Source of the DNA: Planctomycetota bacterium
GTDB taxonomy: Bacteria > Planctomycetota > Planctomycetia > Gemmatales > Gemmataceae
Direction: 5' to 3'
Assembly (NCBI GenBank): GCA_021413735.1
Contig: JAIOPV010000016.1
Location: forward strand, 1 to 64,000
Length of the DNA: 64,000 bases
Shown here: positions 1 through 64,000 of the stretch, one piece after another
How the letters are laid out: the number at the start of each line of letters is the position of its first letter
Numbering within the stretch: position 1 is the first letter of the stretch
Translations under genes and position numbers: made by a program
The notes under the pieces: model-generated
What the model saw: the letters and a program-made list of their open reading frames with translations, nothing else
Databases searched by the model: none
What the model was told of the DNA's origin: nothing

Positions 1-111
1 AGCATCTTCGAGTACATCGAGACGTTTTACAACCGCGTTCGGCGACACTCAACGCTGGGGTACGTTGCCCCGGCTGAGTATGAACGGACGCACAACCCGA
101 TTCACCGCTAA
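1..111 (+). CDS. IS3-family transposase, C-terminal end (partial)
   Basis: The first 36 codons encode the end of an rve-type DDE transposase. The visible [19 protein letters not shown] motif is the signature C-terminus of IS3-family OrfB. The gene enters from outside the window and stops at 109-111. The TGTCCACTATCC-type sequence just after the stop (about 117-145) resembles an IS3 terminal repeat, so the element probably ends there. Only the family assignment is firm; the boundary is inferred. Confidence 0.85.
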
Positions 112-464
112 ACGCTGTCCACTATCCGTGGGGAACTCCAAGATGAGGCCGCGACGGACCCACGCACGGAGCTGCTTGGGCTGAATCCTCAGTGACTCGC
201 AGACGGCGGATGTGGTGGAAAACATTTGTTCCTCGCGTGAGGGTGTCGTTCAAGGCGACACATATTGCGATCACGGAGGCAAAAGTGCCAACTACGCGGG
301 CAACATTTTGCGAATCGACGTGCCATAACCAGTTTTGAGACAATCGGTTGCAACCCAAGAAAAATACGACGCGGCTGGTATCCGTATGATTCCAGCCACG
401 TTGTTTCGAGTCATTTGACTTGGCTGTCCTAGCCCCACATGCCGGCCGCCGAGCAACTGCCTGA
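112..464. other. Non-coding stretch after the IS3 end
   Basis: No convincing gene on either strand. The first 35 bases probably hold the right terminal repeat of the IS3 element. The rest separates it from a decayed DoxX-like fragment and may be disrupted sequence produced by the insertion. Confidence 0.4.
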
Positions 465-725
465 TGGTTTCACGGCTGCGAAATTGTCCTGGGCGTGCTG
501 CTGTTCGTTCCACGGACAACACGGTTGGCGACGTGGGGCATTATCGCTCTGCTGATTGCGGTCTTCCCAGCGAGCATCCACGTTTACCAATACCAAGAGT
601 TGTTTCCGATCTCGCCGGTCCTGCATCTACTCCGACTACCGTTGCAGGCGGTGTTTGTGCTGTGGGTGTTTCGGCACACGCGGCGAAGCGATCTGTCCGA
701 AACTGCGGAACCTCGAAGGACGTGA
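465..725 (+). pseudogene. DoxX-like membrane protein, C-terminal remnant
   Basis: The frame reads GVLLFVPRTTRLATWGIIALL and then LRLPLQAVFVLWVFRHTRR, which matches the last two membrane helices and the basic tail of small DoxX-like integral membrane proteins. The N-terminal helices are missing: an in-frame stop lies at 462-464, and the only possible start (GTG 495) falls inside a helix. The gene was probably truncated when the neighbouring IS3 element moved in. The function of DoxX-like proteins in planctomycetes is not well defined. Confidence 0.6.
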
Positions 726-849
726 GCCGATGGCAAGCTGTTTGACAGTTGATGTCGTCTTTGGCGTTGGTCGTGGGTTGGCTCGGAAGTCGAGATCGAG
801 TAACATCGCAAACACTTCGGCAGGTCGTTCACGAAATGCGAGGTCCGTT

Positions 850-2031
850 ATGTCACGGGTCGTGCTGTGCGTGGTCGTGTCGTGGCTGGTGTTAACTTCG
901 CCGACTTCGGTTCGAGCCGACGATGCCGAGGACAAGGCCATCGCCTTTGTGGAGAAACTCGGGGGCAAGGTTTATCGAGATGAGAAGCTACCAGGGAAGC
1001 CGCTTGTCGAGGTTAACCTCTCCAGCACGATGGTCACGGATGAGCAGTTGAAGGAACTCTCACCACTGAAGAATCTCAGCACACTCATCCTGAATTACAC
1101 GCAGATATCCGACAAAGGCTTGAAGGAACTCGTCTACTTCAACAACCTCACCACGCTTCTCCTCTGGAAGACGAAGGTGACAGGCGAGGGCTTCAAAGAA
1201 CTCGTCCCGCTCAAAAGTCTTACTGCGATCTACCTGTCCAACTCACCGGTCACGGATGAGGGTCTCAAAGAACTCGCATTGCTCAAAAACCTCACCACCC
1301 TCAACGTGAGCGGTACAAAGGTGACGGCCACCGGCTTGAAAGAACTCGCACCGCTCGAACATCTCACCAAGTTGTACCTGTCGAAGACGAACGTGTCGGA
1401 TGAAGGCTTGAAGGAACTCGCTCGCTTAAACAAGCTCTCCGACCTCAGTTTGGGCTACACGAAGGTGACTGGCGCGGGATTGAAGCACCTGACCGAATTG
1501 AAGAACCTCACGGTGCTGCACATGGCTCATTCGCAGGTGACGGACGCTGGTGTCACGCAACTCGCAAAACTCAAATCCCTCACTTCGCTTGATCTCAGTG
1601 ACAACGCGGTTTCGGATGCTGGTGTCACGCAACTCGCGGAACTCAAAAACCTCACCGTCCTCAACCTCCGGGGCACGAAACTCACGGACGTTGGGGTGAA
1701 GCATCTTGCCAAACTCGACAAGCTCACGGACCTCGACTTGCTCGGGACTCAAGTCACGGATGACGGCGTGAAAGAACTTGCCAAACTCAAGAGCCTCACG
1801 GAACTCAACTTGGTTGAGACAAAGGTAACTGATGTGGGATTGAAAGAACTCGCACCCTTGAGCAATCTCACGAAACTGTACCTGAACTACACCAATGTGA
1901 CGGACGCCGGTATGAAGGAACTCGCAGCCCTCAAGAATCTCACGGAACTCTGTCTTTACGGAACGAAGACGACGAAGCCAGCGTTGGGGGAACTCCAGAA
2001 GGCGTTGCCGAAATGCAAGATCGAACGGTGA
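850..2031 (+). CDS. Secreted leucine-rich-repeat protein
   Basis: A 393-residue protein with an N-terminal signal peptide (hydrophobic stretch ending near SVRADD) followed by about 13 tandem LRRs of 24 residues with the pattern VTDxGLKELxxLKNLTxLxLxxT. This is the ribonuclease-inhibitor-like LRR type common in planctomycetes. The start at 850 is chosen because the paralogue at 40152 begins at the same point (MSR, then DDAEEKA, then KLPGKP). The open frame extends upstream but lacks support. LRRs mediate protein contacts; the partner is unknown. The protein is probably exported to the periplasm or cell surface. Confidence 0.85.
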   Translation: MSRVVLCVVVSWLVLTSPTSVRADDAEDKAIAFVEKLGGKVYRDEKLPGKPLVEVNLSSTMVTDEQLKELSPLKNLSTLILNYTQISDKGLKELVYFNNLTTLLLWKTKVTGEGFKELVPLKSLTAIYLSNSPVTDEGLKELALLKNLTTLNVSGTKVTATGLKELAPLEHLTKLYLSKTNVSDEGLKELARLNKLSDLSLGYTKVTGAGLKHLTELKNLTVLHMAHSQVTDAGVTQLAKLKSLTSLDLSDNAVSDAGVTQLAELKNLTVLNLRGTKLTDVGVKHLAKLDKLTDLDLLGTQVTDDGVKELAKLKSLTELNLVETKVTDVGLKELAPLSNLTKLYLNYTNVTDAGMKELAALKNLTELCLYGTKTTKPALGELQKALPKCKIER

Positions 2032-2129
2032 ATGCAAACCAGAGGATGGCTGTGTGGTTCGTTTCCATTGATGCGTCCTGCGTTCCTCTGGGGTTCGGAC
2101 CCGCTCCGCCCTGCGACAGGGAACGCTCG

Positions 2130-2396
2130 ATGAACCCAGACCAGGAGATGCCGGTTCACCTTCACCGGGCGATAACCCTCGCCGAGTACGAGCGAGACCT
2201 CGGGCTTCACCGAGTGCCGGGCTGGCCGTCGCCAGCTTGGTCTACACTTCGAGGGGAAGTCGAAGCCGAGCTTACAGCGGGCGGGGAGTTGTGGGAGTGG
2301 GAGTACCGGAGCGACTATGGGCTTACAGGGATAACGGGGCTGGCGGTGGTCAGGAACGGCGGGGTGGCCCGCAAGTGGCAACTCTGGAAGTCGTGA
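2130..2396 (+). CDS. Small hypothetical protein
   Basis: An 88-residue soluble protein, MNPDQEMPVHLHRAITLAEY onward, ending in VRNGGVARKWQLWKS. The frame stays open upstream, but the ATG at 2130 gives the most natural N-terminus. It has no signal peptide or membrane segment and is rich in Trp (WPSPAW, LWEWEY), which suggests a compact globular fold. I do not recognise the family. It follows the LRR gene on the same strand with about 100 bases between them. Confidence 0.55.
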   Translation: MNPDQEMPVHLHRAITLAEYERDLGLHRVPGWPSPAWSTLRGEVEAELTAGGELWEWEYRSDYGLTGITGLAVVRNGGVARKWQLWKS

Positions 2397-2554
2397 GCCG
2401 GGCAATCTTCTCGGTCTGCTGCAACGCACCGTCCGTCTGCGGCTGCCATCACTTCTCCATTTGGTGGCAGGTTCACAATCAACCGCTCCTCGGTCCGCGA
2501 ACCCCTCCCCGCCACCCGTGTCTCTCCTCTCGCTCACGAAGCGGAGGAACACCA

Positions 2555-3040
2555 ATGGCGGACATGCTGAACATCAACCTCGCGAAGGCACTCAAGCTGA
2601 AGAACCGGCTCGCGGGCCGCATCACCAAGCTCACGCAGACCGCTCAACTGTACAACTCGACCCAGGAAGGGGCCGAGCAGATCGACGTTCGCGCCGCGTA
2701 CACCGAACGCGCTGATCTTGTTCGTCGGCTCACGGACCTCAAGCACGCCATTACACAGGCGAACGCTCCGATCCAAAAGGATATCTTCGCGCTGGCCGAG
2801 ATGAAGGCTGAAGTCACGCTTCTCGCGGGCCTCAACACAAAGCACGGCACGGTGATCGAAGGTTACCCAACGTCGGGTGCGGTGTCGTACATCGCTCAGT
2901 TCCGCAAGGGTGAAGTGGACGCGATGACGACCGCCCTCGAAACTCGGATCGACGCCCTGCAAGACAAGCTCGACACGTTCAACGCCACGACCACCATCGC
3001 GGTTGACCGGGACACGGTCGCCGTCGCGGAGGCGAAGTAG
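2555..3040 (+). CDS. Hypothetical alpha-helical protein, possibly DIP1984-like
   Basis: A 161-residue protein preceded by a good ribosome site (GCGGAGGAACACC). It is almost entirely helical: LAKALKLKNRLAGRITKL, then ERADLVRRLTDLKHAI, then TTALETRIDALQDKLD, with heptad-like leucines that suggest coiled coils. The layout (a short N-terminal helix with K/R-L repeats, then RADLxRRLxxLKxxI) resembles DIP1984-type proteins, but this is a weak comparison by eye. No catalytic motif is visible. The first 20 residues fit a soluble cytoplasmic protein. Confidence 0.65.
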   Translation: MADMLNINLAKALKLKNRLAGRITKLTQTAQLYNSTQEGAEQIDVRAAYTERADLVRRLTDLKHAITQANAPIQKDIFALAEMKAEVTLLAGLNTKHGTVIEGYPTSGAVSYIAQFRKGEVDAMTTALETRIDALQDKLDTFNATTTIAVDRDTVAVAEAK

Positions 3041-3396
3041 CCCTTCCCTCTGCGGGTGAACGCACAGGCACGGCGTGTGGCGGATTGCAGCGGAAAGGTT
3101 GACCCTCGCGTTAGCACGCGAATTCCCCTGATAAGGGAACCGGCTGGGGATTCCGAACTTCAAGGTTCAAGGCTCAAGGACTCAAACCTCAGCCCGCAAA
3201 CCGGAAACCTCATTCTTCCAACCGATTCGTTTGTCGATACGCCGGTTGCGAACGCAAACGCACGCGATCCGTTGTGCCACTTCGAGGGACCGACGATAAT
3301 CGCCACTATGTGAGTGCTTTCAAAATCGCTCCTCGATACCCCTCCCAGTGATTCACAAACCTCGCGACGATCCTTCTTGGTGGAGGCGAAACACGC
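3041..3396. other. Intergenic region, nothing recognised
   Basis: The 355 bases between the coiled-coil protein and the SUKH gene hold only a short open frame (3056-3313) whose translation has no recognisable fold or ribosome site. No repeat or RNA structure was noticed. Confidence 0.4.
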
Positions 3397-4008
3397 ATGG
3401 CCGAAGCAATCTGGCACGACCTGAGCGAACAGTTGCGTGATCGTGGGGTCTCCTTCGCCGCTGGCTTGACGGACGCCGAAGTCGCGACCGCTGAATCCCG
3501 GTTCAGCTTCCGGTTCCCGCCGGACTTGCGGGCCTTTCTTCAAACCGCTCTCCCCTCCGGCGAGTCGTTCCCGGACTGGCGAAACGGGGACGAATTCTCG
3601 CTGCGAGAGTGGATGGACGTGCCACTGCGTGGCGTCTTATTCGATGTGCGACACGGCTTCTGGCTGGAAGAGTGGGGCACGCGACCGAACACATGGGCCG
3701 AAACCGAGCAAAGTGTGCGTGCGCTCGTCGCCGATGCACCGAAGCTGATTCCCGTTTGCCAACACCGCATGATGCCTGCTGAACCCAATGAGGTCGGCAA
3801 CCCAGTGTTCTCCGTTCACCAGACGGACATCATCTGGTACGGGTTCGACCTGCAAGACTACCTCCAGAACGAATGGAATCTCCATGGGCGTCGGACGTTT
3901 CAGACGTGCCGCCCGATCCGGTTCTGGGGTATCGAGCGTTTTCAGAGTGTCCGGTGGGCGGAGGGGAGTTGGCCTTACGACAACAGCGACGGCTTGCTCC
4001 CGAAGTGA
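3397..4008 (+). CDS. SMI1/KNR4 (SUKH) family protein
   Basis: A 203-residue protein with the SUKH pattern: LTDAEVATAESRFSFRFPPDLRAFL near residue 30, then a Trp-rich middle (FPDWRNGD, LEEWG) and IIWYGFDLQDYL. In bacteria SUKH domains are often immunity proteins against secreted toxins, although many stand-alone members have no known partner. No toxin gene lies next to it. Two other SUKH proteins occur in this window (26833 and 38528). It starts at ATG 3397 after AGGCGAAACACGC. Confidence 0.8.
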   Translation: MAEAIWHDLSEQLRDRGVSFAAGLTDAEVATAESRFSFRFPPDLRAFLQTALPSGESFPDWRNGDEFSLREWMDVPLRGVLFDVRHGFWLEEWGTRPNTWAETEQSVRALVADAPKLIPVCQHRMMPAEPNEVGNPVFSVHQTDIIWYGFDLQDYLQNEWNLHGRRTFQTCRPIRFWGIERFQSVRWAEGSWPYDNSDGLLPK

Positions 4009-4077
4009 GGTCCACCATCTTGGTACACTCGGTCGTCGCGGTGGTTGGCTGTTCGGTCGCACAAGAGGAGATCGCGT

Positions 4078-4626
4078 ATGGGACTCGGCGACTGGCTGCG
4101 AAAGACATTCGGCGGCAAGCAAACACCGCAACAACAAGAGATGGTTCCGTTCCTTGACGCAGAAGCCGGTCGGGTCGTCCGCATTCCAGTTTCGGAGTTG
4201 CGACCAGGTGTCGTTCAGATTCGCTTGCAGGGAAGTGATGAAATTATCTGGGCGTTGCCCGAGCAACTGCACCAAGGCGATGTCAAGCATCCGGAGTTCG
4301 ACGAAGGCATCCGCGATTACATCCGGCAGATTCAAGCCGCGTTCGCCGAGCAGCGTCCGTTGTCGTTCGAGGAATGGGAAGACGGGTTTCGACGCGACAC
4401 AAATCCGGAACCGGAGATCGCGCTGTGGTTGCACGCTGCGAAGGTCTACAACGCCTTCACAGCAGAAGAGCCGTCCGCTGAACGCCGGCATGATGTGTAT
4501 CGGTGTATCGTGACATGCATGACGACCGGACCCGATGCAGTGTGGAAGGTGCTGCGGCCAGAAGTGTTGAGCCGAACGGAAGCTGAGCAGGTGGTGAATC
4601 GGTTTTTCGGCAAGACCGGGTCATAA
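4078..4626 (+). CDS. Hypothetical protein
   Basis: A 182-residue soluble protein beginning MGLGDWLRKTFGGKQ. An N-terminal half with beta character (VVRIPVSELRPGVVQIRLQG) is followed by a helical C-terminal half (RPLSFEEWEDGFRRD, then ALWLHAAKVYNAF, then EAEQVVNRFFGK). No enzymatic motif is seen. Its position next to a SUKH gene and its size would fit an immunity-type or regulatory protein, but this is speculation. The start at 4078 is preferred over an upstream in-frame start because the N-terminus is then well formed. Confidence 0.6.
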   Translation: MGLGDWLRKTFGGKQTPQQQEMVPFLDAEAGRVVRIPVSELRPGVVQIRLQGSDEIIWALPEQLHQGDVKHPEFDEGIRDYIRQIQAAFAEQRPLSFEEWEDGFRRDTNPEPEIALWLHAAKVYNAFTAEEPSAERRHDVYRCIVTCMTTGPDAVWKVLRPEVLSRTEAEQVVNRFFGKTGS

Positions 4627-4745
4627 TCGCGGCAAAGGTCGCCGGTTCATTTGTGGTTTTCAGCGGACCTGTGTTCTTCCTCTTCGGTTGGCGTCCGGGG
4701 TACACGAACTGGCTAACTGTGGTAAGGCTGCGGAGGGTTTTAACG

Positions 4746-4976
4746 ATGGGACTGCTCGATAAGCGAAATCCACGAGCCACTCGCCGGAGTGTCATTGCGT
4801 GGGCAACCGGCGGCGGAATCGTAGGCTTCCTTGCGGGATTGCTCGGGTGGTATCGGTCAGACATGCCAGACGCGGCGGTGTTCTTTCTGGTGCCGTGGAT
4901 GATGGTTTTCTGTGCAGTCGCTGGCGGAGCAATGGAGTGGCAGATGTCGCCGGAGTCGGATGAGGACGCACCTTGA
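4746..4976 (+). CDS. Small two-helix membrane protein
   Basis: A 76-residue protein with two predicted membrane helices: SVIAWATGGGIVGFLAGLLGW (about residues 15-35) and VFFLVPWMMVFCAVAGGAM (about 45-63). It has an acidic tail, PESDEDAP. No family is recognised. It lies between two short genes on the same strand, possibly one transcription unit from 4078 to 5298. Confidence 0.55.
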   Translation: MGLLDKRNPRATRRSVIAWATGGGIVGFLAGLLGWYRSDMPDAAVFFLVPWMMVFCAVAGGAMEWQMSPESDEDAP

Positions 4977-5031
4977 AACGCGGCGACAGGAACTTGGCCG
5001 TCACAGTACCGAGGAAGGTTAGAGGACGCTC

Positions 5032-5298
5032 ATGGACGACGAGCCACTGAGCTTCGAGGAGCATCGGCGGCGGCGAGACGAGAACGCCAGTACGGTCCGA
5101 TGCGCCCGGTGCGGCGAATGGATCGTCGCTACCGCGACCCGATGCCCCGAGTGTGGAATTCACTTCCAGGGCGAGGCCCAAGATTTCGCCCACCCTTCTG
5201 AATCGCCGACCGGCCAAAACGGACAGCCCCGGTGGGTGATTGGGATCGCGGTGCTACTGCTCGTGGCGATGGCAGTCGGTTTCCTGGCGATGAGGTGA
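5032..5298 (+). CDS. Zinc-ribbon protein with C-terminal membrane anchor
   Basis: An 88-residue protein. Residues 22-43 hold a CxxC...CxxC zinc ribbon (RCARCGEWI, then RCPECGIHF). The C-terminus is a single membrane helix (WVIGIAVLLLVAMAVGFLAM) reaching almost to the stop, so the ribbon faces the cytoplasm in a tail-anchored arrangement. Such proteins are common in planctomycetes and have no assigned function. The ribosome site GAGGACGCTC precedes ATG 5032. Confidence 0.65.
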   Translation: MDDEPLSFEEHRRRRDENASTVRCARCGEWIVATATRCPECGIHFQGEAQDFAHPSESPTGQNGQPRWVIGIAVLLLVAMAVGFLAMR

Positions 5299-5353
5299 TA
5301 CTGCCTGAGATGAATTCAGGTGGATGAGGCGCAGTTGCAAGACGCTGAACTCA

Positions 5354-5686
5354 CTAATCCGGTGGGCGACCTTGCGGACGCGGAATGAAGTCGGGTTTGT
5401 CGGCCTTCGTCTGTCCTTCGGTAACCGCGTCGAGGTCTGTTCGCGGGAGTGCCGGACGGCGGCGGGCGTAGTAAGGGATCAGGACTGTGTCGGCCACAGC
5501 AGAGAACGGAATATCAGCAACCATCAGGGTCTTCGAGCCGCCTTCTTTGGCTGCCTGAAAGTCGAGCCGCACTCCCCGGTAAAACACGTGGTCGTCGATG
5601 GGGCCGCACATGGCGTCAGAGAACGTTCCGCAGCCGCTTAGAAAGACGCATGTGGCTGCAAACATAACGGTGACTGATCGCGGCAT
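5354..5686 (-). CDS. YceK/YidQ-like lipoprotein
   Basis: A 110-residue lipoprotein: a hydrophobic signal (MPRSVTVMFAATCVFLS), lipobox LSGC, then GTFSDAMCGP. The middle (YRGVRLDF) and IPFSAVADTVLIPYYARRR correspond to the YxGvrxD and PLSxxxDTlllPy pattern of the YceK/YidQ (DUF1375) family. It is expected to be anchored in a membrane facing the periplasm. A second, longer member lies at 22933-23349. The start is set at the ATG directly before the signal peptide. Confidence 0.75.
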   Translation of the reverse strand: MPRSVTVMFAATCVFLSGCGTFSDAMCGPIDDHVFYRGVRLDFQAAKEGGSKTLMVADIPFSAVADTVLIPYYARRRPALPRTDLDAVTEGQTKADKPDFIPRPQGRPPD

Positions 5687-5739
5687 TTCATTCTCTCGAA
5701 TGGCGAGTCGGGAATGTACAACGCCTGCGTGAGCGGTCA

Positions 5740-6183
5740 ATGCCAACTGCCACAGTGAGGGACCAGATGACGTTGATGCTCGGCCCGATGCCCGAAACGG
5801 TACGAGCCACAGTTCGTCGGCTCATTGAGTCGGCAGGTGAGCCGTTCGTGGAATCGGACAGGCGGTTCGTCGGGTTCGTGTTGTGGGGCGGTCCGGGCGG
5901 CTGCGACATCATCGACGCCGACGGAGAGGTGTGGTCATCTTGTGCGTGGTCTGGCACAACCGAGCATGTCCCCGACGGACCACGCAAGGTTGGCGCGGTT
6001 GCAATCGCGGCGGATCGAGAACCCGGCTTAGCCCTCTGGCTTCCACAGCGACCGCCGAGTGCAAGCGATTGCGGTGTCTGTGGCGGTGTTGGTTCGTGGC
6101 CGCAGATGAACGGGGTTCAGTGCCCGGAGTGCGTCGGGTTGGGTTGGCTTCCCGAGCTTCCCGTGCAATGCCCAGGCGGATGA
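5740..6183 (+). CDS. Hypothetical protein with Cys-rich C-terminus
   Basis: A 147-residue protein. The N-terminal part (PETVRATVRRLIESAGEPF, then FVGFVLWGGPGGCDIIDADG) is globular. The C-terminus has two CxxC pairs with glycine (CGVCGGVGSW and CPECVGLGWLPE), resembling a DnaJ-type CxxCxGxG zinc site. It is transcribed divergently from the YceK-like lipoprotein, with about 50 bases between the starts. The start could also be ATG 5767. Function unknown. Confidence 0.55.
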   Translation: MPTATVRDQMTLMLGPMPETVRATVRRLIESAGEPFVESDRRFVGFVLWGGPGGCDIIDADGEVWSSCAWSGTTEHVPDGPRKVGAVAIAADREPGLALWLPQRPPSASDCGVCGGVGSWPQMNGVQCPECVGLGWLPELPVQCPGG

Positions 6184-6209
6184 TGCACGACACACTCGGA
6201 GGGTTGCTG

Positions 6210-6752
6210 ATGACACGACGACTCTGTCTTGCGGCGACCGTCCTTCTTCTGGTTGGCGGATTAGTCTTCTGGTTTCACGTCGTCGAACCCATCCTACGAC
6301 ACAAAGAATTCTGTCGTAACGTGCGTGCCGACCTGAAATCTCTGGCCACGAAAAGGCCACCGAACATCAGCCGAAAGCAGTGGGAGAACGTCGTCGCCTG
6401 GACGCTCAACGCTGAAGCCAACTGCTTGACGGGGCACGGAGAGTTCGCCGGTTGCCCCGGCCAGCATGGGCAGGCCGAGCCGGTTTTATCGTGGGGCGGT
6501 GACCTGGGCACGGACCACGGGTCCACGGTCGGTGACATCGTTTGTCACGCCGAGCATCTGTCCGGGCCTGTGCGAGGCGGGAGCTGGCACTGCCAAGTTT
6601 CTCGCGGGGGCGAGCAGTTGTTCCATACGGCTGAGTCAGGTGTCCAGCCCCGAAATGGCAAGGCTGCTTGGTGGGTGTGCGAGGTCGTCGTGTGTGCGGC
6701 GCGGACGAACGCCTGGGTGCCAAGCGCAGCAAGCTATCCTGGTGCAGGCTGA
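6210..6752 (+). CDS. Hypothetical signal-anchored protein, C-terminus doubtful
   Basis: The frame starts with a clear N-terminal membrane anchor (LCLAATVLLLVGGLVFWFHVV), then a helical region (FCRNVRADLKSLATKRPPNI, KQWENVVAWTLNAEANCL). After about residue 70 (LTGHGEFAGCPG) the composition changes to Gly/His/Trp-rich sequence that does not look like the same protein. A frameshift or a degenerate 3' end near 6430-6460 is therefore likely. The N-terminal part looks real; the stop at 6752 may not be the original end. Confidence 0.45.
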   Translation: MTRRLCLAATVLLLVGGLVFWFHVVEPILRHKEFCRNVRADLKSLATKRPPNISRKQWENVVAWTLNAEANCLTGHGEFAGCPGQHGQAEPVLSWGGDLGTDHGSTVGDIVCHAEHLSGPVRGGSWHCQVSRGGEQLFHTAESGVQPRNGKAAWWVCEVVVCAARTNAWVPSAASYPGAG

Positions 6753-6916
6753 ATCGACTCGGATAGCCCTCAATTGCTCCTTCCGTTGCGGAACGACTCG
6801 GACGATCATGTGAGGCGTAGCTAGCGTTCAGGTGGCAGCGGCAGACAACCGATCTGGGAACGCGTTGTTCACCGTTCCGACCGAACAACTCGGATGCAAT
6901 TTCACGAGACACAAGA

Positions 6917-8017
6917 ATGGCGTCGATCTTTAGTCATATTGTCCAGAAGCGATTGTCGCAAGAAAAGGAGAACGTCGCCACGGAAGCCTTGACCTTCATC
7001 TTGCGTTCCAAAGAGCAAGCGCGTGCTGGTTTGATGAAACTTCTTCGCGGAATCGCGCCCGAGCTACCCACGCTTCAGTTTCGCACTCAACTCGCCGAAG
7101 GCATTGCGCGTCCGGATATGTGGGGTTTTGACGCCACCGCAACCCCGAGGGTGTTCATTGAGAACAAGTTTTGGGCTGGTCTGACAGAGAATCAACCGGT
7201 GCAGTATCTCAAACTTCTATCGGCGCACGCTGCTCCCACGCTGTTGCTGGTCGTCGTACCGGCAGGTCGCCTGGAAACCGTGTGGAGAGAACTCCGGCGA
7301 CGGCTCACCGAAGCCAATTTTCCACTCTCTACCTGTTCTCCCTCACAGGGAGTGTATCGCACTGGTTCCGTGAACTTCGGTTCAGAAGCGGGGACCGCAC
7401 CCTGGCTCGCGATCACCTCCTGGTCGAACGTGCTGTCTGCTGTCGAAGCTGGATTGGCTGATGAACCACAGGCCAGGAATGACCTCTTTCAACTGCTTGA
7501 TCTCTGTGATGCTGCCGACAATGATGGGGCGGCACCATTTGCCTCCACGCAACTGACTGACCAGAGTACCCCTTCGTTCATCCTCCGACTAAGTTCAGTG
7601 ATCCAACAAGCAGTGAATTTGGGTGTGTCAGAGGGTGTCCTCAGTATTGATGGTCTGCGACCAACTTCAAGTTGGGACCGAATCGGAAGGTACATCCGAT
7701 TTCCGAATGGCGGCAAGGTCGAACCGTGGATCGGGACCGACCTGCGTAAATGGAGAGATCGCGGAACAACACCGTTGTGGCTCGTCTTTTCCACAACCAA
7801 GTACGGGCGGGGGGCAGAAGTCCGGGCGGCGTTGGAATCTTGGGTTGAGCAGAACCAAATTGTGATCTGCGATGACGACGATGGCAGCTTTGCAGTCGGA
7901 ATCGAAGTGGTTGCCGGTGAAGAGCCTGACCACGTCGTCAGAGCCATCGTGAACCGCCTTCGGGAAATCGTTGTGGAATTGTCTCGCCTTCCGGTAAGGG
8001 CGACGGGTGAACTCTGA
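6917..8017 (+). CDS. PD-(D/E)XK nuclease-like protein
   Basis: A 366-residue protein. Residues 1-95 look like a restriction-endonuclease-fold core: a helical start (KENVATEALTFILRS), then IARPDMWGFDA and VFIENKFWAGLTENQPVQYLKLL, which gives D-(X)n-E-N-K in place of the D...ExK active site, followed by a conserved QP-containing helix. The rest (WLAITSWSNVLSAVE, FILRLSSVIQQAV, RIGRYIRFPNGG) is of unknown fold. Stand-alone PD-(D/E)XK proteins of this type act in defence or repair; no partner gene is adjacent. The catalytic assignment is by eye. Confidence 0.65.
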   Translation: MASIFSHIVQKRLSQEKENVATEALTFILRSKEQARAGLMKLLRGIAPELPTLQFRTQLAEGIARPDMWGFDATATPRVFIENKFWAGLTENQPVQYLKLLSAHAAPTLLLVVVPAGRLETVWRELRRRLTEANFPLSTCSPSQGVYRTGSVNFGSEAGTAPWLAITSWSNVLSAVEAGLADEPQARNDLFQLLDLCDAADNDGAAPFASTQLTDQSTPSFILRLSSVIQQAVNLGVSEGVLSIDGLRPTSSWDRIGRYIRFPNGGKVEPWIGTDLRKWRDRGTTPLWLVFSTTKYGRGAEVRAALESWVEQNQIVICDDDDGSFAVGIEVVAGEEPDHVVRAIVNRLREIVVELSRLPVRATGEL

Positions 8018-8174
8018 AAGACGCAGGAATGAGCAGCGGGGATATGGGCGCAACCAACCGGATGCGGCTGAAGATCGGATTCCAACAAGGAGATGATGCG
8101 ATATTCGTATCTGATTGACTGGATCGCGATCAAGAAGTGATTTCTCGTCGCCTCCCAATGAAGAGAGCAAAAGA

Positions 8175-8570
8175 GTGGAGATTATCTACGATTCCGGCGA
8201 CTGGTCGCAAGTTACCATCACTGCTTCGTCGGCGGAGTTCTGTGTGATGGCCAGTCGAATCGCCGAGTTGATCGGAATGGGTTCCGGCGAGATCATGTTC
8301 CCCGCATCGAACGAACTCACAGCCGATCTGGCAACCGGCTCGCTGTCTTCCCTTGTGGTTCGTATCGGGTCGGGCCTTGCGTTAGTAACTATTCGTGGAG
8401 ATGGCGTCCTGACCGTGTGCGGTCGGACTGCCTCAATCGGTCTGTTAGGCCAGAACATGCCGGTTGAGACAACGCTCCCAGCGGGATACCACGTTCACTT
8501 TGAGTCCGCCGGTCGTGAGTGGTTCGTCGCAGCCGAGTCGGTCCCACTCGTCATGATGGTCGGCTCGTAA
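8175..8570 (+). CDS. Small hypothetical protein, immunity-like
   Basis: A 131-residue soluble protein that probably starts at GTG 8175 (VEIIYDSGDWSQVTITAS), because the upstream in-frame residues look non-coding. It is mainly beta with one helix (FCVMASRIAELIGMG) and ends YHVHFES, then FVAAESVPLVMMVGS. The size and fold resemble small immunity-type proteins found in toxin-immunity loci, but no named family can be assigned with confidence. Confidence 0.55.
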   Translation: MEIIYDSGDWSQVTITASSAEFCVMASRIAELIGMGSGEIMFPASNELTADLATGSLSSLVVRIGSGLALVTIRGDGVLTVCGRTASIGLLGQNMPVETTLPAGYHVHFESAGREWFVAAESVPLVMMVGS

Positions 8571-9191
8571 GCAGACGCTGCACGCGTATGGACTGCGATT
8601 CGATTCCACGCTCACAACCCGATAGCACAACAAGCATGGCAATTGTTTCTGTGGCCTGAATTCACGTTCTGGCGGCATATCGCCCGCAAACCATCTTCTC
8701 CCACAGTCAATCCGTTCGATGCGATTCCAGAGCTACTGAGTCGCCAAGAAACCCATCGGTTTTCGGGAAGCCGTCGGACGGCATCCGGAACGCGAGAACC
8801 ATCCACTTACTTGCCTGTGTGTTGGTGGATTGCCGATTCTCCGCCCGGAGCGTTCCAAACGTCTATATAAGTCTTCTTCTATGTATTCTCTTGTGAGAAC
8901 AGACGGTAATAGAGGTTTGGAACGCTCCGGGCGGAGAATCGGCAATGTGGTCGCGTTCGAGCCACGGCGGCAACCAGAACTCCGCCACCGCGAACCACTC
9001 CAACGAACTTCGTCGCGTGCATTCGTGGGAATGCCACTGGCTTTCACCGTGCGATCTTCTCGCCCTTTGTTGCGGCTCCGATGAAGTTCGCCACCGCTGA
9101 AGACACAGAGTCGGCTGCGCTCAGCGAGGAACTTCGCGGTCACGCGATTTAGAATTTCACGAGACTATGTCCGATGTTGACACGGCGAGCC
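8571..9191. other. Long intergenic region with a hairpin repeat
   Basis: No convincing gene. It contains the 118-bp palindromic repeat described separately (8829-8946). The segment 8950-9130 has short open frames on both strands with no recognisable product and may be decayed coding sequence. Confidence 0.5.
8829..8946. repeat. MITE-like palindromic repeat, copy 1
   Basis: Two perfect 32-base arms (8829-8860 and 8915-8946), outermost part ATTGCCGATTCTCC, pair with each other around a ~54-base centre. Pairing extends a further five bases inward after one mismatch. The element has no coding capacity. A second element with the same TTGCCGATTC ends and almost the same length lies at 24651-24767. 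Confidence 0.8.
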
Positions 9192-10205
9192 TCACGTCGC
9201 CGTCTCCACGAACGTCCCCTGACGCACCGTGGCTCCGTTCAACTGCACCGAGACAATGGACCCGACGTGGACCTCAGGGAACCCGCTCGGCACCGCCACG
9301 TTGCCGTTGTGGCCCGAATCGAAAGAGCCGCCCAACTTGAACTTGCCGGCACCGACGCTGTCGAGAGCGATGGTTCCCACCGACTGGCCGTCCACGAGTA
9401 CGCTGGCGGTGGCGTTCGGTGACAAGCCTTCGACTTCGACCTCGAACTCCCTCTCAACGCCACCGTCTTCCGGTCCGAACTTGAACGACGCGTTCCCCGC
9501 ACCACCCGTGAAGACTGCGCTCAATTGCGTGTCGAGATTCACCGCGTTGGTGACGTTATCGGTTCCGCCTCCGCCCTGACCCACGTCGCGGCCGCTGCCG
9601 CCGTCAATCGAGTCGTCGCCGAGTTCGCCGTTACCGCGGTCGTCGCCGAGTTCGCCGAACAGGTGGTCGTTACCGCTTCGACCGCTCAGGTCATCGTTGC
9701 CATCGCCGCCGTGGAGGTCGTCGTTGCCGCCGTGCCCGTCGTCCGCCATCGCATCCCCGATCAGGCGGTCGTCACCCAACTCGCCGAACAGGTGGTCGTT
9801 CCCCGCCTGCCCGACAACCGTGTCGTTGCCGCCTCGCCCGTTCACGGTATCGTCGCCGCCGCCGCCGAGCAGCGTGTCGTCGCCACCGCCGCCGAGGATG
9901 TTGTCGTTCCCGGACCACCCGCGAACCTCTGCGTGCGTGAGGATGCTCGGCCCCACCACGACGACATCGTCTCCTGCTCTCGGGCGAATCAGAATGCTCG
10001 TCACTTGCGAGCGATCAAAGGTCAGGTCCTCCCCGGTGCCACTCACAGTGACGTGGATCGAAGTGGGAGACGATAGGGTTACCCGAATGATATCCGATCC
10101 GGTCGTCCCCACGACATCGAGCAACCCGCTCGTCAGTGTCGCGGACGGAAGGGAACGATCACCCAACAACTCACAACCAAGCCGAAATTTTCGCGATGCT
10201 GCCAT
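9192..10205 (-). CDS. Secreted RTX-type calcium-binding repeat protein
   Basis: A 337-residue protein. The N-terminus MAASRKFRLGCELLGDRSLPS carries the planctomycete LExRxxPS-like motif seen on exported proteins. Residues ~95-210 are hemolysin-type nonapeptide repeats (GGxGDDxLxG: GGGGDDTLLGGGGDDTVNG, GNDHLFGELGDDRLIG) that fold into a Ca2+-binding beta roll. The C-terminal ~110 residues (FKFGPEDGGVEREFEVEVEG) look like a beta-sandwich domain. It is probably exported; no toxin or protease domain is present. Oriented like the FG-GAP gene upstream of it. Confidence 0.8.
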   Translation of the reverse strand: MAASRKFRLGCELLGDRSLPSATLTSGLLDVVGTTGSDIIRVTLSSPTSIHVTVSGTGEDLTFDRSQVTSILIRPRAGDDVVVVGPSILTHAEVRGWSGNDNILGGGGDDTLLGGGGDDTVNGRGGNDTVVGQAGNDHLFGELGDDRLIGDAMADDGHGGNDDLHGGDGNDDLSGRSGNDHLFGELGDDRGNGELGDDSIDGGSGRDVGQGGGGTDNVTNAVNLDTQLSAVFTGGAGNASFKFGPEDGGVEREFEVEVEGLSPNATASVLVDGQSVGTIALDSVGAGKFKLGGSFDSGHNGNVAVPSGFPEVHVGSIVSVQLNGATVRQGTFVETAT

Positions 10206-10356
10206 GATGGTACTCTCAAAACGATAAGGAAAATTGATTCAAAACCGAACGCAATGCAAACCGGGGATCACACATCCTCTGCAATGCTGTCAATGGCGTG
10301 AGACCTTGCACAATCATTGAGGTGAACCGGTCGGCAAAGGATTCACCTCTTTGAGA

Positions 10357-13300
10357 TCACTTCGCTTTCCCGCCACCGCCTCCGCCAGTGGAGCCAGCCT
10401 TGACGCTGACCGCCACGCTCGCCACAAGAGGCGGGCTTGCAGCATCCACAACGGAGATGGTCTGGTTGCCGGTCGTGTTCAGCGTGATCGTGAAACTCTG
10501 AACGCCCGAGTCGAGACCGGTGAAGGTGTAGTCCGCAGGCAGGCCGGCAATCCCCGCCGTGTTGCCGAAATGGACCGTCCCGAAGTAGTTCTTCACTTTG
10601 TTTCCGTAGGCGTCGAGGACCGTCACCTTCAGTGAGAAGGGCGATCCGGCGGTGATATTCGACGGCACAGCCAGCACGAACTTGGATGCCGCCGCGTTAG
10701 TGACTTCAAAGTTGGTCAGCGTCCCTAGCGTGGCAGCATTCGAAGCATCCACCACACTGAACGACCACACAGTGGCGTTGGGAGTCGTGGTCTTGAGTGC
10801 GACCGTGAAGGTGTGAACGCCCGCGTCGGCTGCCGTGAAGTTGTAATCGGCTGGGAGCGCCGCCAAGATGTCGGTGCTGCTGAACTTCGCCTTACCCTTG
10901 TAGCCGACAACGGTGTTGCCGAACGCGTCGGTGGCACGCACGGTCAACGCGATGGAGTCGCCCGCCGTCACGAGGATGTGGCCCTTACTGTCCGCACCGT
11001 TCGGGACCGAAAGTCGGAAGCCCGCGAAGGCGGCCGGGCTAACGGCGATGCCGACTTCGGTTCCTGTGAGCGTGCCGGTCGCGTCGCGTGCAGTGATCGA
11101 CTGCGTACCAGCCGTTCGCAGGGTCGCCGTGAACGTGTGAACGCCCGCGTCGGCTGCGGTGAAGGTGTAACTGGCCGGCAAGCCCGCCTGGGCGTCGGAA
11201 CTGGAGAAGTAGACCGTACCGGTGTAGCCGGTGGCGATCTGGCCGATGGTGTCGCGCACAGTGACCGTGACCGCGTTCGCAACCCCCGCCGTGGTCGCCG
11301 GGAATCCAGTGATCGCGAAGAGGCTCGCGACGGGTGGTGTAGCATCGCTCGACATCGTGCCAGTGATCGCTGGCGTGGCGATAGCGGTGGCAGTGATCGT
11401 CTGCGAACCGACGGTCATGAGTGTCACGGGCACGTTTACCGACCCATTCACCAACGTGATGTCCGCTGGCAACATCGCGGCCAAGTCGGAACTCGTGACA
11501 TGGACCGTGCCGGTGTAGCTTGTTGTGAGATTGCCGTAGTCATCGCGAGCGATGACCGTGATCGGACGAGCGACCCCAATCGCGCCTCCGCCACCCGCAA
11601 GTGTGAAGTTCGTCGTTGCTGCCGCCGCGACATCGACGAAGGAACCGCCGCTAATTGTCCCGCCGACCTCATTGGCTGCAAGCCAATCCGCACCGGCCGA
11701 TTTCATCGTCACCGTGAAGGTGTGGACACCTGCATCGTCGGGGGTGAATGTGTAATCCGCAGGCAATCCCGCCAGCAGGTCCGAACTGGAGAAATGCACG
11801 GAACTCGTGTAGCCCGTTCCGACATTGCCGAGCGAGTCGAGGGCGGTAACGGTCACGGTAAGCGTGTCGCCCGCCGTCGCCGCGGCCGGTACACCGAGTG
11901 CGAACCGCGTCACGGCCGGCGTGACCGTGACGGTGCTGGTTGCCGCGGTCATGAACGGGGCTGCCACCGTGACCGATTGGTCGCCAGCCGTGACCAGTCG
12001 AACCGAGCCGCCGAAGGCGTGCGTCCCTGCGTCCGCTGCTGTGAATGTGTAAGCCACCGCCGAGGGGGACGCCGGGTCGTTGCTCGTGACGTACACCGTC
12101 CCGCGGAACCCGGGGACCACATTTCCGCTCGCGTCCACGGCACTCACGGTCATCGGTAGGGCTGTGCCCGAGGTGGTGGAAACTGGCACGTTGACGCTGA
12201 ACCCGACGGCTCCCGCAAGGTTTGACACGTCGTCGGCCGCGTTCAGGACGACCGACACGCCGGTCGTGCTGGGGTAAGCGAAATCGACAGACCCGTCGCC
12301 GTTGAAGTCGCCCTGCGTGCCCATTTCAAAGCGACCAGGCGGCGTGGCGTAGTTCACGACCGGGTAGAACGTGCCGTCGCCCTTGCCGAGTTGAACGCTG
12401 TACTTGGACGACCCCCGCACCGCGAAGTCGTCGTTCCCGTCGTGGTTGAAGTCCGCGACTTCGATCTCGTAGCCGGTCTCGGGAATGCTGTAAGTGTGTG
12501 GTGCGGCGTAAGTGCCGTCGCCGTTATTGAGGATGACGCTCATTGATGTGGCCGCATACGAATTGGCGACGGCGAAATCCTCGTAGCCGTCGTTGTTGAA
12601 GTCGCCCGCCCCAACGTAGACCGGAGCCGAGTAAGCGTAGACGTTCGACGCCGGATCGAACGACCCGTCGCCGTGCCCCTTCAGAATCGTGATCGTGCCG
12701 ACGCTCACCGTGTTCGACGTTGCCAGGTCGAGTGTGCCGTCGCGGTTGAAGTCGCCGACGACTGTGTTCGTCGAGTTGCCCGGAATCACCATGTCGCGGC
12801 TGGCCTGGAAGGTGCCGTCGCCCTTGCCGAGCAGCACGCTCGCGGTGCCGGAATTCATGGTGGCCACGTCGAGAGAACCGTCGCCGTTGAAGTCGCCTGT
12901 GTTGATCGAGTGCGAACCGACCCCCACAACGTAGGCGACGGGCACTGCGAACGAACCGTCACCGTTCCCTAGCAGAATGCTCACGCTCCCTTGAGTGCCC
13001 ACGACCGCGAGATCGGCTTTCCCGTCCGCGTTGAAGTCGCCCGCCTTGGCATCCACCGCGTAGCTGCCTGCTGCGTAATCGACTTTCGGCTGAAACGTGC
13101 CGTCGCCGTTGCCAAGAAGAATCCCAACCGTGCCTGACGCCATCTGACTCACAACGGCCATGTCCGGACGGCCGTCGTTGTTGAAGTCGCCCAACGCCAC
13201 CCCGCCAGGGTTGGCACCTGCCGCGAATGACGCGGGCGTCAGGAAGGTGGGAACGTCCCGGCATTCGAGCGACTCGAACCCGAGCCTTGCACGAGTTGCC

Positions 13301-13365
13301 CGGCGTACCCGGCGGCTCGGCTTCACCAACTGACCGAAGAGCTTCCGATACCACGACTTGAACAT
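10357..13365 (-). CDS. Large secreted FG-GAP / Ig-like repeat protein
   Basis: A 1002-residue protein. The start at 13365 (MFKSWYRKLFGQLVKPSRRV) follows a good ribosome site (CCAGGAGACGGTG); the frame is open further upstream but without support. After the motif LGFESLECRDVPTF come about 7-8 FG-GAP/VCBS repeats (VALGDFNNDGRPDMAVV; LLGNGDGTF), roughly residues 45-410, which bind Ca2+ at DxNxDGxxD loops. About six repeats of ~90 residues follow (AGDTLTVTVTALDSLGNVGTGY, then YTFTPDDAGVHTFTVTMKSA), Ig-like adhesin domains. It ends in GSTGGGGGGKAK. Probably a cell-surface or matrix protein. Antisense open frames on the + strand are shadows of its repeats. Confidence 0.85.
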   Translation of the reverse strand: MFKSWYRKLFGQLVKPSRRVRRATRARLGFESLECRDVPTFLTPASFAAGANPGGVALGDFNNDGRPDMAVVSQMASGTVGILLGNGDGTFQPKVDYAAGSYAVDAKAGDFNADGKADLAVVGTQGSVSILLGNGDGSFAVPVAYVVGVGSHSINTGDFNGDGSLDVATMNSGTASVLLGKGDGTFQASRDMVIPGNSTNTVVGDFNRDGTLDLATSNTVSVGTITILKGHGDGSFDPASNVYAYSAPVYVGAGDFNNDGYEDFAVANSYAATSMSVILNNGDGTYAAPHTYSIPETGYEIEVADFNHDGNDDFAVRGSSKYSVQLGKGDGTFYPVVNYATPPGRFEMGTQGDFNGDGSVDFAYPSTTGVSVVLNAADDVSNLAGAVGFSVNVPVSTTSGTALPMTVSAVDASGNVVPGFRGTVYVTSNDPASPSAVAYTFTAADAGTHAFGGSVRLVTAGDQSVTVAAPFMTAATSTVTVTPAVTRFALGVPAAATAGDTLTVTVTALDSLGNVGTGYTSSVHFSSSDLLAGLPADYTFTPDDAGVHTFTVTMKSAGADWLAANEVGGTISGGSFVDVAAAATTNFTLAGGGGAIGVARPITVIARDDYGNLTTSYTGTVHVTSSDLAAMLPADITLVNGSVNVPVTLMTVGSQTITATAIATPAITGTMSSDATPPVASLFAITGFPATTAGVANAVTVTVRDTIGQIATGYTGTVYFSSSDAQAGLPASYTFTAADAGVHTFTATLRTAGTQSITARDATGTLTGTEVGIAVSPAAFAGFRLSVPNGADSKGHILVTAGDSIALTVRATDAFGNTVVGYKGKAKFSSTDILAALPADYNFTAADAGVHTFTVALKTTTPNATVWSFSVVDASNAATLGTLTNFEVTNAAASKFVLAVPSNITAGSPFSLKVTVLDAYGNKVKNYFGTVHFGNTAGIAGLPADYTFTGLDSGVQSFTITLNTTGNQTISVVDAASPPLVASVAVSVKAGSTGGGGGGKAK

Positions 13366-13637
13366 CACCGTCTCCTGGGACATGAGCAAACATTGATGTG
13401 GGTGTAGGCGAAACCGCGACTCGGCCGCAGTAACCATCAGCAACCGCGACGGGAGAGGACATCGTTTGCGGAAAAGAATTCCCGCCACCGACGCCGCGAA
13501 AAATCCAGAAAGTTTCTGTCCCACAGCCGTGCGGATGCTGATGAGCCTGATGAAGACACTGTCGCGTGACATTGCGGGAGGTCGGAAAGCTGTTAAAGTG
13601 GAGTGCGCAGTCCGAAATTCAACACGGAGGCTTTGGA

Positions 13638-14231
13638 GTGGGTGAACGGCAGGTATTCCGTGACCTGATTCAGCGTGTTCGCAACCGTGATCCGGAAGCA
13701 GCTCGCGATCTGGTTGCACGCTACGAGAACGCCATCCGCCGCGTGATCCGAATCCGCCTGCGTGATCCCGGCATGCGACGCCTCCTCGATTCGACCGACA
13801 TCTGCCAGTCGGTCCTCGCCAGCTTCTTCATCCGCACTGCTCTCGGGCAATACGAACTCGACACGCCAGAACAACTGCTGAACTTGCTCGCTGCAATCGC
13901 CCGCAACAAGCTTACGAATCAGGCGAATCGTTTGCGTGCGAGCCGGCGGGATATTCGCCGCGACAATGCCGACAACGATCAATCTCCGCCGGTGCCTGAC
14001 GACGCTTCGGACCCCAGCGAACAAGCGTCGGCGAGAGAGTTGTTGGTGAAGGTACGCGACCGCCTGGACCCTAAAGAACGATACTTGGCCGAGCAGCGTT
14101 CCCTTGGACGAAACTGGCAAGAACTCGCGGACGAACTGGGTGGGACCGACGTGGCTCTGCGGAAGAAACTGACCCGTGCACTGGACCGCGTGATGGCCGA
14201 CCTCGGCCTCGGGGGCGATGGCGATGCCTGA
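13638..14231 (+). CDS. ECF-type RNA polymerase sigma factor
   Basis: A 197-residue sigma factor starting at GTG 13638, seven bases after ACGGAGG. Region 2 reads AARDLVARYENAIRRVIRIRL, then RLLDSTDICQSVLASFF and LLNLLAAIARNKL. Region 4 is DPKERYLAEQRSLGRNWQELADELGGTDVALRKKLTRALDRV. This is the planctomycete ECF group normally encoded beside a Ser/Thr kinase, and the kinase gene here starts 14 bases before this stop, so the two are translationally coupled. The kinase or a linked partner probably controls the sigma factor; direct evidence is absent. Confidence 0.85.
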   Translation: MGERQVFRDLIQRVRNRDPEAARDLVARYENAIRRVIRIRLRDPGMRRLLDSTDICQSVLASFFIRTALGQYELDTPEQLLNLLAAIARNKLTNQANRLRASRRDIRRDNADNDQSPPVPDDASDPSEQASARELLVKVRDRLDPKERYLAEQRSLGRNWQELADELGGTDVALRKKLTRALDRVMADLGLGGDGDA

Positions 14232-16440
14232 GCGTATGCAAGACCTCCTCGAACCGATCCTTGACCGCCAGAGTCAGGCATGGCTCACGGGCAGTTCTCC
14301 CTCAATTGAGGAACTTCTCGAAGGGTCGCCCCTCCGCCACGATCCGGAAGCTCAACTCGATGTGATTTACAACGAGATTGTGTTGCGTGAGGAACGTGGC
14401 GAGCAGCCGACGGTCGATGAGTACGCTCATCGCTACCCCCACCTGCGGCGTGAACTCGAACAGCACCTGGAAGTCCACCGCGCCCTCGGTGAAGAGATGC
14501 TGACCCAAACCACTCCCCTGCAAGGGCCGGAGACGCTGCCGGATGCGAAAGCCGCGCAACACGGGGGGCTAAAACAACCCCCGGGTTACGAACTGCTTCA
14601 TCTGCTGGGCCGCGGCGGGATGGGGGTTGTTTACAAGGCCCGTCAACGGACACTCCGTCGGCACGTCGCGCTGAAGATGTTCGAGCCAGGTCGTGTGCCG
14701 TCGTCGCGGGAGATCATGCGATTCCGGTCTGAAGCCGAGGCCATCGCCAGGCTCCAGCACCCGAACATCGTCCAGATATTTGAGATCAGCGAATGGAACG
14801 ACCTTCCCTTCCTGGCACTTGAACTTGCGGAGGGCGGGACGCTCGCGCAGCGACTCCAGAAACTTCCGTTCACGCCGCGAGCCGCCGCCGAGTTGGTCGA
14901 AACCCTGGCCCGGGCTGTCCACCACGCACACGAAAACGACATCGTTCACCGCGACCTGAAACCCGCTAACGTCCTCTTCGCCGCCGATGGTACGCCCAAG
15001 GTCACTGACTTCGGTCTGGCGAAGATTCTTCAAGACCCTGACGGTGACGACACGCCCCGCGATGCGACCCGCACGGGCGAGCCAATCGGCACCCCGCGAT
15101 ATATGTCACCCGAGCAAGCGGCAGGCCAGCACGAACTCGTCAGCGTTTCCTCCGATGTCTATGCCCTGGGCACGCTGCTGTACGAATGCTTGACGGGACA
15201 GGTTCCGTTTGTCGCAGCGAGTGTGATCGAAACGTTGCAACGGATTCGCCACGAAGAGCCACTATCGCCGCGTCGCTTCCAGACCACCATCCCTCGCGAC
15301 CTGGAAACAATCTGCCTGAACTGTCTGCACAAGGAACCATCACGACGGTATCTCTCGGCTCTGGCTCTTGCCGGCGACCTCCGGCGGTTCATCGACGGGA
15401 AGCCGATCACAGCACGACCGACACCGACCTGGGAACGCGGCTGGAAGTGGTGTCGTCGTCGCCCGACGCACGCAGCGTTGATTGCGGTCTCGCTTCTCTT
15501 GATGATCTCCGGTGTCGCGGGGGCCGCGATCTGGGAACGGCGTGAACAACAACGAGTCGCGACCACTCGCTCCGAGGTTGAAGCCTTGATGACAGAGGGT
15601 CAGCAAGCGTTGATTCGCCAGGACGACGACATCGCCGAAGCGAAGTTTCGGGATGCGTGGATCAAGGTGCAAGGCGAGCCTGCTCTGCGGGACTACCAAA
15701 CGGGCGTCGCTGGCTGGCTCGACCACAGTCGGCGGGCAGCGAACCGGCAACGCTGGAAGCAGCGTGTTCCGCCGCGGGAGTACGACGAACTGCGCGATGA
15801 GGCAATGTTTCAAAGTGTGCTGCTCGACCCGCGGCGGCCCGAGTCGGTGCGGGCCGCACGAGAGGCCGTCGCCGCGGCATTGCAGCTTACCCTGCCGGAC
15901 GATCCGGCGTGGCGTCAGGAGCGCGAGCGACTCATACTTCTGGATGCCGATTTGCTCCACTTTGAAGCAGGTGCTGCTCCGGCGCTCGCTCGGTTGGAAG
16001 TAACGGCCGACTTCTCTTCGCGGCTCTACCACACCCGGAAGGCGTCGTTCCTCGATCAACTCGGTCGTAAGGCTGAAGCGGCCAGGGAGCGGGAGCGGGC
16101 TGAACGCTTTCCGCCAGACGAGAACACGACGCGATTCCTTGAGGGAATGGACCGGATTCGCAAGCGAGACTTCGCAGGCGCGGCAGTTGCGTTTGAGACG
16201 ATTCTCGATGTCGAACCGGAACACTTCACAGCGCGGTTGTTTCAGGCGCTCTGCTCGCTGAACCAGAATCGACCGTCGGAAGCCCGCGTCGGGTTGACGG
16301 CGTGCATCGCGCAGCGGCCCCGTTTCGCGTGGTGCTATCTGTTTCGTGGCCAGTGCGCAGAGAAACTCGCGAACCCCGCGGCCGCGAAGCGTGACTTCGA
16401 GCGGGCGGCGGAACTGCGGCCCCTTGACCCGGGTCGTTAA
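14218..16440 (+). CDS. Membrane-anchored Ser/Thr protein kinase
   Basis: A 740-residue protein. Residues 1-115 form a helical pre-kinase region typical of planctomycete kinases (SPSIEELLEGSPLRHDPE, EYAHRYPHLRRELEQHL). The kinase domain (about 122-400) has the glycine loop LGRGGMGVVYKA, the VALKMF lysine, catalytic HRDLKPANVL, DFGLAK and GTPRYMSPEQA. One membrane helix (HAALIAVSLLLMISGVAGAAIW, about 420-440) is followed by a periplasmic helical repeat region of TPR type (ARERERAERFPPD to CYLFRGQCAEKLANPAAAK). It overlaps the sigma-factor stop. ATG 14224 is an alternative start. Confidence 0.88.
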   Translation: MAMPERMQDLLEPILDRQSQAWLTGSSPSIEELLEGSPLRHDPEAQLDVIYNEIVLREERGEQPTVDEYAHRYPHLRRELEQHLEVHRALGEEMLTQTTPLQGPETLPDAKAAQHGGLKQPPGYELLHLLGRGGMGVVYKARQRTLRRHVALKMFEPGRVPSSREIMRFRSEAEAIARLQHPNIVQIFEISEWNDLPFLALELAEGGTLAQRLQKLPFTPRAAAELVETLARAVHHAHENDIVHRDLKPANVLFAADGTPKVTDFGLAKILQDPDGDDTPRDATRTGEPIGTPRYMSPEQAAGQHELVSVSSDVYALGTLLYECLTGQVPFVAASVIETLQRIRHEEPLSPRRFQTTIPRDLETICLNCLHKEPSRRYLSALALAGDLRRFIDGKPITARPTPTWERGWKWCRRRPTHAALIAVSLLLMISGVAGAAIWERREQQRVATTRSEVEALMTEGQQALIRQDDDIAEAKFRDAWIKVQGEPALRDYQTGVAGWLDHSRRAANRQRWKQRVPPREYDELRDEAMFQSVLLDPRRPESVRAAREAVAAALQLTLPDDPAWRQERERLILLDADLLHFEAGAAPALARLEVTADFSSRLYHTRKASFLDQLGRKAEAARERERAERFPPDENTTRFLEGMDRIRKRDFAGAAVAFETILDVEPEHFTARLFQALCSLNQNRPSEARVGLTACIAQRPRFAWCYLFRGQCAEKLANPAAAKRDFERAAELRPLDPGR

Positions 16441-16470
16441 GATGGTTTCCGCCCAGCGCCGCAGGAACAC

Positions 16471-17412
16471 ATGGTGATGTCTCCATTCCGCCCCTTGCAT
16501 AACGCCTGCCGTCCCGGTCGTCACCGAGGAAGGGATCGGTCGCGTGCGTTCACGCTGGTGGAACTGCTTGTGGTCATCGCCATCATCGCGGTGCTGATTG
16601 GGTTACTGTTGCCAGCCGTGCAGAAGGTGCGTGCTTCGGTCGTCAACGTTCAATGTCAGAACAACATGCGAAACATCGGTCTCGCGTGCCACAATTTCCA
16701 GAATGCCCACGGCGCATACCCCCGAAACACCATTCGACCGCGTGGCACGACTGCGGTGTACGGCGAGCCGGCGGGCAACCTCAGCAAGTGGAACAGCGGC
16801 ACCTACGAGTCGTGGATTCGCGAGGTCACACCATTCATCGAGTCGCCGAACTCGCGGGTGCAGGATGCGATCCGCGTGCTGGGGTGCCCTGCCGATCCTC
16901 GCGGCGTGAATTACACGGTGCCGGCCTACGGTTTCACATGGTACGTTGGCGTTTACTCGAACCCAACGACTGTGAACAACGGGATCATTGTGGACGATTC
17001 CAACCTGAAGTCGGCGTTCAAAGTGAACATCGAATCCGTCACCGATGGCACGAGCCAGACCATCCTGCTCGCGGAGCGGCCGCCTCCGGCAGACGGTCAG
17101 TGGGGGTGGTGGGATTCCGCGTGTTGCAACGTGGACACGGTCTCGCCGGTTCGGGGTGAACGTAAGGTCTACAGTTCGGGCGTGCATGGGAATTGCCCGG
17201 ACCCGGCCCCCTACCGGCCCGGCAGCGTCGAGGACAACTGTGCCTTCAACTCGGTCTGGGCGTTTCATCGGGCCGGCGGCAACTTCTGCATGGGCGACGG
17301 GAGTGTTCGCACAATCACCTACGCGGTCGGGAATCAATCGGTTGGTGGCGTGAGTTTGTTGGAGGCTCTCTCTTCGAGAAGCGGGGGCGAAAGTGCAATT
17401 CAAGAGTATTGA
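16471..17412 (+). CDS. DUF1559 prepilin-like protein
   Basis: A 313-residue pseudopilin. A basic leader ([13 protein letters not shown]) is cut by prepilin peptidase before the hydrophobic [20 protein letters not shown] helix. The DUF1559 body follows: [42 protein letters not shown] and, at the end, [18 protein letters not shown]. Planctomycetes carry many such paralogues, thought to be fibre or secretion-system components on the cell surface. It lies 30 bases after the kinase gene. Confidence 0.9.
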
Positions 17413-17658
17413 GAGGCCCGATCACAATTCGGATTGAGAGAACGGGCGTTGGCCGGAGCTTGTCATCAGAAGTATCGGCAATGGGTCGCGTCTACACCAA
17501 CGTCGGCGATTGATGTGAAAGTTCGTGGTAGGGAATTCAGCCCCCCCGCCGCTGAAAAACATGATTGGTGTTACGATCACGGACACGGATGCAGTCGGGG
17601 CGGAATCGTCAGCGTTTCATTTCCGACTCGGTCATCACCTGAACACCCGTCGAATCTA

Positions 17659-18294
17659 ATGCCCCGCCAAAATCGCGTGACACCGCTCGGCGAAATTGTT
17701 GCCGTCCCCGAACGGGGAACGTTCATGGGCAACCGTGGCGTGCTGCACGACAGCACCAAAACAATTCGTCGCTCCTGGCAGTTGAAGCGATGGATTCTGT
17801 GCGTGACGGAGTTCAAGCACCGCAAGCGAACGATCATGACTCCGGGCCGATACACCGAGCTGTTCTTCCTTGACGAAGCAACCGGACTCGCCGCTGGTCA
17901 CCGTCCGTGCGCCGAGTGCCAGCGGCAGCGGTTCCTCGAATTCCGAGATGCATGGCTCGCAGGAAATCCACAACTCGCAGGCGGGAAGGCACCCACTGCC
18001 ATCGAGATCGACGAACAATTGCACGCTGAGCGGTTGAACGCGGGTGGCGAACAGATGCAGTTCGAGGCCGCACTCGATGGGCTACCGGACGGGGTGTTAG
18101 TGACTCTCGATGCCGAGCCAGATAGGGCATTCTTGGTGTGGCGAGAAGAGCTATTCGCGTGGTCACCGAGCGGATATCGGCATCGTCGTCCTCGACCGAC
18201 TGGAACGATGGTATCCGTCATCACGCCACTCTCGACGGTCACCGCGATTCGGGCCGGTTACGTCCCAGCGATCCACAAATCCGTCAGTGGCTGA
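17659..18294 (+). CDS. Conserved hypothetical protein with CxxC motif
   Basis: A 211-residue soluble protein beginning MPRQNRVTPLGEIVAVPERG. Notable stretches are GNRGVLHD, KRWILCVTEFKHRKR, then TPGRYTELFFLDEATGLAAGHRPCAECQR, an HRPCAEC motif like the Cys site of Ada-type metal-binding domains, though only one CxxC is present. It belongs to a widespread family of bacterial hypothetical proteins; I do not know its function. The start is the ATG at 17659; the frame upstream is open but unlike coding sequence. Confidence 0.65.
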   Translation: MPRQNRVTPLGEIVAVPERGTFMGNRGVLHDSTKTIRRSWQLKRWILCVTEFKHRKRTIMTPGRYTELFFLDEATGLAAGHRPCAECQRQRFLEFRDAWLAGNPQLAGGKAPTAIEIDEQLHAERLNAGGEQMQFEAALDGLPDGVLVTLDAEPDRAFLVWREELFAWSPSGYRHRRPRPTGTMVSVITPLSTVTAIRAGYVPAIHKSVSG

Positions 18295-18339
18295 TCGACC
18301 ACCTGAAACAAATCGCAGCGTTGGTCGTTCGGTCCTCGA

Positions 18340-18651
18340 TCACGGAAGTTCGCACTCTCCATATTCGGCGGCGTGCTTTCCCAGTTCGGTAAGTGAATAC
18401 GTTGCCGCGAACGGATCACGCTCGGTGCCGGTCACACGAGTCAGCAAACCCGTCTTCACCAACTCCGTCAAAAATGTACCGTCCTTGGTCGCGCGTGTCG
18501 GGGTGAGCCGAAGCTCGCGACCCACCGCCGGCTTGCGGCTGCGTTTGACGGCACGAAGAATTTGCCACTGGGCGTGCGAGACTGGAAACACAGCCACATT
18601 GAGATGCAAATCAACTGGCCCCTGCCGTTTCCTCGCCAATGATGTCATCAT
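18340..18651 (-). CDS. Hypothetical protein, possible winged-helix
   Basis: A 103-residue protein, MMTSLARKRQGPVDLHLNVAV onward. The middle (HAQWQILRAVKRSRKPAVGRELRL) and GTFLTELVKTGLLTRVTG look like a MarR-type winged-helix scaffold. The start is taken at the MM pair (18651), overlapping the end of the upstream gene (18611-19201) by 41 bases on the same strand, so the two are probably cotranscribed and translationally linked. A DNA-binding role is inference from the fold pattern. Confidence 0.5.
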   Translation of the reverse strand: MMTSLARKRQGPVDLHLNVAVFPVSHAQWQILRAVKRSRKPAVGRELRLTPTRATKDGTFLTELVKTGLLTRVTGTERDPFAATYSLTELGKHAAEYGECELP

Positions 18652-19201
18652 CTGTGCCGCTGACCCCGTCCGGCCCGCATGACCAAACCCGCATCCGCCC
18701 ATCCCGAACGCCATAACGAAGGGCATTGCCCCACCCGTCGATCTGGCTAGCCGTTTGCAGGTAAGGTCCGGACCACCCTTTGACACCGGGGTTCTCGCAC
18801 AACGCCCTCAAACCCTGATCTTCCGTCGGTGCCGATCCGCAATCACGCATGGAGTTCCTGAGGGCGTGGTGGACCATCGAAACCCGTTCAAGCGTGACGG
18901 TCTGTGGTCCGGGAAACCGGACATAGGCCACAAATGTGTGGAAGAACATGAGTGTTCCGCTAGTTCCAACCCAGACGAATACCATGCCGAGTGCCGTTCG
19001 ATACTTCCACGCTCGCTTCTTCGCAGGTGGGGCAGGGAGGCGGGCCAGAAGGTAGGCACTGGCGAACAGTACACCAACGGCGACATCCACTTTCCGCCCC
19101 AGGGACAACTCCTTGTCCGAATCAGCACGGAACATCAAAGCGAAGAAACCGAGCATCGCCGCCAAGAGCCAGAAAACAAGACTGCATGCTTTGAGGTGCA
19201 T
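18611..19201 (-). CDS. Membrane protein with GspG-like C-terminal domain
   Basis: A 196-residue protein. Three membrane helices come first (LVFWLLAAMLGFFALMF; VAVGVLFASAYLLARL; ALGMVFVWVGTSGTLMFFHTF). The periplasmic C-terminal part (DQGLRALCENPGVKGWSGPYL, then DGWGNALRY, then VWSCGPDGVSGTDDDII) matches the major-pseudopilin GspG core, including the DxxGxxDDD-like calcium loop. Unlike a real pseudopilin it has no prepilin cleavage site. The fold is probably reused in a polytopic membrane protein. Confidence 0.65.
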   Translation of the reverse strand: MHLKACSLVFWLLAAMLGFFALMFRADSDKELSLGRKVDVAVGVLFASAYLLARLPAPPAKKRAWKYRTALGMVFVWVGTSGTLMFFHTFVAYVRFPGPQTVTLERVSMVHHALRNSMRDCGSAPTEDQGLRALCENPGVKGWSGPYLQTASQIDGWGNALRYGVRDGRMRVWSCGPDGVSGTDDDIIGEETAGAS

Positions 19202-19407
19202 GGACCCTCCCGGCGAATGGCAAAAGCCGATGCTGTCGAGTCGAGGGAACCAATCCAAGCAGCATAACGGGAGTGTGCCACATCTCGCAACATACGGCAC
19301 CCTCCTGCATCTGGCGGCGACAACTCATTGGTTGCTCGTCGCTGAACCCATTCCAAACTGCAAAAGTGCGGCGGTGCGTATTGCGAACGAAGCGATCTGG
19401 TAGGTTG

Positions 19408-19659
19408 GAGCTTTGCGGGATGTTGCCGGGAATCCATACCGTCCCATCGCCGTTGATCCCGCGTGGCTCGCGTCCACCTACTTTGCAATTGCTCACAGCA
19501 TCTACCTATGAAGAACATGCCTTTAACCGGATGTCGATTCACGCCGACGCGCTACAGGATGCAGGCTGCGACAATGAAGCCATGCTGAAGCACCGCCGTA
19601 GCAACAGGTCTCACGTTCGAGGTTGCTTCGTGGTAGATTTGATCCTTGGCAAGAAGTAA
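19408..19659 (+). pseudogene. ADALQDAG-family remnant, frameshifted
   Basis: Two frames together give the family's C-terminal half: LRDVAGNPYRPIAVDPAWLA then, after a shift near 19507, EEHAFNRMSIHADALQDAGC, ending VRGCFVVDLILGKK. The frame is broken within the family's SIYDEEHAF region, and the N-terminal half is missing (an in-frame stop at 19400-19402). It is the leftmost trace of the paralogous family that fills 26-41.6 kb. The limits given are the span that can be matched. Confidence 0.7.
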
Positions 19660-19719
19660 ACTTCCGCACCTGCACCGCGTGCAACACGTCTGTCTGAGTG
19701 ATTCCTGCCCAGTGGGTGC

Positions 19720-20676
19720 ATGATGTCCGAACTTGAAGCGTTACTCGCCGGAATCGTCTCGGAACCGCTGGAGGAAACACGTTGGCTCGTTCTGGCGGAC
19801 TGGCTCGAAGAGAACGACGACCCGCGACGCGGCGAACTGTTGCGACTGCACCGCAAACTGCTGGCGACTTGCTGCGAGCCGGAAGCCCATCCAGAACGGC
19901 AGGCATGGCAGGCACGCGTCGTGGAGTTGATCGGGGCGGGAGTCAAACCGTGCGTGCCGCAGCGTGTCGTGCAGTTGCCGGGTGGCGTGCCGATGGCGTT
20001 CTCGTTCATTCCACCGGGTTCGTTTCTGATGGGTGGAACTGTCAACGACAACGAGCGGCCCGTTCACAAAGTGACGCTGACGAAAGGTTTTTTCATTGGC
20101 GTTCACGCTGTGACGCAAGCACAGTGGGATGCCGTCATGGGCATCAACACAAGCTCCTTCAAGGGGCCGAACCGACCGGTGGAAGAAATCTCGTGGAATG
20201 ATTGCCAGGAGTTTTGCAAGAAGATGACCACCGACTTGAAGAGACGTGTGACCGTGCGGTTGCCTACGGAAGCCGAGTGGGAGAGGGCATGTCGGTCTGG
20301 CACCACGACGGAGTATCACTTCAGCGATGTCCTGAATACCGATCTGGCGAACTACAACGGCGACTCTTCGTGGAACGACTTGCCGAAAGGGAAGAATAGG
20401 CAAGAAACGACGGATGTTGGCTCGTTCCCGTCGAACGCTTGGGGTCTGTGCGACGTTCACGGGAACGTCTGGGAGTGGTGTTCGGACGGGTATGGCGAGT
20501 ATTCTCCGGGCAATCAAAGTGATCCGCAAGGACAATCAGACGGGCAATCTCGCGTCTTGCGTGGCGGTGCCTGGGACAACGATCCGGTGCTTTGCCGCGC
20601 TGCGTTCCGCGTCACAGTCGAGCCTGCGTACCGTAGCGGTCGAACCGGATTTCGGATTTGCTTCTGCCTGGAATGA
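19720..20676 (+). CDS. TIGR02996-type protein with FGE/SUMF1 domain
   Basis: A 318-residue protein. Residues 1-55 carry the planctomycete TIGR02996-type N-terminal module (LEALLAGIVSEPLEETRWLV; LADWLEENDDPRRGELLRL). Residues 85-316 are a formylglycine-generating-enzyme-like fold: FSFIPPGSFLMGG, VTQAQWDAVMG, RPVEEISWNDCQEFCK, RLPTEAEWERACRSG, GLCDVHGNVWEWCSD, RVLRGGAWDN and GFRI. The sulfatase-activating Cys residues of true FGE are not obviously present, so it may be a binding or C-type-lectin-like variant rather than an oxidase. Confidence 0.82.
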   Translation: MMSELEALLAGIVSEPLEETRWLVLADWLEENDDPRRGELLRLHRKLLATCCEPEAHPERQAWQARVVELIGAGVKPCVPQRVVQLPGGVPMAFSFIPPGSFLMGGTVNDNERPVHKVTLTKGFFIGVHAVTQAQWDAVMGINTSSFKGPNRPVEEISWNDCQEFCKKMTTDLKRRVTVRLPTEAEWERACRSGTTTEYHFSDVLNTDLANYNGDSSWNDLPKGKNRQETTDVGSFPSNAWGLCDVHGNVWEWCSDGYGEYSPGNQSDPQGQSDGQSRVLRGGAWDNDPVLCRAAFRVTVEPAYRSGRTGFRICFCLE

Positions 20677-20710
20677 ATCATCCTTTCAATGACCCAAGAG
20701 ATCGCATTTC

Positions 20711-21184
20711 TCAATGCTTCGGCAGCCTAATCTCGATTCCGTACTTCGGCGCGACTGCCAGTAGCTTCTCAATCTCACCCTTCGTGGGCGGCGCAGCCGT
20801 CGTAGTTCCCGGTTCAACCGGCACCCCAACCTCGAAGAACATCTTCTCCAGCCCGGCGGGCGCAACCGAAATCAGCATCTTCGCAGGCAGGTCCGACTCG
20901 TTCTTGAACGAGTGCGGTGTACCGACTGGCATGTTGGCGAACATCCCTGCCGTCGCCACCATTCGCTCGCCGTTGACCGTGAACGTGATCGCGCCTTCGA
21001 GGACGTAAAACCCTTCCTCTTCCCGGCTGTGAACATGCGGGGGTGGGCCACCACCTGGAGGCACGATGGCTTCCCACATTGCGTACTTCCCGTTCGTGTC
21101 TTCGCCCGTGACCAGAAAGCGGTACACGTCGCCGACGACAGCGATGGTGCGGCCTTCCGTTGGTGGTCGTAGCGTCGGAGTCAT
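20711..21184 (-). CDS. Cupin-domain protein
   Basis: A 157-residue single-domain cupin. The metal site is visible as PPHVHSREEEGFYVLEG (HxH...E) and VGTPHSFKNES (H), the two cupin motifs. Residues after 120 form a short tail (PTKGEIEKLLAVAPKYGIEI). The start at 21184 follows AAGAGGCAACAC. It resembles quercetin-dioxygenase-type cupins; the substrate is unknown. It lies 11 bases after the TfoX-like gene, same strand, probably one operon. Confidence 0.82.
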   Translation of the reverse strand: MTPTLRPPTEGRTIAVVGDVYRFLVTGEDTNGKYAMWEAIVPPGGGPPPHVHSREEEGFYVLEGAITFTVNGERMVATAGMFANMPVGTPHSFKNESDLPAKMLISVAPAGLEKMFFEVGVPVEPGTTTAAPPTKGEIEKLLAVAPKYGIEIRLPKH

Positions 21185-21195
21185 GTGTTGCCTCT

Positions 21196-21528
21196 TCACT
21201 TCACCGGGAGTGTGCTGACGAATTTCACCGCTCGCCGAATCCAATCGTGTAATTGTTCATCATCTTCGACGCCTTCCGTGTCCACGACAACCCATCCTTT
21301 CATCGCACCCCGGCCGGGAATCTTGAACTCGCTGACGTGATCTTCCAGGATCACTTCATCCTTCTGGTCGGGGCCGAGTCGGACGAGGAGCGTGTCCTTC
21401 ACCACGCCGACAAGCAACTTGCCATTCAGCAGGAAGCAGAGTCCGCCGAACATCTTCTTCTCTGCGACATTCTTTGTGCATGTGAGCATTGCCCGAACGC
21501 GTGTCGCCAGTTCGTCGTCGAAGGCCAT
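21196..21528 (-). CDS. TfoX N-terminal domain protein
   Basis: A 110-residue protein consisting only of the TfoX-N fold: MAFDDELATRVRAML, KKMFGGLCFLLNGKLLVGV, LLVRLGPDQ, PGRGAMKGWVVVDTEGV, LHDWIRRAVKFV. Stand-alone TfoX-N proteins are widespread; full TfoX/Sxy regulates competence, but the single-domain form has no proven role. It is followed on the same strand by the cupin gene. Confidence 0.85.
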   Translation of the reverse strand: MAFDDELATRVRAMLTCTKNVAEKKMFGGLCFLLNGKLLVGVVKDTLLVRLGPDQKDEVILEDHVSEFKIPGRGAMKGWVVVDTEGVEDDEQLHDWIRRAVKFVSTLPVK

Positions 21529-21600
21529 TGAAGACTCCGTTCTTGTGCATTCGGCGAGCGTTCAGTGAATCGCGTGGCACGAAGCGACCAGTGCCCTGGG

Positions 21601-21942
21601 CTAGAATAGTCTCCCTCCAAGCGGCACGTCGTGATCGGGTCGCAGCAAGACGACGTTGCCCCGCTCATCGGGCACGCCCAGGGTCAGCACCTCCGATTGG
21701 TGCTTGCCGATCTGACGTGTTGGGAAATTGACGACGCAGAGAACTTGCCTGCCGACCAGTTCACCCGTCGTGTAATTGGGGGCCAACTTCGCGAGCGACT
21801 TCTTCGCACCGAGTTCCGGGCCGAAGTCGATCATCAGGATGTGCGTCGAATGCTTACCCTCAGGAAAGGGCAACGCTTCGAGGACGATGCCGACCCGAAT
21901 GTCGATCTTCTCGAAATCACCGAACGTTGTCCCGGCAGTCAT
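21601..21942 (-). CDS. csaA: CsaA-like tRNA-binding-domain protein
   Basis: A 113-residue protein with the EMAPII/CsaA OB-fold pattern: FEKIDIRVGIVLEALPFP, THILMIDFGPELGAKKSLAKL, ELVGRQVLCVVNFPTRQIGK, SEVLTLGVPDERGNVVLL and VPLGGRLF. The length and motif order match CsaA proteins, which bind tRNA-like and unfolded-protein ligands and act as export chaperones in some bacteria. Same strand as the TfoX-N and cupin genes. Confidence 0.85.
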   Translation of the reverse strand: MTAGTTFGDFEKIDIRVGIVLEALPFPEGKHSTHILMIDFGPELGAKKSLAKLAPNYTTGELVGRQVLCVVNFPTRQIGKHQSEVLTLGVPDERGNVVLLRPDHDVPLGGRLF

Positions 21943-22065
21943 CCTTTCGCCTTCCCCAACTCTCGGAATTGATCTTGCAAGAAGGGATTCATTGTCGGCC
22001 CGGCGGCTATTCTACCGGGAGTACCCGATAACCTGTTGGACCCAACAGGACGAAGGATGGGTGAT

Positions 22066-22743
22066 ATGGCAAAACAGGAATCAAAACTTACGCTCGGAAA
22101 GGGCACAGCGTTCGTCAAGAGTCGGCTCAAGCGGCTTCGTCAGGATGATGTCACCTGGGAAGCCGACTTCCAGGCGTTGCCGAAGCCGATGATGCAGAAC
22201 GAAACGCATTACCTGGGGATGGTCGTCACGAAGGCCGATGGACTCTTCTTGGCCGACACGCAGACTCCTGGGCGTCCCACGGTCAACGACCTTGCCACGC
22301 TCTTGGCTCACGCCATGCGACGACCGCTCGATGGAGAGTCGCACCGACCCCAACGCATCCACATTCGGGGGCACTCACAGTGGCGGGAACTGATTCCACA
22401 CCTGAACGAGATCGGCATCGAGGTATCCGTCCAACAACAACTGCCCAAGGTGAAGAAAGCTTTCAAGGATTACTTGCAGCAGGCTCAGAAGGCTGCTCGT
22501 GCCAAGATGGTGAAGCCGACCATAGAGCAAGCGGCTGTCGAGAAACTCTTCCCCGCCATCGCCAAGTGGGTTGATGGTTGTGGTCACATCGAGATTGGCG
22601 ACCAACAGGGTTTCGGTTTCGTGGTGCGTGCGTTGGATTACGGCGGGTTGGTGTTCGAGGATGAGAAGGCCGAATCGCTTGCCGAGGCAATGGTGGCTTT
22701 GGAGAAAGGTTTGGCGGAATGGTTCAAGGAGCAAGAAAGTTGA
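22066..22743 (+). CDS. Hypothetical protein (DUF6930-like)
   Basis: A 225-residue protein beginning MAKQESKLTLGKGTAFVKSR after AAGGATGGGTGAT. Conserved-looking parts: WEADFQALPKPMMQNETHYL, then MVVTKADGLFLADTQTPGRP, RIHIRGHSQWRELIPHLNEI, and near the end GHIEIGDQQGFGFVVRALDYGG. This layout is known to me from planctomycete proteins annotated DUF6930; the assignment is from memory and not verified. No function is known. Confidence 0.65.
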   Translation: MAKQESKLTLGKGTAFVKSRLKRLRQDDVTWEADFQALPKPMMQNETHYLGMVVTKADGLFLADTQTPGRPTVNDLATLLAHAMRRPLDGESHRPQRIHIRGHSQWRELIPHLNEIGIEVSVQQQLPKVKKAFKDYLQQAQKAARAKMVKPTIEQAAVEKLFPAIAKWVDGCGHIEIGDQQGFGFVVRALDYGGLVFEDEKAESLAEAMVALEKGLAEWFKEQES

Positions 22744-22932
22744 AGCGGCGGTTGGAGGCTGTATCACGAACCCTTGAGGCGAACCTTGAGCCACTGGGCA
22801 ACTTTATCGACCTGCTCCCGCTTCATCCCCGACATTCGTCATGTTCCTTGCCGATTGCCACTGCGCGGCCTGGGTACTCGTATGCGGACGTTGCAATCGC
22901 ACCCGACCAAGGCGACCCGGTGTTACCTAACC

Positions 22933-23349
22933 TTACGGCTGTGTGTCCACCTGTTTCGTCGAGCCGTTCTCGCGAGGAACATCGGATTCGAGTCCTCGCG
23001 GAAGTGATGAAAGAACAGCGTCGCTGTGGCTGGGTTCATAGACGCAGCGGAAACCGAACAACCGCCGGTCGTAGGCGAGAGTGTAAGGCAACGTGATCGT
23101 GTCACCGATGGCGCACAACGGCAAGTCGATCAGACATAAGGCGATTGTCACCGGATACAACATCCGTGGGTTTGAAGAGTCTGAATTGTATTTGATGTTC
23201 TCGCAATTGTCCTCTACACCGCCGTAAACCCGCTTCTTCGGGTCACCGGCAATGCTCTCGCTCGGCGGATGAAGATTCCGAACCGTCCCGCACCCGCTCG
23301 ACAGGAGTGCGGTAGTGGCCAATCCCACCCAGGTTATCCAGGGTGCCAT
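22933..23349 (-). CDS. YceK/YidQ-like lipoprotein
   Basis: A 138-residue lipoprotein: signal ITWVGLATTALLSSGC with lipobox LSSGC, then GTVRNLHPP. The family pattern appears as VYGGVEDNCENI and LIDLPLCAIGDTITLPYTLAY, followed by a polar tail of ~45 residues beyond the usual family end. Related in pattern to the lipoprotein at 5354. Expected location: periplasmic face of a membrane. Confidence 0.78.
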   Translation of the reverse strand: MAPWITWVGLATTALLSSGCGTVRNLHPPSESIAGDPKKRVYGGVEDNCENIKYNSDSSNPRMLYPVTIALCLIDLPLCAIGDTITLPYTLAYDRRLFGFRCVYEPSHSDAVLSSLPRGLESDVPRENGSTKQVDTQP

Positions 23350-23496
23350 GCCTTCGTCCTCGATTGGAAGATCACGAGAATAACGACAACTCTGTGAGGG
23401 TCAAGAGGAGGAAAAGGGAGCGTTCCGTTCGGCCTCTTAAGTTGTCGCTTGAGCCACACTGGCAAATCCGCGAGTTCTTTCAGACAACATGAGCGA

Positions 23497-24432
23497 TCAA
23501 GCAATAGCCCGACTATCCATAATCCCCACCAGTGCAGCCTCCAGCAAATCCTTCCTCGCCAAGCCCGCCCGCAACGACTCCGGAATGCCCGATTCGCCCC
23601 AGAACGCACCGGCCAACTGCCCGCAGACCGCTCCCGTCGTGTCGGCATCGTCGCCCAGGTTGACGGCCCGCAGCACAGCCTCCTCGAACGTGCCCGCGTC
23701 GTGGAACGCCCACAACGCCGCCTCCAGACTCTTGACCACCCAGCCCGAACCTTCAATCGCCGGAGGCTTCTTCTTGCGGAAACTGCCCTGAGCAACTTCC
23801 TGAATCAACGGATGCAATGGCTTGAGGTCGTTGAGTTGCGTCAACGGCTTCCAGTCCGGGTTCAACACCTCATCGCGGTCCACGCCGTAGATCAGGGCGG
23901 CAAGCACGGCAGCCAGATACCGGCACGCCGACACGCACGGGTCGCTGGCGTGCGTCGGCAAACTGGATTCCTCGGCCAGCCGCGAAAGTTCATCCAGGTT
24001 GTCCGGGTACAGGTGCGCGAACCGGATCGGCACCGGGGCGAGCCGCATGATCGACCCGTTGCCGCTGGCCCTGGCCGAGCGGTCGCCCGATGTCATCGCG
24101 TTCTTCGTGGCGACGAATTTCTCCAACGCGCGGCTCGTGGTAATGCCGATGTCGAAGCAGCGCCCGCTCACCGAATACTTGCCGGAGTCCCACCACTGAA
24201 CGTACCGTTCGGCCTGATCGTTCAAATCCCAGCCCACCTTGGCAATGCTGTCGGCAAGAGCCAGGGCAAGGCTCGTGTCGTCTGTCCACTCGCCCGCGTT
24301 GAGGCGGTGTGGCCCGCCGTTGCGGTAGCCCGTGACAGGAGTGAAGCTTCCAGGTGGCTTAAACTCGACGGCGGCACCGAGTGCGTCGCCAACAGCCAGA
24401 CCGATCAGGGTTCCACGTTTGCGGTCGTTCAT
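23497..24432 (-). CDS. ADP-ribosylglycohydrolase (ARH/DraG type)
   Basis: A 311-residue enzyme starting at ATG 24432 after CGGAGTTAATC. Diagnostic sites are GLAVGDALGAAVEF, WTDDTSLALALADSIAK (first Mg2+ site, TDDT), and GDDADTTGAVCGQLAGAFWG (second site, DDADTT). The fold removes ADP-ribose from Arg or other residues of proteins, or from nucleic-acid ends. The length is typical. No ADP-ribosyltransferase gene is adjacent, so the target is unknown. Confidence 0.88.
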   Translation of the reverse strand: MNDRKRGTLIGLAVGDALGAAVEFKPPGSFTPVTGYRNGGPHRLNAGEWTDDTSLALALADSIAKVGWDLNDQAERYVQWWDSGKYSVSGRCFDIGITTSRALEKFVATKNAMTSGDRSARASGNGSIMRLAPVPIRFAHLYPDNLDELSRLAEESSLPTHASDPCVSACRYLAAVLAALIYGVDRDEVLNPDWKPLTQLNDLKPLHPLIQEVAQGSFRKKKPPAIEGSGWVVKSLEAALWAFHDAGTFEEAVLRAVNLGDDADTTGAVCGQLAGAFWGESGIPESLRAGLARKDLLEAALVGIMDSRAIA

Positions 24433-24650
24433 GATTAACTCCGTTTCGTCTACGTCGCGTTTTAGGGCGGGTAGGCATGAAGCCTACTCTTGGGCACATG
24501 AAGGCGTGATTTGCGATTCCAGGGCCATTGGAGGGCCGGGAAACGGTATTTAGTGTGCGTCAGGATTAGAATTGCGAAGCAGGATTATGAGGCGAGAATT
24601 CGACGAGCAATCTTACGGTCATTGATACGATGCGATCCGCGATGGAAGTG

Positions 24651-24767
24651 GTTGCCGATTCTACCTCCGCGGCGTTCGTTTTCTCTATTAGCATCACTTC
24701 AAGCGTGGAGTAAGTACAGTAATACAAGTATAGAGAAAGTGAACGCCATCGCGGTCGAATCGGCAAC
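24651..24767. repeat. MITE-like palindromic repeat, copy 2
   Basis: GTTGCCGATTCTACC at the left end pairs with the complementary right end (GAATCGGCAAC, to 24767). Inner arms (GGCGTTCGTTTTCTCTAT and its near complement) also pair with mismatches. Length and TTGCCGATTC termini match the element at 8829-8946, so both look like copies of one non-coding mobile or structural repeat. Confidence 0.7.
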
Positions 24768-24840
24768 GTTCCAACCCCCGAGTCAGCGACAGCCCGCTCC
24801 ACTCGATACACGCCATCGCACCCGCACTGGCTGATATGCA

Positions 24841-24871
24841 GAACTGCGGCGGGCACCTCCCGCCGCAGTTC
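24841..24871 (-). terminator. Strong stem-loop, likely terminator of the 24875 gene
   Basis: A perfect 13-bp stem (GAACTGCGGCGGG with its complement) and a 5-base loop, directly after the stop of the minus-strand gene 24875-25387. It lacks a clear U-tract on that strand, so it may terminate inefficiently or protect the transcript end. Confidence 0.6.
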
Positions 24872-24874
24872 CAT

Positions 24875-25387
24875 TCACACCGTGGGCAGGTACTCAGTAT
24901 TGACCGTCAACCCGGAAGGCCGAATCATTTTGACTGGCTTGTTCCACGGAGGCGGAGAAGCCACGAATGAAGGCGCTGGCACCACAAAACTCACATCACC
25001 TTCAAAGTTCACGAGAGTCGGATCGAGTTCGGGGTCGTCCACTGCTCTTGCCGCCATGACTTCACCAATTCCGTAATCGGGGTGGACAATCTTCGTATGT
25101 TCTGGCGAATTCCAGATTTCAGAAAGACTGTAGACCTTCCCTTCCGGCGGCTCCTCCTTGACATCAGCCAACATGTGGCCGTGTTTTGAATCAGACGCCG
25201 CGATCACCTCGCCGTGCCCCGAAACCACATACGCCATGTCGTACCCGAACTCCGCGAACAACGCGCGATCCAGTTCTCGCAACTTTATCGCCAGTCCCAA
25301 ACTCACAGGTGCCTTGCTGATCTCGGGCACGGGCGGCTCGACGCTCTTCGGCTTCGCGACTTTGCTTTTCCGAGTTTTGGCGGGCAT
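24875..25387 (-). CDS. Hypothetical protein
   Basis: A 170-residue protein. The start is MPAKTRKSK at 25387, placed by a GGAGG site seven bases upstream; an earlier in-frame ATG (25414) lacks one. A basic, proline-rich N-terminus (KSKVAKPKSVEPPVPE) is followed by a soluble body with AEFGYDMAYVVSGHGEVIA and KVYSLSEIWNSPEHTK. No known domain. A stem-loop follows its stop. Confidence 0.55.
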   Translation of the reverse strand: MPAKTRKSKVAKPKSVEPPVPEISKAPVSLGLAIKLRELDRALFAEFGYDMAYVVSGHGEVIAASDSKHGHMLADVKEEPPEGKVYSLSEIWNSPEHTKIVHPDYGIGEVMAARAVDDPELDPTLVNFEGDVSFVVPAPSFVASPPPWNKPVKMIRPSGLTVNTEYLPTV

Positions 25388-26055
25388 CGCATAACCTCCG
25401 TTAGGAATACTCATGTCAGCACATGGGCGGGCGAGTTATTGCGGGCACTGAACCCAGCACTCTCCGCCATTTCCCCCACACTGATATTATACGATATTTT
25501 GGGGTATGAATCACGCGATCAAATACTGATTGTGATCGCCGTATTTATCAGAGGTGTGTATTTAGAACATATTTGGTGTCGCAGGAATTCCCTGAGCGTG
25601 TGAGCATAGTTATTGCAACGAAATGCTGGAACTGATTGGAGAACGCACCTGGAGGGCGGAGAGTGAGTGGGGAAAGTCACAGCCGTGTGGTGTGAGGTTT
25701 GGCGAACTGATGTGACCTTCGACACGCGAGTGCATGTAGGCCGCTTGCATCGTCGGGCTACAGCACCTCATCTTGCCTCCGCATCCAATCGCGTTCTGCA
25801 CGACAGCGTTTCCGCCCCGCCCAACAGCGGGTAGGACTCGCGCACGGGTGCGGGTTCAGTGTCATCATCGAGAACCTCTCCCATCTCGCCGGTGTCTTCG
25901 CGTGTGACCTCCAGCACAGTCGAGCAACCGGCTGCGTCCTTGCACTCGACGGCGGATCGGTCATGCTGAGAGGACCAAACGGAGGGGAATAGTTGCCGGG
26001 AGTGGTGTCACGATACCGAAGCCTGCGATGGCGAAGTTCCACAAACACCGCATGG
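25388..26055. other. Intergenic region, possible decayed coding
   Basis: No complete gene. On the minus strand at about 25960-25755 a frame without a start codon reads like part of a protein (AAGCSTVLEVTREDTGEMGE), suggesting a decayed gene end. The rest is AT-richer (25480-25620) and featureless. Confidence 0.35.
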
Positions 26056-26673
26056 ATGTGGGCAACGGCGACACCGTTCTCAACTGGCCGCAAAAAGCGC
26101 CTTGCAGTTGTGGCATCATGCCGAGCGATTCGGAGCAACCTGGAAGGTGTGTGTCGCTACTTCTCCGCCTTGGGACCAGACTACGCAATCGAAGTGGATG
26201 AACTATTGTCGCTCGCCGAGTCTCAAGCAGATGAAACTGCCCAAGATGTCAGCCAAGTCGAGGTTCAACGCACGTTGTGGAATGCTCTGGAGTTCTGCGC
26301 TTGTGGTGCGCAAGAGGTCGCGATGTTTCGTGGCTTTCGAGACGCACTGACGTTACTCGATTCCACTACCAACCCTCCGATCTTGTTTGCGACGAGTGTC
26401 ACAAACCGTTTCAAACTATGCGGTCCGTTCCGCGAAGTGTTTGGCAATCCCTTTTGGCCGGTGACATTCGATCCGGCTTGGCTCACGTCAACGGTCGTCT
26501 CGCTCGCCCAAAGCATGTATGAGTCCCGCGACTTTTCAGCGATGCCGATTCTGGCGGACGCACTCCAAGACGCGGGCTGCGACAACGACGACATCCTCGA
26601 CCACTGCCGCGACGAGAAGCAGGTTCACGTTCGCGGATGTTGGGTGGTTGATGCCATTCTCGGCAAGGAATAG
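26056..26673 (+). CDS. ADALQDAG-family protein with divergent N-terminus
   Basis: A 205-residue member of the planctomycete paralogous family. The family C-terminal half is intact: FREVFGNPFWPVTFDPAWLT, then VVSLAQSMYESRDFSAMPIL, then ADALQDAGCDNDDILDHC and VHVRGCWVVDAILGKE. The usual start (MTExEWLxxxDPTPMLEFL) is not present; only TGRKKRLAVVASCRAI matches the following RKLRLFA segment, so the 5' end was replaced or shifted. ATG 26056 is the nearest start in frame; the protein may be non-functional. Confidence 0.5.
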   Translation: MWATATPFSTGRKKRLAVVASCRAIRSNLEGVCRYFSALGPDYAIEVDELLSLAESQADETAQDVSQVEVQRTLWNALEFCACGAQEVAMFRGFRDALTLLDSTTNPPILFATSVTNRFKLCGPFREVFGNPFWPVTFDPAWLTSTVVSLAQSMYESRDFSAMPILADALQDAGCDNDDILDHCRDEKQVHVRGCWVVDAILGKE

Positions 26674-26832
26674 GGCCACAGAGGGTGTGAGATGGAACTC
26701 GTCGAGCACACTTTCGAGGAGTTGGGGAACCTTCAGTATCGCATGTTCACCTGCCCGCTCGCAGGGAACAGTACGCGACCGCCCTGGCGAAGTAACGCGA
26801 GGTGGTGAGCGGCCGCCCCATCGGGCGGCGCG

Positions 26833-27741
26833 TTAGTTCTGCTTGCGTCGCGGCCAGCGTCCATCTTGTCGCTGCTCCCGCAACCGATCATGGGGATGCC
26901 CACGGCCAAGCGCGGCGCGGCAGATGTCTCCCCAAACATCAGGATCCGGGTCCAGATCCGACACCGCTTCCGACTCCAGAAAGGTTGCGTAGTCCGCCAG
27001 AAACTCAGCCCACCCGGATGCCAGAACGCACTTGCGCTTTTCGTCCCGGCCGAAGATGATGACCTGTCCGACCGTGCCCTTTAAACCGGGTGCTAGGTCA
27101 ACTCCAATGTGGTTGGCGCCTCCGCCCTTTGTCAATGGGATCCAACCTGCGTTGGTGTAATCGAGGTTGACCGCCAACTCTGGGAACGACTCCGCGCCCT
27201 CACGCAACTCTTCGTTGTACCCCTCAACATCTCTCCACGTCTGCCAATTCGCAATGACGGACCCTGTCGAGAGCAGTTCCAATCCAAAGAGGAAGCCACT
27301 ATTCGCCCCGTTATGGATCGCGAGAGATTCGCGAACATCTGCGGGGAGAGGCTGCCCGATAGCTCGTTCGACTGTTTCGATCTCTTCCGCAGAGGCACCG
27401 GGATTAAGAACGCTGAGCAACGCCGGGTGATGTTGCTGGCACCACCCTTCCAGACGAGCCCAGGCATTTTGGGCTGATGCGGTCAGCCCGGCTTGCCCCA
27501 TGTGCCGACTGACAGCCGCACACCACCCCTCGGGAAACCCCTCACAGGTCTTCCGCAGTTTCGCGAAAACTTCATGCCACTGTGTGTCGCCCAAGGGAAG
27601 GGTGGCGAGTTCGCATTCGGTGCGAAGGAGCTCGCCTCCAGGCCGGTCATGTTCATCCAGCCAGTCCGCATACACCAAGCGAGCAGTGTTGTCGTTTGGA
27701 GCAGTCGCGAGCGCTGCCAAGAATGCGGCCTCGTCGCTCAT
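26833..27741 (-). CDS. TIGR02996-type protein with SUKH domain
   Basis: A 302-residue protein starting at ATG 27741 after GGAGGGCGT. Residues 1-50 are the TIGR02996-type module (DEAAFLAALATAPNDNTARL, VYADWLDEHDRPGGELLRTE). Residues ~110-250 are a SUKH/SMI1 domain (SAEEIETVERAIGQPLPADV, RESLAIHNGANSG, then YTNAGWIPLTKGGGANHIGVDLAP). The tail (RGHPHDRLREQRQDGRWPRRKQN) is basic. SUKH proteins often act as immunity proteins; the fusion with a TIGR02996 module is planctomycete-style. Confidence 0.8.
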   Translation of the reverse strand: MSDEAAFLAALATAPNDNTARLVYADWLDEHDRPGGELLRTECELATLPLGDTQWHEVFAKLRKTCEGFPEGWCAAVSRHMGQAGLTASAQNAWARLEGWCQQHHPALLSVLNPGASAEEIETVERAIGQPLPADVRESLAIHNGANSGFLFGLELLSTGSVIANWQTWRDVEGYNEELREGAESFPELAVNLDYTNAGWIPLTKGGGANHIGVDLAPGLKGTVGQVIIFGRDEKRKCVLASGWAEFLADYATFLESEAVSDLDPDPDVWGDICRAALGRGHPHDRLREQRQDGRWPRRKQN

Positions 27742-27899
27742 ACGCCCTCCGGCTTTTCGATTTCTAACTCGGTCCGTTGCCCGTGTGGCCGCGAGACAAC
27801 TGACCCTGAGAGTATGGCCCCACAACGGATAGCCTGCAATGCGGCTTGAGGGTTCGGCGTGGTAGACTGGCTGAGGATGCTGGGTGGTCGATCTGGTGC

Positions 27900-27954
27900 G
27901 ATCCGTTGACTGACAACTGCATTCGCAAGAGTGCAGGTATCAGTCGCAGGGTTC
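27900..27954 (+). repeat. 55-bp repeat, copy 1 (intron-associated)
   Basis: Differs at two positions from the sequence at 28396-28450. The copies lie just outside both ends of the truncated family gene between them. The shared GCAGGTATCAGTCGCAGGG core continues in copy 2 into the group II intron remnant, so this copy is probably a second 5' fragment of the same intron type. Confidence 0.8.
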
Positions 27955-28350
27955 AGGGAAGAACTCGTGACAACTCGATAACCGTGTGGGTGCGATTCCC
28001 ACCCAGGAGATGAACCTGTGAAAGCGTGTCCCACTCCAAAAGGCTTGACCAGCCCCGCGGAGCGGTGCCCCATTCACCTCTTGAACCGATCTCGCTGCGG
28101 CGTTTCCGGCCAGATGAGCCGCCGCCAGTTCGGATTCGGTGGCCAACCCGTCTGCAAATCGCTCTGCAACCTCAACCGCGTGTCGGGGCCGCTCATCAAG
28201 GAGCAGATACCACACGGCCCGACAGCAGGCGCAGGCAAACAGCCGCAACTTGCGGTCGCTCGCCTTGCCCCGAAGAAAACGCAGCATCTTCCAAGGCTCT
28301 GCGCATGCTCGCCATTCGGCTTCGCTCACCCGCCACTCGGCTTCAGTCAT
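27940..28350 (-). pseudogene. ADALQDAG-family gene, N-terminal part only
   Basis: The start MTEAEWRVSEAEWRACAEPW is followed by MLRFLRGKASDRKLRLFACA and CCRAVWYLLLDERPRHAVEV, the typical N-terminal half. After about residue 95 (VNGAPLRG) the frame runs into unrelated sequence that on the other strand belongs to the intron-like repeat at 27900. The C-terminal FGNPF and ADALQDAG modules are absent. It is the only family copy on the minus strand. Confidence 0.7.
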
Positions 28351-28395
28351 CGGTCGCCCTCGAAATGTCATTCATCCCGATGATACTCGCCACGG

Positions 28396-28450
28396 GATCC
28401 GTTGGCTGACATCTGCATTCGCAAGAGTGCAGGTATCAGTCGCAGGGTTC
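28396..28450 (+). repeat. 55-bp repeat, copy 2
   Basis: The second copy of the intron-associated repeat, 496 bases from the first, with two mismatches in 55. It immediately precedes the intron remnant and may be its 5' end. Confidence 0.8.
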
Positions 28451-28790
28451 TCCGGGAGGAGAAGTCGGTCAGACGCAAGGGGTGGAGGTGTAGGATGAAC
28501 CGAGAAGCGAAAGCCCACGGGAAAGCGGTGGGCTATGCTGACGGGTTCACGAGCTGACGAAGGACAGAGACATCTCAAGACGGAATCTTCTGAACACACC
28601 GGAAACGGGAGGGTGGCGAGGGGAAGGTCTTGAACCTTCACGTTCGAGGGGTGGGGTTGTCGAGCTACTGCGGTTGCAAAGCCGCAGGAGTGCCTTGACA
28701 GAGGTCGTTCGCCGGGGAGCTGTATGAGTGCGAAAGTCTCATGTACAGTTCTGAGGACGGGCACGGAGGGCGACCTCCGTGTCTAGTCCG
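28396..28790 (+). ncRNA. Group II intron remnant without reverse transcriptase
   Basis: 28717-28751 (GAGCTGTATGAGTGCGAAAG, then TCTCATGTACAGTTC) has the 34-35-nt domain V hairpin form, with the AGC start and GAAA loop. 28752-28790 can fold as domain VI (GGCACGGAGG, CCTCCGTGTC). The G-rich 28450-28716 would be earlier intron domains (GCGAAAGCCCACGG and GAAACGGGAGGGTGGCG). There is no reverse-transcriptase frame, so an internal deletion is likely. 28396-28450 is repeated at 27900. Confidence 0.7.
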
Positions 28791-28859
28791 CCCTGCTTGG
28801 CAAATCGTGATCGCGGGTATGATCGGGTATCGCCGGCCGAAAGCGGGAGAGGGCAACCG

Positions 28860-29510
28860 ATGACTGAGCGTGAGTGGCTGGCGGCGACCGATCCGACGCC
28901 GATGCTGGAGTTCCTGCGAGGCAAGGCGAGCGACCGGAAGTTGCGACTATTTGGGTGTGCCTGTTGCTTCCGCATCTGGGAATACTTGAAGGACGAATGC
29001 CGTGCGGCGGTGTTGGTTGCCGAGCAGTACGGAGACGGAGCGGCCGACGACACCGAGCGATGGGCTGCCCGTGCTGCGGCTGAAATTGCGACGGACAACT
29101 CCGAATGTGAGGCGACGATCTCTTTGAATAACACGAGCGTGCCATTCGACACGGCTGATTATGTTTCCGTTACAACGGCTGGTCAGGGGTATGTTTTCGG
29201 TCAACCGGGAAGAAATGAGAACGACGAGAAGCAGTTTCTAACCGAACGAATCGTGCATACGGGCTTTCTACGGGACATCTTCGGCAACCCCTTCCACCCC
29301 GTTGCCCTCGACCCCTCCTGGCTCACGCCCACCGTCGTTCGACTTGCCGAACACATCTACCACAAGCGTGCTTTCGACCAGATGCCGATCTTGGCCGATG
29401 CCCTTCAGGATGCCGGGTGCGACAACGCCGACCTGCTGAACCACTGCCGACAACCCGGTGAACACGTTCGGGGATGCTGGGTGGTGGACATGCTGACCGG
29501 ACGCAAGTAA
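28860..29510 (+). CDS. ADALQDAG-family protein, complete
   Basis: A 216-residue complete member. Module 1 (residues 1-45): MTEREWLAATDPTPMLEFLR, GKASDRKLRLFGCACC. Module 2 (about 50-145): variable, rich in Ala/Glu/Asp. Module 3 (about 150-214): LRDIFGNPFHPVALDPSWLT, TVVRLAEHIYHKRAFDQMPI, LADALQDAGCDNADLLNHCR, HVRGCWVVDMLTGRK. The conserved ends and variable middle are the family's hallmark. The sequence gives no enzyme motif; the two CC residues and HCR...GC could bind metal. Function unknown. Confidence 0.72.
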   Translation: MTEREWLAATDPTPMLEFLRGKASDRKLRLFGCACCFRIWEYLKDECRAAVLVAEQYGDGAADDTERWAARAAAEIATDNSECEATISLNNTSVPFDTADYVSVTTAGQGYVFGQPGRNENDEKQFLTERIVHTGFLRDIFGNPFHPVALDPSWLTPTVVRLAEHIYHKRAFDQMPILADALQDAGCDNADLLNHCRQPGEHVRGCWVVDMLTGRK

Positions 29511-29601
29511 GCGGCGGTGGTCACGTCTGAATGCCTTGCATCAGTACAGAAGGATGGTGATCGGCTAAACTCGTGTTGGGCCGACCGAAGTGGAGTACAC
29601 C

Positions 29602-30276
29602 GTGAACGAACAGGAATGGTTGGCCTGTACCAACCCGTCACCGATGCTGGAGCATCTCCGGGCGAAGGCCAGCGACCGGAAACTGCGGGTATTTGCTGTC
29701 GTTTGCTGTCAGCGTATCCGACACCTGATGAGTGATGACAATAGCGAGCGGTACGAGGTAGCTGAACTCGTTGCGGATGGTACAGGATCGACAAGTGAGT
29801 TGCTGTCCGCTCGGAGCGTAGGCCAACGACTCACGAGCTACACAATCAACAACTTCCCGCTTGCCTGGACCGCTGAAAACTATGCTGATGCTGCTGCTGG
29901 CGATGCGGCTCATACCGACCCGTATTTCGCTGCCTGTTCCGTCTGCGAGTTGGCTCAGCTTGCCCAAAACCCTGTCGAAAACGAATACGGGAACGCGGAC
30001 GTGGGAGAAGAACATCACGCTCAGGCGGCACTCCTCCGTGACATCTTTGGCAACCCGTTTCGCCCTGTGTCCCTTGATCCTTCGTGGCTAACGACCACCG
30101 TCCTTGCCCTTGCTCAGCAGATGTACGAGTCGAGAGACTTCTCAACGATGCCGATTCTTGCCGATGCGTTACAGGACGCCGAATGCGACAACGCCGAGAT
30201 TCTCGATCATTGTCGAAGTGGCGGGTCACACGTTCGTGGTTGCTGGTTGATCGACCTGATGCTCGGGAAGTCGTAG
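29602..30276 (+). CDS. ADALQDAG-family protein, complete
   Basis: A 224-residue member starting at GTG 29602 (VNEQEWLACTNPSPMLEHLR) after GTGGAGTACACC. The conserved first module and the C-terminal LLRDIFGNPFRPVSLDPSWL, LADALQDAECDNAEILDHCR and HVRGCWLIDLMLGKS are all present. The middle region is unlike the other copies (SARSVGQRLTSYTINNF; AHTDPYFAACSVCELAQL). The sequence before it (29561-29580) matches the promoter-like part of the intergenic module described at 38386. Confidence 0.72.
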   Translation: MNEQEWLACTNPSPMLEHLRAKASDRKLRVFAVVCCQRIRHLMSDDNSERYEVAELVADGTGSTSELLSARSVGQRLTSYTINNFPLAWTAENYADAAAGDAAHTDPYFAACSVCELAQLAQNPVENEYGNADVGEEHHAQAALLRDIFGNPFRPVSLDPSWLTTTVLALAQQMYESRDFSTMPILADALQDAECDNAEILDHCRSGGSHVRGCWLIDLMLGKS

Positions 30277-30341
30277 CCTTCAGGCTGCCACGCCCCAGAA
30301 CACGGACAGAAGGTCTGCGTGTGGTATGCCTTTGTACCCAA

Positions 30342-31079
30342 CTACTCCTTCTGATATCGAAATGGCTGCCTCGGGTCGTCGGCCTGGGCAACCGGCGGTG
30401 CTGGAGGATCGGTCACGGCATCGTGGTCGTCCCCGAGTTTCGTGAACCAAGTCTTGATCTCCTCCCACTCCCCGTAGCCGGCCGCACCAAGTTCGTCGCG
30501 GGCCGCTTGCTCGGTGTCGAACCCGAGCAGGCCGAGGCCGGGACACCAAGCGTCCGCAGTCCCGTCAGTAAAAATGCGTAACCGGCCCTGCCGTCCCTTC
30601 GTCCAGCGTTTGCGTTTGCCATCCCAGGCCCGCCAGTCAACGAGCCACTCCTCGTGGTAGAGGGTCTTGCCAGCATAGAACTGCTCCCGCCCGACAGCCA
30701 AGCACCGCAGCCAGTCCTCGACAAGCCAGTACTTCTCATCTCGCAGCATCGGCCGGCCCACGAGCGTCGGGTAGCCTTCCTCGCCTTGGTCCCAACCGGC
30801 CCAGAAATCTTGGATAGCTTTGCGGTGTTGAGCCAGGTCCGCCCCGACGAGCGGCATCATCGACGTGGGAATCGTCCCATCAACCACAAAGGCGACCAGA
30901 TCCTCGAAGGGCGGTCGCGGGTGCGGTGCGAGGAATGACCTGAAGGCCCACGCGATGTCGAAGAAGGCGTCGAAGGCTCCATTCTGAAGGTACAGCGTTC
31001 GCCCCGGCCCCGGTGCGGGCCTCTCGACCTGCCGCCTCTGTTCTCCAGTCTGCGGGTCGATTTCGAACCAACACCACAT
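30342..31079 (-). CDS. Hypothetical protein
   Basis: A 245-residue soluble protein starting at ATG 31079 (MWCWFEIDPQTGEQRRQVER) after GGGAGGGTTACG. Trp- and charged-rich: FDAFFDIAWAFRSFL, YPTLVGRPMLRDEKYWLVED, LVDWRAWDGKRKRWTKGRQG, then TDGTADAWCPGLGLLGF. No family is recognised. It lies opposite to the surrounding paralogues and is likely an independent accessory gene. Confidence 0.55.
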   Translation of the reverse strand: MWCWFEIDPQTGEQRRQVERPAPGPGRTLYLQNGAFDAFFDIAWAFRSFLAPHPRPPFEDLVAFVVDGTIPTSMMPLVGADLAQHRKAIQDFWAGWDQGEEGYPTLVGRPMLRDEKYWLVEDWLRCLAVGREQFYAGKTLYHEEWLVDWRAWDGKRKRWTKGRQGRLRIFTDGTADAWCPGLGLLGFDTEQAARDELGAAGYGEWEEIKTWFTKLGDDHDAVTDPPAPPVAQADDPRQPFRYQKE

Positions 31080-31419
31080 CGTAACCCTCCCGCAACGGCA
31101 AGAGAGGCGGGACTGCCTTCCCGTGGCCCAACTCGGTGCTGATTGCGGGGATTCCGCCTTCATGTGCCACGGTAATCCAGACATAGGCCGTCGTTCGGCC
31201 CGCACCGCCGTAACTCCTGCCAGCGTAACCGAACCCAGGCGAGACTCAAGCGTAACCCATTCCGTGGTCGTTTACACTATCGTGTCACCCGACCCGGCCC
31301 GCCTGGCTCGGGCGTGCTCAAGGGTGGAGTCCGCCATCCCTTGGTTTCGCTGGCGAGGGGAACGGGGTATCATCGGGGCACAGCGGTTCCAAGGGCGAGC
31401 GACGACGGAAGTGGAATGA

Positions 31420-31480
31420 TTCAGGCTGCGAGACGCCGAAACACGAGCAGCAGTGGAAAAGGCGTGAGTACAGAAAACGC
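31420..31480 (+). repeat. Intergenic module copy, divergent
   Basis: AACACGAGCAGCAGTGGAAA then GGCGTGAGTAC matches the modules at 38386-38470 and 39171-39260. It precedes the small gene at 31503. Confidence 0.6.
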
Positions 31481-31502
31481 CCTCGACCACGGTATCTACG
31501 GC

Positions 31503-31778
31503 ATGAAGTGTCCGGCATCGTTGACCGGCGAGGCCCGCAAGTTCTTCAACCGACACCCGCCCTGGTGCGAATCTGACGGCACGCTCACCGACGCCACGCT
31601 CGACAGCTTCGTCTTGCTGTGCCGGACGTGGGCGATGGTTGTGAACCTCGACCCGGACGACGACACGCCACGAATCACGGTGCGGTTCACGAGCGACGGA
31701 AGGCTGATGGGCATCGAGGTAGACGACGCCCTGGCGGACTGGCTTTGGCCGTGTGAACAAGACGGAGCTTCGCAGTAA
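31503..31778 (+). CDS. Small hypothetical protein, possibly phage terminase-like N-terminus
   Basis: A 91-residue protein. CPASLTGEARKFFNRHPPWC, then DGTLTDATLDSFVLLCRTWA recalls the helical start of P27-type small terminase subunits. The C-terminal half (RITVRFTSDGRLMGIEVDDA, LADWLWPCEQDG) does not. It could be a chimera or an unrelated helical protein. A GTG further upstream (31464) lies inside a repeated intergenic module, so ATG 31503 is preferred. Confidence 0.45.
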   Translation: MKCPASLTGEARKFFNRHPPWCESDGTLTDATLDSFVLLCRTWAMVVNLDPDDDTPRITVRFTSDGRLMGIEVDDALADWLWPCEQDGASQ

Positions 31779-31886
31779 GGCCCGCGGGCGGGTAAGATCG
31801 GGAGTGGAAGTTGTTCTGCGGCCTACGGGATCGAGGGGTATAGGATTTTGCCCGAACTTGGAGTCTTGCATACGAGAGGGTACGCA

Positions 31887-32396
31887 ATGGACAATTATCC
31901 AATAATCCCCGACCTATTGGTGATTCAAACGTTGAAGGACGGAAGCGATTCGGAGCGGATGGCAGCAGCGAAAGAGTTGGGCAATAGAAACGCTGTGGAG
32001 GCGATACCGGCTTTGGTGGAGAGGCTAAGTGATTACAATGAGAGGGTAGCTGTCGCTTCGGCCGAGGCACTCGCAGTAATCGGTGGGCCAATTGCTTTTC
32101 AATCGGTGCTTGAAACGTACCGAACGGTTAAAATTGATATGCAACTCCCTGGGACACATTGGGTGGAAAACCGATTTTCCGGTATTGTTTCTGCCTTGGT
32201 CACATTCCTGACGAACCAGCAATTGATTGAGTGGCTTCAGAGCGGCGATGATGCGGACAAACGAGTCTCAGCAATCACTCTAGGAATGAGGCGAGCAGAG
32301 GAGGCGACAGTGCCACTTCGACAGGCCCTTTGCGATCCAAACCAAACAGTACGGTCCTGTGCCGATTGGGCATTAGCAGAATTGAATAAAGGTTGA
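31887..32396 (+). CDS. HEAT-repeat protein
   Basis: A 169-residue helical repeat protein starting at ATG 31887. Pattern: SERMAAAKELGNRNAVEAIP, ALVERLSDYNERVAVASAEA, LAVIGGPIAFQSVLETY and at the end TVPLRQALCDPNQTVRSCAD, typical HEAT-like (PBS-lyase-type) helical pairs. The base composition is distinctly AT-richer than the neighbours, suggesting a separate origin. HEAT proteins act as scaffolds; no partner is evident. Confidence 0.7.
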   Translation: MDNYPIIPDLLVIQTLKDGSDSERMAAAKELGNRNAVEAIPALVERLSDYNERVAVASAEALAVIGGPIAFQSVLETYRTVKIDMQLPGTHWVENRFSGIVSALVTFLTNQQLIEWLQSGDDADKRVSAITLGMRRAEEATVPLRQALCDPNQTVRSCADWALAELNKG

Positions 32397-32439
32397 CTTA
32401 TAGAGCTTCGCACGGTCGTACATCTGCGAACGGCCTGAG

Positions 32440-32617
32440 TCTTTGCTCGTCGGCTTAAAGGATGTACCAGGACCGTGCTTTCGACTAAATGCCACTCCTT
32501 GCCGACGCCCTCAAAGACGCCGATTGCGACAACGCCGAGGTTCTCGACCACTGTCGAGGGCCAGGGCCGCATGTTCGAGGATGTTTCGTTGTGGACTTGC
32601 TGCTCGGCAAGGAGTGA
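32440..32617 (+). pseudogene. Orphan C-terminal module, ADALQDAG family
   Basis: Only the end of a family gene remains: MYQDRAFD, then a stop (TAA, where relatives have CAA/CAG for Gln), then MPLLADALKDADCDNAEVLD and HVRGCFVVDLLLGKE, stopping at TGA 32617. The next gene starts 4 bases later. The stop falls at a codon that is Gln in most copies. Confidence 0.75.
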
Positions 32618-32621
32618 ACCA

Positions 32622-33302
32622 ATGTCCGAAGCCGAATGGCTTGCGGCGACCGACCCGAAGCCGATGGTCGAATTCCTGGTCGAGACGGCAAGCAACCGGA
32701 AGTTGCTGCTTTTCTGTCTGGCCTGTTGTCGTAGAGTGGAACGACTTATCCTGAACTGGCCGTCTGCCTCATTGGTGGATGTGCTGGAACAACTTGCGGA
32801 CGGCCGGGCAAATCCGGCGTCTGTGCCCGAGCGTGTCCACTCCAAGTGGGAACCCGAACCGTACACGAATCAACTCGGGCCAACCCTTTTCGACTGTGCC
32901 GATGCAGTGTTGGAAGCGGCATTCCGCCCGTGTACAGACCGGTTAGAAGAAACGAGCGACGGGAGCATGCGAAAGGCAGGTGGGCCAACGGCCGTTGTGC
33001 ATTACTTCGAGGTTTTGGGATTCGAGCAATCTGCCACTGTCTCCCCACTGGTTCACGACCTCCACGACATCTTCGGCAACCCGTTCCAACCTATCGTTCT
33101 CGATCCCAACTGGCTCACGTCCACCGTCGTGGCACTCGCCAATGGCATCTATGACGAGAATGCGTTCGACCAAATGCCGATCTTGGCCGACGCCCTTCAG
33201 GATGCCGGGTGCGACAATGAGGATGTTCTTGGTCACTGCCGAAGTGAAGGACCGCACGTCAGGGGCTGTTGGGTGATTGACCAGTTACTTCGGAAGCACT
33301 GA
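32622..33302 (+). CDS. ADALQDAG-family protein, complete
   Basis: A 226-residue member: MSEAEWLAATDPKPMVEFLV, SNRKLLLFCLACCRRVERLI, a unique middle (ADGRANPASVPERVHSKWEP), then LHDIFGNPFQPIVLDPNWLT, VVALANGIYDENAFDQMPIL, ADALQDAGCDNEDVLGHCRS and HVRGCWVIDQLLRKH. Its Shine-Dalgarno (AAGGAG) is formed by the last codons of the preceding orphan module. Role unknown. Confidence 0.72.
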   Translation: MSEAEWLAATDPKPMVEFLVETASNRKLLLFCLACCRRVERLILNWPSASLVDVLEQLADGRANPASVPERVHSKWEPEPYTNQLGPTLFDCADAVLEAAFRPCTDRLEETSDGSMRKAGGPTAVVHYFEVLGFEQSATVSPLVHDLHDIFGNPFQPIVLDPNWLTSTVVALANGIYDENAFDQMPILADALQDAGCDNEDVLGHCRSEGPHVRGCWVIDQLLRKH

Positions 33303-33343
33303 TCTGAACCCGATTCGTCGGCCACGGAACAGGGAGCAGAAAC

Positions 33344-34627
33344 ATGGAGTCACCGCAGCAACTCCGTCTCGGGGAAATCGAGCAGCGAGTCTGTGACCTG
33401 GCTGTGGAACACATGGCTATCCCCAGGCGACAAATCTCTCCGTCGAGCCGGTTGATCGAGGACCTTCACTGCGACAGCCTCGACCTCATGGAGTTCGTGA
33501 TGGCCCTGGAACAAGCGTTCGGCGTCACTTTCCCTGACAATTCCTCGTCGGAGCCGATTTGCAAATCCATCTTCACTCGCCAGCCATTCCGCCTCTCCGA
33601 TCTCGCAGAAATCGTTTATGTGCAGCAGGGCACGGGAACTCCACAACGGAACCGCCGGAAGGGCAAAACCCACAAAACCATCATCCCGATGGTGCCGTTC
33701 AGCCAACTTGATGGCCGGTGGCGACCAAGCGGCGAACAACCATTCGAGCCGATGAACGCCAATGGACCGGTTCGGCAATTCCGGCGGCGTTCGGACGGGA
33801 TGAGGTGCGTGTTGATCCCAGAAGCAGCCGTGGAGATTGGCTCCGACGTGCCCGATGGCCTCCCGGATGAACGACCGCCGCACATCGTCGAGGTGGATTC
33901 GTTTGTAATTGACGCCGAGCCGGTATCCACGACGGCGTACTGCCGATTCCTCAACTCCATCGCAACCGTGAGTTCGGAAACACTCTCGGATTGGTTCGCC
34001 CTCGACCCGAAAGATGACCGCAACCAGCATGCGGTCATCACGAAGTCTGGAAATGAGTGGCGACCAACCCTTGGGGCCGAACGGTGGCCGATGGTTCTCG
34101 TCTCGTGGTTCGGGGCAAATGCGTACTCGTTGTGGGCCAACGGGCGAGACTGGAACGACTACCGTGATGAAGCGGGGGTGAACAGTTTCCTGCCAACGGA
34201 GGCTCAGTGGGAATACGCTGCCCGAGGAACTGACCGTCGGCAGTTTCCTTGGGGAAATGATCCACCATCACCAGACCGAATGCGATTCGGCCGTCATGAT
34301 CCAGGCGACACTTACACGGCCAATTCACTTCCGCTGGCTGGAGTCAACGAAGCCCTTGGGTTATCGCCATTCGGGCTTCATCACATGGCCGGGAACGTGT
34401 GGCAATGGTGTCGGGATTGGTATTCTGAGGACTTCTACCAACAGCCCGCTGCTCATCGTCCGAACCCCCTGAACCGTTTGGTGAGTGGCGTTCGGAGCGA
34501 GCGGGGTGGGAGTTGGGTCGGACCAGCCGAGTTGTGTCGCAGTTCGTACCGCCGAGGACGCTCGCCGTGTGCCCGTGGGCGTTGCCTCGGGTTCCGCTGC
34601 GTCAGCCCACCTGAGAATGCTCGCTGA
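33344..34627 (+). CDS. Acyl-carrier-like domain fused to FGE-like domain
   Basis: A 427-residue fusion. Residues ~5-95 form a phosphopantetheine-carrier fold: EIEQRVCDLAVEHMAIPRRQ, SRLIEDLHCDSLDLMEFVMA (the DSLDLME serine is the attachment site), EQAFGVTFPDN. After a linker (RRKGKTHKTIIPMVPFSQLD), residues ~145-425 are an FGE/SUMF1-like domain: MRCVLIPEAAVEIGSD, NSFLPTEAQWEYAARGTDRR, HHMAGNVWQWCRDWYS, RSERGGSWVG, CLGFRCV. Fusing a carrier domain to an FGE-like fold is unusual; covalent substrate presentation is a hypothesis. Confidence 0.8.
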   Translation: MESPQQLRLGEIEQRVCDLAVEHMAIPRRQISPSSRLIEDLHCDSLDLMEFVMALEQAFGVTFPDNSSSEPICKSIFTRQPFRLSDLAEIVYVQQGTGTPQRNRRKGKTHKTIIPMVPFSQLDGRWRPSGEQPFEPMNANGPVRQFRRRSDGMRCVLIPEAAVEIGSDVPDGLPDERPPHIVEVDSFVIDAEPVSTTAYCRFLNSIATVSSETLSDWFALDPKDDRNQHAVITKSGNEWRPTLGAERWPMVLVSWFGANAYSLWANGRDWNDYRDEAGVNSFLPTEAQWEYAARGTDRRQFPWGNDPPSPDRMRFGRHDPGDTYTANSLPLAGVNEALGLSPFGLHHMAGNVWQWCRDWYSEDFYQQPAAHRPNPLNRLVSGVRSERGGSWVGPAELCRSSYRRGRSPCARGRCLGFRCVSPPENAR

Positions 34628-35001
34628 CGAAACGGCGATTCCAGGGACGCAGCCGCACTGACGACCGAGGCGACTCAAGGTGATGTGGTGGCCAGGGGCC
34701 ACACCCACCCGTTTCTCCGTGCTTCCGAACCGCTATCATGCATCGTGAATCCGATTCGATGGCGAATCACGGCTGATCCAAGGTGAGAAGTGATGTCGAA
34801 GAATCCGAGGCAGGCGGTCCGTCAACCGGCCACGAAATTCGCCCACCTGCAAAAGAAGATGTAGAAGCAGAAGCCCCCGAAAAGAGCAGGCAAGAAGAAG
34901 TGAAGGTCCACCACACTGATCCGCCGAGGAATTCGGCTTCAAGGTGCGACTGATTCCGGAACAATCATACCGATAAGCGATCGTCCGTTCGGAGGTCCGA
35001 T
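34628..35001. other. Intergenic region with a tiny basic open frame
   Basis: It separates the FGE fusion from the TPR lipoprotein. A short Lys/Arg-rich frame at 34793-34903 with an internal stop is described separately. Nothing else is recognised. Confidence 0.4.
34793..34903 (+). pseudogene. Tiny basic-protein frame interrupted by a TAG
   Basis: ATG TCG AAG AAT leads to MSKNPRQAVRQPATKFAHLQ, then KKM, TAG, then KQKPPKRAGKKK and TGA. Composition (Lys/Arg/Gln) resembles small basic planctomycete proteins. The stop at 34862 makes it a likely remnant, or two overlapping peptides; low confidence. Confidence 0.3.
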
Positions 35002-36150
35002 ATGTCCAGAGTTCAGGTTCGTCTGGTGGCACTCGTCGTGGCGTGTCTCTTCGTCGTTACGGCCAACGGGTGCGGTCGGGGAACTCCAACCACTGGAGCA
35101 TCGCTTGGAAAGGTACAAATCGGGCCGGAAAGTGAAACCGCTGAAGTCTTCATTAAGCGAGGCAGTGCTTGGGGACACAAGGGTAACTGGGACAAGGCGA
35201 TCAAAGAGTTTGACGAGGCCATTCGGCTCGATCCGAAATCTGCCGTGGCTTTCGAAAACCGGGGCATTTCACTTGCCCATCTGGGGCAGTTGGATGCAGC
35301 GATCAAGGATTATGACGAAGCCATTCGCCTCAACCCAATCTTCGCATCGGCCTTCACAAATCGTGGCACCGCTTGGAATCTGAAGAAAGACAACGACAAA
35401 GCGATCAAGGATTTCGATCAGGCCATCCGACTCGATCCGAACCTTGCCTTTGCTGTTGGTGCCCGAGGCCGCTTGCATGAGGAGAATGGTGAATGGGACG
35501 AGGCGATCAGAGATTACAACGAAGCCATCCGACTCGACCCGAAAGACGCTTACGCCTTCGCAAACCGAGGCAGTACTTGGCTGCATAAGAACGAGGATGA
35601 CAAAGCGATCAAGGATTTCGATCAGGCTATTCGGCTTGATCCGAAAGATGCCACCACCTTGAACAACCGGGGATTTGTGCGTGCACGGAAAAAGGAGTAC
35701 GACGAAGCGATTAAGGATTACGACGAGGCCATCCGACTGGTCCCCAAGTTGGCCTCAGCGTTCGAAAACAGGGGTTCCGCCTGGGGTCGGAAAGGAGATT
35801 TCGCCAAAGAGTTGAACGACTACGACGAGGCCCTCCGGCTCAACCCCAATCTCGTTACAGCGTTGCTGAACCGGGCTTGGCTTCGAGCAACCTGTCGTGA
35901 TTCTCGGTACAGAGATGGGCCGAAAGCTGTCGAGGATGCAAAGCGAGCCTGCGAACTGACAGGATGGAAAGAAGCATCCCATCTGGCCCACCTCGCTGTC
36001 GCTCATGCCGAGAACGGGGAGTTCGAGGAAGCCGTGAAGTGGCAGGCGAAAGCATTGGAAGATGCCCAGTACCGACAGCGGGCGGGAGACTTTGCCCAGA
36101 TGTTGCTGAAGCTCTATGAAGCGAAAAAACCATTCCGGGGGGATAAGTGA
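35002..36150 (+). CDS. TPR-repeat lipoprotein
   Basis: A 382-residue protein after GGAGGTCCGAT. Signal VRLVALVVACLFVVTANGC with lipobox ANGC. Then about eight TPR units of 34 residues: GSAWGHKGNWDKAIKEFDEA, IRLDPKSAVAFENRG, DKAIKDFDQAIRLDPN, to LRLNPNLVTALLNRAWLRA; the last third is more divergent (ASHLAHLAVAHAENGEFEEA). A periplasmic membrane-anchored scaffold is expected. Confidence 0.88.
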   Translation: MSRVQVRLVALVVACLFVVTANGCGRGTPTTGASLGKVQIGPESETAEVFIKRGSAWGHKGNWDKAIKEFDEAIRLDPKSAVAFENRGISLAHLGQLDAAIKDYDEAIRLNPIFASAFTNRGTAWNLKKDNDKAIKDFDQAIRLDPNLAFAVGARGRLHEENGEWDEAIRDYNEAIRLDPKDAYAFANRGSTWLHKNEDDKAIKDFDQAIRLDPKDATTLNNRGFVRARKKEYDEAIKDYDEAIRLVPKLASAFENRGSAWGRKGDFAKELNDYDEALRLNPNLVTALLNRAWLRATCRDSRYRDGPKAVEDAKRACELTGWKEASHLAHLAVAHAENGEFEEAVKWQAKALEDAQYRQRAGDFAQMLLKLYEAKKPFRGDK

Positions 36151-36379
36151 GCCTTGGGGAAGTAAATGGATGCAATCCAGGACACGGCGGCGGCAATGTT
36201 TCTCATCTTCGGGGCGATGCGTATTAGAACATCAGCATCGGATCGGACGACATGCGGAAAGTGAAGAAATCTGGGGTCCACGAATCGAAGTGTCCACGGT
36301 TTGACAGCTACTACCTCTCCGGATTGCTCCGGCTTGAGCGTTGGCGTGGTAAACTGACCTGCACAAGACAGAGGCGGAC

Positions 36380-36970
36380 ATGACCGAACTGGACTGGCTG
36401 AAAGGTAGGAACCCTGTCCTGTTGTTTCGACACCTCCAGGGCCGCATTACTGAGCGTAAGTTGCGATTATTTGCTGCTGCCGCCTTGAACACGATGAAAG
36501 AGCGAGATCAGGATTCTATCGCCCGCTATGAAGTCGCAGAACGCTTCGCAGACGGGTTGTTGACGGTGAGCGAGCTTCGTAAGGCGTGGCCGGCCATGCG
36601 GACCGACAACCCTGCCACAGCACCCGAACTCGCATACGATTGGGCCGAAGTGGTCGTGATGGCAAAAGACCGAGGGTACTACGGCGGCTCCTTCCCCATC
36701 CTTTCGCAACCACTGGTCAGCCATCTCCTCCGAGAGGTTGTAGGTAACCCCTTTCAACCTGTGACGCTCTTACCGTCATGGCGTACTGACACTGCGTTGG
36801 CTCTGGGCCGTCAGAGGTACGAGTCTCGTGACTTCTCTGCGATGCCGATCCTCGCCGATGCCCTTCAAGATGCCGGCTGCGACAACACCGATATTCTCGA
36901 TCATTGCCGCAGTGATCGACCGCACGTTCGAGGATGCTGGGTAATCGATTTACTCCTCGGGAAGGAGTAA
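36380..36970 (+). CDS. ADALQDAG-family protein
   Basis: A 196-residue member after CAGAGGCGGAC: MTELDWLKGRNPVLLFRHLQ, TERKLRLFAAAALNTMKERD, a variable middle (WPAMRTDNPATAPELAYDWA), then LREVVGNPFQPVTLLPSWRT, LGRQRYESRDFSAMPILADA, LQDAGCDNTDILDHCRSD and HVRGCWVIDLLLGKE. Three units (36380, 36974, 37633) follow head-to-tail with gaps of 2-3 bases, an operon-like trio. A promoter-like GGCGTGGTAAACTGACC lies at 36343. Confidence 0.72.
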   Translation: MTELDWLKGRNPVLLFRHLQGRITERKLRLFAAAALNTMKERDQDSIARYEVAERFADGLLTVSELRKAWPAMRTDNPATAPELAYDWAEVVVMAKDRGYYGGSFPILSQPLVSHLLREVVGNPFQPVTLLPSWRTDTALALGRQRYESRDFSAMPILADALQDAGCDNTDILDHCRSDRPHVRGCWVIDLLLGKE

Positions 36971-36973
36971 GCC

Positions 36974-37630
36974 GTGACCGAACAAGAGTGGCTTACGGCG
37001 ACCGACCCGACGCCGATGCTTCGTTTCATAAAAGGGAAGACAAGCAACCGGAAATTGCGGTTATTTGCAGTGGCTTGCTGCCGCCGGATCGAGCGGTTCA
37101 TCTACCCGCCCTGGCATGGGGTGTTGGAAGCCGCCGAGCAAGTCGCCGATGGGGTAATCCGACACGATGAACTCCTGGCCATTCGTGTCGGTGCAGACCC
37201 GGTTCATGATGGGACGATGGCAGTCGAGGCCGCCGCCATGACCGACCATTTCCCGATTAACAATGCTGATGATGCGGCGGGGTACGCTGCCCAAGCTGTT
37301 GCCAGAGAGGTAGTGCCGGGATATCCAGAGAACCTCGCTGCCTGGCAGGCGGCACGAGGATGTGAGGAAGGGGCTCAGTCCACTGTACTCCGTGACATCC
37401 TCGGCAACCCGTTCCACCCCGTCATCGTCGTTCCCATGTGGCTTACCTCAACCGTCGTGGTGCTTGCCCGCCAGATGTACGAATCTCGTGACTTCTCTGC
37501 GATGCCGATTCTCGCTGACGCACTTCAGGACGCCGGTTGCGACAACGACGACGTACTGAACCACTGTCGAAATCCGGGATCGCATGTTCGGGGATGTTGG
37601 GTAATCGATTTACTCCTCGGGAAGGAATAG
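36974..37630 (+). CDS. ADALQDAG-family protein, second of tandem trio
   Basis: A 218-residue member starting at GTG 36974 (VTEQEWLTATDPTPMLRFIK), four bases after the upstream stop begins. The AAGGAG that serves as ribosome site is part of the upstream GKE* codons. It has NRKLRLFAVACCRRIERFIY, a variable middle (EAAAMTDHFPINNADDAAGY), VLRDILGNPFHPVIVVPMWL and ADALQDAGCDNDDVLNHCRN, HVRGCWVIDLLLGKE. Confidence 0.72.
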   Translation: MTEQEWLTATDPTPMLRFIKGKTSNRKLRLFAVACCRRIERFIYPPWHGVLEAAEQVADGVIRHDELLAIRVGADPVHDGTMAVEAAAMTDHFPINNADDAAGYAAQAVAREVVPGYPENLAAWQAARGCEEGAQSTVLRDILGNPFHPVIVVPMWLTSTVVVLARQMYESRDFSAMPILADALQDAGCDNDDVLNHCRNPGSHVRGCWVIDLLLGKE

Positions 37631-37632
37631 CC

Positions 37633-38376
37633 ATGACTGAACCAGAATGGCTTGCAGCGATCAACCCGACGCCGATGCTTGAGTTTCTGAAGGGGACAAC
37701 AAGCGAGAGGAAGTTGCGTCTCTTTGCCTGTGCGTGCTGCCGCCGCATTTGGTCTGCACTGAAGAGAGGTGGTAGTCGAAAGGCGGTTGAGGTCTGTGAG
37801 GTGTACGCTGACAACCTGACCACAAGCGAGAAGTTGCAATCGGCTCACGAAAATGCCCATGATGCGTTTGCCCGTGTTCAGTGGGCGGCAGAGAGCGATG
37901 AGGAAACAACTCCGGCGAGAGCAGCTATCTACTTGGGCGAAGGAGCAGAGTTTCATCCTGGACTAGTTGCGGACGAAGCTGCGGCGACATTCGGAGTGAA
38001 GGCCAGAGAACGGGATTTCAAACGTCGCAAAAGGGCTGCCGACGCTAAGGGGCAGGAAGCACCGATCTGGGACCAGTACGACGCTATCTATCGTGCGGCA
38101 CAGGCAGAAGAAGCACGAGTACAATCTAACCTGTTACGCTGCGTCATCGGCAATCCGTTTCGCCCCATCCTCGTTAATCCTTCGTGGCTCACGTCCACCG
38201 TTGTCTCACTCGCCCGTGGCATCTACGACGAGAAGGCCTTCGACCGGATGCCCATACTAGCCGACGCCCTCCAGGACGCCGGTTGCGACAACACCGCCAT
38301 CCTCGATCACTGTCGGGCACCGGGACCGCATGTCCGGGGTTGTTGCGTCCTCGACCTGATCCTCGGCAATTCGTAA
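37633..38376 (+). CDS. ADALQDAG-family protein, third of tandem trio
   Basis: A 247-residue, longer member: MTEPEWLAAINPTPMLEFLK, SERKLRLFACACCRRIWSAL, an inserted middle of ~95 residues with basic helix (ATFGVKARERDFKRRKRAAD, EAPIWDQYDAIYRAAQAEEA), then LLRCVIGNPFRPILVNPSWL, RGIYDEKAFDRMPILADALQ, DAGCDNTAILDHCRAPGPHV, RGCCVLDLILGNS. The final GNS differs from the usual GKE, so no downstream copy is immediately coupled. Confidence 0.72.
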   Translation: MTEPEWLAAINPTPMLEFLKGTTSERKLRLFACACCRRIWSALKRGGSRKAVEVCEVYADNLTTSEKLQSAHENAHDAFARVQWAAESDEETTPARAAIYLGEGAEFHPGLVADEAAATFGVKARERDFKRRKRAADAKGQEAPIWDQYDAIYRAAQAEEARVQSNLLRCVIGNPFRPILVNPSWLTSTVVSLARGIYDEKAFDRMPILADALQDAGCDNTAILDHCRAPGPHVRGCCVLDLILGNS

Positions 38377-38385
38377 CCTTCAGTC

Positions 38386-38470
38386 TGCCACGCCCCGGAA
38401 CACGAGCAGGAGCAGCCGTCGCAAATGGAATAGGCGTGAGTACGGAAAGGATCACGACCGGTTGACTCAG
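38386..38470 (+). repeat. Intergenic module copy (CGCCCCGGAACACGAGCAGG type)
   Basis: CCACGCCCCGGAACACGAGC, AGGAGCAGCCGTCGCAAATG, then GAATAGGCGTGAGTACGG and AAAGGATCACGACC. A close copy lies at 39171-39260, a divergent copy at 31420-31480, and fragments follow the gene ends near 30281 and 39976. It precedes the SUKH gene at 38528. Confidence 0.75.
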
Positions 38471-38527
38471 GTTAGGCGTTTCAGCGGTGTCAGCACAAGC
38501 ATGAAGTCGGGGCCAAAAGGTGTTGCA

Positions 38528-39118
38528 ATGCACGACAGGTGGGATACGTTCTTCAGTTCGATTACTTGCTTGCCAGCTGACGGTGTCTCGCATGCTCCCG
38601 GTCAGAAAGATTTTCAGCGGTTTGAAGCAAAGTACGGCATGGTTCTGCCGCAAAGCTACAGATCGTTTGTCAGCCGATCCGGTCCAGGAGTGTTGGGGGA
38701 TTTGTTCCGCATCGCTGCCCCAGGCTACGGCGGCATGGGCCACTGGTTCGATCTTGACAGATTGAATAGAGAGAGCATTCGGACCGCCCCACCCGAGTAC
38801 ATCGCTGAGGTTCACTGCCGTGGCTTGGATAGCGACGAGTCTGCGGACATTGTGAAGCAGTTGCAACGGATGGTGTTCTTTTGCACGCTTGAAGCCGAGG
38901 AGTTTATTGGTTGGGACACCCTTGACGAGAGCGATGCCGGACCGAACGAATACGGGATATGCATTGTCCCTCGTATGGGGCCTCCAGTTTACTGCTGTTG
39001 TTCCTTTTATTCCTTTATCTACGACATCTGCATGGGCAGCGGGTTCAAAGAGTTTTTTCACGACGACGAATCGTCCGAGGCAGCATTCAAGAGAAGTCAC
39101 ACCTTCCGTTTGATCTGA
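38528..39118 (+). CDS. SUKH (SMI1/KNR4) family protein
   Basis: A 196-residue protein starting at ATG 38528 (MHDRWDTFFSSITCLPADGV). SUKH pattern: DFQRFEAKYGMVLPQSYRSF then VSRSGPGVLGDLFRIAAPGY, DIVKQLQRMVFFCTLEAEEF, IGWDTLDES and YDICMGSGFKEFFHDDES. A possible immunity function is suggested by the family; no toxin is adjacent. Confidence 0.78.
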   Translation: MHDRWDTFFSSITCLPADGVSHAPGQKDFQRFEAKYGMVLPQSYRSFVSRSGPGVLGDLFRIAAPGYGGMGHWFDLDRLNRESIRTAPPEYIAEVHCRGLDSDESADIVKQLQRMVFFCTLEAEEFIGWDTLDESDAGPNEYGICIVPRMGPPVYCCCSFYSFIYDICMGSGFKEFFHDDESSEAAFKRSHTFRLI

Positions 39119-39170
39119 GTCGCACCTCAGCGATGCGTTGCCTCAGAACCGGCCACTTGTGACGCTCACG

Positions 39171-39260
39171 CCGCAACGCCCCGGAACACGAGCAGGAGCA
39201 GCCTTCGCAAATGGGATAGGCGTGAGTACGAAAAGGATCGTGGTCGGCTAAAATCAGGGT
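39171..39260 (+). repeat. Intergenic module copy with -10-like end
   Basis: CCGCAACGCCCCGGAACACG, AGCAGGAGCAGCCTTCGCAA, ATGGGATAGGCGTGAGTACG, then AAAAGGATCGTGG and TCGGCTAAAATCAGG. The TCGGCTAAAATC end resembles a -10 region 25-30 bases before the next gene. Confidence 0.75.
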
Positions 39261-39284
39261 GGGCAGGCCGCAGCGGAGCACATC

Positions 39285-39976
39285 GTGACCGAACAAGAGT
39301 GGTTGATGTGTACCGACCCAACCCTGATGCTGGAGTTTCTTCGAGGTCGTCTAGGTGACCGTCAGAGTCGGCTCCTGATGTTCCAATTCGCCCACGAACT
39401 ACTGGCCTGGCATCACGATGCCCCCACTCGGGAGGTCGTCACGATTCTGGATCGTTATGCCGAGGGGGGCTTTGCGGGTGGGGAATTACACGACGCACTC
39501 CGGCCGTTTGCAGCATCGTGTCAGGTGCTGGCCGACGAAGGGTACCCCTGGCCCGTTCAGGATGCTCATCCTCTTCATGCCCACGTCGAGTCTGCCGCCC
39601 TGTGGCTCATCCGGCGGTTCCTCCCGCCCGAGATGACCGTCTCCAGCCTCTCCGACCTGAGTGGGCTGCGGCTGTCCCCAAAAGACGCTGACACGCTCGA
39701 CTACTTCCGGTGGCTTGTCTGCACAAGACCCTTCGGGACGTAGTGGGGATCGCCACGTTCCGCCACGTCCCCTTCGAGGCAGCGTGGCGAACGTCCACGG
39801 TCGCCGCCACTGCCGAAGGCATCTACGCTGACCGTGCCTTTGACCGGCTGCCGATCATGGCAGACGCCCTTCAGGATGCGGGATGCGACAACGCCGACAT
39901 CCTGAACCACAGTCGGAGCGGGGGGCTGCACGTCCGTGGCTGCTGGGTGATCGACCTGATCCTCGGGAAGTCTTAA
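39285..39976 (+). pseudogene. ADALQDAG-family gene with a frameshift
   Basis: The 5' part (39285-39743) encodes MTEQEWLMCTDPTLMLEFLR and an atypical middle (LHDALRPFAASCQVLADEGY). The 3' part (39710-39976) encodes LHKTLRDVVGIATFRHVPFE, AWRTSTVAATAEGIYADRAF, DRLPIMADALQDAGCDNADI and HVRGCWVIDLILGKS. The two parts need a change of frame within 39710-39743, so either it is a broken gene or two overlapping proteins; the former is more likely. Confidence 0.7.
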
Positions 39977-40151
39977 CTTTCGGCGGCCACCCCCCGAAAC
40001 ACCACGAGAAAGAGCGTGCTAACAGGGGCTATCGCCCTTGACGGTCGAACAGATGTAATAGCCACCCTATCGGAACTTTCTCACCTGCACCGGGTTCGGC
40101 GTGTGGTAGTATCGGAAGAATTTCGAGAGTTCACGCAATGCGAGGGCAACA

Positions 40152-40979
40152 ATGTCACGGTTGATGCTCTGCGGGCTGATGTCGTGGCTGATCCTGGGTT
40201 CGCCAGCAGTGGGACATGGTGACGACGCCGAAGAGAAGGCAGTCGCTAACGTCGAGAAGTTCGGAGTGAGTATTATCCGGAAAGAGAAACTGCCGGGTAA
40301 ACCCGTAATTTCGTTGAACTTCAACACGAACAAGGTGACTAACGGAGGATTAACTGATGAGCGGTTGAAAGAACTGGCCCCGTTGAAGAACCTTGAGTAC
40401 CTGCTTCTTGGAGGGAATCCAGTCACAGACGGAGGACTGAAGGAACTCGCCCCCCTCAAGAAGCTGAGGGTACTCAATTTAGCACGAACGAAGGTGACAG
40501 ACGGAGGGCTGAAGGAACTCGCCACACTCGACAATCTGGAGGAACTCCTGCTGGATGACACCAAGGTAACGGATGTGGGATTGAAGGAACTTGCCCCTCT
40601 GAAAAAGCTCACCTCGCTCCACCTCAGCGGCCCACAGATGACAGACCGAGCCCTTGCAGTCTTGCACGAAATCAATTTGCTTCATGCTTTCACGGGTGCA
40701 AAGACTGTGACCAGTCAGCGTCCTTCCAAAATCGAAGATGTAATTATCGTTTCCCTCAGTGGAACTCAGGTCACCGATGCAGGTTTGAAGGAACTCGTAG
40801 CCTTCAAGAATTTCACCGCTCTTTACTTGAGCGAGACTAACGTGACGGATGCGGGTTTAAAGAACCTTGCCTTGCTCAAAAAGCTCACCTACCTCGAACT
40901 GAAACGCACTAAGGCAACCAACACCGGCGTGAAGGAACTCCAAATGGCGTTGCCAAAGTGCGAAATCGTAACGGAATAA
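40152..40979 (+). CDS. Secreted LRR protein (short paralogue)
   Basis: A 275-residue protein with signal MSRLMLCGLMSWLILGSPAV and about seven LRRs (TDGGLKELAPLKKLRVLNLA; VTDAGLKELVAFKNFTALYL). It starts like the larger LRR gene at 850 (DDAEEKAVANVEKFG; KLPGKPVISLNFN). An insertion of ~30 residues (ALAVLHEINLLHAFTGAKTV) interrupts the repeat. Probably exported; partner unknown. Confidence 0.82.
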   Translation: MSRLMLCGLMSWLILGSPAVGHGDDAEEKAVANVEKFGVSIIRKEKLPGKPVISLNFNTNKVTNGGLTDERLKELAPLKNLEYLLLGGNPVTDGGLKELAPLKKLRVLNLARTKVTDGGLKELATLDNLEELLLDDTKVTDVGLKELAPLKKLTSLHLSGPQMTDRALAVLHEINLLHAFTGAKTVTSQRPSKIEDVIIVSLSGTQVTDAGLKELVAFKNFTALYLSETNVTDAGLKNLALLKKLTYLELKRTKATNTGVKELQMALPKCEIVTE

Positions 40980-41136
40980 GGCGAATTCGGACACATTCCC
41001 ATCTCAGAGGTTCCCCCTACTCCACTACACGTCTTGGTTTCGCCTGCTCGGGTTGCTCGCTTTGTTCGTGCCGGTCGCCACGTCGCCTCGAACGTCTTGA
41101 TCTTCTTGGTGAGTTTTTCCCCGTACTGCACGCACT

Positions 41137-41343
41137 CCACCTGCTCCCAACCGCTCTCGTGTCCTGCCGGTTTCGCTTGCACGGCACATGTACGAGTCAC
41201 GGGACTTCTCCACGATGCCGATTCTCGCAGATGCCTTTCAGGACGCCGGGTGTGATGAACCGGCTGTCCTCGAGCACTGTCGTTGTGGAGGACCGCATGT
41301 GCGGGGCTGTTTCGTTGTCGATCTGCTGTTGGGGAAGGAATGA
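41137..41343 (+). pseudogene. Orphan C-terminal module, ADALQDAG family
   Basis: The open frame ends PVSLARHMYESRDFSTMPIL, then ADAFQDAGCDEPAVLEHCRC and HVRGCFVVDLLLGKE, stopping at TGA 41343. No start or N-terminal module; the preceding sequence (41034-41136) is unrelated. Like the orphan at 32440 it sits immediately before a new family start (41347). Confidence 0.75.
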
Positions 41344-41346
41344 GCC

Positions 41347-41562
41347 ATGACAAAGGAGGAATGGCTTGCTGAGACTTTTCCTAATTCTCTGCTCGCCATG
41401 CTCCCGCTCTCTGCAAGTGACCGCAAGTGCAGATTGTTGGCATGTGCGTGTATACGGAAAGAATGCCCGGTACCCAGAGAGTTGGGCTGCGAATTGGCAG
41501 TGAATTCTGGAGAAAAGATGGCTGACGGGCAACTAGCCCTTAAACAAGCGAATCGTCTCTGA
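41347..41562 (+). pseudogene. ADALQDAG-family gene, N-terminal part only
   Basis: MTKEEWLAETFPNSLLAMLP, LSASDRKCRLLACACIRKEC, then a stop at 41562. The C-terminal module is missing. It follows the orphan C-terminal module by 3 bases and lies ~150 bases before the IS1380 element; the break is not at the IS end, so the truncation may be separate. A minus-strand open frame (41540-41659) with a strong AGGAGGTGAGC site overlaps the end. Confidence 0.6.
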
Positions 41563-41712
41563 TCGCGGTTGGACTTCCTCGCCCAGACCCGTGCCAACGG
41601 AATCGCGTGACGGTGCCCTCGGTGGCCCGTCTGTTGTGCTCGCGGCTCTCGTTGTTCACGCTCACCTCCTTTCTGCGAACTTGCTCTCGGTGCTTTCATG
41701 GATCGGGACATC

Positions 41713-43361
41713 CAGATCCCGACTTCAGTTTCGCGATTCTCACTGACGCAGCAGCGACACCAGACGAAAGAACGTCATCAGGTACGGGTTCCAGCCCAGC
41801 ACACGCAACACCAGTCGGCGACCACTCTGAATCACCTCGCACGGGATTGTCACAAACTCACTCACAAATGCCTTGAACTCCAGTCGCAACACACGACGTT
41901 TCTCCTCGCGATGTTGTTCCTGCCAGCGGCCCGGCGACACCGGCAGCATCAACGCCCACCACGCCTTCAGATTCCACGCCAACGCCGTCATCACCATCCA
42001 CGCCCCGTTGCTCTCCAAGGTGTTCACCGGAGCTTGCAACGCCCCAACACCAGCATGCAACTGGGCCAACAAGTTCTCCTGGTTGCAACGATCGTTCGCC
42101 TCAAACACGATCTCCTCGGCCGTCCGGTTCCGATCATTGGTGATGTAGAAGAAGAAGCGTTCCTTGGGGAACAACACCTGCTCGCCCTTCTCCTTTGAGA
42201 TGTTCTTGCGGATCACCACCATGCGATACGTCTTCGCACACGCGGTTGGCCGGTAGTCGAACTCGGCCACTTCCTCCGACTTCAACCGCAGCACGTCGAA
42301 CTTTCGCTCGCGAACGATCCGGTCCTTCACCTTCTCTGGCCGCTCGCGAGGTTGCGTCTTCACTTCGTATCGGGCCGGGCGTTGCAATGGCTTCCAGGCA
42401 GTTGCTGGCAAGGCTTCCGCCACTTCGGTGAGGTTCGATCTGGCGTCGTAGCCGAAGATGAACTGCACGCCCGGCAAGCCATCCCAGAGGTCGAGGTGCT
42501 GCGTCTGGGAGAAGTCGGTGTCGCCCCGCAGAACGATGCTGCGAAACCCCGCTTGCAGGCACAGCCAGATCGCCTGATTGACCTGTCCAGAGGCTCCTTC
42601 GTGTGAAGGGCGATTGCCCGGTCGATTCAGCAGACGCAACACTTCGCCGGTCTCGGCCAGACTGACGATCAGAGGATGGTAGCCCCAGGTGCCGTCGTAA
42701 GCGATGTCCATGCCCGCCTTGCACTCGCCGTTGGTTGCGACGAGTGTGCCGTCCATGTCGATGGTAGCCCGGTTGAAAAACGAGCGAGGTTGCTTGGCCC
42801 AGACTTTGCGTCGTGTCTCGTCAATGGCGTCCTGGAGAGAGTCGATGTGCGTTTGGCTGAATCGTCGGCAGAAATCACCAGCAGTGGTGGGATCGGGGAT
42901 GCGGCGTGCCCCGAGAGCATCGAGGAAGGCTTCATCGTTGCGACGCAGTTCGATGTCTTGAAGGCAGGTGCCGTGGCAAAGTGCGTTGTAAGCGATGTTG
43001 AGAACGTGGTCGGACTCGTGATAAGGCAAATGGATCTTGAGGAGGTGAAGTCGCTGGTCGATGGCCTGTGGCAACCCGAGTTGATGTGCGAGCATGTGGA
43101 TGACCCCGATGCCGCCGTGAGCGATGGCTCGGTGCCGGTGCGAGACATCGTAGTCAATGGGTCGACCGGAGAGGACGGGTCGAAACGTGGCCGTGTCGTG
43201 TGTGTTGTCGAGTCGTCGCTGGATTCGGGACTTGCGTGTGCGGAACCAGGAGCGGAAAATCGTTTTCACTCGAAATCCTTGGTTGGGTCTGGTGGTGTGG
43301 GATGCGTCTACATCCACAAACCCCAGAAACCGCTGAGGATTTCGAGCTTTTTTGGGATCGC
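41713..43361 (-). mobile_element. IS1380-family insertion sequence
   Basis: About 1.65 kb, the normal length of this family. Imperfect ends were noted: ATCCCGACTTCAGTTTCG at 41716 and TTTTTTGGGATCG near 43359, read in from both sides as GATCCC...TCG...ATTCTCA. Target-site duplication was not resolved. It carries one complete transposase on the minus strand. Confidence 0.75.
41740..43269 (-). CDS. IS1380-family DDE transposase
   Basis: A 509-residue transposase, GTG start at 43269 after CAAGGATTTCGA. Diagnostic parts: TIDMDGTLVATNGECKAGMD (first catalytic Asp), GTWGYHPLIVSLAETGEVL, RLLNRPGNRPSHEGASGQ, SIVLRGDTDFSQTQHLDLW (second Asp) and ERFFFYITNDRNRTAEEI, EANDRCNQENLLAQLHAG (third acidic Glu). 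Complete and probably active, since no frameshift is seen. Confidence 0.9.
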   Translation of the reverse strand: MKTIFRSWFRTRKSRIQRRLDNTHDTATFRPVLSGRPIDYDVSHRHRAIAHGGIGVIHMLAHQLGLPQAIDQRLHLLKIHLPYHESDHVLNIAYNALCHGTCLQDIELRRNDEAFLDALGARRIPDPTTAGDFCRRFSQTHIDSLQDAIDETRRKVWAKQPRSFFNRATIDMDGTLVATNGECKAGMDIAYDGTWGYHPLIVSLAETGEVLRLLNRPGNRPSHEGASGQVNQAIWLCLQAGFRSIVLRGDTDFSQTQHLDLWDGLPGVQFIFGYDARSNLTEVAEALPATAWKPLQRPARYEVKTQPRERPEKVKDRIVRERKFDVLRLKSEEVAEFDYRPTACAKTYRMVVIRKNISKEKGEQVLFPKERFFFYITNDRNRTAEEIVFEANDRCNQENLLAQLHAGVGALQAPVNTLESNGAWMVMTALAWNLKAWWALMLPVSPGRWQEQHREEKRRVLRLEFKAFVSEFVTIPCEVIQSGRRLVLRVLGWNPYLMTFFRLVSLLRQ

Positions 43362-43517
43362 GTCAAAGAATCAGCCTGAGATCACGCTTGGTTTAGGAGC
43401 GAGTCAAGGAGGGGAAACAGTAAAACTAGAGGTATACGGACAAAAAGACTTAGCTGTACAGACCCAGTTTGACCTCGAAGAAGACATATAACTCCTTACC
43501 AATTATGGACTTGCGTC

Positions 43518-44384
43518 ATGGATTGTAAGTTCACAGCTGTGTCGACGCCCAGGGACGCTCGATCCTTGGCCCAGAGGTCGTCCGTGCTAAAGCGTCTCTT
43601 CCCGAAGAGCGAGCTCGTCAAGGATGCTGATGTCGGGGAGACAGTGTTTCAGGTTCTCAATCTGTGGCGGCGGCGTCTCAATGTTCTGAAGCAGGCCGGC
43701 TGGTCGATGGGCGAGAAGAAGAAGTACGGCTACATGCGGAACTGCCTGCCGTCGTCCGTCGTGATGGAGGCGTCCCGCGTCGTCTACAAGCCCCGCTTCT
43801 GCTGCGTGTCACTGATCTGCCCGTGGTGCTGGATGCGCGAGACGGTGAACAAGACTTGGAACACTGTCGTGGGTGCCATGCAGGCCAACAGCTCGATGTT
43901 CGACAAGGACCAGGTCGGGCCCTATCCGTACAAGCTGCTGGTCGGTACGAGGAACGTGAGCTTCGAGGAGAGTGACAACCAGCCCGCAGCGTGTCTGGAC
44001 CGGGCAGACCGGCTGCTCACCCAGATGAGGAGGAGGTGGTCGGACAACCTGGTCGGTGCGATCTACTTCGGGGTCGTGTCCCCGAGCAAGAACGGCTGGA
44101 CCGTGAGCAATCGTCTTCTCGGACTCGCACACTCTGACTTCAAGGTGCCCGACACGGTCAAGGTGATCGAGCACCCGACCCGGCGGAACGTGGCGGCAGC
44201 CGTGGCCAAGTTCAGTGCGTATCCAGTTGGGATGATGCGGCACGATCCCGAGAGGGTCATCCGCCTTCTCGACGCTCGCTCTTCCTACCGCCTGTACCGG
44301 ACCGTCGGGGTGTTTCGCGCCGGCGGGCGTGTCGTAGGTGACCCAGAGCCCGAAGAGGGGGACCGTGCCATTGATCTGTCGTGA
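43518..44384 (+). CDS. Putative rolling-circle-type Rep-like protein
   Basis: A 288-residue protein. RFCCVSLICPWCWMRETVNK gives a C-x5-CxxC pattern like plasmid Rep finger motifs; then YKLLVGTRNVSFEESDNQPA and RLLTQMRRRW, AIYFGVVSPSKNGWTVSNRL, LGLAHSDFKVPD in the place where Rep proteins have the HxH motif. Here only one His is visible, so the endonuclease site may be altered or the match false. It lies at the left part of the putative element, beside IS1380. Confidence 0.45.
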   Translation: MDCKFTAVSTPRDARSLAQRSSVLKRLFPKSELVKDADVGETVFQVLNLWRRRLNVLKQAGWSMGEKKKYGYMRNCLPSSVVMEASRVVYKPRFCCVSLICPWCWMRETVNKTWNTVVGAMQANSSMFDKDQVGPYPYKLLVGTRNVSFEESDNQPAACLDRADRLLTQMRRRWSDNLVGAIYFGVVSPSKNGWTVSNRLLGLAHSDFKVPDTVKVIEHPTRRNVAAAVAKFSAYPVGMMRHDPERVIRLLDARSSYRLYRTVGVFRAGGRVVGDPEPEEGDRAIDLS

Positions 44385-45782
44385 AATGCTTGCCGACAAA
44401 GGTCGCAGTTTTCTCGTCGAGTACAAGACCCTGAGGAATCATGCGTAATGCACGGCTGGCTGCAATACTGGAAGACAATAAGGCGATCCAGACCATGTTG
44501 CCGCAGATCGTGATGTACCCTCTGGCGGAGTGAGGTGGGAAGCTGAAATTGCAGGATTGGGCCGACCTGCCCAAGAAGCACGCGCCTCAACGTGTGAGGA
44601 AGACACGCAGTGGTTGTCGACGGAGAGGTTCGTCAAGGAACTCCCTCACATGCTGGCTGACATGCCCGCGCTGTTGGGGTGAATTCCCGACCATTTCGAG
44701 TTCAGCGGCGAATACACCAGCCGTGTTGATGATGCCTGCATGTCTTGTCATCCCCATCCGTCGCCTGGGACATGTCGCCCACGTCCGGATTCCTGCTCTC
44801 CTCGACCCTTGTCCGGTTGCTCGCGAAAACGCCGTTCCCCGTCCAGTGTTCAGCCAGCGGCCCACACGTCCGCCGCTGCGGGCCCTCCGGCACGCAAGAC
44901 GATGAGGCGGATCGGTGCAACTCTGCCAAGATTCGTTGCTGACAGGCACTGAGCCGAGCAGCAGGTGTCCCGGTGTGCTTTGTCGAGCCTTTTAGCAGCC
45001 TCGACGAGGTCATTCGAGGAGCCTGTCCCGGAACGTTCGGAACATCCCTCCCGTGTGGCAAAGCGGAGTTCCTGACGTCTGCTTGATAGATGTTTGAGTG
45101 ATAGTCTTTGAGTGGGGCGCCCTGAGAGAGGGCGCCACTCCACTTCCCCAACATGCAAGGGCTACCCATTTTGACGCAAACCATCAGGCCGCTCTGTATT
45201 TGTCGAGTGCTGAACGAGGATTCTTTCACCGCTTTCCCCTCTCTGGCTGCCGTCCAACCGGCTTTTGGCTACCTCCTGCCTCGAAATGGCTCCCCGCAAC
45301 TGGCTTCCAGCCAAGCCGTGTCGCGGCTACCGGTTGCGGGAGGTTACCGTGTCGCTCACGGCCATAGATCGGAGGTTCGGCGTTCGGCCCAAGCTGAGTG
45401 CGGAGTGAGAGGCCGGATCAAAGGCGTGGACGTGATTCCGTTCGTCGGCTGCGCTGCCCGCCGCGAAGACCTGGGAACTGGTTAATTGGTTACGGTCACC
45501 GAACAGGCCCCGTACCCGGGCTCTCCATACTACGCTTACTTGCCCGAGTGGCCTCCAAGGGCGGGTATTGGGTGCTCAGCCACTAGAACGGAGACGAAGC
45601 TCGTCCGTCAGTTCGGCAGAAAGGAACAGGGACTTCGTCGTAGGTTGAACTTCGAGTTCTCAATGAGTTCGGCGACGATTGGGGCGAGGTTGGGAAACAG
45701 AAGTGTACTCGACAGATCCCGGGAATTCCGGGACCCTTTACCTCTCCCTACCACAGTCCGATGAAGTCGGGTGGTCCCGGGC
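44385..45782. other. Region without a convincing gene
   Basis: Many short open frames on both strands, none with a complete, well-formed product. A frame near 44545-44682 (STERFVKELPHMLADMPALL) and one at 45486 (TVTEQAPYPGSPYYAYLPEW) look like short decayed coding segments. A stem-loop is at 45110-45140. Confidence 0.4.
45110..45140. terminator. GC-rich stem-loop
   Basis: GAGTGGGGCGCCC and GGGCGCCACTC pair around TGAGAGA, with a two-base bulge. No clear T-tract follows; it may be a terminator or an operator-like structure. It also contains the GGCGCC core seen in the repeated motif. Confidence 0.5.
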
Positions 45783-46145
45783 TTACCCACATTTGCGATT
45801 CACTTCAGACCGCTGCTTCCGGGCGGCGGAGCAGACGCGAGAGGGCGCTCTTCGAGGCGAGTGGATCTTGAGCGGGCGGGAGATTATGACCATCTTGGGG
45901 TCGATTCCGAGGGCCGAAACCTGCTTCCGAGCCTGGGCCGGCGTCCGCACATCCGGGTGTCGCATCATCGGGCTCAGCCCGGGAAACTCCACCAACCAAC
46001 CGTTCGCCGAGAGCACGGTCAGAATTTGGGCCGCCCGGTGGTAGGCGTCTCCCGCTCGCCGCATGTAGTCGATCTCGCCCTGTGGCGAATCAGAGCCAGG
46101 CTGGATGATATCGACATCTGTGTTCACGGTAACCATGACTGCCAC
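45783..46145 (-). CDS. Small hypothetical protein
   Basis: A 120-residue protein, start at GTG 46145 placed seven bases after AGGAG; an upstream ATG (46160) lies in the same frame. The N-terminal part (VTVNTDVDIIQPGSDSPQGE), then MRRAGDAYHRAAQILTVLSA, NGWLVEFPGLSPMMRHPDVR looks like a small globular domain; the C-terminal tail is basic (PRRAPSRVCSAARKQRSEV). Unknown. Confidence 0.5.
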   Translation of the reverse strand: MAVMVTVNTDVDIIQPGSDSPQGEIDYMRRAGDAYHRAAQILTVLSANGWLVEFPGLSPMMRHPDVRTPAQARKQVSALGIDPKMVIISRPLKIHSPRRAPSRVCSAARKQRSEVNRKCG

Positions 46146-46312
46146 GTTACATCTCCTCATGTCGTCGTTCTGGGTTTGGTCACTCACTTCCACGGCGAAA
46201 CTTCGCCTCTCGCACAGTGCTCACATCGGTGAGCATTCAGACGGTTTCCACCAGCACACTTCCGTATCGCTGGCGAAACAGCATGCCCATCTGTCGAGAC
46301 GAGTTGGTCGAC

Positions 46313-46798
46313 TTATCTCTCGCGTCGAGCGTGCCGTTCGACGCACCGTGCAATGAACTCCTCTGCGTCGGAAGCGAACACGGCGTCGAGACTGGCCCGC
46401 CAGTGCAACCTCGGCTGGCCACGGTGATCCGGAGCCATCCCGTCCGCATCCTCTCTCACGAAATGGAATGAGGGGTGGGGCATCTCCTCGATGCGATCCT
46501 GTGCAGACCAGATGATGTCAGTCAACTCCCAGGCAGGATCAATAGCAACAAGTGCCGGGTGCCGAATCACCACCTCTCGGCCATCCCCCTCATGCCCATC
46601 CCACTGGGCGCAGGCGCCGAACAGGACCAGGTGGTGGCAGGGGCCGACGGGCAAGCGATCGGGTTCAAACACCACGTAATCAACGCCTTCCGGCAAGCAT
46701 CGGACGCACCCTGCCCGAGCGGGGGCGACTACCCCGAGTGGGTCGATGGCGACGACACTCACGCAGTACGGGCATTTCGTCACCGTCACGAGGCTCAT
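46313..46798 (-). CDS. Hypothetical CxxC protein, paired paralogue A
   Basis: A 161-residue protein: MSLVTVTKCPYCVSVVAIDP, then GPCHHLVLFGACAQWDGHEG, VVIRHPALVAIDPAWELTDI, FHFVREDADGM and DAVFASDAEEFIARCVERH. Its plan (CPYC, C-HLV, HPALxAxDP, FxFVRxDAxG, DxxxFI) matches the protein at 48013-48534, so the two are paralogues. A possible zinc site is formed by the Cys/His pair. The repeated GGCGCCTCTA motif is 56-65 bases upstream of its start. Confidence 0.6.
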   Translation of the reverse strand: MSLVTVTKCPYCVSVVAIDPLGVVAPARAGCVRCLPEGVDYVVFEPDRLPVGPCHHLVLFGACAQWDGHEGDGREVVIRHPALVAIDPAWELTDIIWSAQDRIEEMPHPSFHFVREDADGMAPDHRGQPRLHWRASLDAVFASDAEEFIARCVERHARRER

Positions 46799-46853
46799 GG
46801 CGGTTTGCTCCATTCGGATCGGGGGGAATTCCGTCCACCCGGCTCGACAACTG

Positions 46854-46863
46854 TAGAGGCGCC
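46854..46863 (-). promoter_or_regulatory. GGCGCCTCTA motif, site 1
   Basis: On the minus strand ACCGTAAAGGCGCCTCTACA. Located upstream of gene 46313-46798, pointing toward it. One of four sites in the element. Confidence 0.5.
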
Positions 46864-47075
46864 TTTACGGTGTTGAGTATACCCGGGGAAGACTCGGGCC
46901 ACAACCGGTTTTCTCAGCTTGGCATCGCCTGGAACAACCCGACCGACAGTCCGCACTCCACCGTAACGACCAGAGGAAATGGAAATTCGTGGCGCACCGT
47001 CGGTCGCTCGATAAATTGGGATCAAACCTGTCGCTGTGTTGTCCGGCAATCCATCCTGAGACGTGACCCGATTCC

Positions 47076-47831
47076 ATGCACACCCCCACGCCGAAGCCGG
47101 ATGCGTTCCTCGATTCCCTCGACGGGATGCAAACGAAGGCCTTCAACCAACTCGTCGAGCGACTTCGCGGGCCAAACCGCACCTTGTCCGATTGCAGGGC
47201 CTGTGGTGAACTTATCGCGGCGCTCCGGCCCGCGGATGCGGCCTACGGGGCAGGGTGGGTGAAGGCGATTTGCAAGGCTCTTGCACAGCGAGAAGTGCCG
47301 ATCTCGCTGACGCTCGCCTACCGGTTTGTCAAGTTCGCAGAACAATTCCCCGGGGCCAAGGGCGAGGCACAGGTGCGACGGTTGGAGGGGAAGACCTCGT
47401 GGGAGGTCGTCATGCGTGTCCTCCACATCGAGGACGCCGAGTTGCTCACCGCGATCCTGCAACGTGCTGCCAATGAAGGGCTGTCAAGTCGTGCGGTCAT
47501 CGACCTGATTCGGGAGCAAACCGTTTACCGGCGGGCCCGGGGCGGCAGGCCAAAGCCGAAGCCATCGAGCCATCCGAATCGCGCCCTGAAAGATCTTCGG
47601 GTTCTGACGACAAAGTGGCAGGCGGTTTACACCTCGTGGGCGGGGGAGGGGAACAACGCGCTCATGAGGGCAGCCAAGCTGAAGCCCGCGAAGGTCACCG
47701 ATGCGTTCGTCGACGACCTGAAGGCGGTCGCCTCACTCGTCGAGGAGATGGCACGGGCGGCAGGGCCGCTTGCGAAGGAGTTGGCCGGGCTGCACAGGGC
47801 GCTGAGCGAGAAACGGGGCAAGCAGAAGTGA
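47076..47831 (+). CDS. DUF1016-N-like DNA-binding protein (no nuclease part)
   Basis: A 251-residue protein. Residues ~55-150: YGAGWVKAICKALAQREVPI, TLAYRFVKFAEQFPGAKGE, KTSWEVVMRVLHIEDAELLT, AILQRAANEGLSSRAVIDLI. This order resembles the N-terminal domain of DUF1016 (YhcG) proteins, but the C-terminal nuclease is replaced by RRARGGRPKPKPSSHPNRAL, a basic linker and a helical tail (LTTKWQAVYTSWAGEG; VASLVEEMARAAGPLAKELA). Possibly a partition or replication helper of the element. Confidence 0.5.
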   Translation: MHTPTPKPDAFLDSLDGMQTKAFNQLVERLRGPNRTLSDCRACGELIAALRPADAAYGAGWVKAICKALAQREVPISLTLAYRFVKFAEQFPGAKGEAQVRRLEGKTSWEVVMRVLHIEDAELLTAILQRAANEGLSSRAVIDLIREQTVYRRARGGRPKPKPSSHPNRALKDLRVLTTKWQAVYTSWAGEGNNALMRAAKLKPAKVTDAFVDDLKAVASLVEEMARAAGPLAKELAGLHRALSEKRGKQK

Positions 47832-48012
47832 CCCGTGCTCGGCCGATATTGTGAATCGAGAATCCTCCTGATTCTTACCTTCTTGTGCGCCTCCCGCGAC
47901 CACTGCGCAACCGTGTGCAATATGAGGTTGCGTTCCACTCGAACTGAGCAATCGCAAGCTGTGAGTCCGGTCGGATCAAGGGGTGAGCGGACTCACCATC
48001 CGCTTCGTTCGC

Positions 48013-48534
48013 CTATTGCGAGCAGAGCGAGTTTCTTAGGACGACACTCTGGCGGATGAACCGTGCGACATCTTCGGCGTAGAGCCCGCGAGCGATCGCC
48101 GACCAATCACCATGCTGATCAGGATCGTGCGAGTAATTGACCAGCCCCTCCGCATCGCTCCGGACGAACCGGAACGACGTGATCCGGCGATCGACCTCGT
48201 CAGGCGATTCTGGAAGTATTTGTCGCAGGATCTCAACGAGTTCGTGGTCCGGGTCCGCAGCCATGAGTGCGGGGTGGGGGTAGATGTAGCCGTCGTACTC
48301 TCCTTCACTCTTCTGCGCCCGCATGTCACCGTCGCGCTGCCAGCATTCCACCTCAAGATGGACCAAGTGGGTACATGGCTCGTGCGTCACGATGTGGCTG
48401 CAAAATTGAACGATCGGCCCATCTGAGGGGCAGTCTGGATTGGAGAAGTAGTCGTGTTGCTTGTCGGCGAACACGACCACCTGTTCGTGACAGCAGAACG
48501 GACAATCCTTCAGCCTGATGATCATCGAGTCCAT
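48013..48534 (-). CDS. Hypothetical CxxC protein, paired paralogue B
   Basis: A 173-residue protein starting at ATG 48534 after GAGAGGACGTCG: MDSMIIRLKDCPFCCHEQVV, CSHIVTHEPCTHLVHLEVEC, IYPHPALMAADPDHELVEIL, RITSFRFVRSDAEGLVN, and AEDVARFIRQSVVLRN. The same plan as the gene at 46313-46798. A GGCGCCTCTA motif lies about 150 bases upstream (48684). Confidence 0.6.
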   Translation of the reverse strand: MDSMIIRLKDCPFCCHEQVVVFADKQHDYFSNPDCPSDGPIVQFCSHIVTHEPCTHLVHLEVECWQRDGDMRAQKSEGEYDGYIYPHPALMAADPDHELVEILRQILPESPDEVDRRITSFRFVRSDAEGLVNYSHDPDQHGDWSAIARGLYAEDVARFIRQSVVLRNSLCSQ

Positions 48535-49279
48535 CGACGTCCTCTCGTTTGGGGTGTGGCGCGCTCTTGTGACAGAGAATTTCAAACACATTCAGACGCT
48601 GGGGCAGAACCACCTTGGTTAGCTGGAGGAGTTACTCACAGCGTCGACCGTCTCGCCAGTATTCTATTCTTCGACACTGTAGCGGCGCCTCTAGTTTGTG
48701 CTAATTTCCCAGAAGAGGCACATAGTATGCGATGCAGTATTCCCTCTTCGGCTCGAAGACTTCGACGTGATGAAGCATGCCGACGATGACCTTGCCCTGG
48801 TGACATGCGGCGCAGTCCGTCGACGACAGTCCTCATCAGATGTCTGCGTCGGGATCGGCTGCGCAAGCGCGTCGAGGTGAGAAGCAGATCACCCACACTC
48901 GGTTGAGTTGATTTCTGTGATCAGTTAATGTGCCAGGCTACTTCGACGAATGCAGAGTTCTGGAACGTTACCTACATATTGGCGCATGAGATCAGGGATT
49001 GATGTTTTCAACTCTTCATTCCTGAGGGTGTTTTGCTTTCCATTCAGCAAAACCCATGGCGGATTGGGTCTTGGGGTGTGGGTGGGGGGCGCAGCCCTCA
49101 CACCCATCCACACCCCTGTGGGGGTGGTGAGTTTAGTGGGCGCTAAAAAGTTCATGTTTTGAGGGGAAATTTCACATTTCGACGCAGTGCTCAGTGAGTT
49201 TCTGGTCCATACTCGCCGATGAAAGTGAGTTTTGGGTCCACATATGCGAACCGACGGTGAGTTGTCGGTCCGCGCTCAG
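48535..49279. other. Intergenic region with motif and G/C-rich runs
   Basis: About 750 bases between two minus-strand genes. It holds motif site 2 (48684-48693) and imperfect palindromic GTGGGGGTG/CACCCC runs near 49075-49130. No convincing gene. Confidence 0.5.
48684..48693 (+). promoter_or_regulatory. GGCGCCTCTA motif, site 2
   Basis: ACTGTAGCGGCGCCTCTAGT. It lies in the intergenic region about 150 bases upstream of gene 48013-48534 but is oriented away from it. Confidence 0.5.
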
Positions 49280-51643
49280 TCAGGTTTGCCCTGGGCTCCG
49301 TGTCTGTGCAAAAGCCGATTGAATGGTCCGCGAGGCTCTTTCGGCTTCGTCGCTATTCCACGGGTCAGCCCCTGCCATCAATAGCGGTTCGGCTTCGTCG
49401 AAGCTGTAGCCACGCCCGGCCAGATCGCACGCAGCCTCGAAAAGGCGGTCGTTCCATTTCGGCCCGTTCGCGTACGTGCCCGCCAAGAACTGCGCTGTCG
49501 ACGGGCTAAACGCACCCGTGACTGGCATAGTCGCCTGACTCCGCCTGGCCGGCCGAGGCGCCGGTTTTGAGGGAGCCAGCGCCTCCCGCAAGATCGCAGG
49601 CACAGCAGGGAGCGGGAGGTCGTCGGGTGATCGCCCCGGGCTCCACTCGTAACGGTGCCCCGACGGGTGCAGGGAAGGGGGCAGGACGACCAGGCCACCC
49701 TGCCCACGGAACTCTAACTTCTCGTGCCAGGGGGTCGCCTTGGCTCGCGTTGCCACGCCCGGGTCGGTAAAGAGCAGGTGGTAGCGACTCGGCTTGCGGC
49801 TGCCCGAGAGGGTCTTCGGCGCGACCGGCTCGGAGCCCAGTCGTTTGACGAGGGCGGCATGTGCCTCGGGCCCGTCGACGTCGATTGCGAACACGTTCGA
49901 CACCGGCCCGAGGACGAGTGCCAAGCCCGCGTCCGGCCATCGCCGGAACCAGTCGGTCAGTTCGGTTTCAGTGGCGACCCTTGTCTGGAACTCTTTCCAG
50001 CGGATCGGGGGACGCTTGGTTGCCGAGATGATCGGGACGATCGACCAACCGCGTGCGCGATTCGCCAAGGCGGTGGCCAAGACTTGCGGTGGTCCGGGTA
50101 TGGTGACAGTTTCTGAGTGTGGCGGCGCCTCTACTGATGGGTGGCGCAGCGTGCTGAGCCAGCCCAGGGCCCGCTCAGCCAACCCCGCAGGCCAAGGTTT
50201 CTTGCCCGCCAGGACTTTACTGAAGAAGGACGGATCAGCCCCAACTCCCTTGGCAACAGCCCGTCGACTCACCCCGGCGTCTGCCATTGCCCTGGCAACA
50301 GTAGCGGACGGGCCCTCGGTCGCAACGGGCGTGTCAGTGCTCCATTCAAAAATCGCATTCCAACGCTCGATGTAGTCGGCCGAGCCGTACACCCGGAGGT
50401 GGACGCGATCGAGGACACGGCGACCGGGAATATGGCCGGCCATGGCGCGGAGGGAGGGCAGATCGTGCCAACGGTTGTTGGCGTCAATGCCCACCACCGT
50501 CAGCCCGAGTGTGGCGGCGAGCGTGGAAAGGTCCGAGAGGAACTCTGCGATGGCCCCGGCCGCATACCCTGCCTTCGCCAGCCATCCCCCTGGCGAAGTG
50601 AGCCTGTAACCCTGTCCCTTCCTCACGCCATTCCCGCCAAACGCGACGTAACGCGAGGTTGACGTTAACAGGGGACAGGCTGCATTTCGACGCCCAGCAT
50701 AGTCGGGGACCGCACCTCCGATGACTGGCTGCGCCTCGCCCGGTTCCGGGTTCTTCTTGTGCGCGCGAGTCAGTTCGCGGACGGCGGCCCGCATCACTCG
50801 CCTCTGCGCGGCGGTGAGCTGGGGGGCGGATGCGGGGGCGAGTTCAGCAGGCAAGTACACCGAGACGAGTCTCCCCGTCTTGCCGACTCGTTTGAGGCTG
50901 GGGCAGCCCTTCGGGCTGTTGATCGGGAAGGAGTACGTCCTCACCCCGGGCTCGTCGTCGGCTGCGGCGAACTGCTCCAGCACCCCGAGAAATCCACGGC
51001 CGACATTCACGAGAATGTGGTGGTGTCGTCCGTGCCCCTCACAGCAATCGCCACATGTGCCGTCCTCCGCGTTACGGAGATCCTCGACGTGGTGCAGGAG
51101 GACCGACTCCGCCCCGAGTTGGAGCGGTGAACCTTCTTGCGTCTCGAACACGTGCACCCACGTTAGCGACTCCAGCAGAGAGAGGATGGTGGCCCGCCAG
51201 TTTTTGGGCCACCCCGATCGTTTCGCCCCCCATACGGCCGATGCCAGGCTTACGTCGGGGGCAGCAATGACCGAAGAGCGGCTGGTGAGAACGAGACGAT
51301 GTAACGCCCAGAGGAGCCGCGTGGACCGCTCCCCCAGGACCAGTCGACGTGCAACAGCAGCGAGTTCTCGGTCGTGTCGTTCACCATTGGCCCCGACCAT
51401 CGCCGCTCGACGTTTGTCGAGACCGTTAACTACGCCGTGTGCCTCCGCTACAGGGTCGAACACGGCACCAGGGCCCAGCCAAGTTACCGCCAAGCCCACA
51501 TCACCAACCTGCTTAATTGCCCAGGCGACACCGGTTCCATCGACGTACGTCTCGGCATCTTCGAGGATACTGCGCCCACGGCCGAGCAAGGTGAACTGCT
51601 CGACCCGGCGTGAGTCCACGAGAGTGAATGGTGATCTCGTCAT
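49280..51643 (-). CDS. Bifunctional primase-polymerase (prim-pol) of the mobile element
   Basis: A 787-residue protein, start ATG 51643, overlapping the helicase stop as ATGA. Residues 1-430 are of unknown fold with a Cys/His cluster (CGDCCEGHGRHHHILVNVGR) and a region SVYLPAELAPASAPQLTAAQ. Residues ~440-500 contain an HTH: ARAMADAGVSRRAVAKGVGA, DPSFFSKVLAGKKPWPAGLA. From ~530: ALANRARGWSIVPIISATKR, WFRRWPDAGLALVLGPVSNV, FAIDVDGPEAHAAL, the prim-pol N-terminal signature (PF09250 type), then VLPPSLHPSGHRYEWSPG. It probably primes replication of the element. Confidence 0.78.
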   Translation of the reverse strand: MTRSPFTLVDSRRVEQFTLLGRGRSILEDAETYVDGTGVAWAIKQVGDVGLAVTWLGPGAVFDPVAEAHGVVNGLDKRRAAMVGANGERHDRELAAVARRLVLGERSTRLLWALHRLVLTSRSSVIAAPDVSLASAVWGAKRSGWPKNWRATILSLLESLTWVHVFETQEGSPLQLGAESVLLHHVEDLRNAEDGTCGDCCEGHGRHHHILVNVGRGFLGVLEQFAAADDEPGVRTYSFPINSPKGCPSLKRVGKTGRLVSVYLPAELAPASAPQLTAAQRRVMRAAVRELTRAHKKNPEPGEAQPVIGGAVPDYAGRRNAACPLLTSTSRYVAFGGNGVRKGQGYRLTSPGGWLAKAGYAAGAIAEFLSDLSTLAATLGLTVVGIDANNRWHDLPSLRAMAGHIPGRRVLDRVHLRVYGSADYIERWNAIFEWSTDTPVATEGPSATVARAMADAGVSRRAVAKGVGADPSFFSKVLAGKKPWPAGLAERALGWLSTLRHPSVEAPPHSETVTIPGPPQVLATALANRARGWSIVPIISATKRPPIRWKEFQTRVATETELTDWFRRWPDAGLALVLGPVSNVFAIDVDGPEAHAALVKRLGSEPVAPKTLSGSRKPSRYHLLFTDPGVATRAKATPWHEKLEFRGQGGLVVLPPSLHPSGHRYEWSPGRSPDDLPLPAVPAILREALAPSKPAPRPARRSQATMPVTGAFSPSTAQFLAGTYANGPKWNDRLFEAACDLAGRGYSFDEAEPLLMAGADPWNSDEAERASRTIQSAFAQTRSPGQT
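50124..50133 (+). promoter_or_regulatory. GGCGCCTCTA motif, site 3 (inside primase gene)
   Basis: AGTGTGGCGGCGCCTCTACT, inside the coding sequence for SVEAPPHSE on the other strand. Being within a gene, it may be incidental. Confidence 0.35.
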
Positions 51644-53226
51644 TGTGTAGCCCTCTTTGGGCCGTATGCTGCCCGACCACGACCCGACTTCGGCGATGGC
51701 TTCGGTCGCGTGGAACTGCTGCCTTGGGGCACTCGCGGGGTCTGAACCTCCCGGAAGACGTAGTCGCGGTAGTTGAAGTCGAGGGGCAGCCGACCACGTG
51801 TCGCACCGTCCCGGCACTTGGCGATGTTAATGGTGACGGGAGCGATGCCAGCACCCGGGGCGGGTCGTTCTATGTCAGGCTCGATAAACAGGACCGTCGA
51901 AGCCCTTGACGCGAGATCGGAGTCGCCATGTAAATCATCCGGTGCCAGATTGGTGGGGCCCCGACCCTTCGGGATTTTCGAGAGGCACAGGATTGGCATC
52001 CCGCTCGGGTGGAGTTCGGAAGCTGTCAGGGACTGGACCCGCGCGAGCATATTAAGGCGGAGGACGTCACGTTCCAGGTCGCTCGCGACGTCCGGAATGT
52101 CGAGACGCTGGAAATTATCCACGATTATCAGAACGGTGTCAGCCTTGGCGATGCTCTGGAGGCTTTCGACGTTCGTCACGAACCAGTCCGCCATGTCAAT
52201 TACCCATTCGGCAGGGCGACTCATGGGGGGGAGATTCCGTCGTTCCAGAATCCTGAGTTGCCCAAGATATGGTGGTCTCGGATCGTCCGCGTTGGCGGTC
52301 GGGCTGACCATCGTGGCTGGTGCCGGCTTCCCTCCACTCGCACGCTCCGCAGCATGGATCTGCTCGTAAATATCATCTTTCGTCATGTCGAGTTGCAAGT
52401 AGAGCGCAGCGACCTTCGGGTTGCTTCCCAAGGCAGCTCGCAATGCGAATGTCGCGAACGAACTCTTCCCAATTCCAGTTTGGCCGCCGAGGAATGTCAG
52501 GCCACGCAGACCGCCGCCCAGCATTGCGTTGAGCCCTACTAAGCCGGTTGTAACAGCCCGAGCCGGATCTGCAACGCGCACGTGTCTGCGATCGAGGTAG
52601 ACTTTCCAATCTTCTGCCGCAGTCGCGTTGGTGCCGTTCGCGAACGCCCTCACGGCGAGCTCTGCCTTCGCGTCTTCAACGAAAACTGCCGGGATAAGAT
52701 CCCCGAGCAGGCTGCTGTACTCGTCGGGGTGGACCAAGTAGGCATTCCACGCTGGTTCCTGCCACCGATCGTATGCCTCACGCGAACGAGCCTGGATTGC
52801 CAGCACCATGCGTAGAACCGGATCGGAAGAACTCACCGACATCACATTCCCAATCAGAGAGTCTGCGAATCGCGCGACCTCGGAATTCTGAACCGTGGAA
52901 CTCGATGATTGCGAACTTCGGCACCCAGCTGCGATGCTCTTGAGATCGAGATGAATTTTGCGGAACAGCGCGGTATCTGCATTTCCCGGCCGATCTCTTT
53001 CCGTGAACAATGCGACCAATTTGTCCAACACTTCGAGGCCGGGGTTCGTGGATGGTTTGGGTGGTTCATCACTGCGGTAAGAAGGTGCTCTGGGGCTATT
53101 CTCGCTCCGACCGCGACCGTCTGGAGCAATAGGGCTTGACCCGGTCGGCTTCACCAGAGTCTGATGGCTCCGCTGCCGCGGCTTCTTCGAGAGGGTGGGG
53201 TTCGGACTTACAGATTCGTGCGACAT
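51640..53226 (-). CDS. DnaB-like replicative helicase
   Basis: A 528-residue ATPase, start ATG 53226 after GAGGAAAGCCAA. The disordered N-terminus (NPTLSKKPRQRSHQTLVKPT) is followed by a helicase N-domain (FADSLIGNVMSVSSSDPVLR; AWNAYLVHPDEYSSLLGDLI) and a RecA-type core: LNAMLGGGLRGLTFLGGQTG, then IGKSSFATFALRAALG (Walker A), ALYLQLDMTKDDIYEQIHA, DTVLIIVDNFQRLDIPD (Walker B), CLSKIPKGRG, TINIAKCRDGATRGRLPLDF. It is coupled to the primase by an ATGA overlap. Confidence 0.85.
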   Translation of the reverse strand: MSHESVSPNPTLSKKPRQRSHQTLVKPTGSSPIAPDGRGRSENSPRAPSYRSDEPPKPSTNPGLEVLDKLVALFTERDRPGNADTALFRKIHLDLKSIAAGCRSSQSSSSTVQNSEVARFADSLIGNVMSVSSSDPVLRMVLAIQARSREAYDRWQEPAWNAYLVHPDEYSSLLGDLIPAVFVEDAKAELAVRAFANGTNATAAEDWKVYLDRRHVRVADPARAVTTGLVGLNAMLGGGLRGLTFLGGQTGIGKSSFATFALRAALGSNPKVAALYLQLDMTKDDIYEQIHAAERASGGKPAPATMVSPTANADDPRPPYLGQLRILERRNLPPMSRPAEWVIDMADWFVTNVESLQSIAKADTVLIIVDNFQRLDIPDVASDLERDVLRLNMLARVQSLTASELHPSGMPILCLSKIPKGRGPTNLAPDDLHGDSDLASRASTVLFIEPDIERPAPGAGIAPVTINIAKCRDGATRGRLPLDFNYRDYVFREVQTPRVPQGSSSTRPKPSPKSGRGRAAYGPKRATQ

Positions 53227-53306
53227 TTGGCTTTCCTCACTTGCGGGATAATTGAAGTCGGTCGGGAAAACGATTTCCTGGCGATTCGGCCTCCAATGTG
53301 GTTCGG

Positions 53307-53543
53307 TCAAACGATTTCCTGGAAGCAAGATGGGTTCATATTGCTGTCCCTCCTGGTGAGGATGAGACGCTCAAACTGGCCGTGTGGCCCGCAGTCGTCG
53401 TTCGGATGGCATTCATCCGAAACTCGGTTATACACAAACGAATGTAAGCACTGATTTTCCGCCGTGATGGCGAACCCAGGGCAGATAGACGACTCCCTTG
53501 TATTTGCAAACAACTCGTTACTCTCTGAAGCCACTCGCTCCAA
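53307..53543 (-). CDS. Possible small protein upstream of the helicase
   Basis: A minus-strand frame of up to 78 residues: ERVASESNELFANTRESSIC, PGFAITAENQCLHSFVYNRV, SDECHPNDDCGPHGQFERLI, then SNMNPSCFQEIV. No clear start with a ribosome site and no known family. Position and codon use are only weakly supportive. Confidence 0.3.
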   Translation of the reverse strand: MERVASESNELFANTRESSICPGFAITAENQCLHSFVYNRVSDECHPNDDCGPHGQFERLILTRRDSNMNPSCFQEIV

Positions 53544-53559
53544 ATCTCCGCCAACAAAC

Positions 53560-53640
53560 TATTCCTTTAGCCCTCCACGTTGTTGGGCCTGATAGGTAGG
53601 CGAGAGTGAAGCGGCATTCGGGCCAAAGAATTTTGAGATT
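53560..53640 (-). promoter_or_regulatory. Upstream element, copy 1
   Basis: On the minus strand: TCTCAAAATTCTTTGGCCCG, then CACTCTCGCCTACCTATCAG and GCCCAACAACG. It precedes the helicase operon. The second copy (60241-60320) differs at about one base in four. Confidence 0.6.
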
Positions 53641-53945
53641 ACCCTGCGAGACGTGGTGGGCTGGCGGAGCGCAACATCCCGGCAAGACTCGGGGCCGCTA
53701 GATGTTGGTCGGCAGACAAGGGGCACCCAACCAGACTTTGGTCGCATTGCACGAACCACTCAATACGAATTTCTTGCCTTGCGGAATTGCTAGGCCAGAT
53801 GACGGTCGTTCGATTTGCATGCCGAGTGAGTTGCACTCGTTGGAGCAATGCCGACAATGAGCAGGCAATGTGAATCCAGTTATTCAACGTGACAGATACA
53901 CTGAGCCCAGACACCCCCAAGAACCCACCGGCAGAGGAATCGAGA
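53641..53945. other. Intergenic region, nothing recognised
   Basis: A ~300-base divergent region between the helicase-side upstream element and the sigma factor; short open frames only. It presumably carries the promoters of both. Confidence 0.4.
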
Positions 53946-54572
53946 ATGGCGCGCGAGCATCCGGACGACCCTCTGCAATCACTCATCGCCCGCCTCCAAA
54001 CCGGCGATCCGGCCGCTTTGGAGGCCGTCATTGGGCATTCCGTCGAGCGATTGCGGCGGCTCGCACGAAAGATGTTGAAGTCTTACCCACAGGTCCGGCG
54101 TTGGAACGAAACCGACGATGTGCTTCAGAACTCACTCGTCCGTCTCCACCGGGCGTTACAGGAGACGAAGCCCGAGACGCTGGCCGGTTTCTTCGGCCTG
54201 GCCGCGACCCAGATCCGCCGCGAACTGATCGACCTTGCCCGGCACCACTACGGCCCCGAAGGCGACGGCGCCCACCACGCCTCCGACCCGAGAATCGTCG
54301 ACGGTGATGGCAACGTCACGCCTCGCGTCGATGCCGAAGCAGACCCGGCCACCGGCCCTGCGACTCAGGCTCAGTGGCAAGAGTTCCACGAACTGGTCGC
54401 CAAGCTCCCTGACGAGGAACGTCAAGTCTTCGACCTGATCTTCTACCAGGGGTTGTCCCAGGAGGATGCGGGGAAGGTTCTTGGCATCTCGGAGAGAACT
54501 GTGAAACGACGGTGGCGAGAGGCCAGACTCTCGCTGCAAGAGTTGACCAAGACCGGCCTCCCCGGGGAGTGA
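53946..54572 (+). CDS. ECF-type sigma factor
   Basis: A 208-residue sigma factor. ATG 53946 has AGAGGA at a good distance; a GTG start at 53889 would add 19 residues. Region 2: DPLQSLIARLQTGDPAALEA, RLRRLARKMLKSYPQVRRWN, ETDDVLQNSLVRLHRALQET, LAATQIRRELIDLARHHYG. Region 4: ELVAKLPDEERQVFDLIFYQ, GLSQEDAGKVLGISERTVKR, RWREARLSLQELTKTG. Convergent with the kinase gene, 9 bases between stops. This ECF type is planctomycete-specific. Confidence 0.85.
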   Translation: MAREHPDDPLQSLIARLQTGDPAALEAVIGHSVERLRRLARKMLKSYPQVRRWNETDDVLQNSLVRLHRALQETKPETLAGFFGLAATQIRRELIDLARHHYGPEGDGAHHASDPRIVDGDGNVTPRVDAEADPATGPATQAQWQEFHELVAKLPDEERQVFDLIFYQGLSQEDAGKVLGISERTVKRRWREARLSLQELTKTGLPGE

Positions 54573-54581
54573 CCCGGGAAG

Positions 54582-57500
54582 TCACGGGAGTTTTGACAAA
54601 TCCCAAGGTTCCGGCTCGATCAAGAGCCCGCTGTCCTTGAGAACGACGGCAGAGCCGCCCGATTGCTTGACGAGTATTCCCAGTGAGGGAATACGTTCCT
54701 TTCCGGCGTAGTACAGCCTCACCTTGCCGTTCAACGCCTTCTGGATTAGCGTCATCTGCTGCTCTGATATTGCCAGTTTTTTGCTGAGGCTGACGACACA
54801 AATTGAACCCTCCCCGCCCCCCTCTTGGGGCCACTCCTTGAGCGCGTTGAGTAATTCTGCGACCAAATCGGTTTGCTTCTTCGCCATGGCGACCTGTGGC
54901 CCGGCTTTGAGACCGGCGAGGAAGTTCTGGGCCTGGCGCCGGCCCTCAACGTCCAGAGCCTTCGGTTCGGTGAACATGGCTCGTTTGACTTCGGGAGGGA
55001 GGTCGCCATACAGTCGAACGTTGAGCTGTTGATTTGAAGGGAGATCCAGCACCAAGTCGGATAGCTGCTTGGAGACATACCGGCCCTGCCGATTCAAGAT
55101 GTCGTAGTCAAGATCGCAGAGCACAGTGACGGGAGATCCCTTCAGTTCCAGGGAGCAAAAACGGGGGGAGGGGCGTTGCGGTTGGTCGGCCTTCGGCGGG
55201 GGGTCGGCGGTGTCGCCGGAGTTTATTTTGGCCTGTCGGGCGTACCGGACGAGCAACTCGTCGGCGCGCCTGCGGACGGCGTCATCCCCGGCGGACTTCG
55301 CGACCGCATCAAGGGCAACGACCGCTTCACGGACAACATCATGTGGCCATTTGTAAGGATCTTTGAAATCCAGACGCACGAGGATTTGCTTGTACAATTC
55401 GCCGAGGTCTTGATGCGCGTCGGCCGGCATGACCGCTGAGGCGTAGTATCGTGCGATTGTGAACTGCAAGGTGAGTGCCTCAACCGGGCCAACTTCACCA
55501 CCTTGGCGGTACGAACGCTCGATCAGTTTCCGGACGTAGTGGTGTGGGAGTCGGGGCAATTGCTTCTCGAAGTCGCCCGGATCAGCTTTGATTCCGAATT
55601 TTTTGTTTACACCAAAGAATTTCATCCGCAGGTAAGTGTCAAACGGCCAGAGGGCTGAGAACATTGGCCAGCGAAAGCTGTCGCGGAGTTCGGGCTTGAG
55701 ATACTTCTCTGGCTTCTCAAGACCTTCCATGAAGACTGTGTCATTGCCCCCGTCCAACTGCTCCTGGAAAAATTTCCCGTCCAGGGTGAGGATTTTGTTC
55801 ATCTCCGCCCCGACCGCGAGGGCCTGATCGGCAGGGACGTGATCCGTGAACGCCCGCCAGTAGAGCAAGAGCAGCTTTCGCTCACGGTCAGCATCCCCCC
55901 GTAATCCCGCGTGGGCGGAGAGGGAGATCAGTGCGGCAAAGTAGGCCGCGTCTCGCTTGCCGGTCGTAATGACTATTTGGAGGTTTTCCTGGTGGGTGGC
56001 CATCGCCTTGCCGACCTTGCCCGCACGGGCCATGCGTTCCCGTTCGCCCTCACCAAGGCGGATCAAGGCCAGAGTCTCCAGGCGACCCAGCTCCTGCCGG
56101 GCCAGCCGAAACTCCGGGTCTCGGGCCATCGCCTGCCGCAGTCGGGCCTCCGCCTCGGCCTGTTGGTTGAGTTGCAAGGCCGCCAGGGCGTCACTGTAGA
56201 GTCGGAACGCCTCGAAATCCTTGATGGCCGACTGCCCCAGGAGGTGGCGATCGGCATCGGTCAGACGCACCTTGAGGCCGTCGACGATCTTCGAGGTTAA
56301 CGCCCGTTGCACCGCGAGGAAGTCCGCCTTGCTGCCGGTCACCGAATCAGCGAATACGATCGCACCCGTCTCGACTGCGATCACCCGGATGTTCACGCGA
56401 ACCTGTTCACCGGTGATCAGGTAAGACCCCGCGAGCAGTCGCTGGGCGGCCAGGCCCTTGCCCAGTCGCGAGGCTGTTGCCGGGTCGATGAAGTCGCCCT
56501 TCGCGAGTTTGTGTTCGTTGAGTACGGTCGAAAGGCGGGATCGTTCCACCACCGCCAGTGCGGAAACCTTGGCGAGGTCGGTCACAAGCATGTCCCGCAG
56601 TCCTTGCCGGAACCCGTCGAGAGATGCGTCCTGAGAGTGATTCTCGAAGTCGAGGACGGCGAGGGTCGTGGGGAGCGGCGCAGCGGGTAATGAAGCGACG
56701 TCGCCCGGTTGGTTCTGGCTCACGCTCGCAATGGGCGAAAGGTTGCGGGGCGGGAGCGTCAGACCGACAATCAGCGCGAGGATCGCCGCACCACTGATGA
56801 CCATCACCGCCAAGCGGCGTTTCCATGTGCGAGATACGGCCGGCGGGATGGAGACGCCAGGAGCCTTCGCGTGCCCCAGTGCCTCAACGAACGCCGCACA
56901 CGACGGCCACCGGTCGGCGGGATTCTTGGCGAGCGCCCGCTTGACGACTTCCCTCTCCTCGGCGGGGAGCATCGCCAGGTCGGGTGCCTGTTCGAGGTGG
57001 GCCCTCATCAACTGTGCGGCTGTGCCCGCGAAGGGGAGCCTCCCGCCGCGAAGCTCGCAATACGTGACGGCGAGCGAATACTGGTCCGACTGATTCGACG
57101 TTCGATCCGCGAAGAACTCGGGTGCCGCGTAGGCGTACGTCATGCTCCCGCTGTGGGCCGTCATCGCGTGCCTGAGGATGCGGACCAACCCGAAGTCGCC
57201 CACTTTCACGCCGCCTCCCGAGAGGAGCAGGTTGTGCGGCTTGACGTCCCGGTGCTGGAGCCCGACGGGCTCCGGTTCGCCGGGGAACAGGTGCGGCGTG
57301 TGCAGGTGGTCGAGCCCCCGGGCGGCATCCGCCATGTAGCCGAGCAACTCGTCGCGGGGAATGCCGGACAGCCCTTCCGCCTTCGCCTCCTTCAGGCGAT
57401 TGAGAAGAGATCTGTCGGCCAACTCCATCGCGATGATTAAATGGCTGTCTATCTCCCAGGAGCCCACGACGGCCAGGAGGTTCGGGTGCCGGACCTCCTT

Positions 57501-57920
57501 CATGATGGTGAGGGCGTGCCGTTCGGTGTCTCCGACCCGGTGCCCCAACCTCACAAACTTGAGGGCAACAGGTAAGCCGCCCGGTGCCTTCGCCTTCCAG
57601 ACCTCGCCGAAGCCTCCCGCCCCCAGCCGGGTCTCCAGGCGATAGCCAGGCACCGGCTCTTCACCGGGACCAAAACGGAAAATTCGTTCTGCGGACCCAC
57701 CCGTATCTGCGTCGAGGCTGTTGGCTGTGGATGGGGCTGCGGCGTCGAGTCGAGCATCCATTGCTTGCAACCGAGACACGGTCGCTCGAAATGCCGCGAT
57801 TAGTTCTTGAGGGGCGGGCCCTTGCAGGACGATAAACTCATCGACGGAGCGTGGTCGGCCATCCTCGTGAAGTTCCTCCCAACGGTCCAGCCAGTTGTCG
57901 AGGGCTGTACGTTCAGACAT
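54582..57920 (-). CDS. Ser/Thr kinase with FlgO/CsgG-like periplasmic domain
   Basis: A 1112-residue protein. Kinase (about 90-345): LGAGGFGEVWKA, VALKFVRLG, LQHRDVKPHNLLLSGGGVK, VGDFGLVRILRH, MTYAYAAPEFFA. Membrane helix RLAVMVISGAAILALIVGLT (~370-390). Then a FlgO/CsgG-like domain (TLAVLDFENHSQDASLDGFR, AVVERSRLSTVLNEHKLAKG, LLAGSYLITGEQVRVNIRVI) and a long helical repeat region; the end (SICVVSLSKKLAISEQQMTL, YAGKERIPSLGILVKQSGG) may be another domain. Convergent with the sigma factor, which it may control. Confidence 0.85.
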   Translation of the reverse strand: MSERTALDNWLDRWEELHEDGRPRSVDEFIVLQGPAPQELIAAFRATVSRLQAMDARLDAAAPSTANSLDADTGGSAERIFRFGPGEEPVPGYRLETRLGAGGFGEVWKAKAPGGLPVALKFVRLGHRVGDTERHALTIMKEVRHPNLLAVVGSWEIDSHLIIAMELADRSLLNRLKEAKAEGLSGIPRDELLGYMADAARGLDHLHTPHLFPGEPEPVGLQHRDVKPHNLLLSGGGVKVGDFGLVRILRHAMTAHSGSMTYAYAAPEFFADRTSNQSDQYSLAVTYCELRGGRLPFAGTAAQLMRAHLEQAPDLAMLPAEEREVVKRALAKNPADRWPSCAAFVEALGHAKAPGVSIPPAVSRTWKRRLAVMVISGAAILALIVGLTLPPRNLSPIASVSQNQPGDVASLPAAPLPTTLAVLDFENHSQDASLDGFRQGLRDMLVTDLAKVSALAVVERSRLSTVLNEHKLAKGDFIDPATASRLGKGLAAQRLLAGSYLITGEQVRVNIRVIAVETGAIVFADSVTGSKADFLAVQRALTSKIVDGLKVRLTDADRHLLGQSAIKDFEAFRLYSDALAALQLNQQAEAEARLRQAMARDPEFRLARQELGRLETLALIRLGEGERERMARAGKVGKAMATHQENLQIVITTGKRDAAYFAALISLSAHAGLRGDADRERKLLLLYWRAFTDHVPADQALAVGAEMNKILTLDGKFFQEQLDGGNDTVFMEGLEKPEKYLKPELRDSFRWPMFSALWPFDTYLRMKFFGVNKKFGIKADPGDFEKQLPRLPHHYVRKLIERSYRQGGEVGPVEALTLQFTIARYYASAVMPADAHQDLGELYKQILVRLDFKDPYKWPHDVVREAVVALDAVAKSAGDDAVRRRADELLVRYARQAKINSGDTADPPPKADQPQRPSPRFCSLELKGSPVTVLCDLDYDILNRQGRYVSKQLSDLVLDLPSNQQLNVRLYGDLPPEVKRAMFTEPKALDVEGRRQAQNFLAGLKAGPQVAMAKKQTDLVAELLNALKEWPQEGGGEGSICVVSLSKKLAISEQQMTLIQKALNGKVRLYYAGKERIPSLGILVKQSGGSAVVLKDSGLLIEPEPWDLSKLP

Positions 57921-58454
57921 CGGAGCCGTTCGTGGTGGCAGTACGTTGGAATGAATCGATGCCAGGCCAGTCTAACGCTCTTTGATCTAGTCCGCCATCG
58001 GTTACTTGCCGCAGACGACATCCGGTTCAGGACGCGAGGTAGAGCGCAACTGACGACGCATACGCATTCGGCGGTTCGTGCCGAGTCCATTCAATTCGAC
58101 ATGAAGCAAACTTCAGTCGAGCCATCTCTACTTGTGAGCGGATCGTGCTTGGTGTGCGGTAGTCATTCCCTGTCGGTCGAGAGGCAGATCAACGAACTTC
58201 ACGAACTTCTCGCTGACAGTTGAGACGGTGCTGTCGCTGCTGGCGAGTGCGGAGGTGACCTCCCTGGCTAAAAATATGGCCGTCTCGATGCCTTCGCAAC
58301 ACCCGTTGCCATCCGGCCATCGAAGGAACCTCCTTCGCAACCGAATGGCAACAGTGAGTGTCGATGGATGTGCTGTTCGGACGGGCCTGTCGTGGACCGG
58401 ACTTTTCGTGGAGTACGGGTCTTCAAGCCGGCCATTTCACCGCTTCACTTCATT
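57921..58454. other. Intergenic region with possible small gene
   Basis: About 530 bases between the kinase start and the DUF5131 gene. It holds the weak open frame 58128-58340 and a near-perfect AAGGAGGT site at about 58328 on the minus strand, preceding a 43-codon frame with no evident product. Confidence 0.4.
58128..58340 (-). CDS. Possible small protein
   Basis: A 70-residue frame on the minus strand, WPDGNGCCEGIETAIFLARE, VTSALASSDSTVSTVSEKFV, KFVDLPLDRQGMTTAHQARS, high GC at third positions. No ATG at a good position (TTG 58340). Function unknown. Confidence 0.35.
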   Translation of the reverse strand: MRRRFLRWPDGNGCCEGIETAIFLAREVTSALASSDSTVSTVSEKFVKFVDLPLDRQGMTTAHQARSAHK

Positions 58455-59207
58455 TCACGAGATCACGTTCAACGGGAAACGGCCCACGGGCAATTCCTGC
58501 ACGACCCGGCCATCGAGCAGTGGCTTCTCGCAGGGAACGCCGCGTTCCTCAATGTAAGCCTGCTTGAAGAAGTGGAGCTTCCCTGCATCCTTGCACTGCT
58601 GATCGATATCACGCACCCAGTCGATGTCCATCACGTCCCGTTTCTCCTTCGCTGCTCGTTCGCAACCGGTGATGATCCAATCGAGCCAGGGCAGGTACGG
58701 CCGAAAGTCCATGCGTTCCAGCAGCGGTTCGGCCGAGACGAACTTCACGACGGACGGCAACTTTTGCAGATGCTTCAGTCGCGACAGTGATTTCCGAACG
58801 CCACACGTCACACCCAACCACACATTGGGGTAACCCGCGCCCCAATCTGCGGGCAATCGCTTTGCTGCCAGTTCGGGCCGCTTCGTGAGGACGAGCCAGT
58901 CGAGATTTTGGCACGCCTTGATGATCTCCCACACTTTCGGTCTCCACTCGTCAGCCCCGGGGTGGAAGAAATCGCTGAGAGAGCAAGTGAACACTCTCTC
59001 ACGGACGCGAGAAGCCCCAGCCTGCCGATTCCACTTTGCCGGGTCTGACCAGTCCACTCTTCGTATCGGCCCGCCAAAGGGCACCCGGCCGCCGCGTTTC
59101 ATGATCGCCTCGATGTAGCAGAATTTGCACTCGCGAGAAACCTTGTTACAGCCCTGCCAGAAGTTCATGGTGTGGTGGGTCCATCCGATCTTGCTGTTCT
59201 TTCCCAT
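58455..59207 (-). CDS. DUF5131 (phage Gp37/Gp68-type) protein
   Basis: A 250-residue protein from ATG 59207 (MGKNSKIGWTHHTMNFWQGC), with CNKVSRECKFCYIEAIMKRG giving a radical-SAM-like Cys cluster (C-x7-CxxCY), then RVFTCSLSDFFHPGADEWRP, LDWLVLTKRPELAAKRLPAD, VWLGVTCGVRKS, VSAEPLLERM, LDWIITGCERAAK and LHFFKQAY. DUF5131 proteins are common in phages and mobile elements; their reaction is not known. It points to a phage-like origin of the element. Confidence 0.85.
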   Translation of the reverse strand: MGKNSKIGWTHHTMNFWQGCNKVSRECKFCYIEAIMKRGGRVPFGGPIRRVDWSDPAKWNRQAGASRVRERVFTCSLSDFFHPGADEWRPKVWEIIKACQNLDWLVLTKRPELAAKRLPADWGAGYPNVWLGVTCGVRKSLSRLKHLQKLPSVVKFVSAEPLLERMDFRPYLPWLDWIITGCERAAKEKRDVMDIDWVRDIDQQCKDAGKLHFFKQAYIEERGVPCEKPLLDGRVVQELPVGRFPLNVIS

Positions 59208-59425
59208 AGCGGTCACCTGTGTGAGGAATTGGTTCGTTGCAAATAGATAGTTGGGCACCCCGATCCGCCGTCGCGCGAGAGCACGGTCGAGTAAACGGGG
59301 TGCCGAATTACGGAGTTCGGGTTCGCCCGCGTTCGCAACCCAACCCTGGCTCGCCAACACGTCGCCTGGGTGAGGTTTGTCAGTGGCAAGCCGACGACAC
59401 CTGAGGGTGTCGCCTCCCTCGGCGG

Positions 59426-59842
59426 TCACTCCAGTGCCGATGGTGAAAACTTGGCGGCAAGCAGACCTGCGAGCACGTCGGCGTGGCACGCCTTCGGCGC
59501 ACACCAGCAAGCCAGTGGGCGTTCCCCGTTCCTCGTCTCCGCCCGGAGCACTTCGAGTTGCTCGGCCAAGTCGGACCGAGCCAGGAGCCATTCTCGATAC
59601 TTTGCGATGCAGTCAACTCGCTCGCAGTCCGTGGCATTCGGCTTCAGTTTGAACGGGTTGGCCAGAGGGTGCCCACGGCCGGCGCGGCCCTTCCGGCCAA
59701 CGTAGACGCTCGGTCCTTCGTGCCGATTAACATGAACGACGCGGTAACAGGCCATCGACCGTGTTGGTGACTCTGCCCCCTCGCCTTCGTGCTGTACCGG
59801 ATCGCCACGGCTTTGGTCACGGGATGCTCGACGTGCCGTCAT
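59426..59842 (-). CDS. DUF4326 protein
   Basis: A 138-residue protein starting at ATG 59842, whose ATG overlaps the upstream stop as ATGA. Domain from about residue 30: YRVVHVNRHEGPSVYVGRKG, RAGRGHPLANPFKLK, IAKYREWLLARSD, ETRNGERPLACWCAPKACHA, DVLAGLL. The CWCAPxxCHxD ending is the DUF4326 signature; a metal site through Cys/His is likely. Found often in phages and mobile elements; function unknown. Confidence 0.82.
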   Translation of the reverse strand: MTARRASRDQSRGDPVQHEGEGAESPTRSMACYRVVHVNRHEGPSVYVGRKGRAGRGHPLANPFKLKPNATDCERVDCIAKYREWLLARSDLAEQLEVLRAETRNGERPLACWCAPKACHADVLAGLLAAKFSPSALE

Positions 59843-60251
59843 CTCCAACTCCATGTGCTGAGAAATAAGGCGAACCAAGACTGCCTTGGTCCGCTGAACA
59901 GTTCGTCCGGCAACTGGGGTAAGGTTTCGAGCCACGATTCGTACGCGACTTCGGCAGCCGACGGTTCGACGAACCGGATGAGGTTGGCGTAGATAAAACG
60001 TCTCCACCCCAGCACGATCCAGTCAGCTCGCTTTTCCGGACCTTCAACTTCACGACGGACCTCTCCCGTGATGAGATGGTCATGCGGATCGGGACCGAGT
60101 CCGCCTCATGCGTTTCCGTCTCGGCCGGCGTGGCGATCGGCCTGCAGGTGACCAACGCCTGCGGCGTCCCCGCCACATTTGGTTCACGTTCGCCGTCAGC
60201 ATTGAAAACCCCTTGAATCGTCTTCTCGACTCGCTTTGTTGTTTCGCCCAC
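59839..60251 (-). pseudogene. Frameshifted gene coupled to the DUF4326 gene
   Basis: Two minus-strand frames complement each other. The first, from GTG 60251 (VGETTKRVEKTIQGVFNADG) to about 60060, reads QALVTCRPIATPAETETHEA, DSVPIRMTISSRE. The second (59839-60105) reads VRREVEGPEKRADWIVLGWR, RFIYANLIRFVEPSAAEVAY, ESWLETLPQLPDELFSGPRQ, and ends at TGA overlapping the next ATG. One frameshift joins them into a plausible ~135-residue protein. The second frame alone has no start. No family is recognised. Confidence 0.5.
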
Positions 60252-60320
60252 CGAAGTTGATGGGCCTGACAGGGAGGCGAGTGCGGAACGTTACGGGGGC
60301 CAAGGATTATTTGAGAAAGC
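60241..60320 (-). promoter_or_regulatory. Upstream element, copy 2
   Basis: On the minus strand: TCTCAAATAATCCTTGGCCC, then CACTCGCCTCCCTGTCAGGC and CCATCAACTTCG. It begins directly upstream of the frameshifted gene. Copy 1 is at 53560-53640. Confidence 0.6.
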
Positions 60321-60683
60321 CGTCGAAGGAAGTTGCCGTTTTCGCCGAACGGGTGCGAATGTGACTTTGCCGACGGTGCGACACCAATCAATCAGGGCCA
60401 GTTCGGCGGAGGCTATCCGCTCCCCCTCCTGTCGTGGCGAGGCCCCATGATATAAAGTGTCGCGGCGCCTCTAATAATGACGTGAGTGCTGGTTGCCGTC
60501 GAGATTATCAAAGACGAGTCATGAGAACCGTTTGCGAGGCTGGTCACCGCGCGATTGTGCTCTCTGATTCCGGCACGCAAGTGATGCGCCTGCGACGAGC
60601 ATTCGAGATTTGAGGCAACGGTAGGGGCAGAAGGGCCATTGTGGGGATGATGGAACGAACTGTGTGTTCGACGCGATTTAAGG
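60321..60683. other. Intergenic region with motif site 4
   Basis: No convincing gene. It holds GGCGCCTCTA at 60464-60473 (AGTGTCGCGGCGCCTCTAAT). The sequence near 60260-60320 is the upstream element. Confidence 0.5.
60464..60473 (+). promoter_or_regulatory. GGCGCCTCTA motif, site 4
   Basis: The fourth site, intergenic between the frameshifted gene and the gene 60684-61541. Flanking AGTGTCGC matches the ANTGTNGC context of sites 2 and 3. Confidence 0.5.
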
Positions 60684-61541
60684 CTATCCGTTGCGTGCTT
60701 CACGCTTCAGTCTCGCCCGCTTGATCGCCTTGACGACCACCTCCCGTGTCACCTTGGCGTCCGGGTGAAGGCCATTCCAGCGGTCCCGAATCCCGGCCGC
60801 GCTATGGTCTGTCGGCTCGCCCTTGGCTTCGTACCATTCGAGGAACTGTCGATCACGGTCGTGACACGGCGTGGCAGGCGTACTCGTCGCTGTTTGGTTC
60901 CCTAACCTGAGCAGCCCATATTCCAGAACGGCCCAACCGGGGGAGTAGGAAATCTCCGGCAACCCATCAGCAAAACTCCCTTCGACGTTAATCGTTTCGT
61001 CATCGCAGAACAACATTTCCCGCGTCACCTTCAATTGGGCCATCAGCGAGCGGAGAGCATCTGGATGTTCCCATCGCCACGCTGCACGATTCGCTGCCAC
61101 GTCCTGCGATCTGGGTTCGTCGTCCACGACGATCTTGCGTCGTGCCGGGACGTATTGAACACTCGCGATCTCCAAGCCGAGGCGGAGCCACGCACCGTAC
61201 AACGCGAGTCCGGAGGGCCGAGTTCTGGCCCATTCCAGGCAAGCGCTTTCCAACGCTCGGAACTGATCCGCGAGTCGGCTTGGCTCGGCAATCGAGTCGT
61301 GAGCAGGTGCAGACACAAGTTGCGTTCCCACCGAGGTCAGGATCTCCGCGCCGAGTTGACCCAGTACACCGACACCGGCAAGTCGAACCCATTCGTCGAA
61401 CGCGACCACGAGATGCCCGAGGACATGTTTTGCCGAATCGCGGTCCCCTGGCCCGGACGATTGGTCTGCGTGTTTTTGTGTGAGAACTGCCTGTCGGAGA
61501 CGGAGCCCCAACCGGTAACACGCCAGCGAGTGGTCGTCCAC
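60684..61541 (-). CDS. Hypothetical protein of the element
   Basis: A 285-residue protein starting at GTG 61541 (VDDHSLACYRLGLRLRQAVL), placed by GGAAGGGTACTC; an ATG (61577) is further upstream. Helical parts: HADQSSGPGDRDSAKHVLGH, LADQFRALESACLEWARTRP, then AIKRARLKREARNG at the end. DRDRQFLEWYEAKGEPTDHS and RWNGLHPDAKVTREVVVKAI could be a helical DNA-binding tail. Unknown. Confidence 0.55.
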   Translation of the reverse strand: MDDHSLACYRLGLRLRQAVLTQKHADQSSGPGDRDSAKHVLGHLVVAFDEWVRLAGVGVLGQLGAEILTSVGTQLVSAPAHDSIAEPSRLADQFRALESACLEWARTRPSGLALYGAWLRLGLEIASVQYVPARRKIVVDDEPRSQDVAANRAAWRWEHPDALRSLMAQLKVTREMLFCDDETINVEGSFADGLPEISYSPGWAVLEYGLLRLGNQTATSTPATPCHDRDRQFLEWYEAKGEPTDHSAAGIRDRWNGLHPDAKVTREVVVKAIKRARLKREARNG

Positions 61542-61819
61542 GAGTACCCTTCCTGCGGCGTTACCGCAAATCCGCACCGACGCTCAGGTCCTGCAAATAG
61601 GGGACTGAAAAATCTTTGTGTTCCACGGCCATTTACCCGGTGTTCCCCCTCTTGATCGTTCTACAGGGGGGCCCCTTATCATGCCACAGTCACACGGTTT
61701 ACACACTTTGTGATGACCGGAGTAACGGCATATTCCGAGAGAACATGACGGTTGTGCTCCGGTGCGGGAGAGTTCGGAACCGTGATATGACCTCTCGACG
61801 AATCAACAGGAGGTGGAGA

Positions 61820-62068
61820 GTGACTGTCGCCGAGGCCGCGTTGCACGCGGGTGTGAGCCAAAGTTTGATCTACGCCTGGTGTGGGGATAAGTCGCTCGCC
61901 CACACGAGGGTTGGCCGTGTGGGCAAGCGAGGGCACATCAGGATCGCGATCGAAGACTTGGATGGTGTCTTGGCGGCGCTCAAGGTTACGAAGACGGCAT
62001 CCGTGCCGTCAGTCACTGTGAGATACGCACCGCCACTTCGGCTGAAGCACGTTCGGGTGAAGCCCTGA
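61820..62068 (+). CDS. Excisionase-like HTH protein
   Basis: An 82-residue protein starting at GTG 61820, seven bases after AGGAGG. VTVAEAALHAGVSQSLIYAW is an MerR/excisionase-type helix-turn-helix; then GDKSLAHTRVGRVGKRGHIR, IAIEDLDGVLAALK completes a winged element. It overlaps the 3' end of the integrase gene by 56 bases in convergent orientation. Such a small HTH next to a tyrosine integrase is typical of an excision factor. Confidence 0.72.
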   Translation: MTVAEAALHAGVSQSLIYAWCGDKSLAHTRVGRVGKRGHIRIAIEDLDGVLAALKVTKTASVPSVTVRYAPPLRLKHVRVKP

Positions 62069-63254
62069 GGAGCGCAGCTCGAAGGTGATCGGTTGCCTGG
62101 CCCATGTGCGAGTAGACCCGCGAGACCATCACCGAATCGACGTGCCCCATCAGGGTGGCCACGGTAACGGAATCGACGCCGGCTTCGAGGAGTCGCTGGC
62201 AGTAGGAATGCCGTATGGCGGTCAGGGCGTACTTCGTTCCGAGTTTCGCAGCATGCTTGATCGTGAGCTTCTTCCGTGCCTCGCGGAGCAACTCCTTGTC
62301 GCTCTTCGGAACGGTTTTACTCCGGACCTTCTTCGTCAGGGTAAGTGTCTTGGCAAACCGCTGCACAACGTCGGGGTCCAAAGTGAAGCCCTGCCGTACG
62401 AGTTCTTCCCGACCCATGCGGTGTTGGAGGCGACAGAAGCGATTGTTGAAGTTTTGGGCTTCCCAGGGTTCGCCGGCTGCGTTCCTGAAGAGCAGACCGC
62501 TTGGCCGGCGTTCGATCAACCGGCGGACGATGTCCTCGGCAATCGGGGTCAAGTAGATCATACGCCACCGTTTCTTCCCCTTCGCCTGCTGCGGAGGGAG
62601 TTCGATGCGGCCGCGGTCGAAACGGACGTGCTGACTTTCGATCAGGCGAACCTCCTGAACTCGGCTACCGGTCTCCCAGCAGAATTCGAGGACATCACGA
62701 AATGCGGGTTCCTTGATTCTTGTCAGGAGGGACTGGAACTCGGGAAGTGTGAGTACCTGCTCCCGGCGTTTTGCGGGCGGTTTTTCGATCCCCCGGATTG
62801 GGCTCCTGGTGATGTGACCCTCTCGCTCGGCCCAGGTAAACGCACGCTGGACGGCGGTGATGGCCCCGCGGCGGTGGTTCGCTCCCCAGGTGCCGTGGGC
62901 ATCGACCCAGTTGGTGACGTGGTGTCTCTTGAGTTGGTCCGCTGTCAGGGTCGCGGCATCGGGCAGGGAATCGAGGAATGACTGAAGGTGTTTCTGATAC
63001 CACTGGGCGGTGCGGCCGGGGCGGTGGGTGAGGGACCAACCGACGAACAGGTCAATCACGCGGCAGACGAGTACGCCGCTTGGGGAGGGATTGATGTTGG
63101 TGGGAGTGGCGGGAGTCCCCGCCATGATTTGGTGCCAGCGAATACGAGCTTGAGACTCGTCAGGGCCGAGATTGACGTGTTTGCCGTCGATCTCGACGTA
63201 CCAGCGGTTCTTCTTCGGACGGAAAAAAGGCTCTGGACCGTTCTTCTTCGACAT
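62013..63254 (-). CDS. int: Tyrosine-type site-specific integrase
   Basis: A 413-residue recombinase, start ATG 63254 (MSKKNGPEPFFRPKKNRWYV). Arm-type and core-binding region (VIDLFVGWSLTHRPGRTAQW; QLKRHHVTNWVDAHGTWGAN). Catalytic part: CWETGSRVQEVRLIESQ (Arg), KGKKRWRMIYLT (Lys region), TAIRHSYCQRLLEAGVDSVT (HxxR-type), ATLMGHVDSVMVSRVYSHMG (His and the nucleophile Tyr). It lies 149 bases from a tRNA-Phe gene whose 3' end faces it. Confidence 0.92.
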   Translation of the reverse strand: MSKKNGPEPFFRPKKNRWYVEIDGKHVNLGPDESQARIRWHQIMAGTPATPTNINPSPSGVLVCRVIDLFVGWSLTHRPGRTAQWYQKHLQSFLDSLPDAATLTADQLKRHHVTNWVDAHGTWGANHRRGAITAVQRAFTWAEREGHITRSPIRGIEKPPAKRREQVLTLPEFQSLLTRIKEPAFRDVLEFCWETGSRVQEVRLIESQHVRFDRGRIELPPQQAKGKKRWRMIYLTPIAEDIVRRLIERRPSGLLFRNAAGEPWEAQNFNNRFCRLQHRMGREELVRQGFTLDPDVVQRFAKTLTLTKKVRSKTVPKSDKELLREARKKLTIKHAAKLGTKYALTAIRHSYCQRLLEAGVDSVTVATLMGHVDSVMVSRVYSHMGQATDHLRAALLRASPERASAEVAVRISQ

Positions 63255-63403
63255 TTTCGCGACCCTCCGGGAGCACGGGTGTGCCGGAAGGCCGCTCGGC
63301 CCTCGGGGTAGCTGGCGGGCTCCCCGAGGGTTTTTCTCTGGCACTGCCAGACTTTGACGTGTGTCAGAGAATGTCGAATGGCTGCAAACGCCTTGTTTTC
63401 TAG

Positions 63404-63476
63404 TGGGCAGTCCCGGGGTTGAACCGGGGACCTAGCGATTTTCAGTCGCTCGCTCTACCAACTGAGCTAACTGCCC
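63404..63476 (-). tRNA. tRNA-Phe (GAA anticodon)
   Basis: 73 bases (no encoded CCA): acceptor GGGCAGT/ACTGCCC, D-arm GCTCAGTTGGTAGAGC, anticodon arm AGCGA-CTGAAAA-TCGCT with anticodon GAA, T-arm CCCGG-TTCAACC-CCGGG, discriminator A. The 3' end faces the integrase gene, the usual arrangement of an integration site. Confidence 0.92.
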
Positions 63477-63672
63477 CAAGCTATGTGTTTATAAAACCGT
63501 GCGCCTCCAACGTCAACCAGTCCCAACACGTTTCACTCGCCGCCTCGCCGCCAACCCCACCCAACCGTTCAGTGCTGGCACTTGGGCGCACGGCAATCGA
63601 GGTTTGTCGAAAACTCTCGGCTGCCTGTATGATGCGCACTCCGTTTGCACTCGCTCTCCACGGAGATGAGCC

Positions 63673-64000
63673 ATGTCTGCGTCATGCTGTGGGTCTGATC
63701 GCAAAACAGCGCTGCTGATTTCGGTTTCGGCGCTGCTCGTGATCGCTGTCGTCGGGTGGGTGCGAGAAGCGAACAAAGAACCCCGAACCGTTGAACAGCC
63801 TGTCGAAGTGGTTGCTGTCCTGGTTGCCACCAAGGATCTCACGACGGGAACTGCCTTCACCAAAGACAATGTCGATGAACTGACGCAGATCACTTTCATC
63901 CCCAGAGCCTCGGTGCCTCCAGATGCGAAGCTCATCAAGACCAAGGATGAACTGATTGGGAAACGACTTGGCCGCGAGTTTCGCGAAGGGGAATTCTTCA
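63673..64000 (+). CDS. cpaB: CpaB-like Flp pilus assembly protein (5' part)
   Basis: 109 codons before the window ends: MSASCCGSDRKTALLISVSA, LLVIAVVGWVREANKEPRTV, EQPVEVVAVLVATKDLTTGT, AFTKDNVDELTQITFIPRAS. A membrane anchor followed by a SAF-type domain (VATKDLTTGTAFTKDNV) is the CpaB/RcpC layout. Start ATG 63673. It likely belongs to a pilus locus outside the window. Confidence 0.75.
   Translation, partial: MSASCCGSDRKTALLISVSALLVIAVVGWVREANKEPRTVEQPVEVVAVLVATKDLTTGTAFTKDNVDELTQITFIPRASVPPDAKLIKTKDELIGKRLGREFREGEFF

Follow-up and report, generated by a model that had tools for sequence, protein, structure and literature searches.

A recombining array of paralogues with a constant C-terminal module in Gemmata-like planctomycetes: a putative polyimmunity-type locus

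The closest described counterparts of the locus reported here are the T7SS arrays of EsaG (S. aureus) and TipC (Streptococcus), in which tandem, unequal immunity paralogues recombine through conserved blocks. In the part of the source considered here, TipC is described with conserved 5' and 3' blocks around variable regions, and esaG copies are reported also from strains without the toxin EsaD (PMC9484751). Polyimmunity loci offer another comparison; these are tandem paralogues with SUKH, HEAT, and LRR types, all of which are listed as immunity types in the portion of PMC3482391 on which we draw. A possible structural counterpart is SsdAI, the immunity protein found in 7JTU together with SsdA, a T6SS DNA-deaminase toxin; in the excerpt of PMC7901873 used here, SsdAI is all-helical, and its interface marks out the active site of the toxin. 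The present array shares the tandem arrangement of unequal paralogues with conserved blocks around a variable region, although it is built from a protein family other than EsaG and TipC, and its core family is not among the types named in the same portion of PMC3482391, where Gemmata is not mentioned.

The window, that is, the whole 64,000-nucleotide stretch of DNA analyzed, contains 12 complete or broken family copies at 25.9-41.6 kb in a six-frame search with the family profile. The search agrees with an earlier note on this DNA, which had counted at least 12 copies in 26-41.6 kb plus an outlier near 19.4 kb, the outlier being a relic. The description of the locus as an array of paralogues holds for these copies and pieces, but the array is not pure, as at least seven other genes are interspersed. 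The features are as follows:

19410..19653, plus strand: outlying relic (family profile), C-terminal module in two reading frames
23497..24432, minus strand: ADP-ribosylglycohydrolase (PF03747), array flank
25805..26652, plus strand: exchange tract, 93.3% identical to L106 7761-8607 (another genome of the genus)
26026..26673, plus strand: family copy (family profile), open, divergent N part
26833..27825, minus strand: TIGR02996 and SUKH-1 (PF09346, 1.2e-15) protein
27940..28371, minus strand: family copy, N-terminal part only (profile match 28075-28326)
28839..29510, plus strand: family copy, intact (profile match from 28860)
29590..30276, plus strand: family copy, intact (profile match 29605-30273)
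30342-31205: ORF with only a sub-threshold Pfam match
31314-31775: ORF scanned with NCBIfam only
31848..32396, plus strand: HEAT-repeat protein
32489..32617, plus strand: C-terminal-module relic (family profile)
32622..33302, plus strand: family copy, intact (family profile)
33344..34627, plus strand: PP-binding and FGE-sulfatase-domain protein
35002..36150, plus strand: TPR protein
36380..36970, plus strand: family copy, intact, 3 bp ahead of the next copy
36974..37630, plus strand: family copy, intact; first structure model
37633..38376, plus strand: family copy, intact, long middle; second structure model
38462..39118, plus strand: SUKH-1 protein (PF09346, 5.1e-6, above cut-off)
39285..39976, plus strand: family copy, two overlapping frames (39285-39743 and 39710-39976; profile matches 39285-39740 and 39725-39973)
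40152..40979, plus strand: LRR protein
41170..41343, plus strand: C-terminal-module relic (family profile)
41347..41562, plus strand: N-terminal relic (profile match 41347-41550), 3 bp past the preceding C-terminal relic
41740..43317, minus strand: IS1380-family transposase, array end

Two SUKH-1 genes, a HEAT gene, and an LRR gene thus lie among the copies. As in the polyimmunity loci of PMC3482391, in the part considered, no toxin model matches between the paralogues among the window ORFs scanned, a negative bounded by the coverage of the libraries. The window presents the mixed immunity-type families and the lack of an intervening toxin model that mark such loci, around a core family whose immunity role we infer below. 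SUKH-1 lies within 5 kb of family matches at four of 11 places, compared with 7.3% of the genome (P 0.006), although these places are few and partly non-independent, with two of the four in this window; with one fusion included, the count is 5 of 12 (P 0.001). The control family PSCyt2, for which 97 of 101 listed places were taken, gave 9 of 97 versus 7.1 expected. The ADP-ribosylglycohydrolase at the array flank has Tri1 as its best NCBIfam match (247.7 bits, below the Tri1 cut-off of 490), and the TIGR02996 and SUKH-1 protein also matches the PADLOC candidate PDC-M40A (3.4e-31). A promoter and terminator scan gave numbers at the level of shuffled sequence.

Beyond the window, the source genome contains 151 matched stretches of the family, amounting to about a hundred genes or relics, whole or broken. 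This copy number far exceeds that of EsaG and TipC arrays, which hold roughly a dozen at a single locus (PMC9484751, in the part considered), a difference that counts against the polyimmunity-type reading proposed below. All 19 genomes of the genus, this one included, contain members, as do 2 of 6 genomes of other genera in the same taxonomic family; the proteins are absent from all 16 genomes examined farther out in the order and class, a distribution that fits their earlier designation as planctomycete. A tblastn search of plasmids and phages with one member gave no match, and a search of the open-access literature found no publication on the family among the results listed, which is not proof that none exists.

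The C-terminal ~75 residues of these proteins are constant and the N-terminal ~45 moderately so, whereas the middle is nearly unique to each copy. For six window copies aligned end to end by the profile (15 pairs, with the profile-split copy at 36380 excluded), identity is 61-72% in the C region and 18-34% in the middle; in the N region, it is 46-72% in the 10 pairs without copy 26026 and 21-31% in the five pairs with it. Measured separately in this way, the three regions bear out the claim that the ends are kept and the middle differs, and the middles do not align well, with only 2 of the 15 middle alignments standing above shuffled sequence at z > 3. Among 280 copies, shared middles were found in at least 13 of 39,060 pairs, a lower bound because pairs were prefiltered by shared 11-mers (identical sequences were counted once, and L001-L007, L159-L170, L187, and L189-L198 were excluded as duplicate entries or identical transposon copies). 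Fourfold sites in the C region agree at only ~39% between contigs of the source genome and are strongly diverged between most copies. Conservation is therefore at the protein level, and conservation of the ends by DNA identity alone can be rejected.

Structure models were predicted for two adjacent copies, 36974..37630 (pLDDT 95.3, pTM 0.91) and 37633..38376 (pLDDT 95.4, pTM 0.91). Both are all-helical, with the same order of 12 helices despite unalike middles; on the strength of these two models, we reject a different fold of the middle in each copy. In VIA-align, SsdAI (7jtu_B, chain B of 7JTU) ranks first for the first model (Z 11.8, rmsd 3.3, 133 aligned, model residues 1-143) and for the second (Z 11.8, rmsd 3.7, 146 aligned, model residues 1-172), in a range, Z under about 13, where helical proteins may share only a common arrangement. 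The sequences have little in common (10-14% identity). The runner-up for the first model is DUF416 (2q9r; Z 9.8 over residues 4-146, but at 15% identity), followed by a value of 4.8; for the second model, the next value is 6.8, and DUF416 is missing from the list. DUF416 has no known function. Foldseek gave 7jtu_B an E of 1.8 (prob 0.69) with the first model and of 3.6 (prob 0.28, rank 10) with the second, neither of them significant.

A link to immunity proteins also appears in profile comparisons. Copy 27940..28371 scores 25.4 bits against Imm5_like (PF21805), for which the Pfam gathering cut-off is 25, and this relic is the only match in the source genome at E≤0.001; at E≤0.1, seven of 85 members match (best 4.2e-4), and 78 do not. 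Compared profile to profile, the N and middle parts of the family align with PF21805 over the N-terminal helices (model 25-64) at P 5.8e-5, with a score of 32.1 and an HHalign probability of 66%, the template being ten planctomycete matches, six of them above cut-off, rather than Pfam's own alignment. Twenty column-shuffled controls made from nine of the ten template sequences scored at most 14.6, versus 31.7 for the real comparison with the same nine. On this profile evidence, we treat the N part as distantly related to Imm5-like proteins rather than as a member of Imm5_like. The PF21805 and SsdAI matches both stop short of the C module. The resemblance of the predicted fold to that of a toxin-binding immunity protein makes it plausible that the middle may serve as the specificity determinant.

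The statement in the earlier note that no function had been described can be amended to this extent: the nearest lead is an Imm5-like/SsdAI fold, from the fold models and the PF21805 profile match. A known enzyme was rejected, as no Pfam or NCBIfam model scored above cut-off in the six intact window copies. A search of PDB sequences with the family profile reached a best E of 0.1, with ribonuclease A at the top. In BFVD, no fold match reached E≤0.001; the best was an uncharacterized phage protein (prob 0.99, E 0.16), and an Imm-5-like phage protein ranked second (prob 0.96, E 1.4). The DYW deaminase model (PF14432) matched in none of the 19 genus genomes, and the controls had no match either. 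Separately, single members among the 85 match Exonuc_V_gamma (2.3e-5) and antitoxin VbhA (3.4e-4), one each.

Eight close pairs, defined by middles at least 85% identical, bear on exchange between copies. In five of them, identity of 91-99% falls by 0.1 or more within the C module, where dS is 0.42-0.86 as against 0.03-0.26 before it (C/middle values of 0.44/0.04, 0.42/0.08, 0.86/0.07, 0.56/0.26, and 0.47/0.20). In the window tract shared with L106, identity falls inside the C module and disappears past the stop; the N and middle parts of copy 26026..26673 lie within this tract, and the four C tails nearest to its own belong to paralogues of the same genome. In two cases, the tract starts in one gene's C module and ends in the C module of the gene that follows. 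In a clustering test on 268 of the 280 copies (12 without a genome label excluded, and pairs with middles ≥65% alike masked), the nearest relative lay in the same genome for 34.7% and 36.6% in two parts of C, versus 13% when permuted (maximum of 500 permutations, 22%), and for 11.6% in N and 10.1% in the middle, neither of which is raised. By this measure, only the C module clusters by genome. For the last part of C, comparisons within genomes give the same mean identity as those between genomes (0.707 vs 0.709), so the homogenization is patchy.

These identity steps, dS values, and tract ends show at the sequence level that homologous recombination with junctions in the C module alters the repertoire. 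From the same comparisons, we conclude that a cassette of N part and middle, in some cases together with the upstream spacer and the preceding gene's tail, has moved between arrays and species and been joined to the resident C module, and that C modules have been patchily homogenized within genomes. The proposal of a modular family with exchange is thus upheld as to exchange but not as to its unit, as N part and middle move together; none of the compared tracts showed an exchange of the middle by itself with both ends staying in place. Junctions in conserved blocks, here in five of eight close pairs and at tract ends, are common to the EsaG and TipC arrays in the part of PMC9484751 considered; unlike in those arrays, the N block is transferred along with the variable region, and the conserved block is a separate protein module carried by other proteins as well.

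Purifying selection could alternatively keep the ends while the middles drift or evolve fast, with no exchange. The strong divergence of fourfold sites between most copies would suit such a course, as would the three close pairs that lack a 0.1 drop at the C module; yet, within the same gene, the dS values of middle and C module lie 2.2- to 11.8-fold apart in six of the eight pairs (about 60-70 synonymous sites each), the identity steps are sharp, and clustering by genome is module-specific, all of which leaves this already disfavored account very improbable. Just as improbable, in our view, is binning or assembly error, by which swapped contigs of related bins would mimic tracts between species. 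The source assembly, in 293 contigs, and L106, which is a MAG contig, are indeed drafts, and several copies of the family sit at the ends of contigs. One clear case, however, that of L072 and L341, links a scaffold of Gemmata sp. IIL30 to a 10.1 Mb genome assembled as a single contig; the flanking regions are syntenic on either side, and identity is lowest in the C module. In the other tracts, the sequences flanking the shared stretch are unrelated. That the copies are mobile-element debris, transposon passengers without host function whose ends are conserved only through recombination, seems to us improbable in spite of the family copy that rides within a 2322-bp IS66 element, bounded by inverted repeats and present 12 times in identical form, in one related genome (G016), the IS1380 transposase at the array end, and the many relics. 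In all eight close pairs, dN/dS is 0.13-0.62 for the middles and 0.08-0.23 for the C modules, which indicates purifying selection on the middles in these recent pairs; the array C239 consists almost wholly of full-length, tightly packed copies; and conservation acts on the protein.

The C module itself invites a different reading, in which it would be a common output or adaptor plug on varied binding domains, Imm5-like and SUKH-like ones among them, and the family a modular recognition repertoire for sensing or innate defense. The module has 126 matches genome-wide and, in the same genome, also caps proteins with unrelated front parts, among them a WD40 propeller protein (where an in-frame stop cuts the module), a sub-threshold SUKH_6-like protein, and others without Pfam matches. 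C189, H197, C198, H204, and C208 are kept in 84-85 of 85 members and would, in such a repertoire, form a candidate metal site. An alignment of the module with the TIGR02996 profile spans eight columns (AD.L...G) at a probability of 3.9%, which does not establish a relation. The family has no linked effector or enzyme domain, however, PADLOC models match none of the three family proteins scanned, and the front domain is similar to an inhibitor of a toxin; we hold this reading to be unlikely. Its broader form, in which more than 100 swappable helical domains on a universal C module (output and exchange site in one, with IS66 carriers) would make an analogue of a recombining receptor repertoire, is similarly doubtful.

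On balance, we consider it somewhat probable that Gemmata-like planctomycetes have here a locus of the polyimmunity type, a recombining immunity-gene array larger than those of EsaG and TipC and with a dedicated exchange module. We infer an immunity function for the family. An all-helical domain (residues ~1-140), which would have an SsdAI-like fold, is fused to a constant ~75-residue C module; the helical skeleton and N-terminal motif would be kept while the middle diverged beyond recognition, and the repertoire, as shown above, changes through homologous recombination with its junctions in the C module. Each middle would bind and block its own incoming toxin, or class of toxins, and these toxins would come mostly from competitors, because no cognate toxin was found beside the copies. 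The C module would provide a shared, non-specific function in stability, partner binding, or location. If this is right, these bacteria would hold an unusually large immunity-like repertoire, renewed by cassette exchange at a module that is used elsewhere too. It would offer a functional lead for about 100 genes and relics whose tested copies receive no library name, and what Gemmata defends against would become directly testable.

The array lies on a contig (C268) of a 9.80-Mb assembly in 293 contigs, from a genus that also contains Gemmata sp. IIL30. A profile built from six intact copies recovered 12 whole or partial family copies from 25.9 to 41.6 kb, with a further relic at 19.4 kb, in agreement with the earlier note's count of at least twelve complete or broken copies and an outlier. 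Its description of conserved ends around a middle that differs in almost every copy also holds. Among six end-to-end window copies, pairwise identity is 61-72% in the C part, 18-34% in the middle and 46-72% in the N part (21-31% against the divergent copy at 26026-26673), and the middles do not align well, standing clearly above shuffled sequence (z > 3) in only 2 of 15 pairs. Across 85 members drawn from many genomes, blocks of ten columns have a mean entropy of 1.4-2.4 bits at residues 1-40, 2.6-3.9 bits at residues 61-140 and 0.2-1.5 bits at residues 141-218, this last conservation being biased upward because 79 members were retrieved through C-module peptide patterns. Cys189, His197, Cys198, His204 and Cys208, each conserved in 84-85 of the 85, form a candidate metal site; H197, C198, H204 and C208 are absent from those retrieval patterns.

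Features in and beside the array
23497-24432 (-), 1.6 kb before the first copy: ADP-ribosylglycohydrolase; top NCBIfam match Tri1, 247.7 bits against a cut-off of 490
26833-27825 (-): TIGR02996+SUKH-1 protein, matching PADLOC defence candidate PDC-M40A (3.4e-31)
33344-34627: FGE-sulfatase domain joined to a phosphopantetheine-binding domain in one protein
36380-36970, 36974-37630 and 37633-38376: three genes with spacers of 3 and 2 bp, probably one operon
Non-family genes amid the copies: the TIGR02996+SUKH-1 protein, a second SUKH-1 protein, and HEAT, LRR, TPR and FGE-sulfatase-domain proteins
Array end: IS1380 transposase

Of the 11 SUKH-1 places in the window's own genome, four have a family match no more than 5 kb away, compared with 7.3% of the genome (P 0.006); this count omits one SUKH-like protein that itself carries the C module, and two of the four places are in this window. 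The control family PSCyt2 is near family matches at 9 of 97 places, with 7.1 expected. Searched alone with a hand-written consensus, the C module (the C-terminal ~75 residues) has 126 matches in this genome, and it also caps proteins with other front parts.

Loci where the C module follows another front part
L209: WD40 propeller; C module interrupted by an in-frame stop
L215: SUKH_6-like front (sub-threshold match)
L211, L212, L214: fronts without Pfam matches
L218: front without a Pfam match; part of the family middle aligns too

A relation between the C module and TIGR02996 was looked for, and none was demonstrable.

The C module is also where most of the closest pairs of copies part. Among 280 unique full copies, at least 13 of 39,060 pairs have middles at least 70% identical, and eight of these reach at least 85%. 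In five of the eight (the window 26026 copy with L106; L143 with L147, both in the own genome; L035 with L140; two copies of L116; L072 with L341), identity runs at 91-99% along the N part and middle and then falls by at least 0.1 inside the C module; two pairs between L136 and L346, and L056 with L340, show no such drop. The modular exchange proposed earlier is borne out in part: N part and middle move together, and among these pairs there is no case of a middle exchanged alone. Synonymous divergence in the five pairs is 0.03-0.26 in the N part and middle vs 0.42-0.86 in the C module; it is even between middle and C in both L136-L346 pairs and uneven as well in L056-L340 (middle 0.19, N 0.43, C 0.63). 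For random pairs, identity over the last ~150 nt has a median of 0.70 (95%, 0.79); four of the five tails fall to 0.67-0.80, near that level, and L072-L341 stays at 0.87. Past the stop codon, similarity is gone in four of the five pairs and stands at about 0.88 in L072-L341, so that the replacement there looks limited to the C module, as in gene conversion. The shared tract of L035-L140 and of L143-L147 starts in the C module of the preceding gene, so that an entire cassette was transferred between two C modules; that of the L116 pair starts at the start codon. In the five pairs with middles 70-85% identical, the last part of C is below the middle in three and above it in two.

The modules also differ in history. 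For the two parts of C, 34.7% and 36.6% of 268 copies have their nearest relative in the same genome, against a permuted expectation of 13% (maximum 22% over 500 permutations, pairs with alike middles masked); the values for N (11.6%) and middle (10.1%) are not raised. The N part closest to that of the 26026 copy is in another genome (0.97), and its own genome holds the four closest C tails (0.83-0.85). For each of the five remaining window copies in this table, the single closest C tail is in another genome, so own-genome clustering of C is not universal. Mean identity in the last part of C is equal within and between genomes (0.707, 0.709). Agreement at 4-fold sites of C is only slightly higher within an own-genome contig (0.425) than between own-genome contigs (0.394) or with other species (0.386).

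The own genome holds at least 151 family matches, counted after scoring 150 of its 217 candidates and including copies that appear as two pieces; further arrays are on contigs C239, C210 and C217. The family is present in 21 of 41 genomes surveyed: all 19 of the genus, the own genome among them, and 2 of the 6 from other genera within Gemmataceae, with none found in the 16 beyond Gemmataceae. As at most about 70 candidates were scored per genome, the copy numbers in that survey are minimum values. Across 84,980 species, a scan gave 410 relatives; every one of the 79 retained loci is planctomycete by title, including Gemmata, Limnoglobus roseus and a MAG labelled Singulisphaera. A single member, searched against 72,556 plasmids and 50,697 phages, gave zero matches. 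Seven own-genome contigs (C28, C72, C112, C137, C149, C178, C225) carry family matches at their ends or within about 140 bp, and C28 and C225 both start with matches of equal length and score; these assembly breaks may have been caused by the C module. On C284, at 5.3-13.7 kb, six TIGR02996 matches alternate with copies of the family, perhaps forming another type of array.

Another genome (G016) carries 12 identical 2322-bp elements bounded by terminal inverted repeats, in each of which a single family gene accompanies an IS66 transposase (NF033517, 247 bits). Exact 8-bp target repeats flank the called ends at 8 of the 12 sites and appear at 2 more after one extra base; of the remaining two, one has 7 of 8 bp and one has none. 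At locus L188 (3330-9274; G016:C1, about 5.273-5.279 Mb), EF-Tu (tuf)-like pieces, recognised by eye, are interrupted first by an IS66 element carrying a family gene and then, at a later point, by a tandem of three family genes.

Two window members with unalike middles (36974-37630 and 37633-38376; 218 and 247 residues) gave confident structure models that share 12 helices, those of the middle differing in length. VIA-align places SsdAI, the immunity protein of the T6SS DNA-deaminase toxin SsdA (7JTU chain B), top for both (Z 11.8 each; values below about 13 may, as the tool cautions, reflect a common helical arrangement); DUF416 follows for the first model (Z 9.8), and every other entry in both lists is at most 6.8. 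Foldseek scores were weak for both. Independently of the fold, the N part is distantly related to Imm5_like (Pfam PF21805): a comparison of profiles gives P 5.8e-5, against which 20 shuffled controls scored far lower, and one family copy exceeds the Pfam cut-off. Imm5 is described in PMC3482391 as mostly alpha with a conserved R and D; our guess is that these correspond to R26 (84 of 85 members) and D59 (73 of 85).

Judged by codon substitution, the family is under protein-level constraint (dN/dS of the middles 0.13-0.62 in 8 of 8 close pairs). It resembles SsdAI in fold and keeps the company of known immunity families, and we infer that it would neutralise toxins, the middle giving the specificity. 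Among described systems, the closest are polyimmunity loci (PMC3482391) and the EsaG and TipC immunity arrays, which recombine through conserved blocks, those of TipC lying at the 5' and 3' ends (PMC9484751). As far as the searches go, the new points are the family, its scale, an exchange site formed by a protein module that unrelated proteins share, and the family's carriage as a passenger of IS66 elements. We class the array as one that probably works as the EsaG/TipC arrays and polyimmunity loci do.

Follow-up and report, generated by a model that had tools for sequence, protein, structure and literature searches.

The window analysed here, a 64,000-nt stretch of DNA from a Gemmataceae draft genome, carries copies of one paralogous gene family, some of which are separated by only 2 to 4 nt. 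How is the second copy of such a pair translated, and does its joining to the first say anything about how the array arose? The first-pass annotation proposed that the last codons of one copy, encoding GKE, form with the stop codon the Shine-Dalgarno (SD) sequence of the next copy. On direct reading, the four junctions that it described (GKE plus stop, AAGGAG or AAGGAA, and a start codon 2 to 4 bases on) are all present exactly as claimed. At junction 1, AAGGAG (32609-32614) is followed by TGA (32615-32617), ACCA and an ATG at 32622, giving a gap of 4 nt. At junction 2, AAGGAG (36962-36967), TAA (36968-36970) and GCC lead to a GTG at 36974 (gap 3 nt). Junction 3 reads AAGGAA (37622-37627), TAG (37628-37630), CC and ATG at 37633 (gap 2 nt), and junction 4 reads AAGGAA (41335-41340), TGA (41341-41343), GCC and ATG at 41347 (gap 3 nt). 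The upstream partner at junctions 1 and 4 is a C-terminal fragment only (42 and 76 residues stop to stop), without the N-terminal domain, and the downstream partner at junction 4 is an N-terminal fragment of 71 residues. A fifth GKE copy, ending at 26673, has its next family copy about 2.2 kb away. The family copies and candidate sites are as follows.

26026-26673, plus strand: family copy, GKE-TAG end; counter-example, about 2.2 kb without a downstream copy
28860-29510, plus strand: family copy, GRK-TAA end; 91 nt to the start of the next copy
29602-30276, plus strand: family copy, GKS-TAG end; no nearby downstream copy
32489-32617, plus strand: C-terminal fragment of a copy, 42 residues stop to stop, GKE-TGA end
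32609-32614, plus strand: AAGGAG, the last two codons; putative SD for the copy starting at 32622
32622-33302, plus strand: full family copy, RKH-TGA end
36380-36970, plus strand: full family copy, GKE-TAA end
36962-36967, plus strand: AAGGAG; putative SD for the copy starting at 36974
36974-37630, plus strand: full family copy, GTG start, GKE-TAG end
37622-37627, plus strand: AAGGAA; putative SD for the copy starting at 37633
37633-38376, plus strand: full family copy, GNS-TAA end; no nearby downstream copy
39285-39976, plus strand: copy split across two frames, GKS-TAA end
41188-41343, plus strand: C-terminal fragment of a copy, 51 residues from ATG, GKE-TGA end
41335-41340, plus strand: AAGGAA; putative SD for the start at 41347
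41347-41562, plus strand: N-terminal fragment of a copy, 71 residues, with a DDE transposase gene behind it on the opposite strand

The family protein has about 215 residues. A variable middle separates its N-terminal part (MTExEWL...RKLRLFA.ACCRR) from a C-terminal part with strong conservation (GNPF.P...W.TSTV..LA...Y...F..MPILADALQDAGCDN.DIL.HCR..G.HVRGCWVVDL.LGKx). The search of the window's own 9.8 Mb draft genome, in which 150 of 217 first-look candidates were scored and the listed places fetched, gives 151 matches. The family was also found in 18 of 18 genomes of the same genus and in 2 of 6 other genomes of the same bacterial family, and is absent from the 7 same-order and 9 same-class genomes searched; named carriers include Gemmata sp. 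IIL30, Gemmataceae CJuql4, Zavarzinella formosa and Limnoglobus roseus. Nine window frames all score below the Pfam and NCBIfam cut-offs, an NCBIfam scan of 73 members returns a single weak match (E = 0.003), PADLOC gives no match for the two members tried, and no listing from literature searches on the gene family in Gemmata names it. The structure predicted from an alignment of 67 of 176 available locus proteins and six window proteins is all-helical and confident (mean pLDDT 93), and a comparison of this fold with the PDB retrieves nothing at E ≤ 0.001 (best E = 1.9). A family with 151 matches in its own genome, for which no curated name or known fold was found, poses the larger question. 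Its C-terminal part is a separable module: it is also seen on proteins that lack the N-terminal part, following an AbiEii nucleotidyltransferase domain (L163:3220-4464) or a STAS domain (L181:10640-11257). The AbiEii-type protein bearing this module is itself joined tightly to a family copy.

Family ORF ends were collected from all fetched DNA by a profile search with the C-terminal part of the protein, and the next family start by a profile search with the N-terminal part; because both steps use protein profiles, neither selects for an SD. From relatives, 79 loci were kept out of 410 confirmed. The search yielded 289 ORF ends, from which 39 altered tails (37 without a near copy, 2 spaced) and then four duplicates were removed, leaving 246 distinct intact tails from the own genome and its Gemmataceae relatives. 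The next family start lies within 12 nt of 31 tails, at 13-35 nt from 4, at 36-65 nt from 27 and at 66-200 nt from 13. Another 169 tails have no nearby downstream copy, defined as no same-strand family start within 200 nt where at least 300 nt of sequence could be inspected, and two tails that lie at the ends of sequences were assigned to neither group. The 31 tight junctions comprise 25 at 2-4 nt and 6 at 9-10 nt.

The 3' end of the genome's own 16S rRNA, read in locus L246, is ...GGATCACCTCCTTTCT (also given as the 16S tail CCTCCTTT), so the family tails match the anti-SD of this genome. At gaps of up to 4 nt, the last sense codon begins with G (encoding E, A, G or V) in 25 of 25 junctions, versus 87 of the 169 tails without a nearby copy (Fisher p = 3e-7), and an SD core lies within the last 8 nt in 24 of 25 versus 74 of 169. 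The codon enrichment is retained with one junction per locus (17/17, p = 4e-5), within the own genome (11/11 versus 15/56, p = 6e-6), within other genomes (14/14 versus 72/113, p = 0.005) and when loci fetched by junction patterns are left out (22/22 versus 79/159, p = 1e-6). With both the own genome and JAQGHQ excluded it is not significant (7/7 versus 65/97, p = 0.097), and the high background of G-first tails in other genomes (72/113) weighs against reading the tail as an embedded site. A pattern search with the last codon left free, run over 19 same-genus genomes, found 15 matches, of which 12 are true family junctions as judged by the start sequence; 11 of these end in E and one in A.

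Predicted pairing with the anti-SD points the same way. Its mean before tight starts is -7.6 kcal/mol (n = 32, one later-removed duplicate included), compared with -7.3 for ordinary family leaders (n = 180), -3.0 for random ATGs (n = 1000) and -5.6 for tails without a nearby copy set at the same position (n = 169). Among KE tails, 14 of 19 tight cases and 27 of 62 others are encoded by AAG GAG, and pairing is stronger in the tight ones (p = 0.002). One junction with a 4-nt gap (GGGAAAGCG) lacks an SD core; this junction, one KV and one further KA junction show weak tail pairing (-4.0 to -4.8 kcal/mol). The E, A, G and V endings converge on a single nucleotide core, AAGG, and the combination of AAGG with a G-first last codon is also found in GKA, GKG, GRE and one KV ending. 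Since several residues yield the same core, nucleotides appear to weigh more than the protein end at tight junctions. Glutamate as the specific residue was considered and set aside: with one junction per locus it is found in 12 of 21 versus 64 of 169 (p = 0.10), and the G-first codon predicts better. On a tree of 205 full-length copies (204 with an assigned class), built without the last four residues, 21 changes account for 23 tight rows, so the tight copies are spread over the tree. Turnover of terminal residues is frequent as well (59 changes for G-first), and a paired test on well-supported branches finds only 2 pairs.

Where the gap is 2-4 nt, the SD of the downstream member thus very probably lies within the final codons of its upstream neighbour. 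The proposal that the last two codons supply this site agrees with both the enrichment and the 16S match, and the putative embedded site is well supported by sequence, spacing, 16S complementarity and enrichment over comparable tails. A G-first codon following AAG, AAA or AGG would place an AAGG or AGGAG core a few bases before the start. Neither a terminator nor a promoter can fit into an intergenic gap of 2-4 nt, and with no room for a promoter or leader of its own the downstream gene is most likely co-transcribed with the upstream one. Its translation would then start either by termination-reinitiation or de novo at the embedded site, and would presumably require the upstream copy to be translated as well. 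The usual codons of GKE, the commonest ending of the family, happen to form a suitable site, so that a gene arriving just downstream would be served as it stands.

How such junctions came about is a separate matter. There is close to an even chance that they were filtered rather than built, with deletions bringing copies close together and only those upstream tails that offer AAGG leaving a working downstream gene. This history is compatible with an embedded site, as it concerns the origin and not the mechanism. G-first codons are frequent even among tails without a nearby copy (the 87 of 169 above), so no new mutation is needed, and a deletion route for overlaps of SD and stop is proposed in PMC2784483. 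Filtering alone, however, leaves the stronger codon choice within KE tails unexplained. A more speculative extension, which we regard as doubtful, is that the C-terminal module is a portable ribosome site, such that a gene behind it would be translated wherever the module sits, and that this helped the family to spread into operons. If so, the very last residue would be selected as nucleotides and not as protein.

It is unlikely that the tail is a by-product, in which GKE is simply the family consensus, its usual AAG and GAG codons give AAGGAG by default, and the resemblance to an SD has no role. Glutamate is indeed the commonest ending also among tails without a nearby copy (64 of 169), and most GKE copies have no coupled copy. 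Against a by-product stand the complete exclusion of codons that do not begin with G at gaps of up to 4 nt (0/25 versus 82/169), the non-E residues that bring the same core, and the more SD-like codons of KE tails at junctions. The default nature of GKE does bear on the first-pass expectation that copies ending in GKE are followed by a coupled copy and those ending in GKS or GNS are not. Checked in this genome and its relatives, E- and S-ending tails are followed equally often: a copy lies within 65 nt of 27 of 92 E-ending and 19 of 57 S-ending tails (p = 0.72). The 92 E-ending tails comprise 64 without a nearby copy, 22 tight (17 at gaps of up to 4 nt), 3 at 13-35 nt, 2 at 36-65 nt and 1 at 66-200 nt. 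GKE was accordingly rejected as a marker of a following copy. When a copy does follow within 65 nt, it is joined tightly in 22 of 27 E-ending cases versus 1 of 19 S-ending cases, and the ending therefore appears to go with the manner of joining, not with the presence of a next copy. The expected tie between terminal codon and joining thus survives in part: tight joining tracks a G-first codon, and GKE itself is no marker of a following copy. The apparent marker is the default ending, which guards against over-reading the array. Tails without a nearby family copy may also serve unrelated genes. Among 62 E-ending tails of this kind with more than 500 nt of flank, a frame of at least 100 codons starts at -4 to 12 in 19, at 20 to 36 in 10 and at 60 to 76 in 3; for 33 S-ending counterparts, the same three intervals hold 6, 6 and 7. 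As the reading frames are mechanical, such coupling is suggestive only.

The first-pass annotation had further suggested a modular device, in which every unit brings its own coupling signal, allowing whole units to be gained or lost with translation intact. We consider this very unlikely, even though runs of three tightly joined copies occur in the window, in own contig C292 and in loci L161 and L220, and the module and its tail are also found on the AbiEii-type protein joined tightly to a family copy. Tightly adjacent copies are mostly 34-52% identical (two pairs reach 61-63% over short aligned stretches). In 21 pairs that allowed comparison, the sampled same-genome paralog closest to the upstream copy was the downstream one in 4 cases, each from a genome with 1-8 other copies sampled. 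These values give no support for recent extension or contraction by whole units, or for recent unit duplication. Moreover, most GKE copies lack a following copy, and of 32 own-genome pairs no more than 65 nt apart, 19 use the longer gap of 36-65 nt, 11 are tight and 2 lie at 13-35 nt. The array in the window is at least partly decaying, because two of its four upstream partners are C-terminal fragments only. Both look like decayed copies and may be untranslated; the fragment at 32489-32617 has further stop codons upstream. Such fragments may have been selectively retained for the ribosome site that they offer to the gene behind; C-terminal fragments make up 4 of 11 tight tails versus 8 of 51 tails without a nearby copy in the own genome (p = 0.20), and 0 of 19 versus 4 of 112 in other genomes.

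Longer gaps are organized differently. At the six junctions of 9-10 nt, among which is the sole serine (KS) tail of the tight set, TGAGGG or TGAGGA within stop and gap forms the candidate site. At 36-65 nt, 18 of the 27 upstream copies end in S, and S-ending copies are mostly joined through a leader of about 40 nt. A typical spacer before the ATG, stop included, is TGATCGCGGGTATCATCGTGGGAATCGGTTTCGAGGGCGCGCG (L014), with its own GAGGG site. The start codon is ATG in 27 of 27 of these junctions, and at gaps of up to 4 nt it is GTG in 13 and ATG in 12 of 25. A TANNAT-type, -10-like hexamer is found 31-35 nt upstream of the start at 12 of 27 spaced junctions versus 1 of 31 tight ones and 13 of 180 other starts. 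Judged by these motifs, copies at 36-65 nt would each draw on a distinct leader that includes a ribosome site, and they look like units with their own promoters. In own contigs C239, C217 and C210 (L061, L059 and L063), the copies of the arrays are separated by a conserved leader of about 40 nt, which contains a TATCAT-like hexamer and GAGGG as ribosome site, and the upstream copies mostly end in GKS.

The tight junctions resemble termination-reinitiation coupling as described in PMC6728339 and PMC10666635. The genes are co-directional and very close (4, 3, 2 and 3 nt in the window; 25 junctions at 2-4 nt overall), and an SD complementary to the host 16S tail lies in the last codons of the upstream gene (core in 24 of 25). 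According to PMC10666635, 15 nt at the end of the upstream gene are enough for coupling, and PMC6728339 counts Planctomycetes among the groups with intermediate SD use, in initiation and reinitiation alike. Unlike the systems covered there, the paired genes here are members of a single paralogous family and are separated by a gap of +2 to +4, without overlap; their coupling is predicted from the sequence. PMC2784483 reports that the SD overlaps the upstream coding sequence at spacers below 5 bp, and that spacers of 7-8 bp in E. coli bring TGAGG across the stop. The family likewise has an overlapping SD at short spacers and the TGAGG form at longer ones; in contrast to that description, the pattern is repeated within one gene family and the TGAGG form is found at 9-10 nt. 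The two C-terminal fragments of the window are short upstream frames near a start, as in the leader-peptide reinitiation of PMC4833913, but they look like decayed copies. A literature search combining SD, upstream gene, tandem, paralog and translational coupling returned one synthetic-biology review only. The mechanism appears to be a known one, ordinary intragenic SD coupling, and its repeated use within one paralogous family a new instance. A tail that doubles as a ribosome site is familiar from operons, and is no dedicated means of building arrays. What the family offers is a natural, many-times repeated test of how a downstream start shapes the end of the upstream gene: a single protein family supplies hundreds of tails, some closely followed by another gene and some not.

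Several further features of the family and its surroundings were observed. In genome G016 (C1), 12 family matches of identical score and length (251.5 bits) are dispersed over the chromosome, as if a single copy were carried by a mobile element. At the starts of own contigs C178, C112 and C137, the sequence breaks off about 134-136 nt behind a family copy; C28 and C225 carry this match at an identical position close to their starts. These contig ends are assembly breaks at repeated sequence near family copies. Two family copies are fused in one open frame of about 465 codons in L063:4283-5680 (own C210) and L091:967-2355 (own C108). Within the window, a DDE transposase gene (41740-43317, minus strand) adjoins the truncated copy at 41347-41562, and a single protein encoded at 33344-34627 combines a phosphopantetheine-binding domain with an FGE-sulfatase domain. 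Finally, a 34-nt repeat (TTCAGGCTGC..ACGCC-like, families D10/D11) is found at 30279, 31420, 38379, 39165 and 39978; three of these sites lie a few bases past the stop codons of family copies (ends 30276, 38376 and 39976), and two lie elsewhere.

Follow-up and report, generated by a model that had tools for sequence, protein, structure and literature searches.

A rare bacterial fusion of a carrier domain with an FGE/SUMF1-like domain that lacks the copper cysteine pair

What does an FGE/SUMF1-like domain do when it shares one polypeptide with a carrier domain? The question is raised by a gene in a stretch of 64,000 nucleotides from a Planctomycetota bacterium (the window), whose closest matches are Planctomycetota records. 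SUMF1-like domains are common, but for most of those that lack the copper cysteines no chemistry has been assigned. A natural fusion to a carrier points to the likely location of the substrate, on the arm, and thereby makes the reaction directly testable. The preliminary description of this DNA had recognised a phosphopantetheine-carrier fold with the serine motif DSLDLME preceding an FGE/SUMF1-like domain, and both parts of that reading were borne out by Pfam scores, by the four helices of the predicted model and by the conservation of the serine (Table 1). A literature search that covered open-access papers, with most subscription journals outside its scope, found no description of a carrier-FGE fusion.

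Architecture and conservation of the fusion protein

Pfam analysis placed a PP-binding domain (PF00550) at residues 14–65, with 29.1 bits against a cut-off of 20.8 (E 1.2e-6), and an FGE-sulfatase domain (PF03781) at residues 155–420, with 140.2 bits against a cut-off of 23.3. By these scores, together with the conserved serine on one side and the fold match (Z 27.9) on the other, the protein belongs both to the PF00550 carriers and to the SUMF1-like superfamily. An AlphaFold model built with 95 sequences consists of two domains (mean pLDDT 93.6, pTM 0.83), in which the carrier forms four helices (residues 9–24, 45–59, 71–77, and 84–93) and the C-terminal part adopts the FGE fold; an earlier run on 17 sequences (pLDDT 51) was set aside.

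Table 1. Features of the fusion gene in the window
Feature	Position	Strand	Basis
Carrier/FGE-like fusion gene, 427 aa	33344..34627	+	ATG 33344, stop 34627; same ends as in the preliminary description
GGGAG, possible ribosome-binding stretch	33332..33336	+	Purine-rich, 7 bases 5' of the ATG; read off the sequence
Carrier domain, residues 9–98, including the family-specific third/fourth helix region	33368..33637	+	Pfam PP-binding; four model helices; alignment conservation
S45 codon, expected phosphopantetheine attachment serine	33476..33478	+	Invariant 24/24; DL..[DE]SL motif in every member
Variable linker, residues 99–118	33638..33697	+	Lowest conservation of the measured segments (mean majority 0.34); reduced pLDDT at ~101–110
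FGE/SUMF1-like domain, residues 155–420	33806..34603	+	Pfam FGE-sulfatase E 1.2e-40; T. curvata FGE match by VIA-align over 247 residues, Z 27.9
H318 codon	34295..34297	+	Family-invariant, 24/24; 5/71 other FGE-like rows
E386 codon	34499..34501	+	Family-invariant; 0/71 non-family FGE-like rows
S390 to R403 loop; true FGE has its copper Cys pair here	34511..34552	+	12 residues between its ends, without the pair
G393 codon, first FGE active-site Cys position (human Cys336)	34520..34522	+	G in 21 members and S in three; Cys in 23/71 FGE-like rows outside the family
R413-C414 codons	34580..34585	+	Family-invariant; 0/71 non-family rows

Relatives were gathered from relative searches, genome-contig searches, and 392 sampled Planctomycetota genomes. 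The search for the same architecture that the preliminary description had proposed returned 23 further distinct full-length proteins, 46–63% identical to the window protein. The resulting family of 24 comprises 20 members from Planctomycetota, three from Alphaproteobacteria, and one from Verrucomicrobiota. Because the architecture recurs in these proteins, it is neither a chance arrangement nor an assembly join, and the fusion is a real, conserved, and rare bacterial protein. The 24 members form one clade, joined by a long branch (2.71) to an outgroup of six FGE-like proteins in a tree with several unresolved inner forks and flagged long-branch effects. When the carrier domain plus linker was used as a query against the 392 Planctomycetota genomes, ten strong matches (at least 80 bits) were obtained, all in open frames of 424–498 aa, and the matches below them were mostly ordinary short acyl carrier proteins (ACPs). 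In the sampled genomes the specialised carrier domain was therefore never seen alone, always fused, and the carrier-FGE fusion probably arose once. The family's carrier-domain profile detected no independent carrier-FGE fusion among the fetched FGE-like loci. At one locus (G000:C232), a carrier match lies in an 888-aa frame (6824–6964) and, about 4 kb away in the same genome, an FGE-like match lies in a 1242-aa frame (10720–11460); the two are not fused.

The motif DSLDLME occupies residues 44–50 of the window protein, with S45 at the attachment position. The serine is present in all the members and its neighbour D44 is Asp in 23 of them and Glu in one. The six invariant positions of the carrier domain include four around the attachment site (D40, L41, S45, and L46), and the mean conservation of residues 40–47 is 0.83, compared with 0.62 for the remaining carrier domain. 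Since residues 40–47 are conserved and hold four of the six invariant positions while the rest of the domain varies, selection holds the modification site in particular, and the pattern at S45 is as would be expected for a modified serine. Over its whole length the carrier domain shows lower conservation than the FGE-like part, with a mean majority of 0.64 versus 0.70 and 7% versus 28% invariant columns. In the PDB, the best carrier matches are to acyl carrier proteins such as 7e42 (residues 10–72, E 1.4e-15), and two ACPS-family transferase genes are present in the window's genome.

The active-site loop and residues specific to the family

Structural comparison with Foldseek and VIA-align revealed that the C-terminal part is closest to FGE, followed by PvdO, CalU17, and others. 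Copper FGE needs two Cu(I)-binding active-site cysteines (PMC12123546, PMC4505483), which in the human enzyme are Cys336 and Cys341 (PMC4505483). Whether this pair is kept was a point raised in the preliminary description, and it is not. Position 393, that of the first cysteine, is Gly or Ser in every member, and the motif GGS..C....C, found in 23 of the 71 other FGE-like rows of the same alignment, occurs in 0 of 24 family rows. The loop between S390 and R403 has 12 residues in all 24 members and in 36 of 48 pair-less relatives, compared with 15 in all 23 pair-bearing relatives. As this internal control of loop length separates the pair-bearing proteins from the family, the loss of the pair is real and not an alignment slip. 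With Gly or Ser at the first cysteine throughout and a loop of pair-less length, copper FGE chemistry is excluded for the fusion protein, as judged from the alignment. C398 (Cys in 20 members, Ser in three, Ala in one) falls at the second FGE cysteine in a simple profile alignment; the loop differs in length from that of the pair-bearing relatives, so C398 is probably not the equivalent of that cysteine.

The domain carries invariant residues of its own: E192, W217, R226, H318, E386, P394, R404, R406, R413, and C414. E192, W217, E386, R413, and C414 are found in none of the 71 non-family rows, R226 in two, and H318 in five, while P394, R404, and R406 are less exclusive to the family. C414 directly precedes the conserved GFR. 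Invariance here combined with absence elsewhere is the pattern to be expected of a specialised site.

Distribution and genomic surroundings

The distribution of the fusion is patchy. It was found in 10 of the 392 sampled Planctomycetota genomes and in one of 296 genomes within the family of one alphaproteobacterium that has it. Of the 37 genomes listed for the window's own family, two have it, namely the window's genome and G026. The three alphaproteobacterial proteins are 86–91% identical although their records are labelled as different families. This suggests a recent transfer, a reading to be taken with caution because the records are metagenome or uncultured ones. In one planctomycete genus, six genomes with the fusion share a site adjoining a beta-helix (NosD-like) gene. 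Three genomes of the same genus without the fusion have the same flanks, with 200, 283, and 250 bases between them, compared with 1582 and 1527 in two fusion-bearing genomes. The difference in length is made up by the fusion gene, a single gene of ~1.3 kb that is cleanly present or absent. Because the genomes without it keep the same flanks, the fusion gene comes or goes alone in this genus, suggesting that no dedicated neighbour is required.

Clustering of the open reading frames around family members revealed no neighbours shared between distant genomes with the fusion, common neighbours being confined to one genus. Twenty neighbouring proteins from 11 loci were scanned with Pfam and were mutually unrelated, except for two DUF1559 proteins in one locus. 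An operon or biosynthetic-cluster partner was rejected on these results, as was a tailoring role in an NRPS or PKS cluster, the 20 neighbours including no such synthase or transferase. A multi-gene form of the modified-protein system offered by the preliminary description as another possibility found no support: neither a co-inherited protein substrate nor a partner gene was found. Since no neighbour is common to distant genomes, the function of the fusion protein probably uses general cell functions. Mobile and defence contexts were also considered and rejected. For phages, 79 viral loci match the FGE-like part only, with no match starting before residue 131 (best viral row, 33% identity over residues 224–425); for plasmids, there was no match at E 1e-30; and for defence systems, there was no PADLOC match.

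The fusion gene lies inside a cluster of a hugely expanded protein family that has 146 matching stretches in the window's genome, often in tandem clusters, and the consensus MTExEWL...ASDRKLRLFA.ACCRRI...MPILADALQDAGCDNxDILxHCRxxGxHVRGCWVID. Copies in the window include 25993–26673, 28779–29510, 29590–30276, 32475–33302, 36380–36970, 36974–37630, 37537–38376, 39285–39976, and others, and the copies scanned had no significant Pfam or NCBIfam match. The window also contains a second FGE-like gene with an N-terminal TIGR02996 domain (19720–20676) and, on the minus strand, a long open reading frame that looks transposase-like by eye and adjoins fragments of the expanded family (41740–43317).

Proposed function and relation to known systems

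We tentatively favour, at somewhat less than even weight, a self-contained enzyme acting in cis on a carrier-bound acyl thioester, in a reaction other than formylglycine formation. S45 of the FAS-like carrier would probably be converted to the holo form by a general phosphopantetheinyl transferase, and a general acyl-loading enzyme would probably then charge the holo-carrier. The FGE-like domain would most likely act in cis on the tethered substrate or on the phosphopantetheine thioester, and its reaction would differ from the formation of formylglycine. Action of the FGE-like part on a substrate bound to the carrier had been proposed in the preliminary description; it stands as the leading reading because the carrier fold is true, the serine is invariant, and the fusion is conserved. 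An FGE-type active site is not supported. Both domains pass their Pfam cut-offs and are predicted to fold together, in line with an enzyme; against it, many members of the SUMF1-like group serve as scaffolds or binders and catalyse nothing, and no conserved neighbour hints at a substrate. An enzyme of this kind would combine carrier and tailoring functions in one self-contained unit, of a size convenient for study and reuse. More tentatively still, the family may represent a class of enzymes not described before, each encoded by one gene and tethered to its own carrier. In such enzymes a new SUMF1-like active site without the copper pair would modify an acyl or other thioester in cis, and the gene would be inherited or spread as a one-gene cassette. 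Both domain families were already known; what is new is a conserved architecture in which the known active site is lost and a new one has possibly taken shape.

The main alternative, which we regard as possible though doubtful, is that the FGE-like domain is a non-catalytic, C-type-lectin-like binding or scaffold domain, with the arm delivering or sensing an acyl group, for instance as a reporter of acyl-ACP supply, and the FGE-like part docking it to a protein or ligand. The 12-residue loop is that of the pair-less class, and the structural matches include PorK/GldK and DGR variable proteins, among them close matches known or named as structural or binding (PorK and T. denticola variable protein 1). 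The window's genome (9.8 Mb) has 33 PF03781 matches, many of them within large proteins. However, 76 of the 275 FGE-domain positions (28%) are invariant down to 46% overall identity and across three phyla, whereas a pure binder usually drifts more, and a conserved partner gene is likewise missing. The window's genome has reverse-transcriptase matches; a DGR variable protein was nevertheless rejected, since the C-terminal stretch RSERGGSW..RRGR..ARGRCLGFRC is not hypervariable and ranks with the regions that change least between family members.

It is unlikely that the phosphopantetheine thiol of the holo-carrier is itself the substrate, bound or oxidised as FGE binds a peptidyl cysteine, through C414 or C398 and other residues in place of the copper pair. 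FGE naturally acts on a thiol, which binds to the metal of its active site (PMC12123546), and C414 sets all family members apart from all 71 other rows, but the protein lacks a bis-thiolate pair and so cannot use the known O2/Cu chemistry, and C398 varies. Equally hard to favour, and if anything a shade less probable, is a carrier domain that is a relic or plain structural module and is never phosphopantetheinylated. Among the NCBIfam carrier models, those for acyl carrier proteins come closest, and the domain scores below the curated cut-offs of all of them; the best score, 54 bits against 71, also falls short of equivalog or subfamily membership in the NCBIfam FAS AcpP models. No loading enzyme was seen among the scanned neighbours of the gene. 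The retention of S45 and of an acidic residue at position 44, while most of the domain varies, argues against a relic. A true formylglycine-generating enzyme helped by its carrier domain is highly improbable and is refuted on sequence grounds, for although the C-terminal domain matches FGE best, both in Pfam and in structure, FGE's first cysteine and paired motif are gone from every member, the loop is three residues short, and a sulfatase is only one of the 20 scanned neighbours.

Comparison with FGE/SUMF1 itself (T. curvata 5nyy/6s07, human 1y1e) revealed a common fold over ~247 residues with 31% identity, and common core motifs such as LPTEAQWEYAARG, GNVWQW, RGGSW, and GFR. The fusion differs from FGE in the missing copper pair, the shorter active-site loop, the invariant residues of its own, and the N-terminal carrier domain. 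The SUMF1-like fold is also shared with PvdO (5hha, Z 26.5), CalU17 (6vqp, Z 25.1), and ToxD (7spq, Z 22.2). According to their PDB entry titles, CalU17 and ToxD use this fold in small-molecule biosynthesis, as does PvdO, going by its NCBIfam name; all three are SUMF1-like proteins of natural-product pathways. These proteins are pathway members, whereas the fusion gene has no conserved neighbours, and to our knowledge none of them is fused to a carrier. The sulfoxide and selenoneine synthases EgtB, OvoA, and SenA have a C-terminal FGE-like domain in common with the fusion, and their families carry the HX3HXE iron motif. This motif is present in 0 of 24 fusion members, which rules out iron chemistry of the sulfoxide-synthase type; Pfam finds no DinB-like N-terminal part in the fusion, and its scores lie below the equivalog levels of EgtB (74 versus 360 bits) and SenA (63.5 versus 420 bits). 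On the carrier side, the domain shares its fold and attachment motif with AcpP, the ACP of type II FAS, and an 83-aa ACP-like open reading frame in the window's own genome is 39% identical to it. The carrier of the fusion differs from AcpP in an extra conserved segment (...FTRxPFRLxDLAELVY...) before the last helix and in being always fused.
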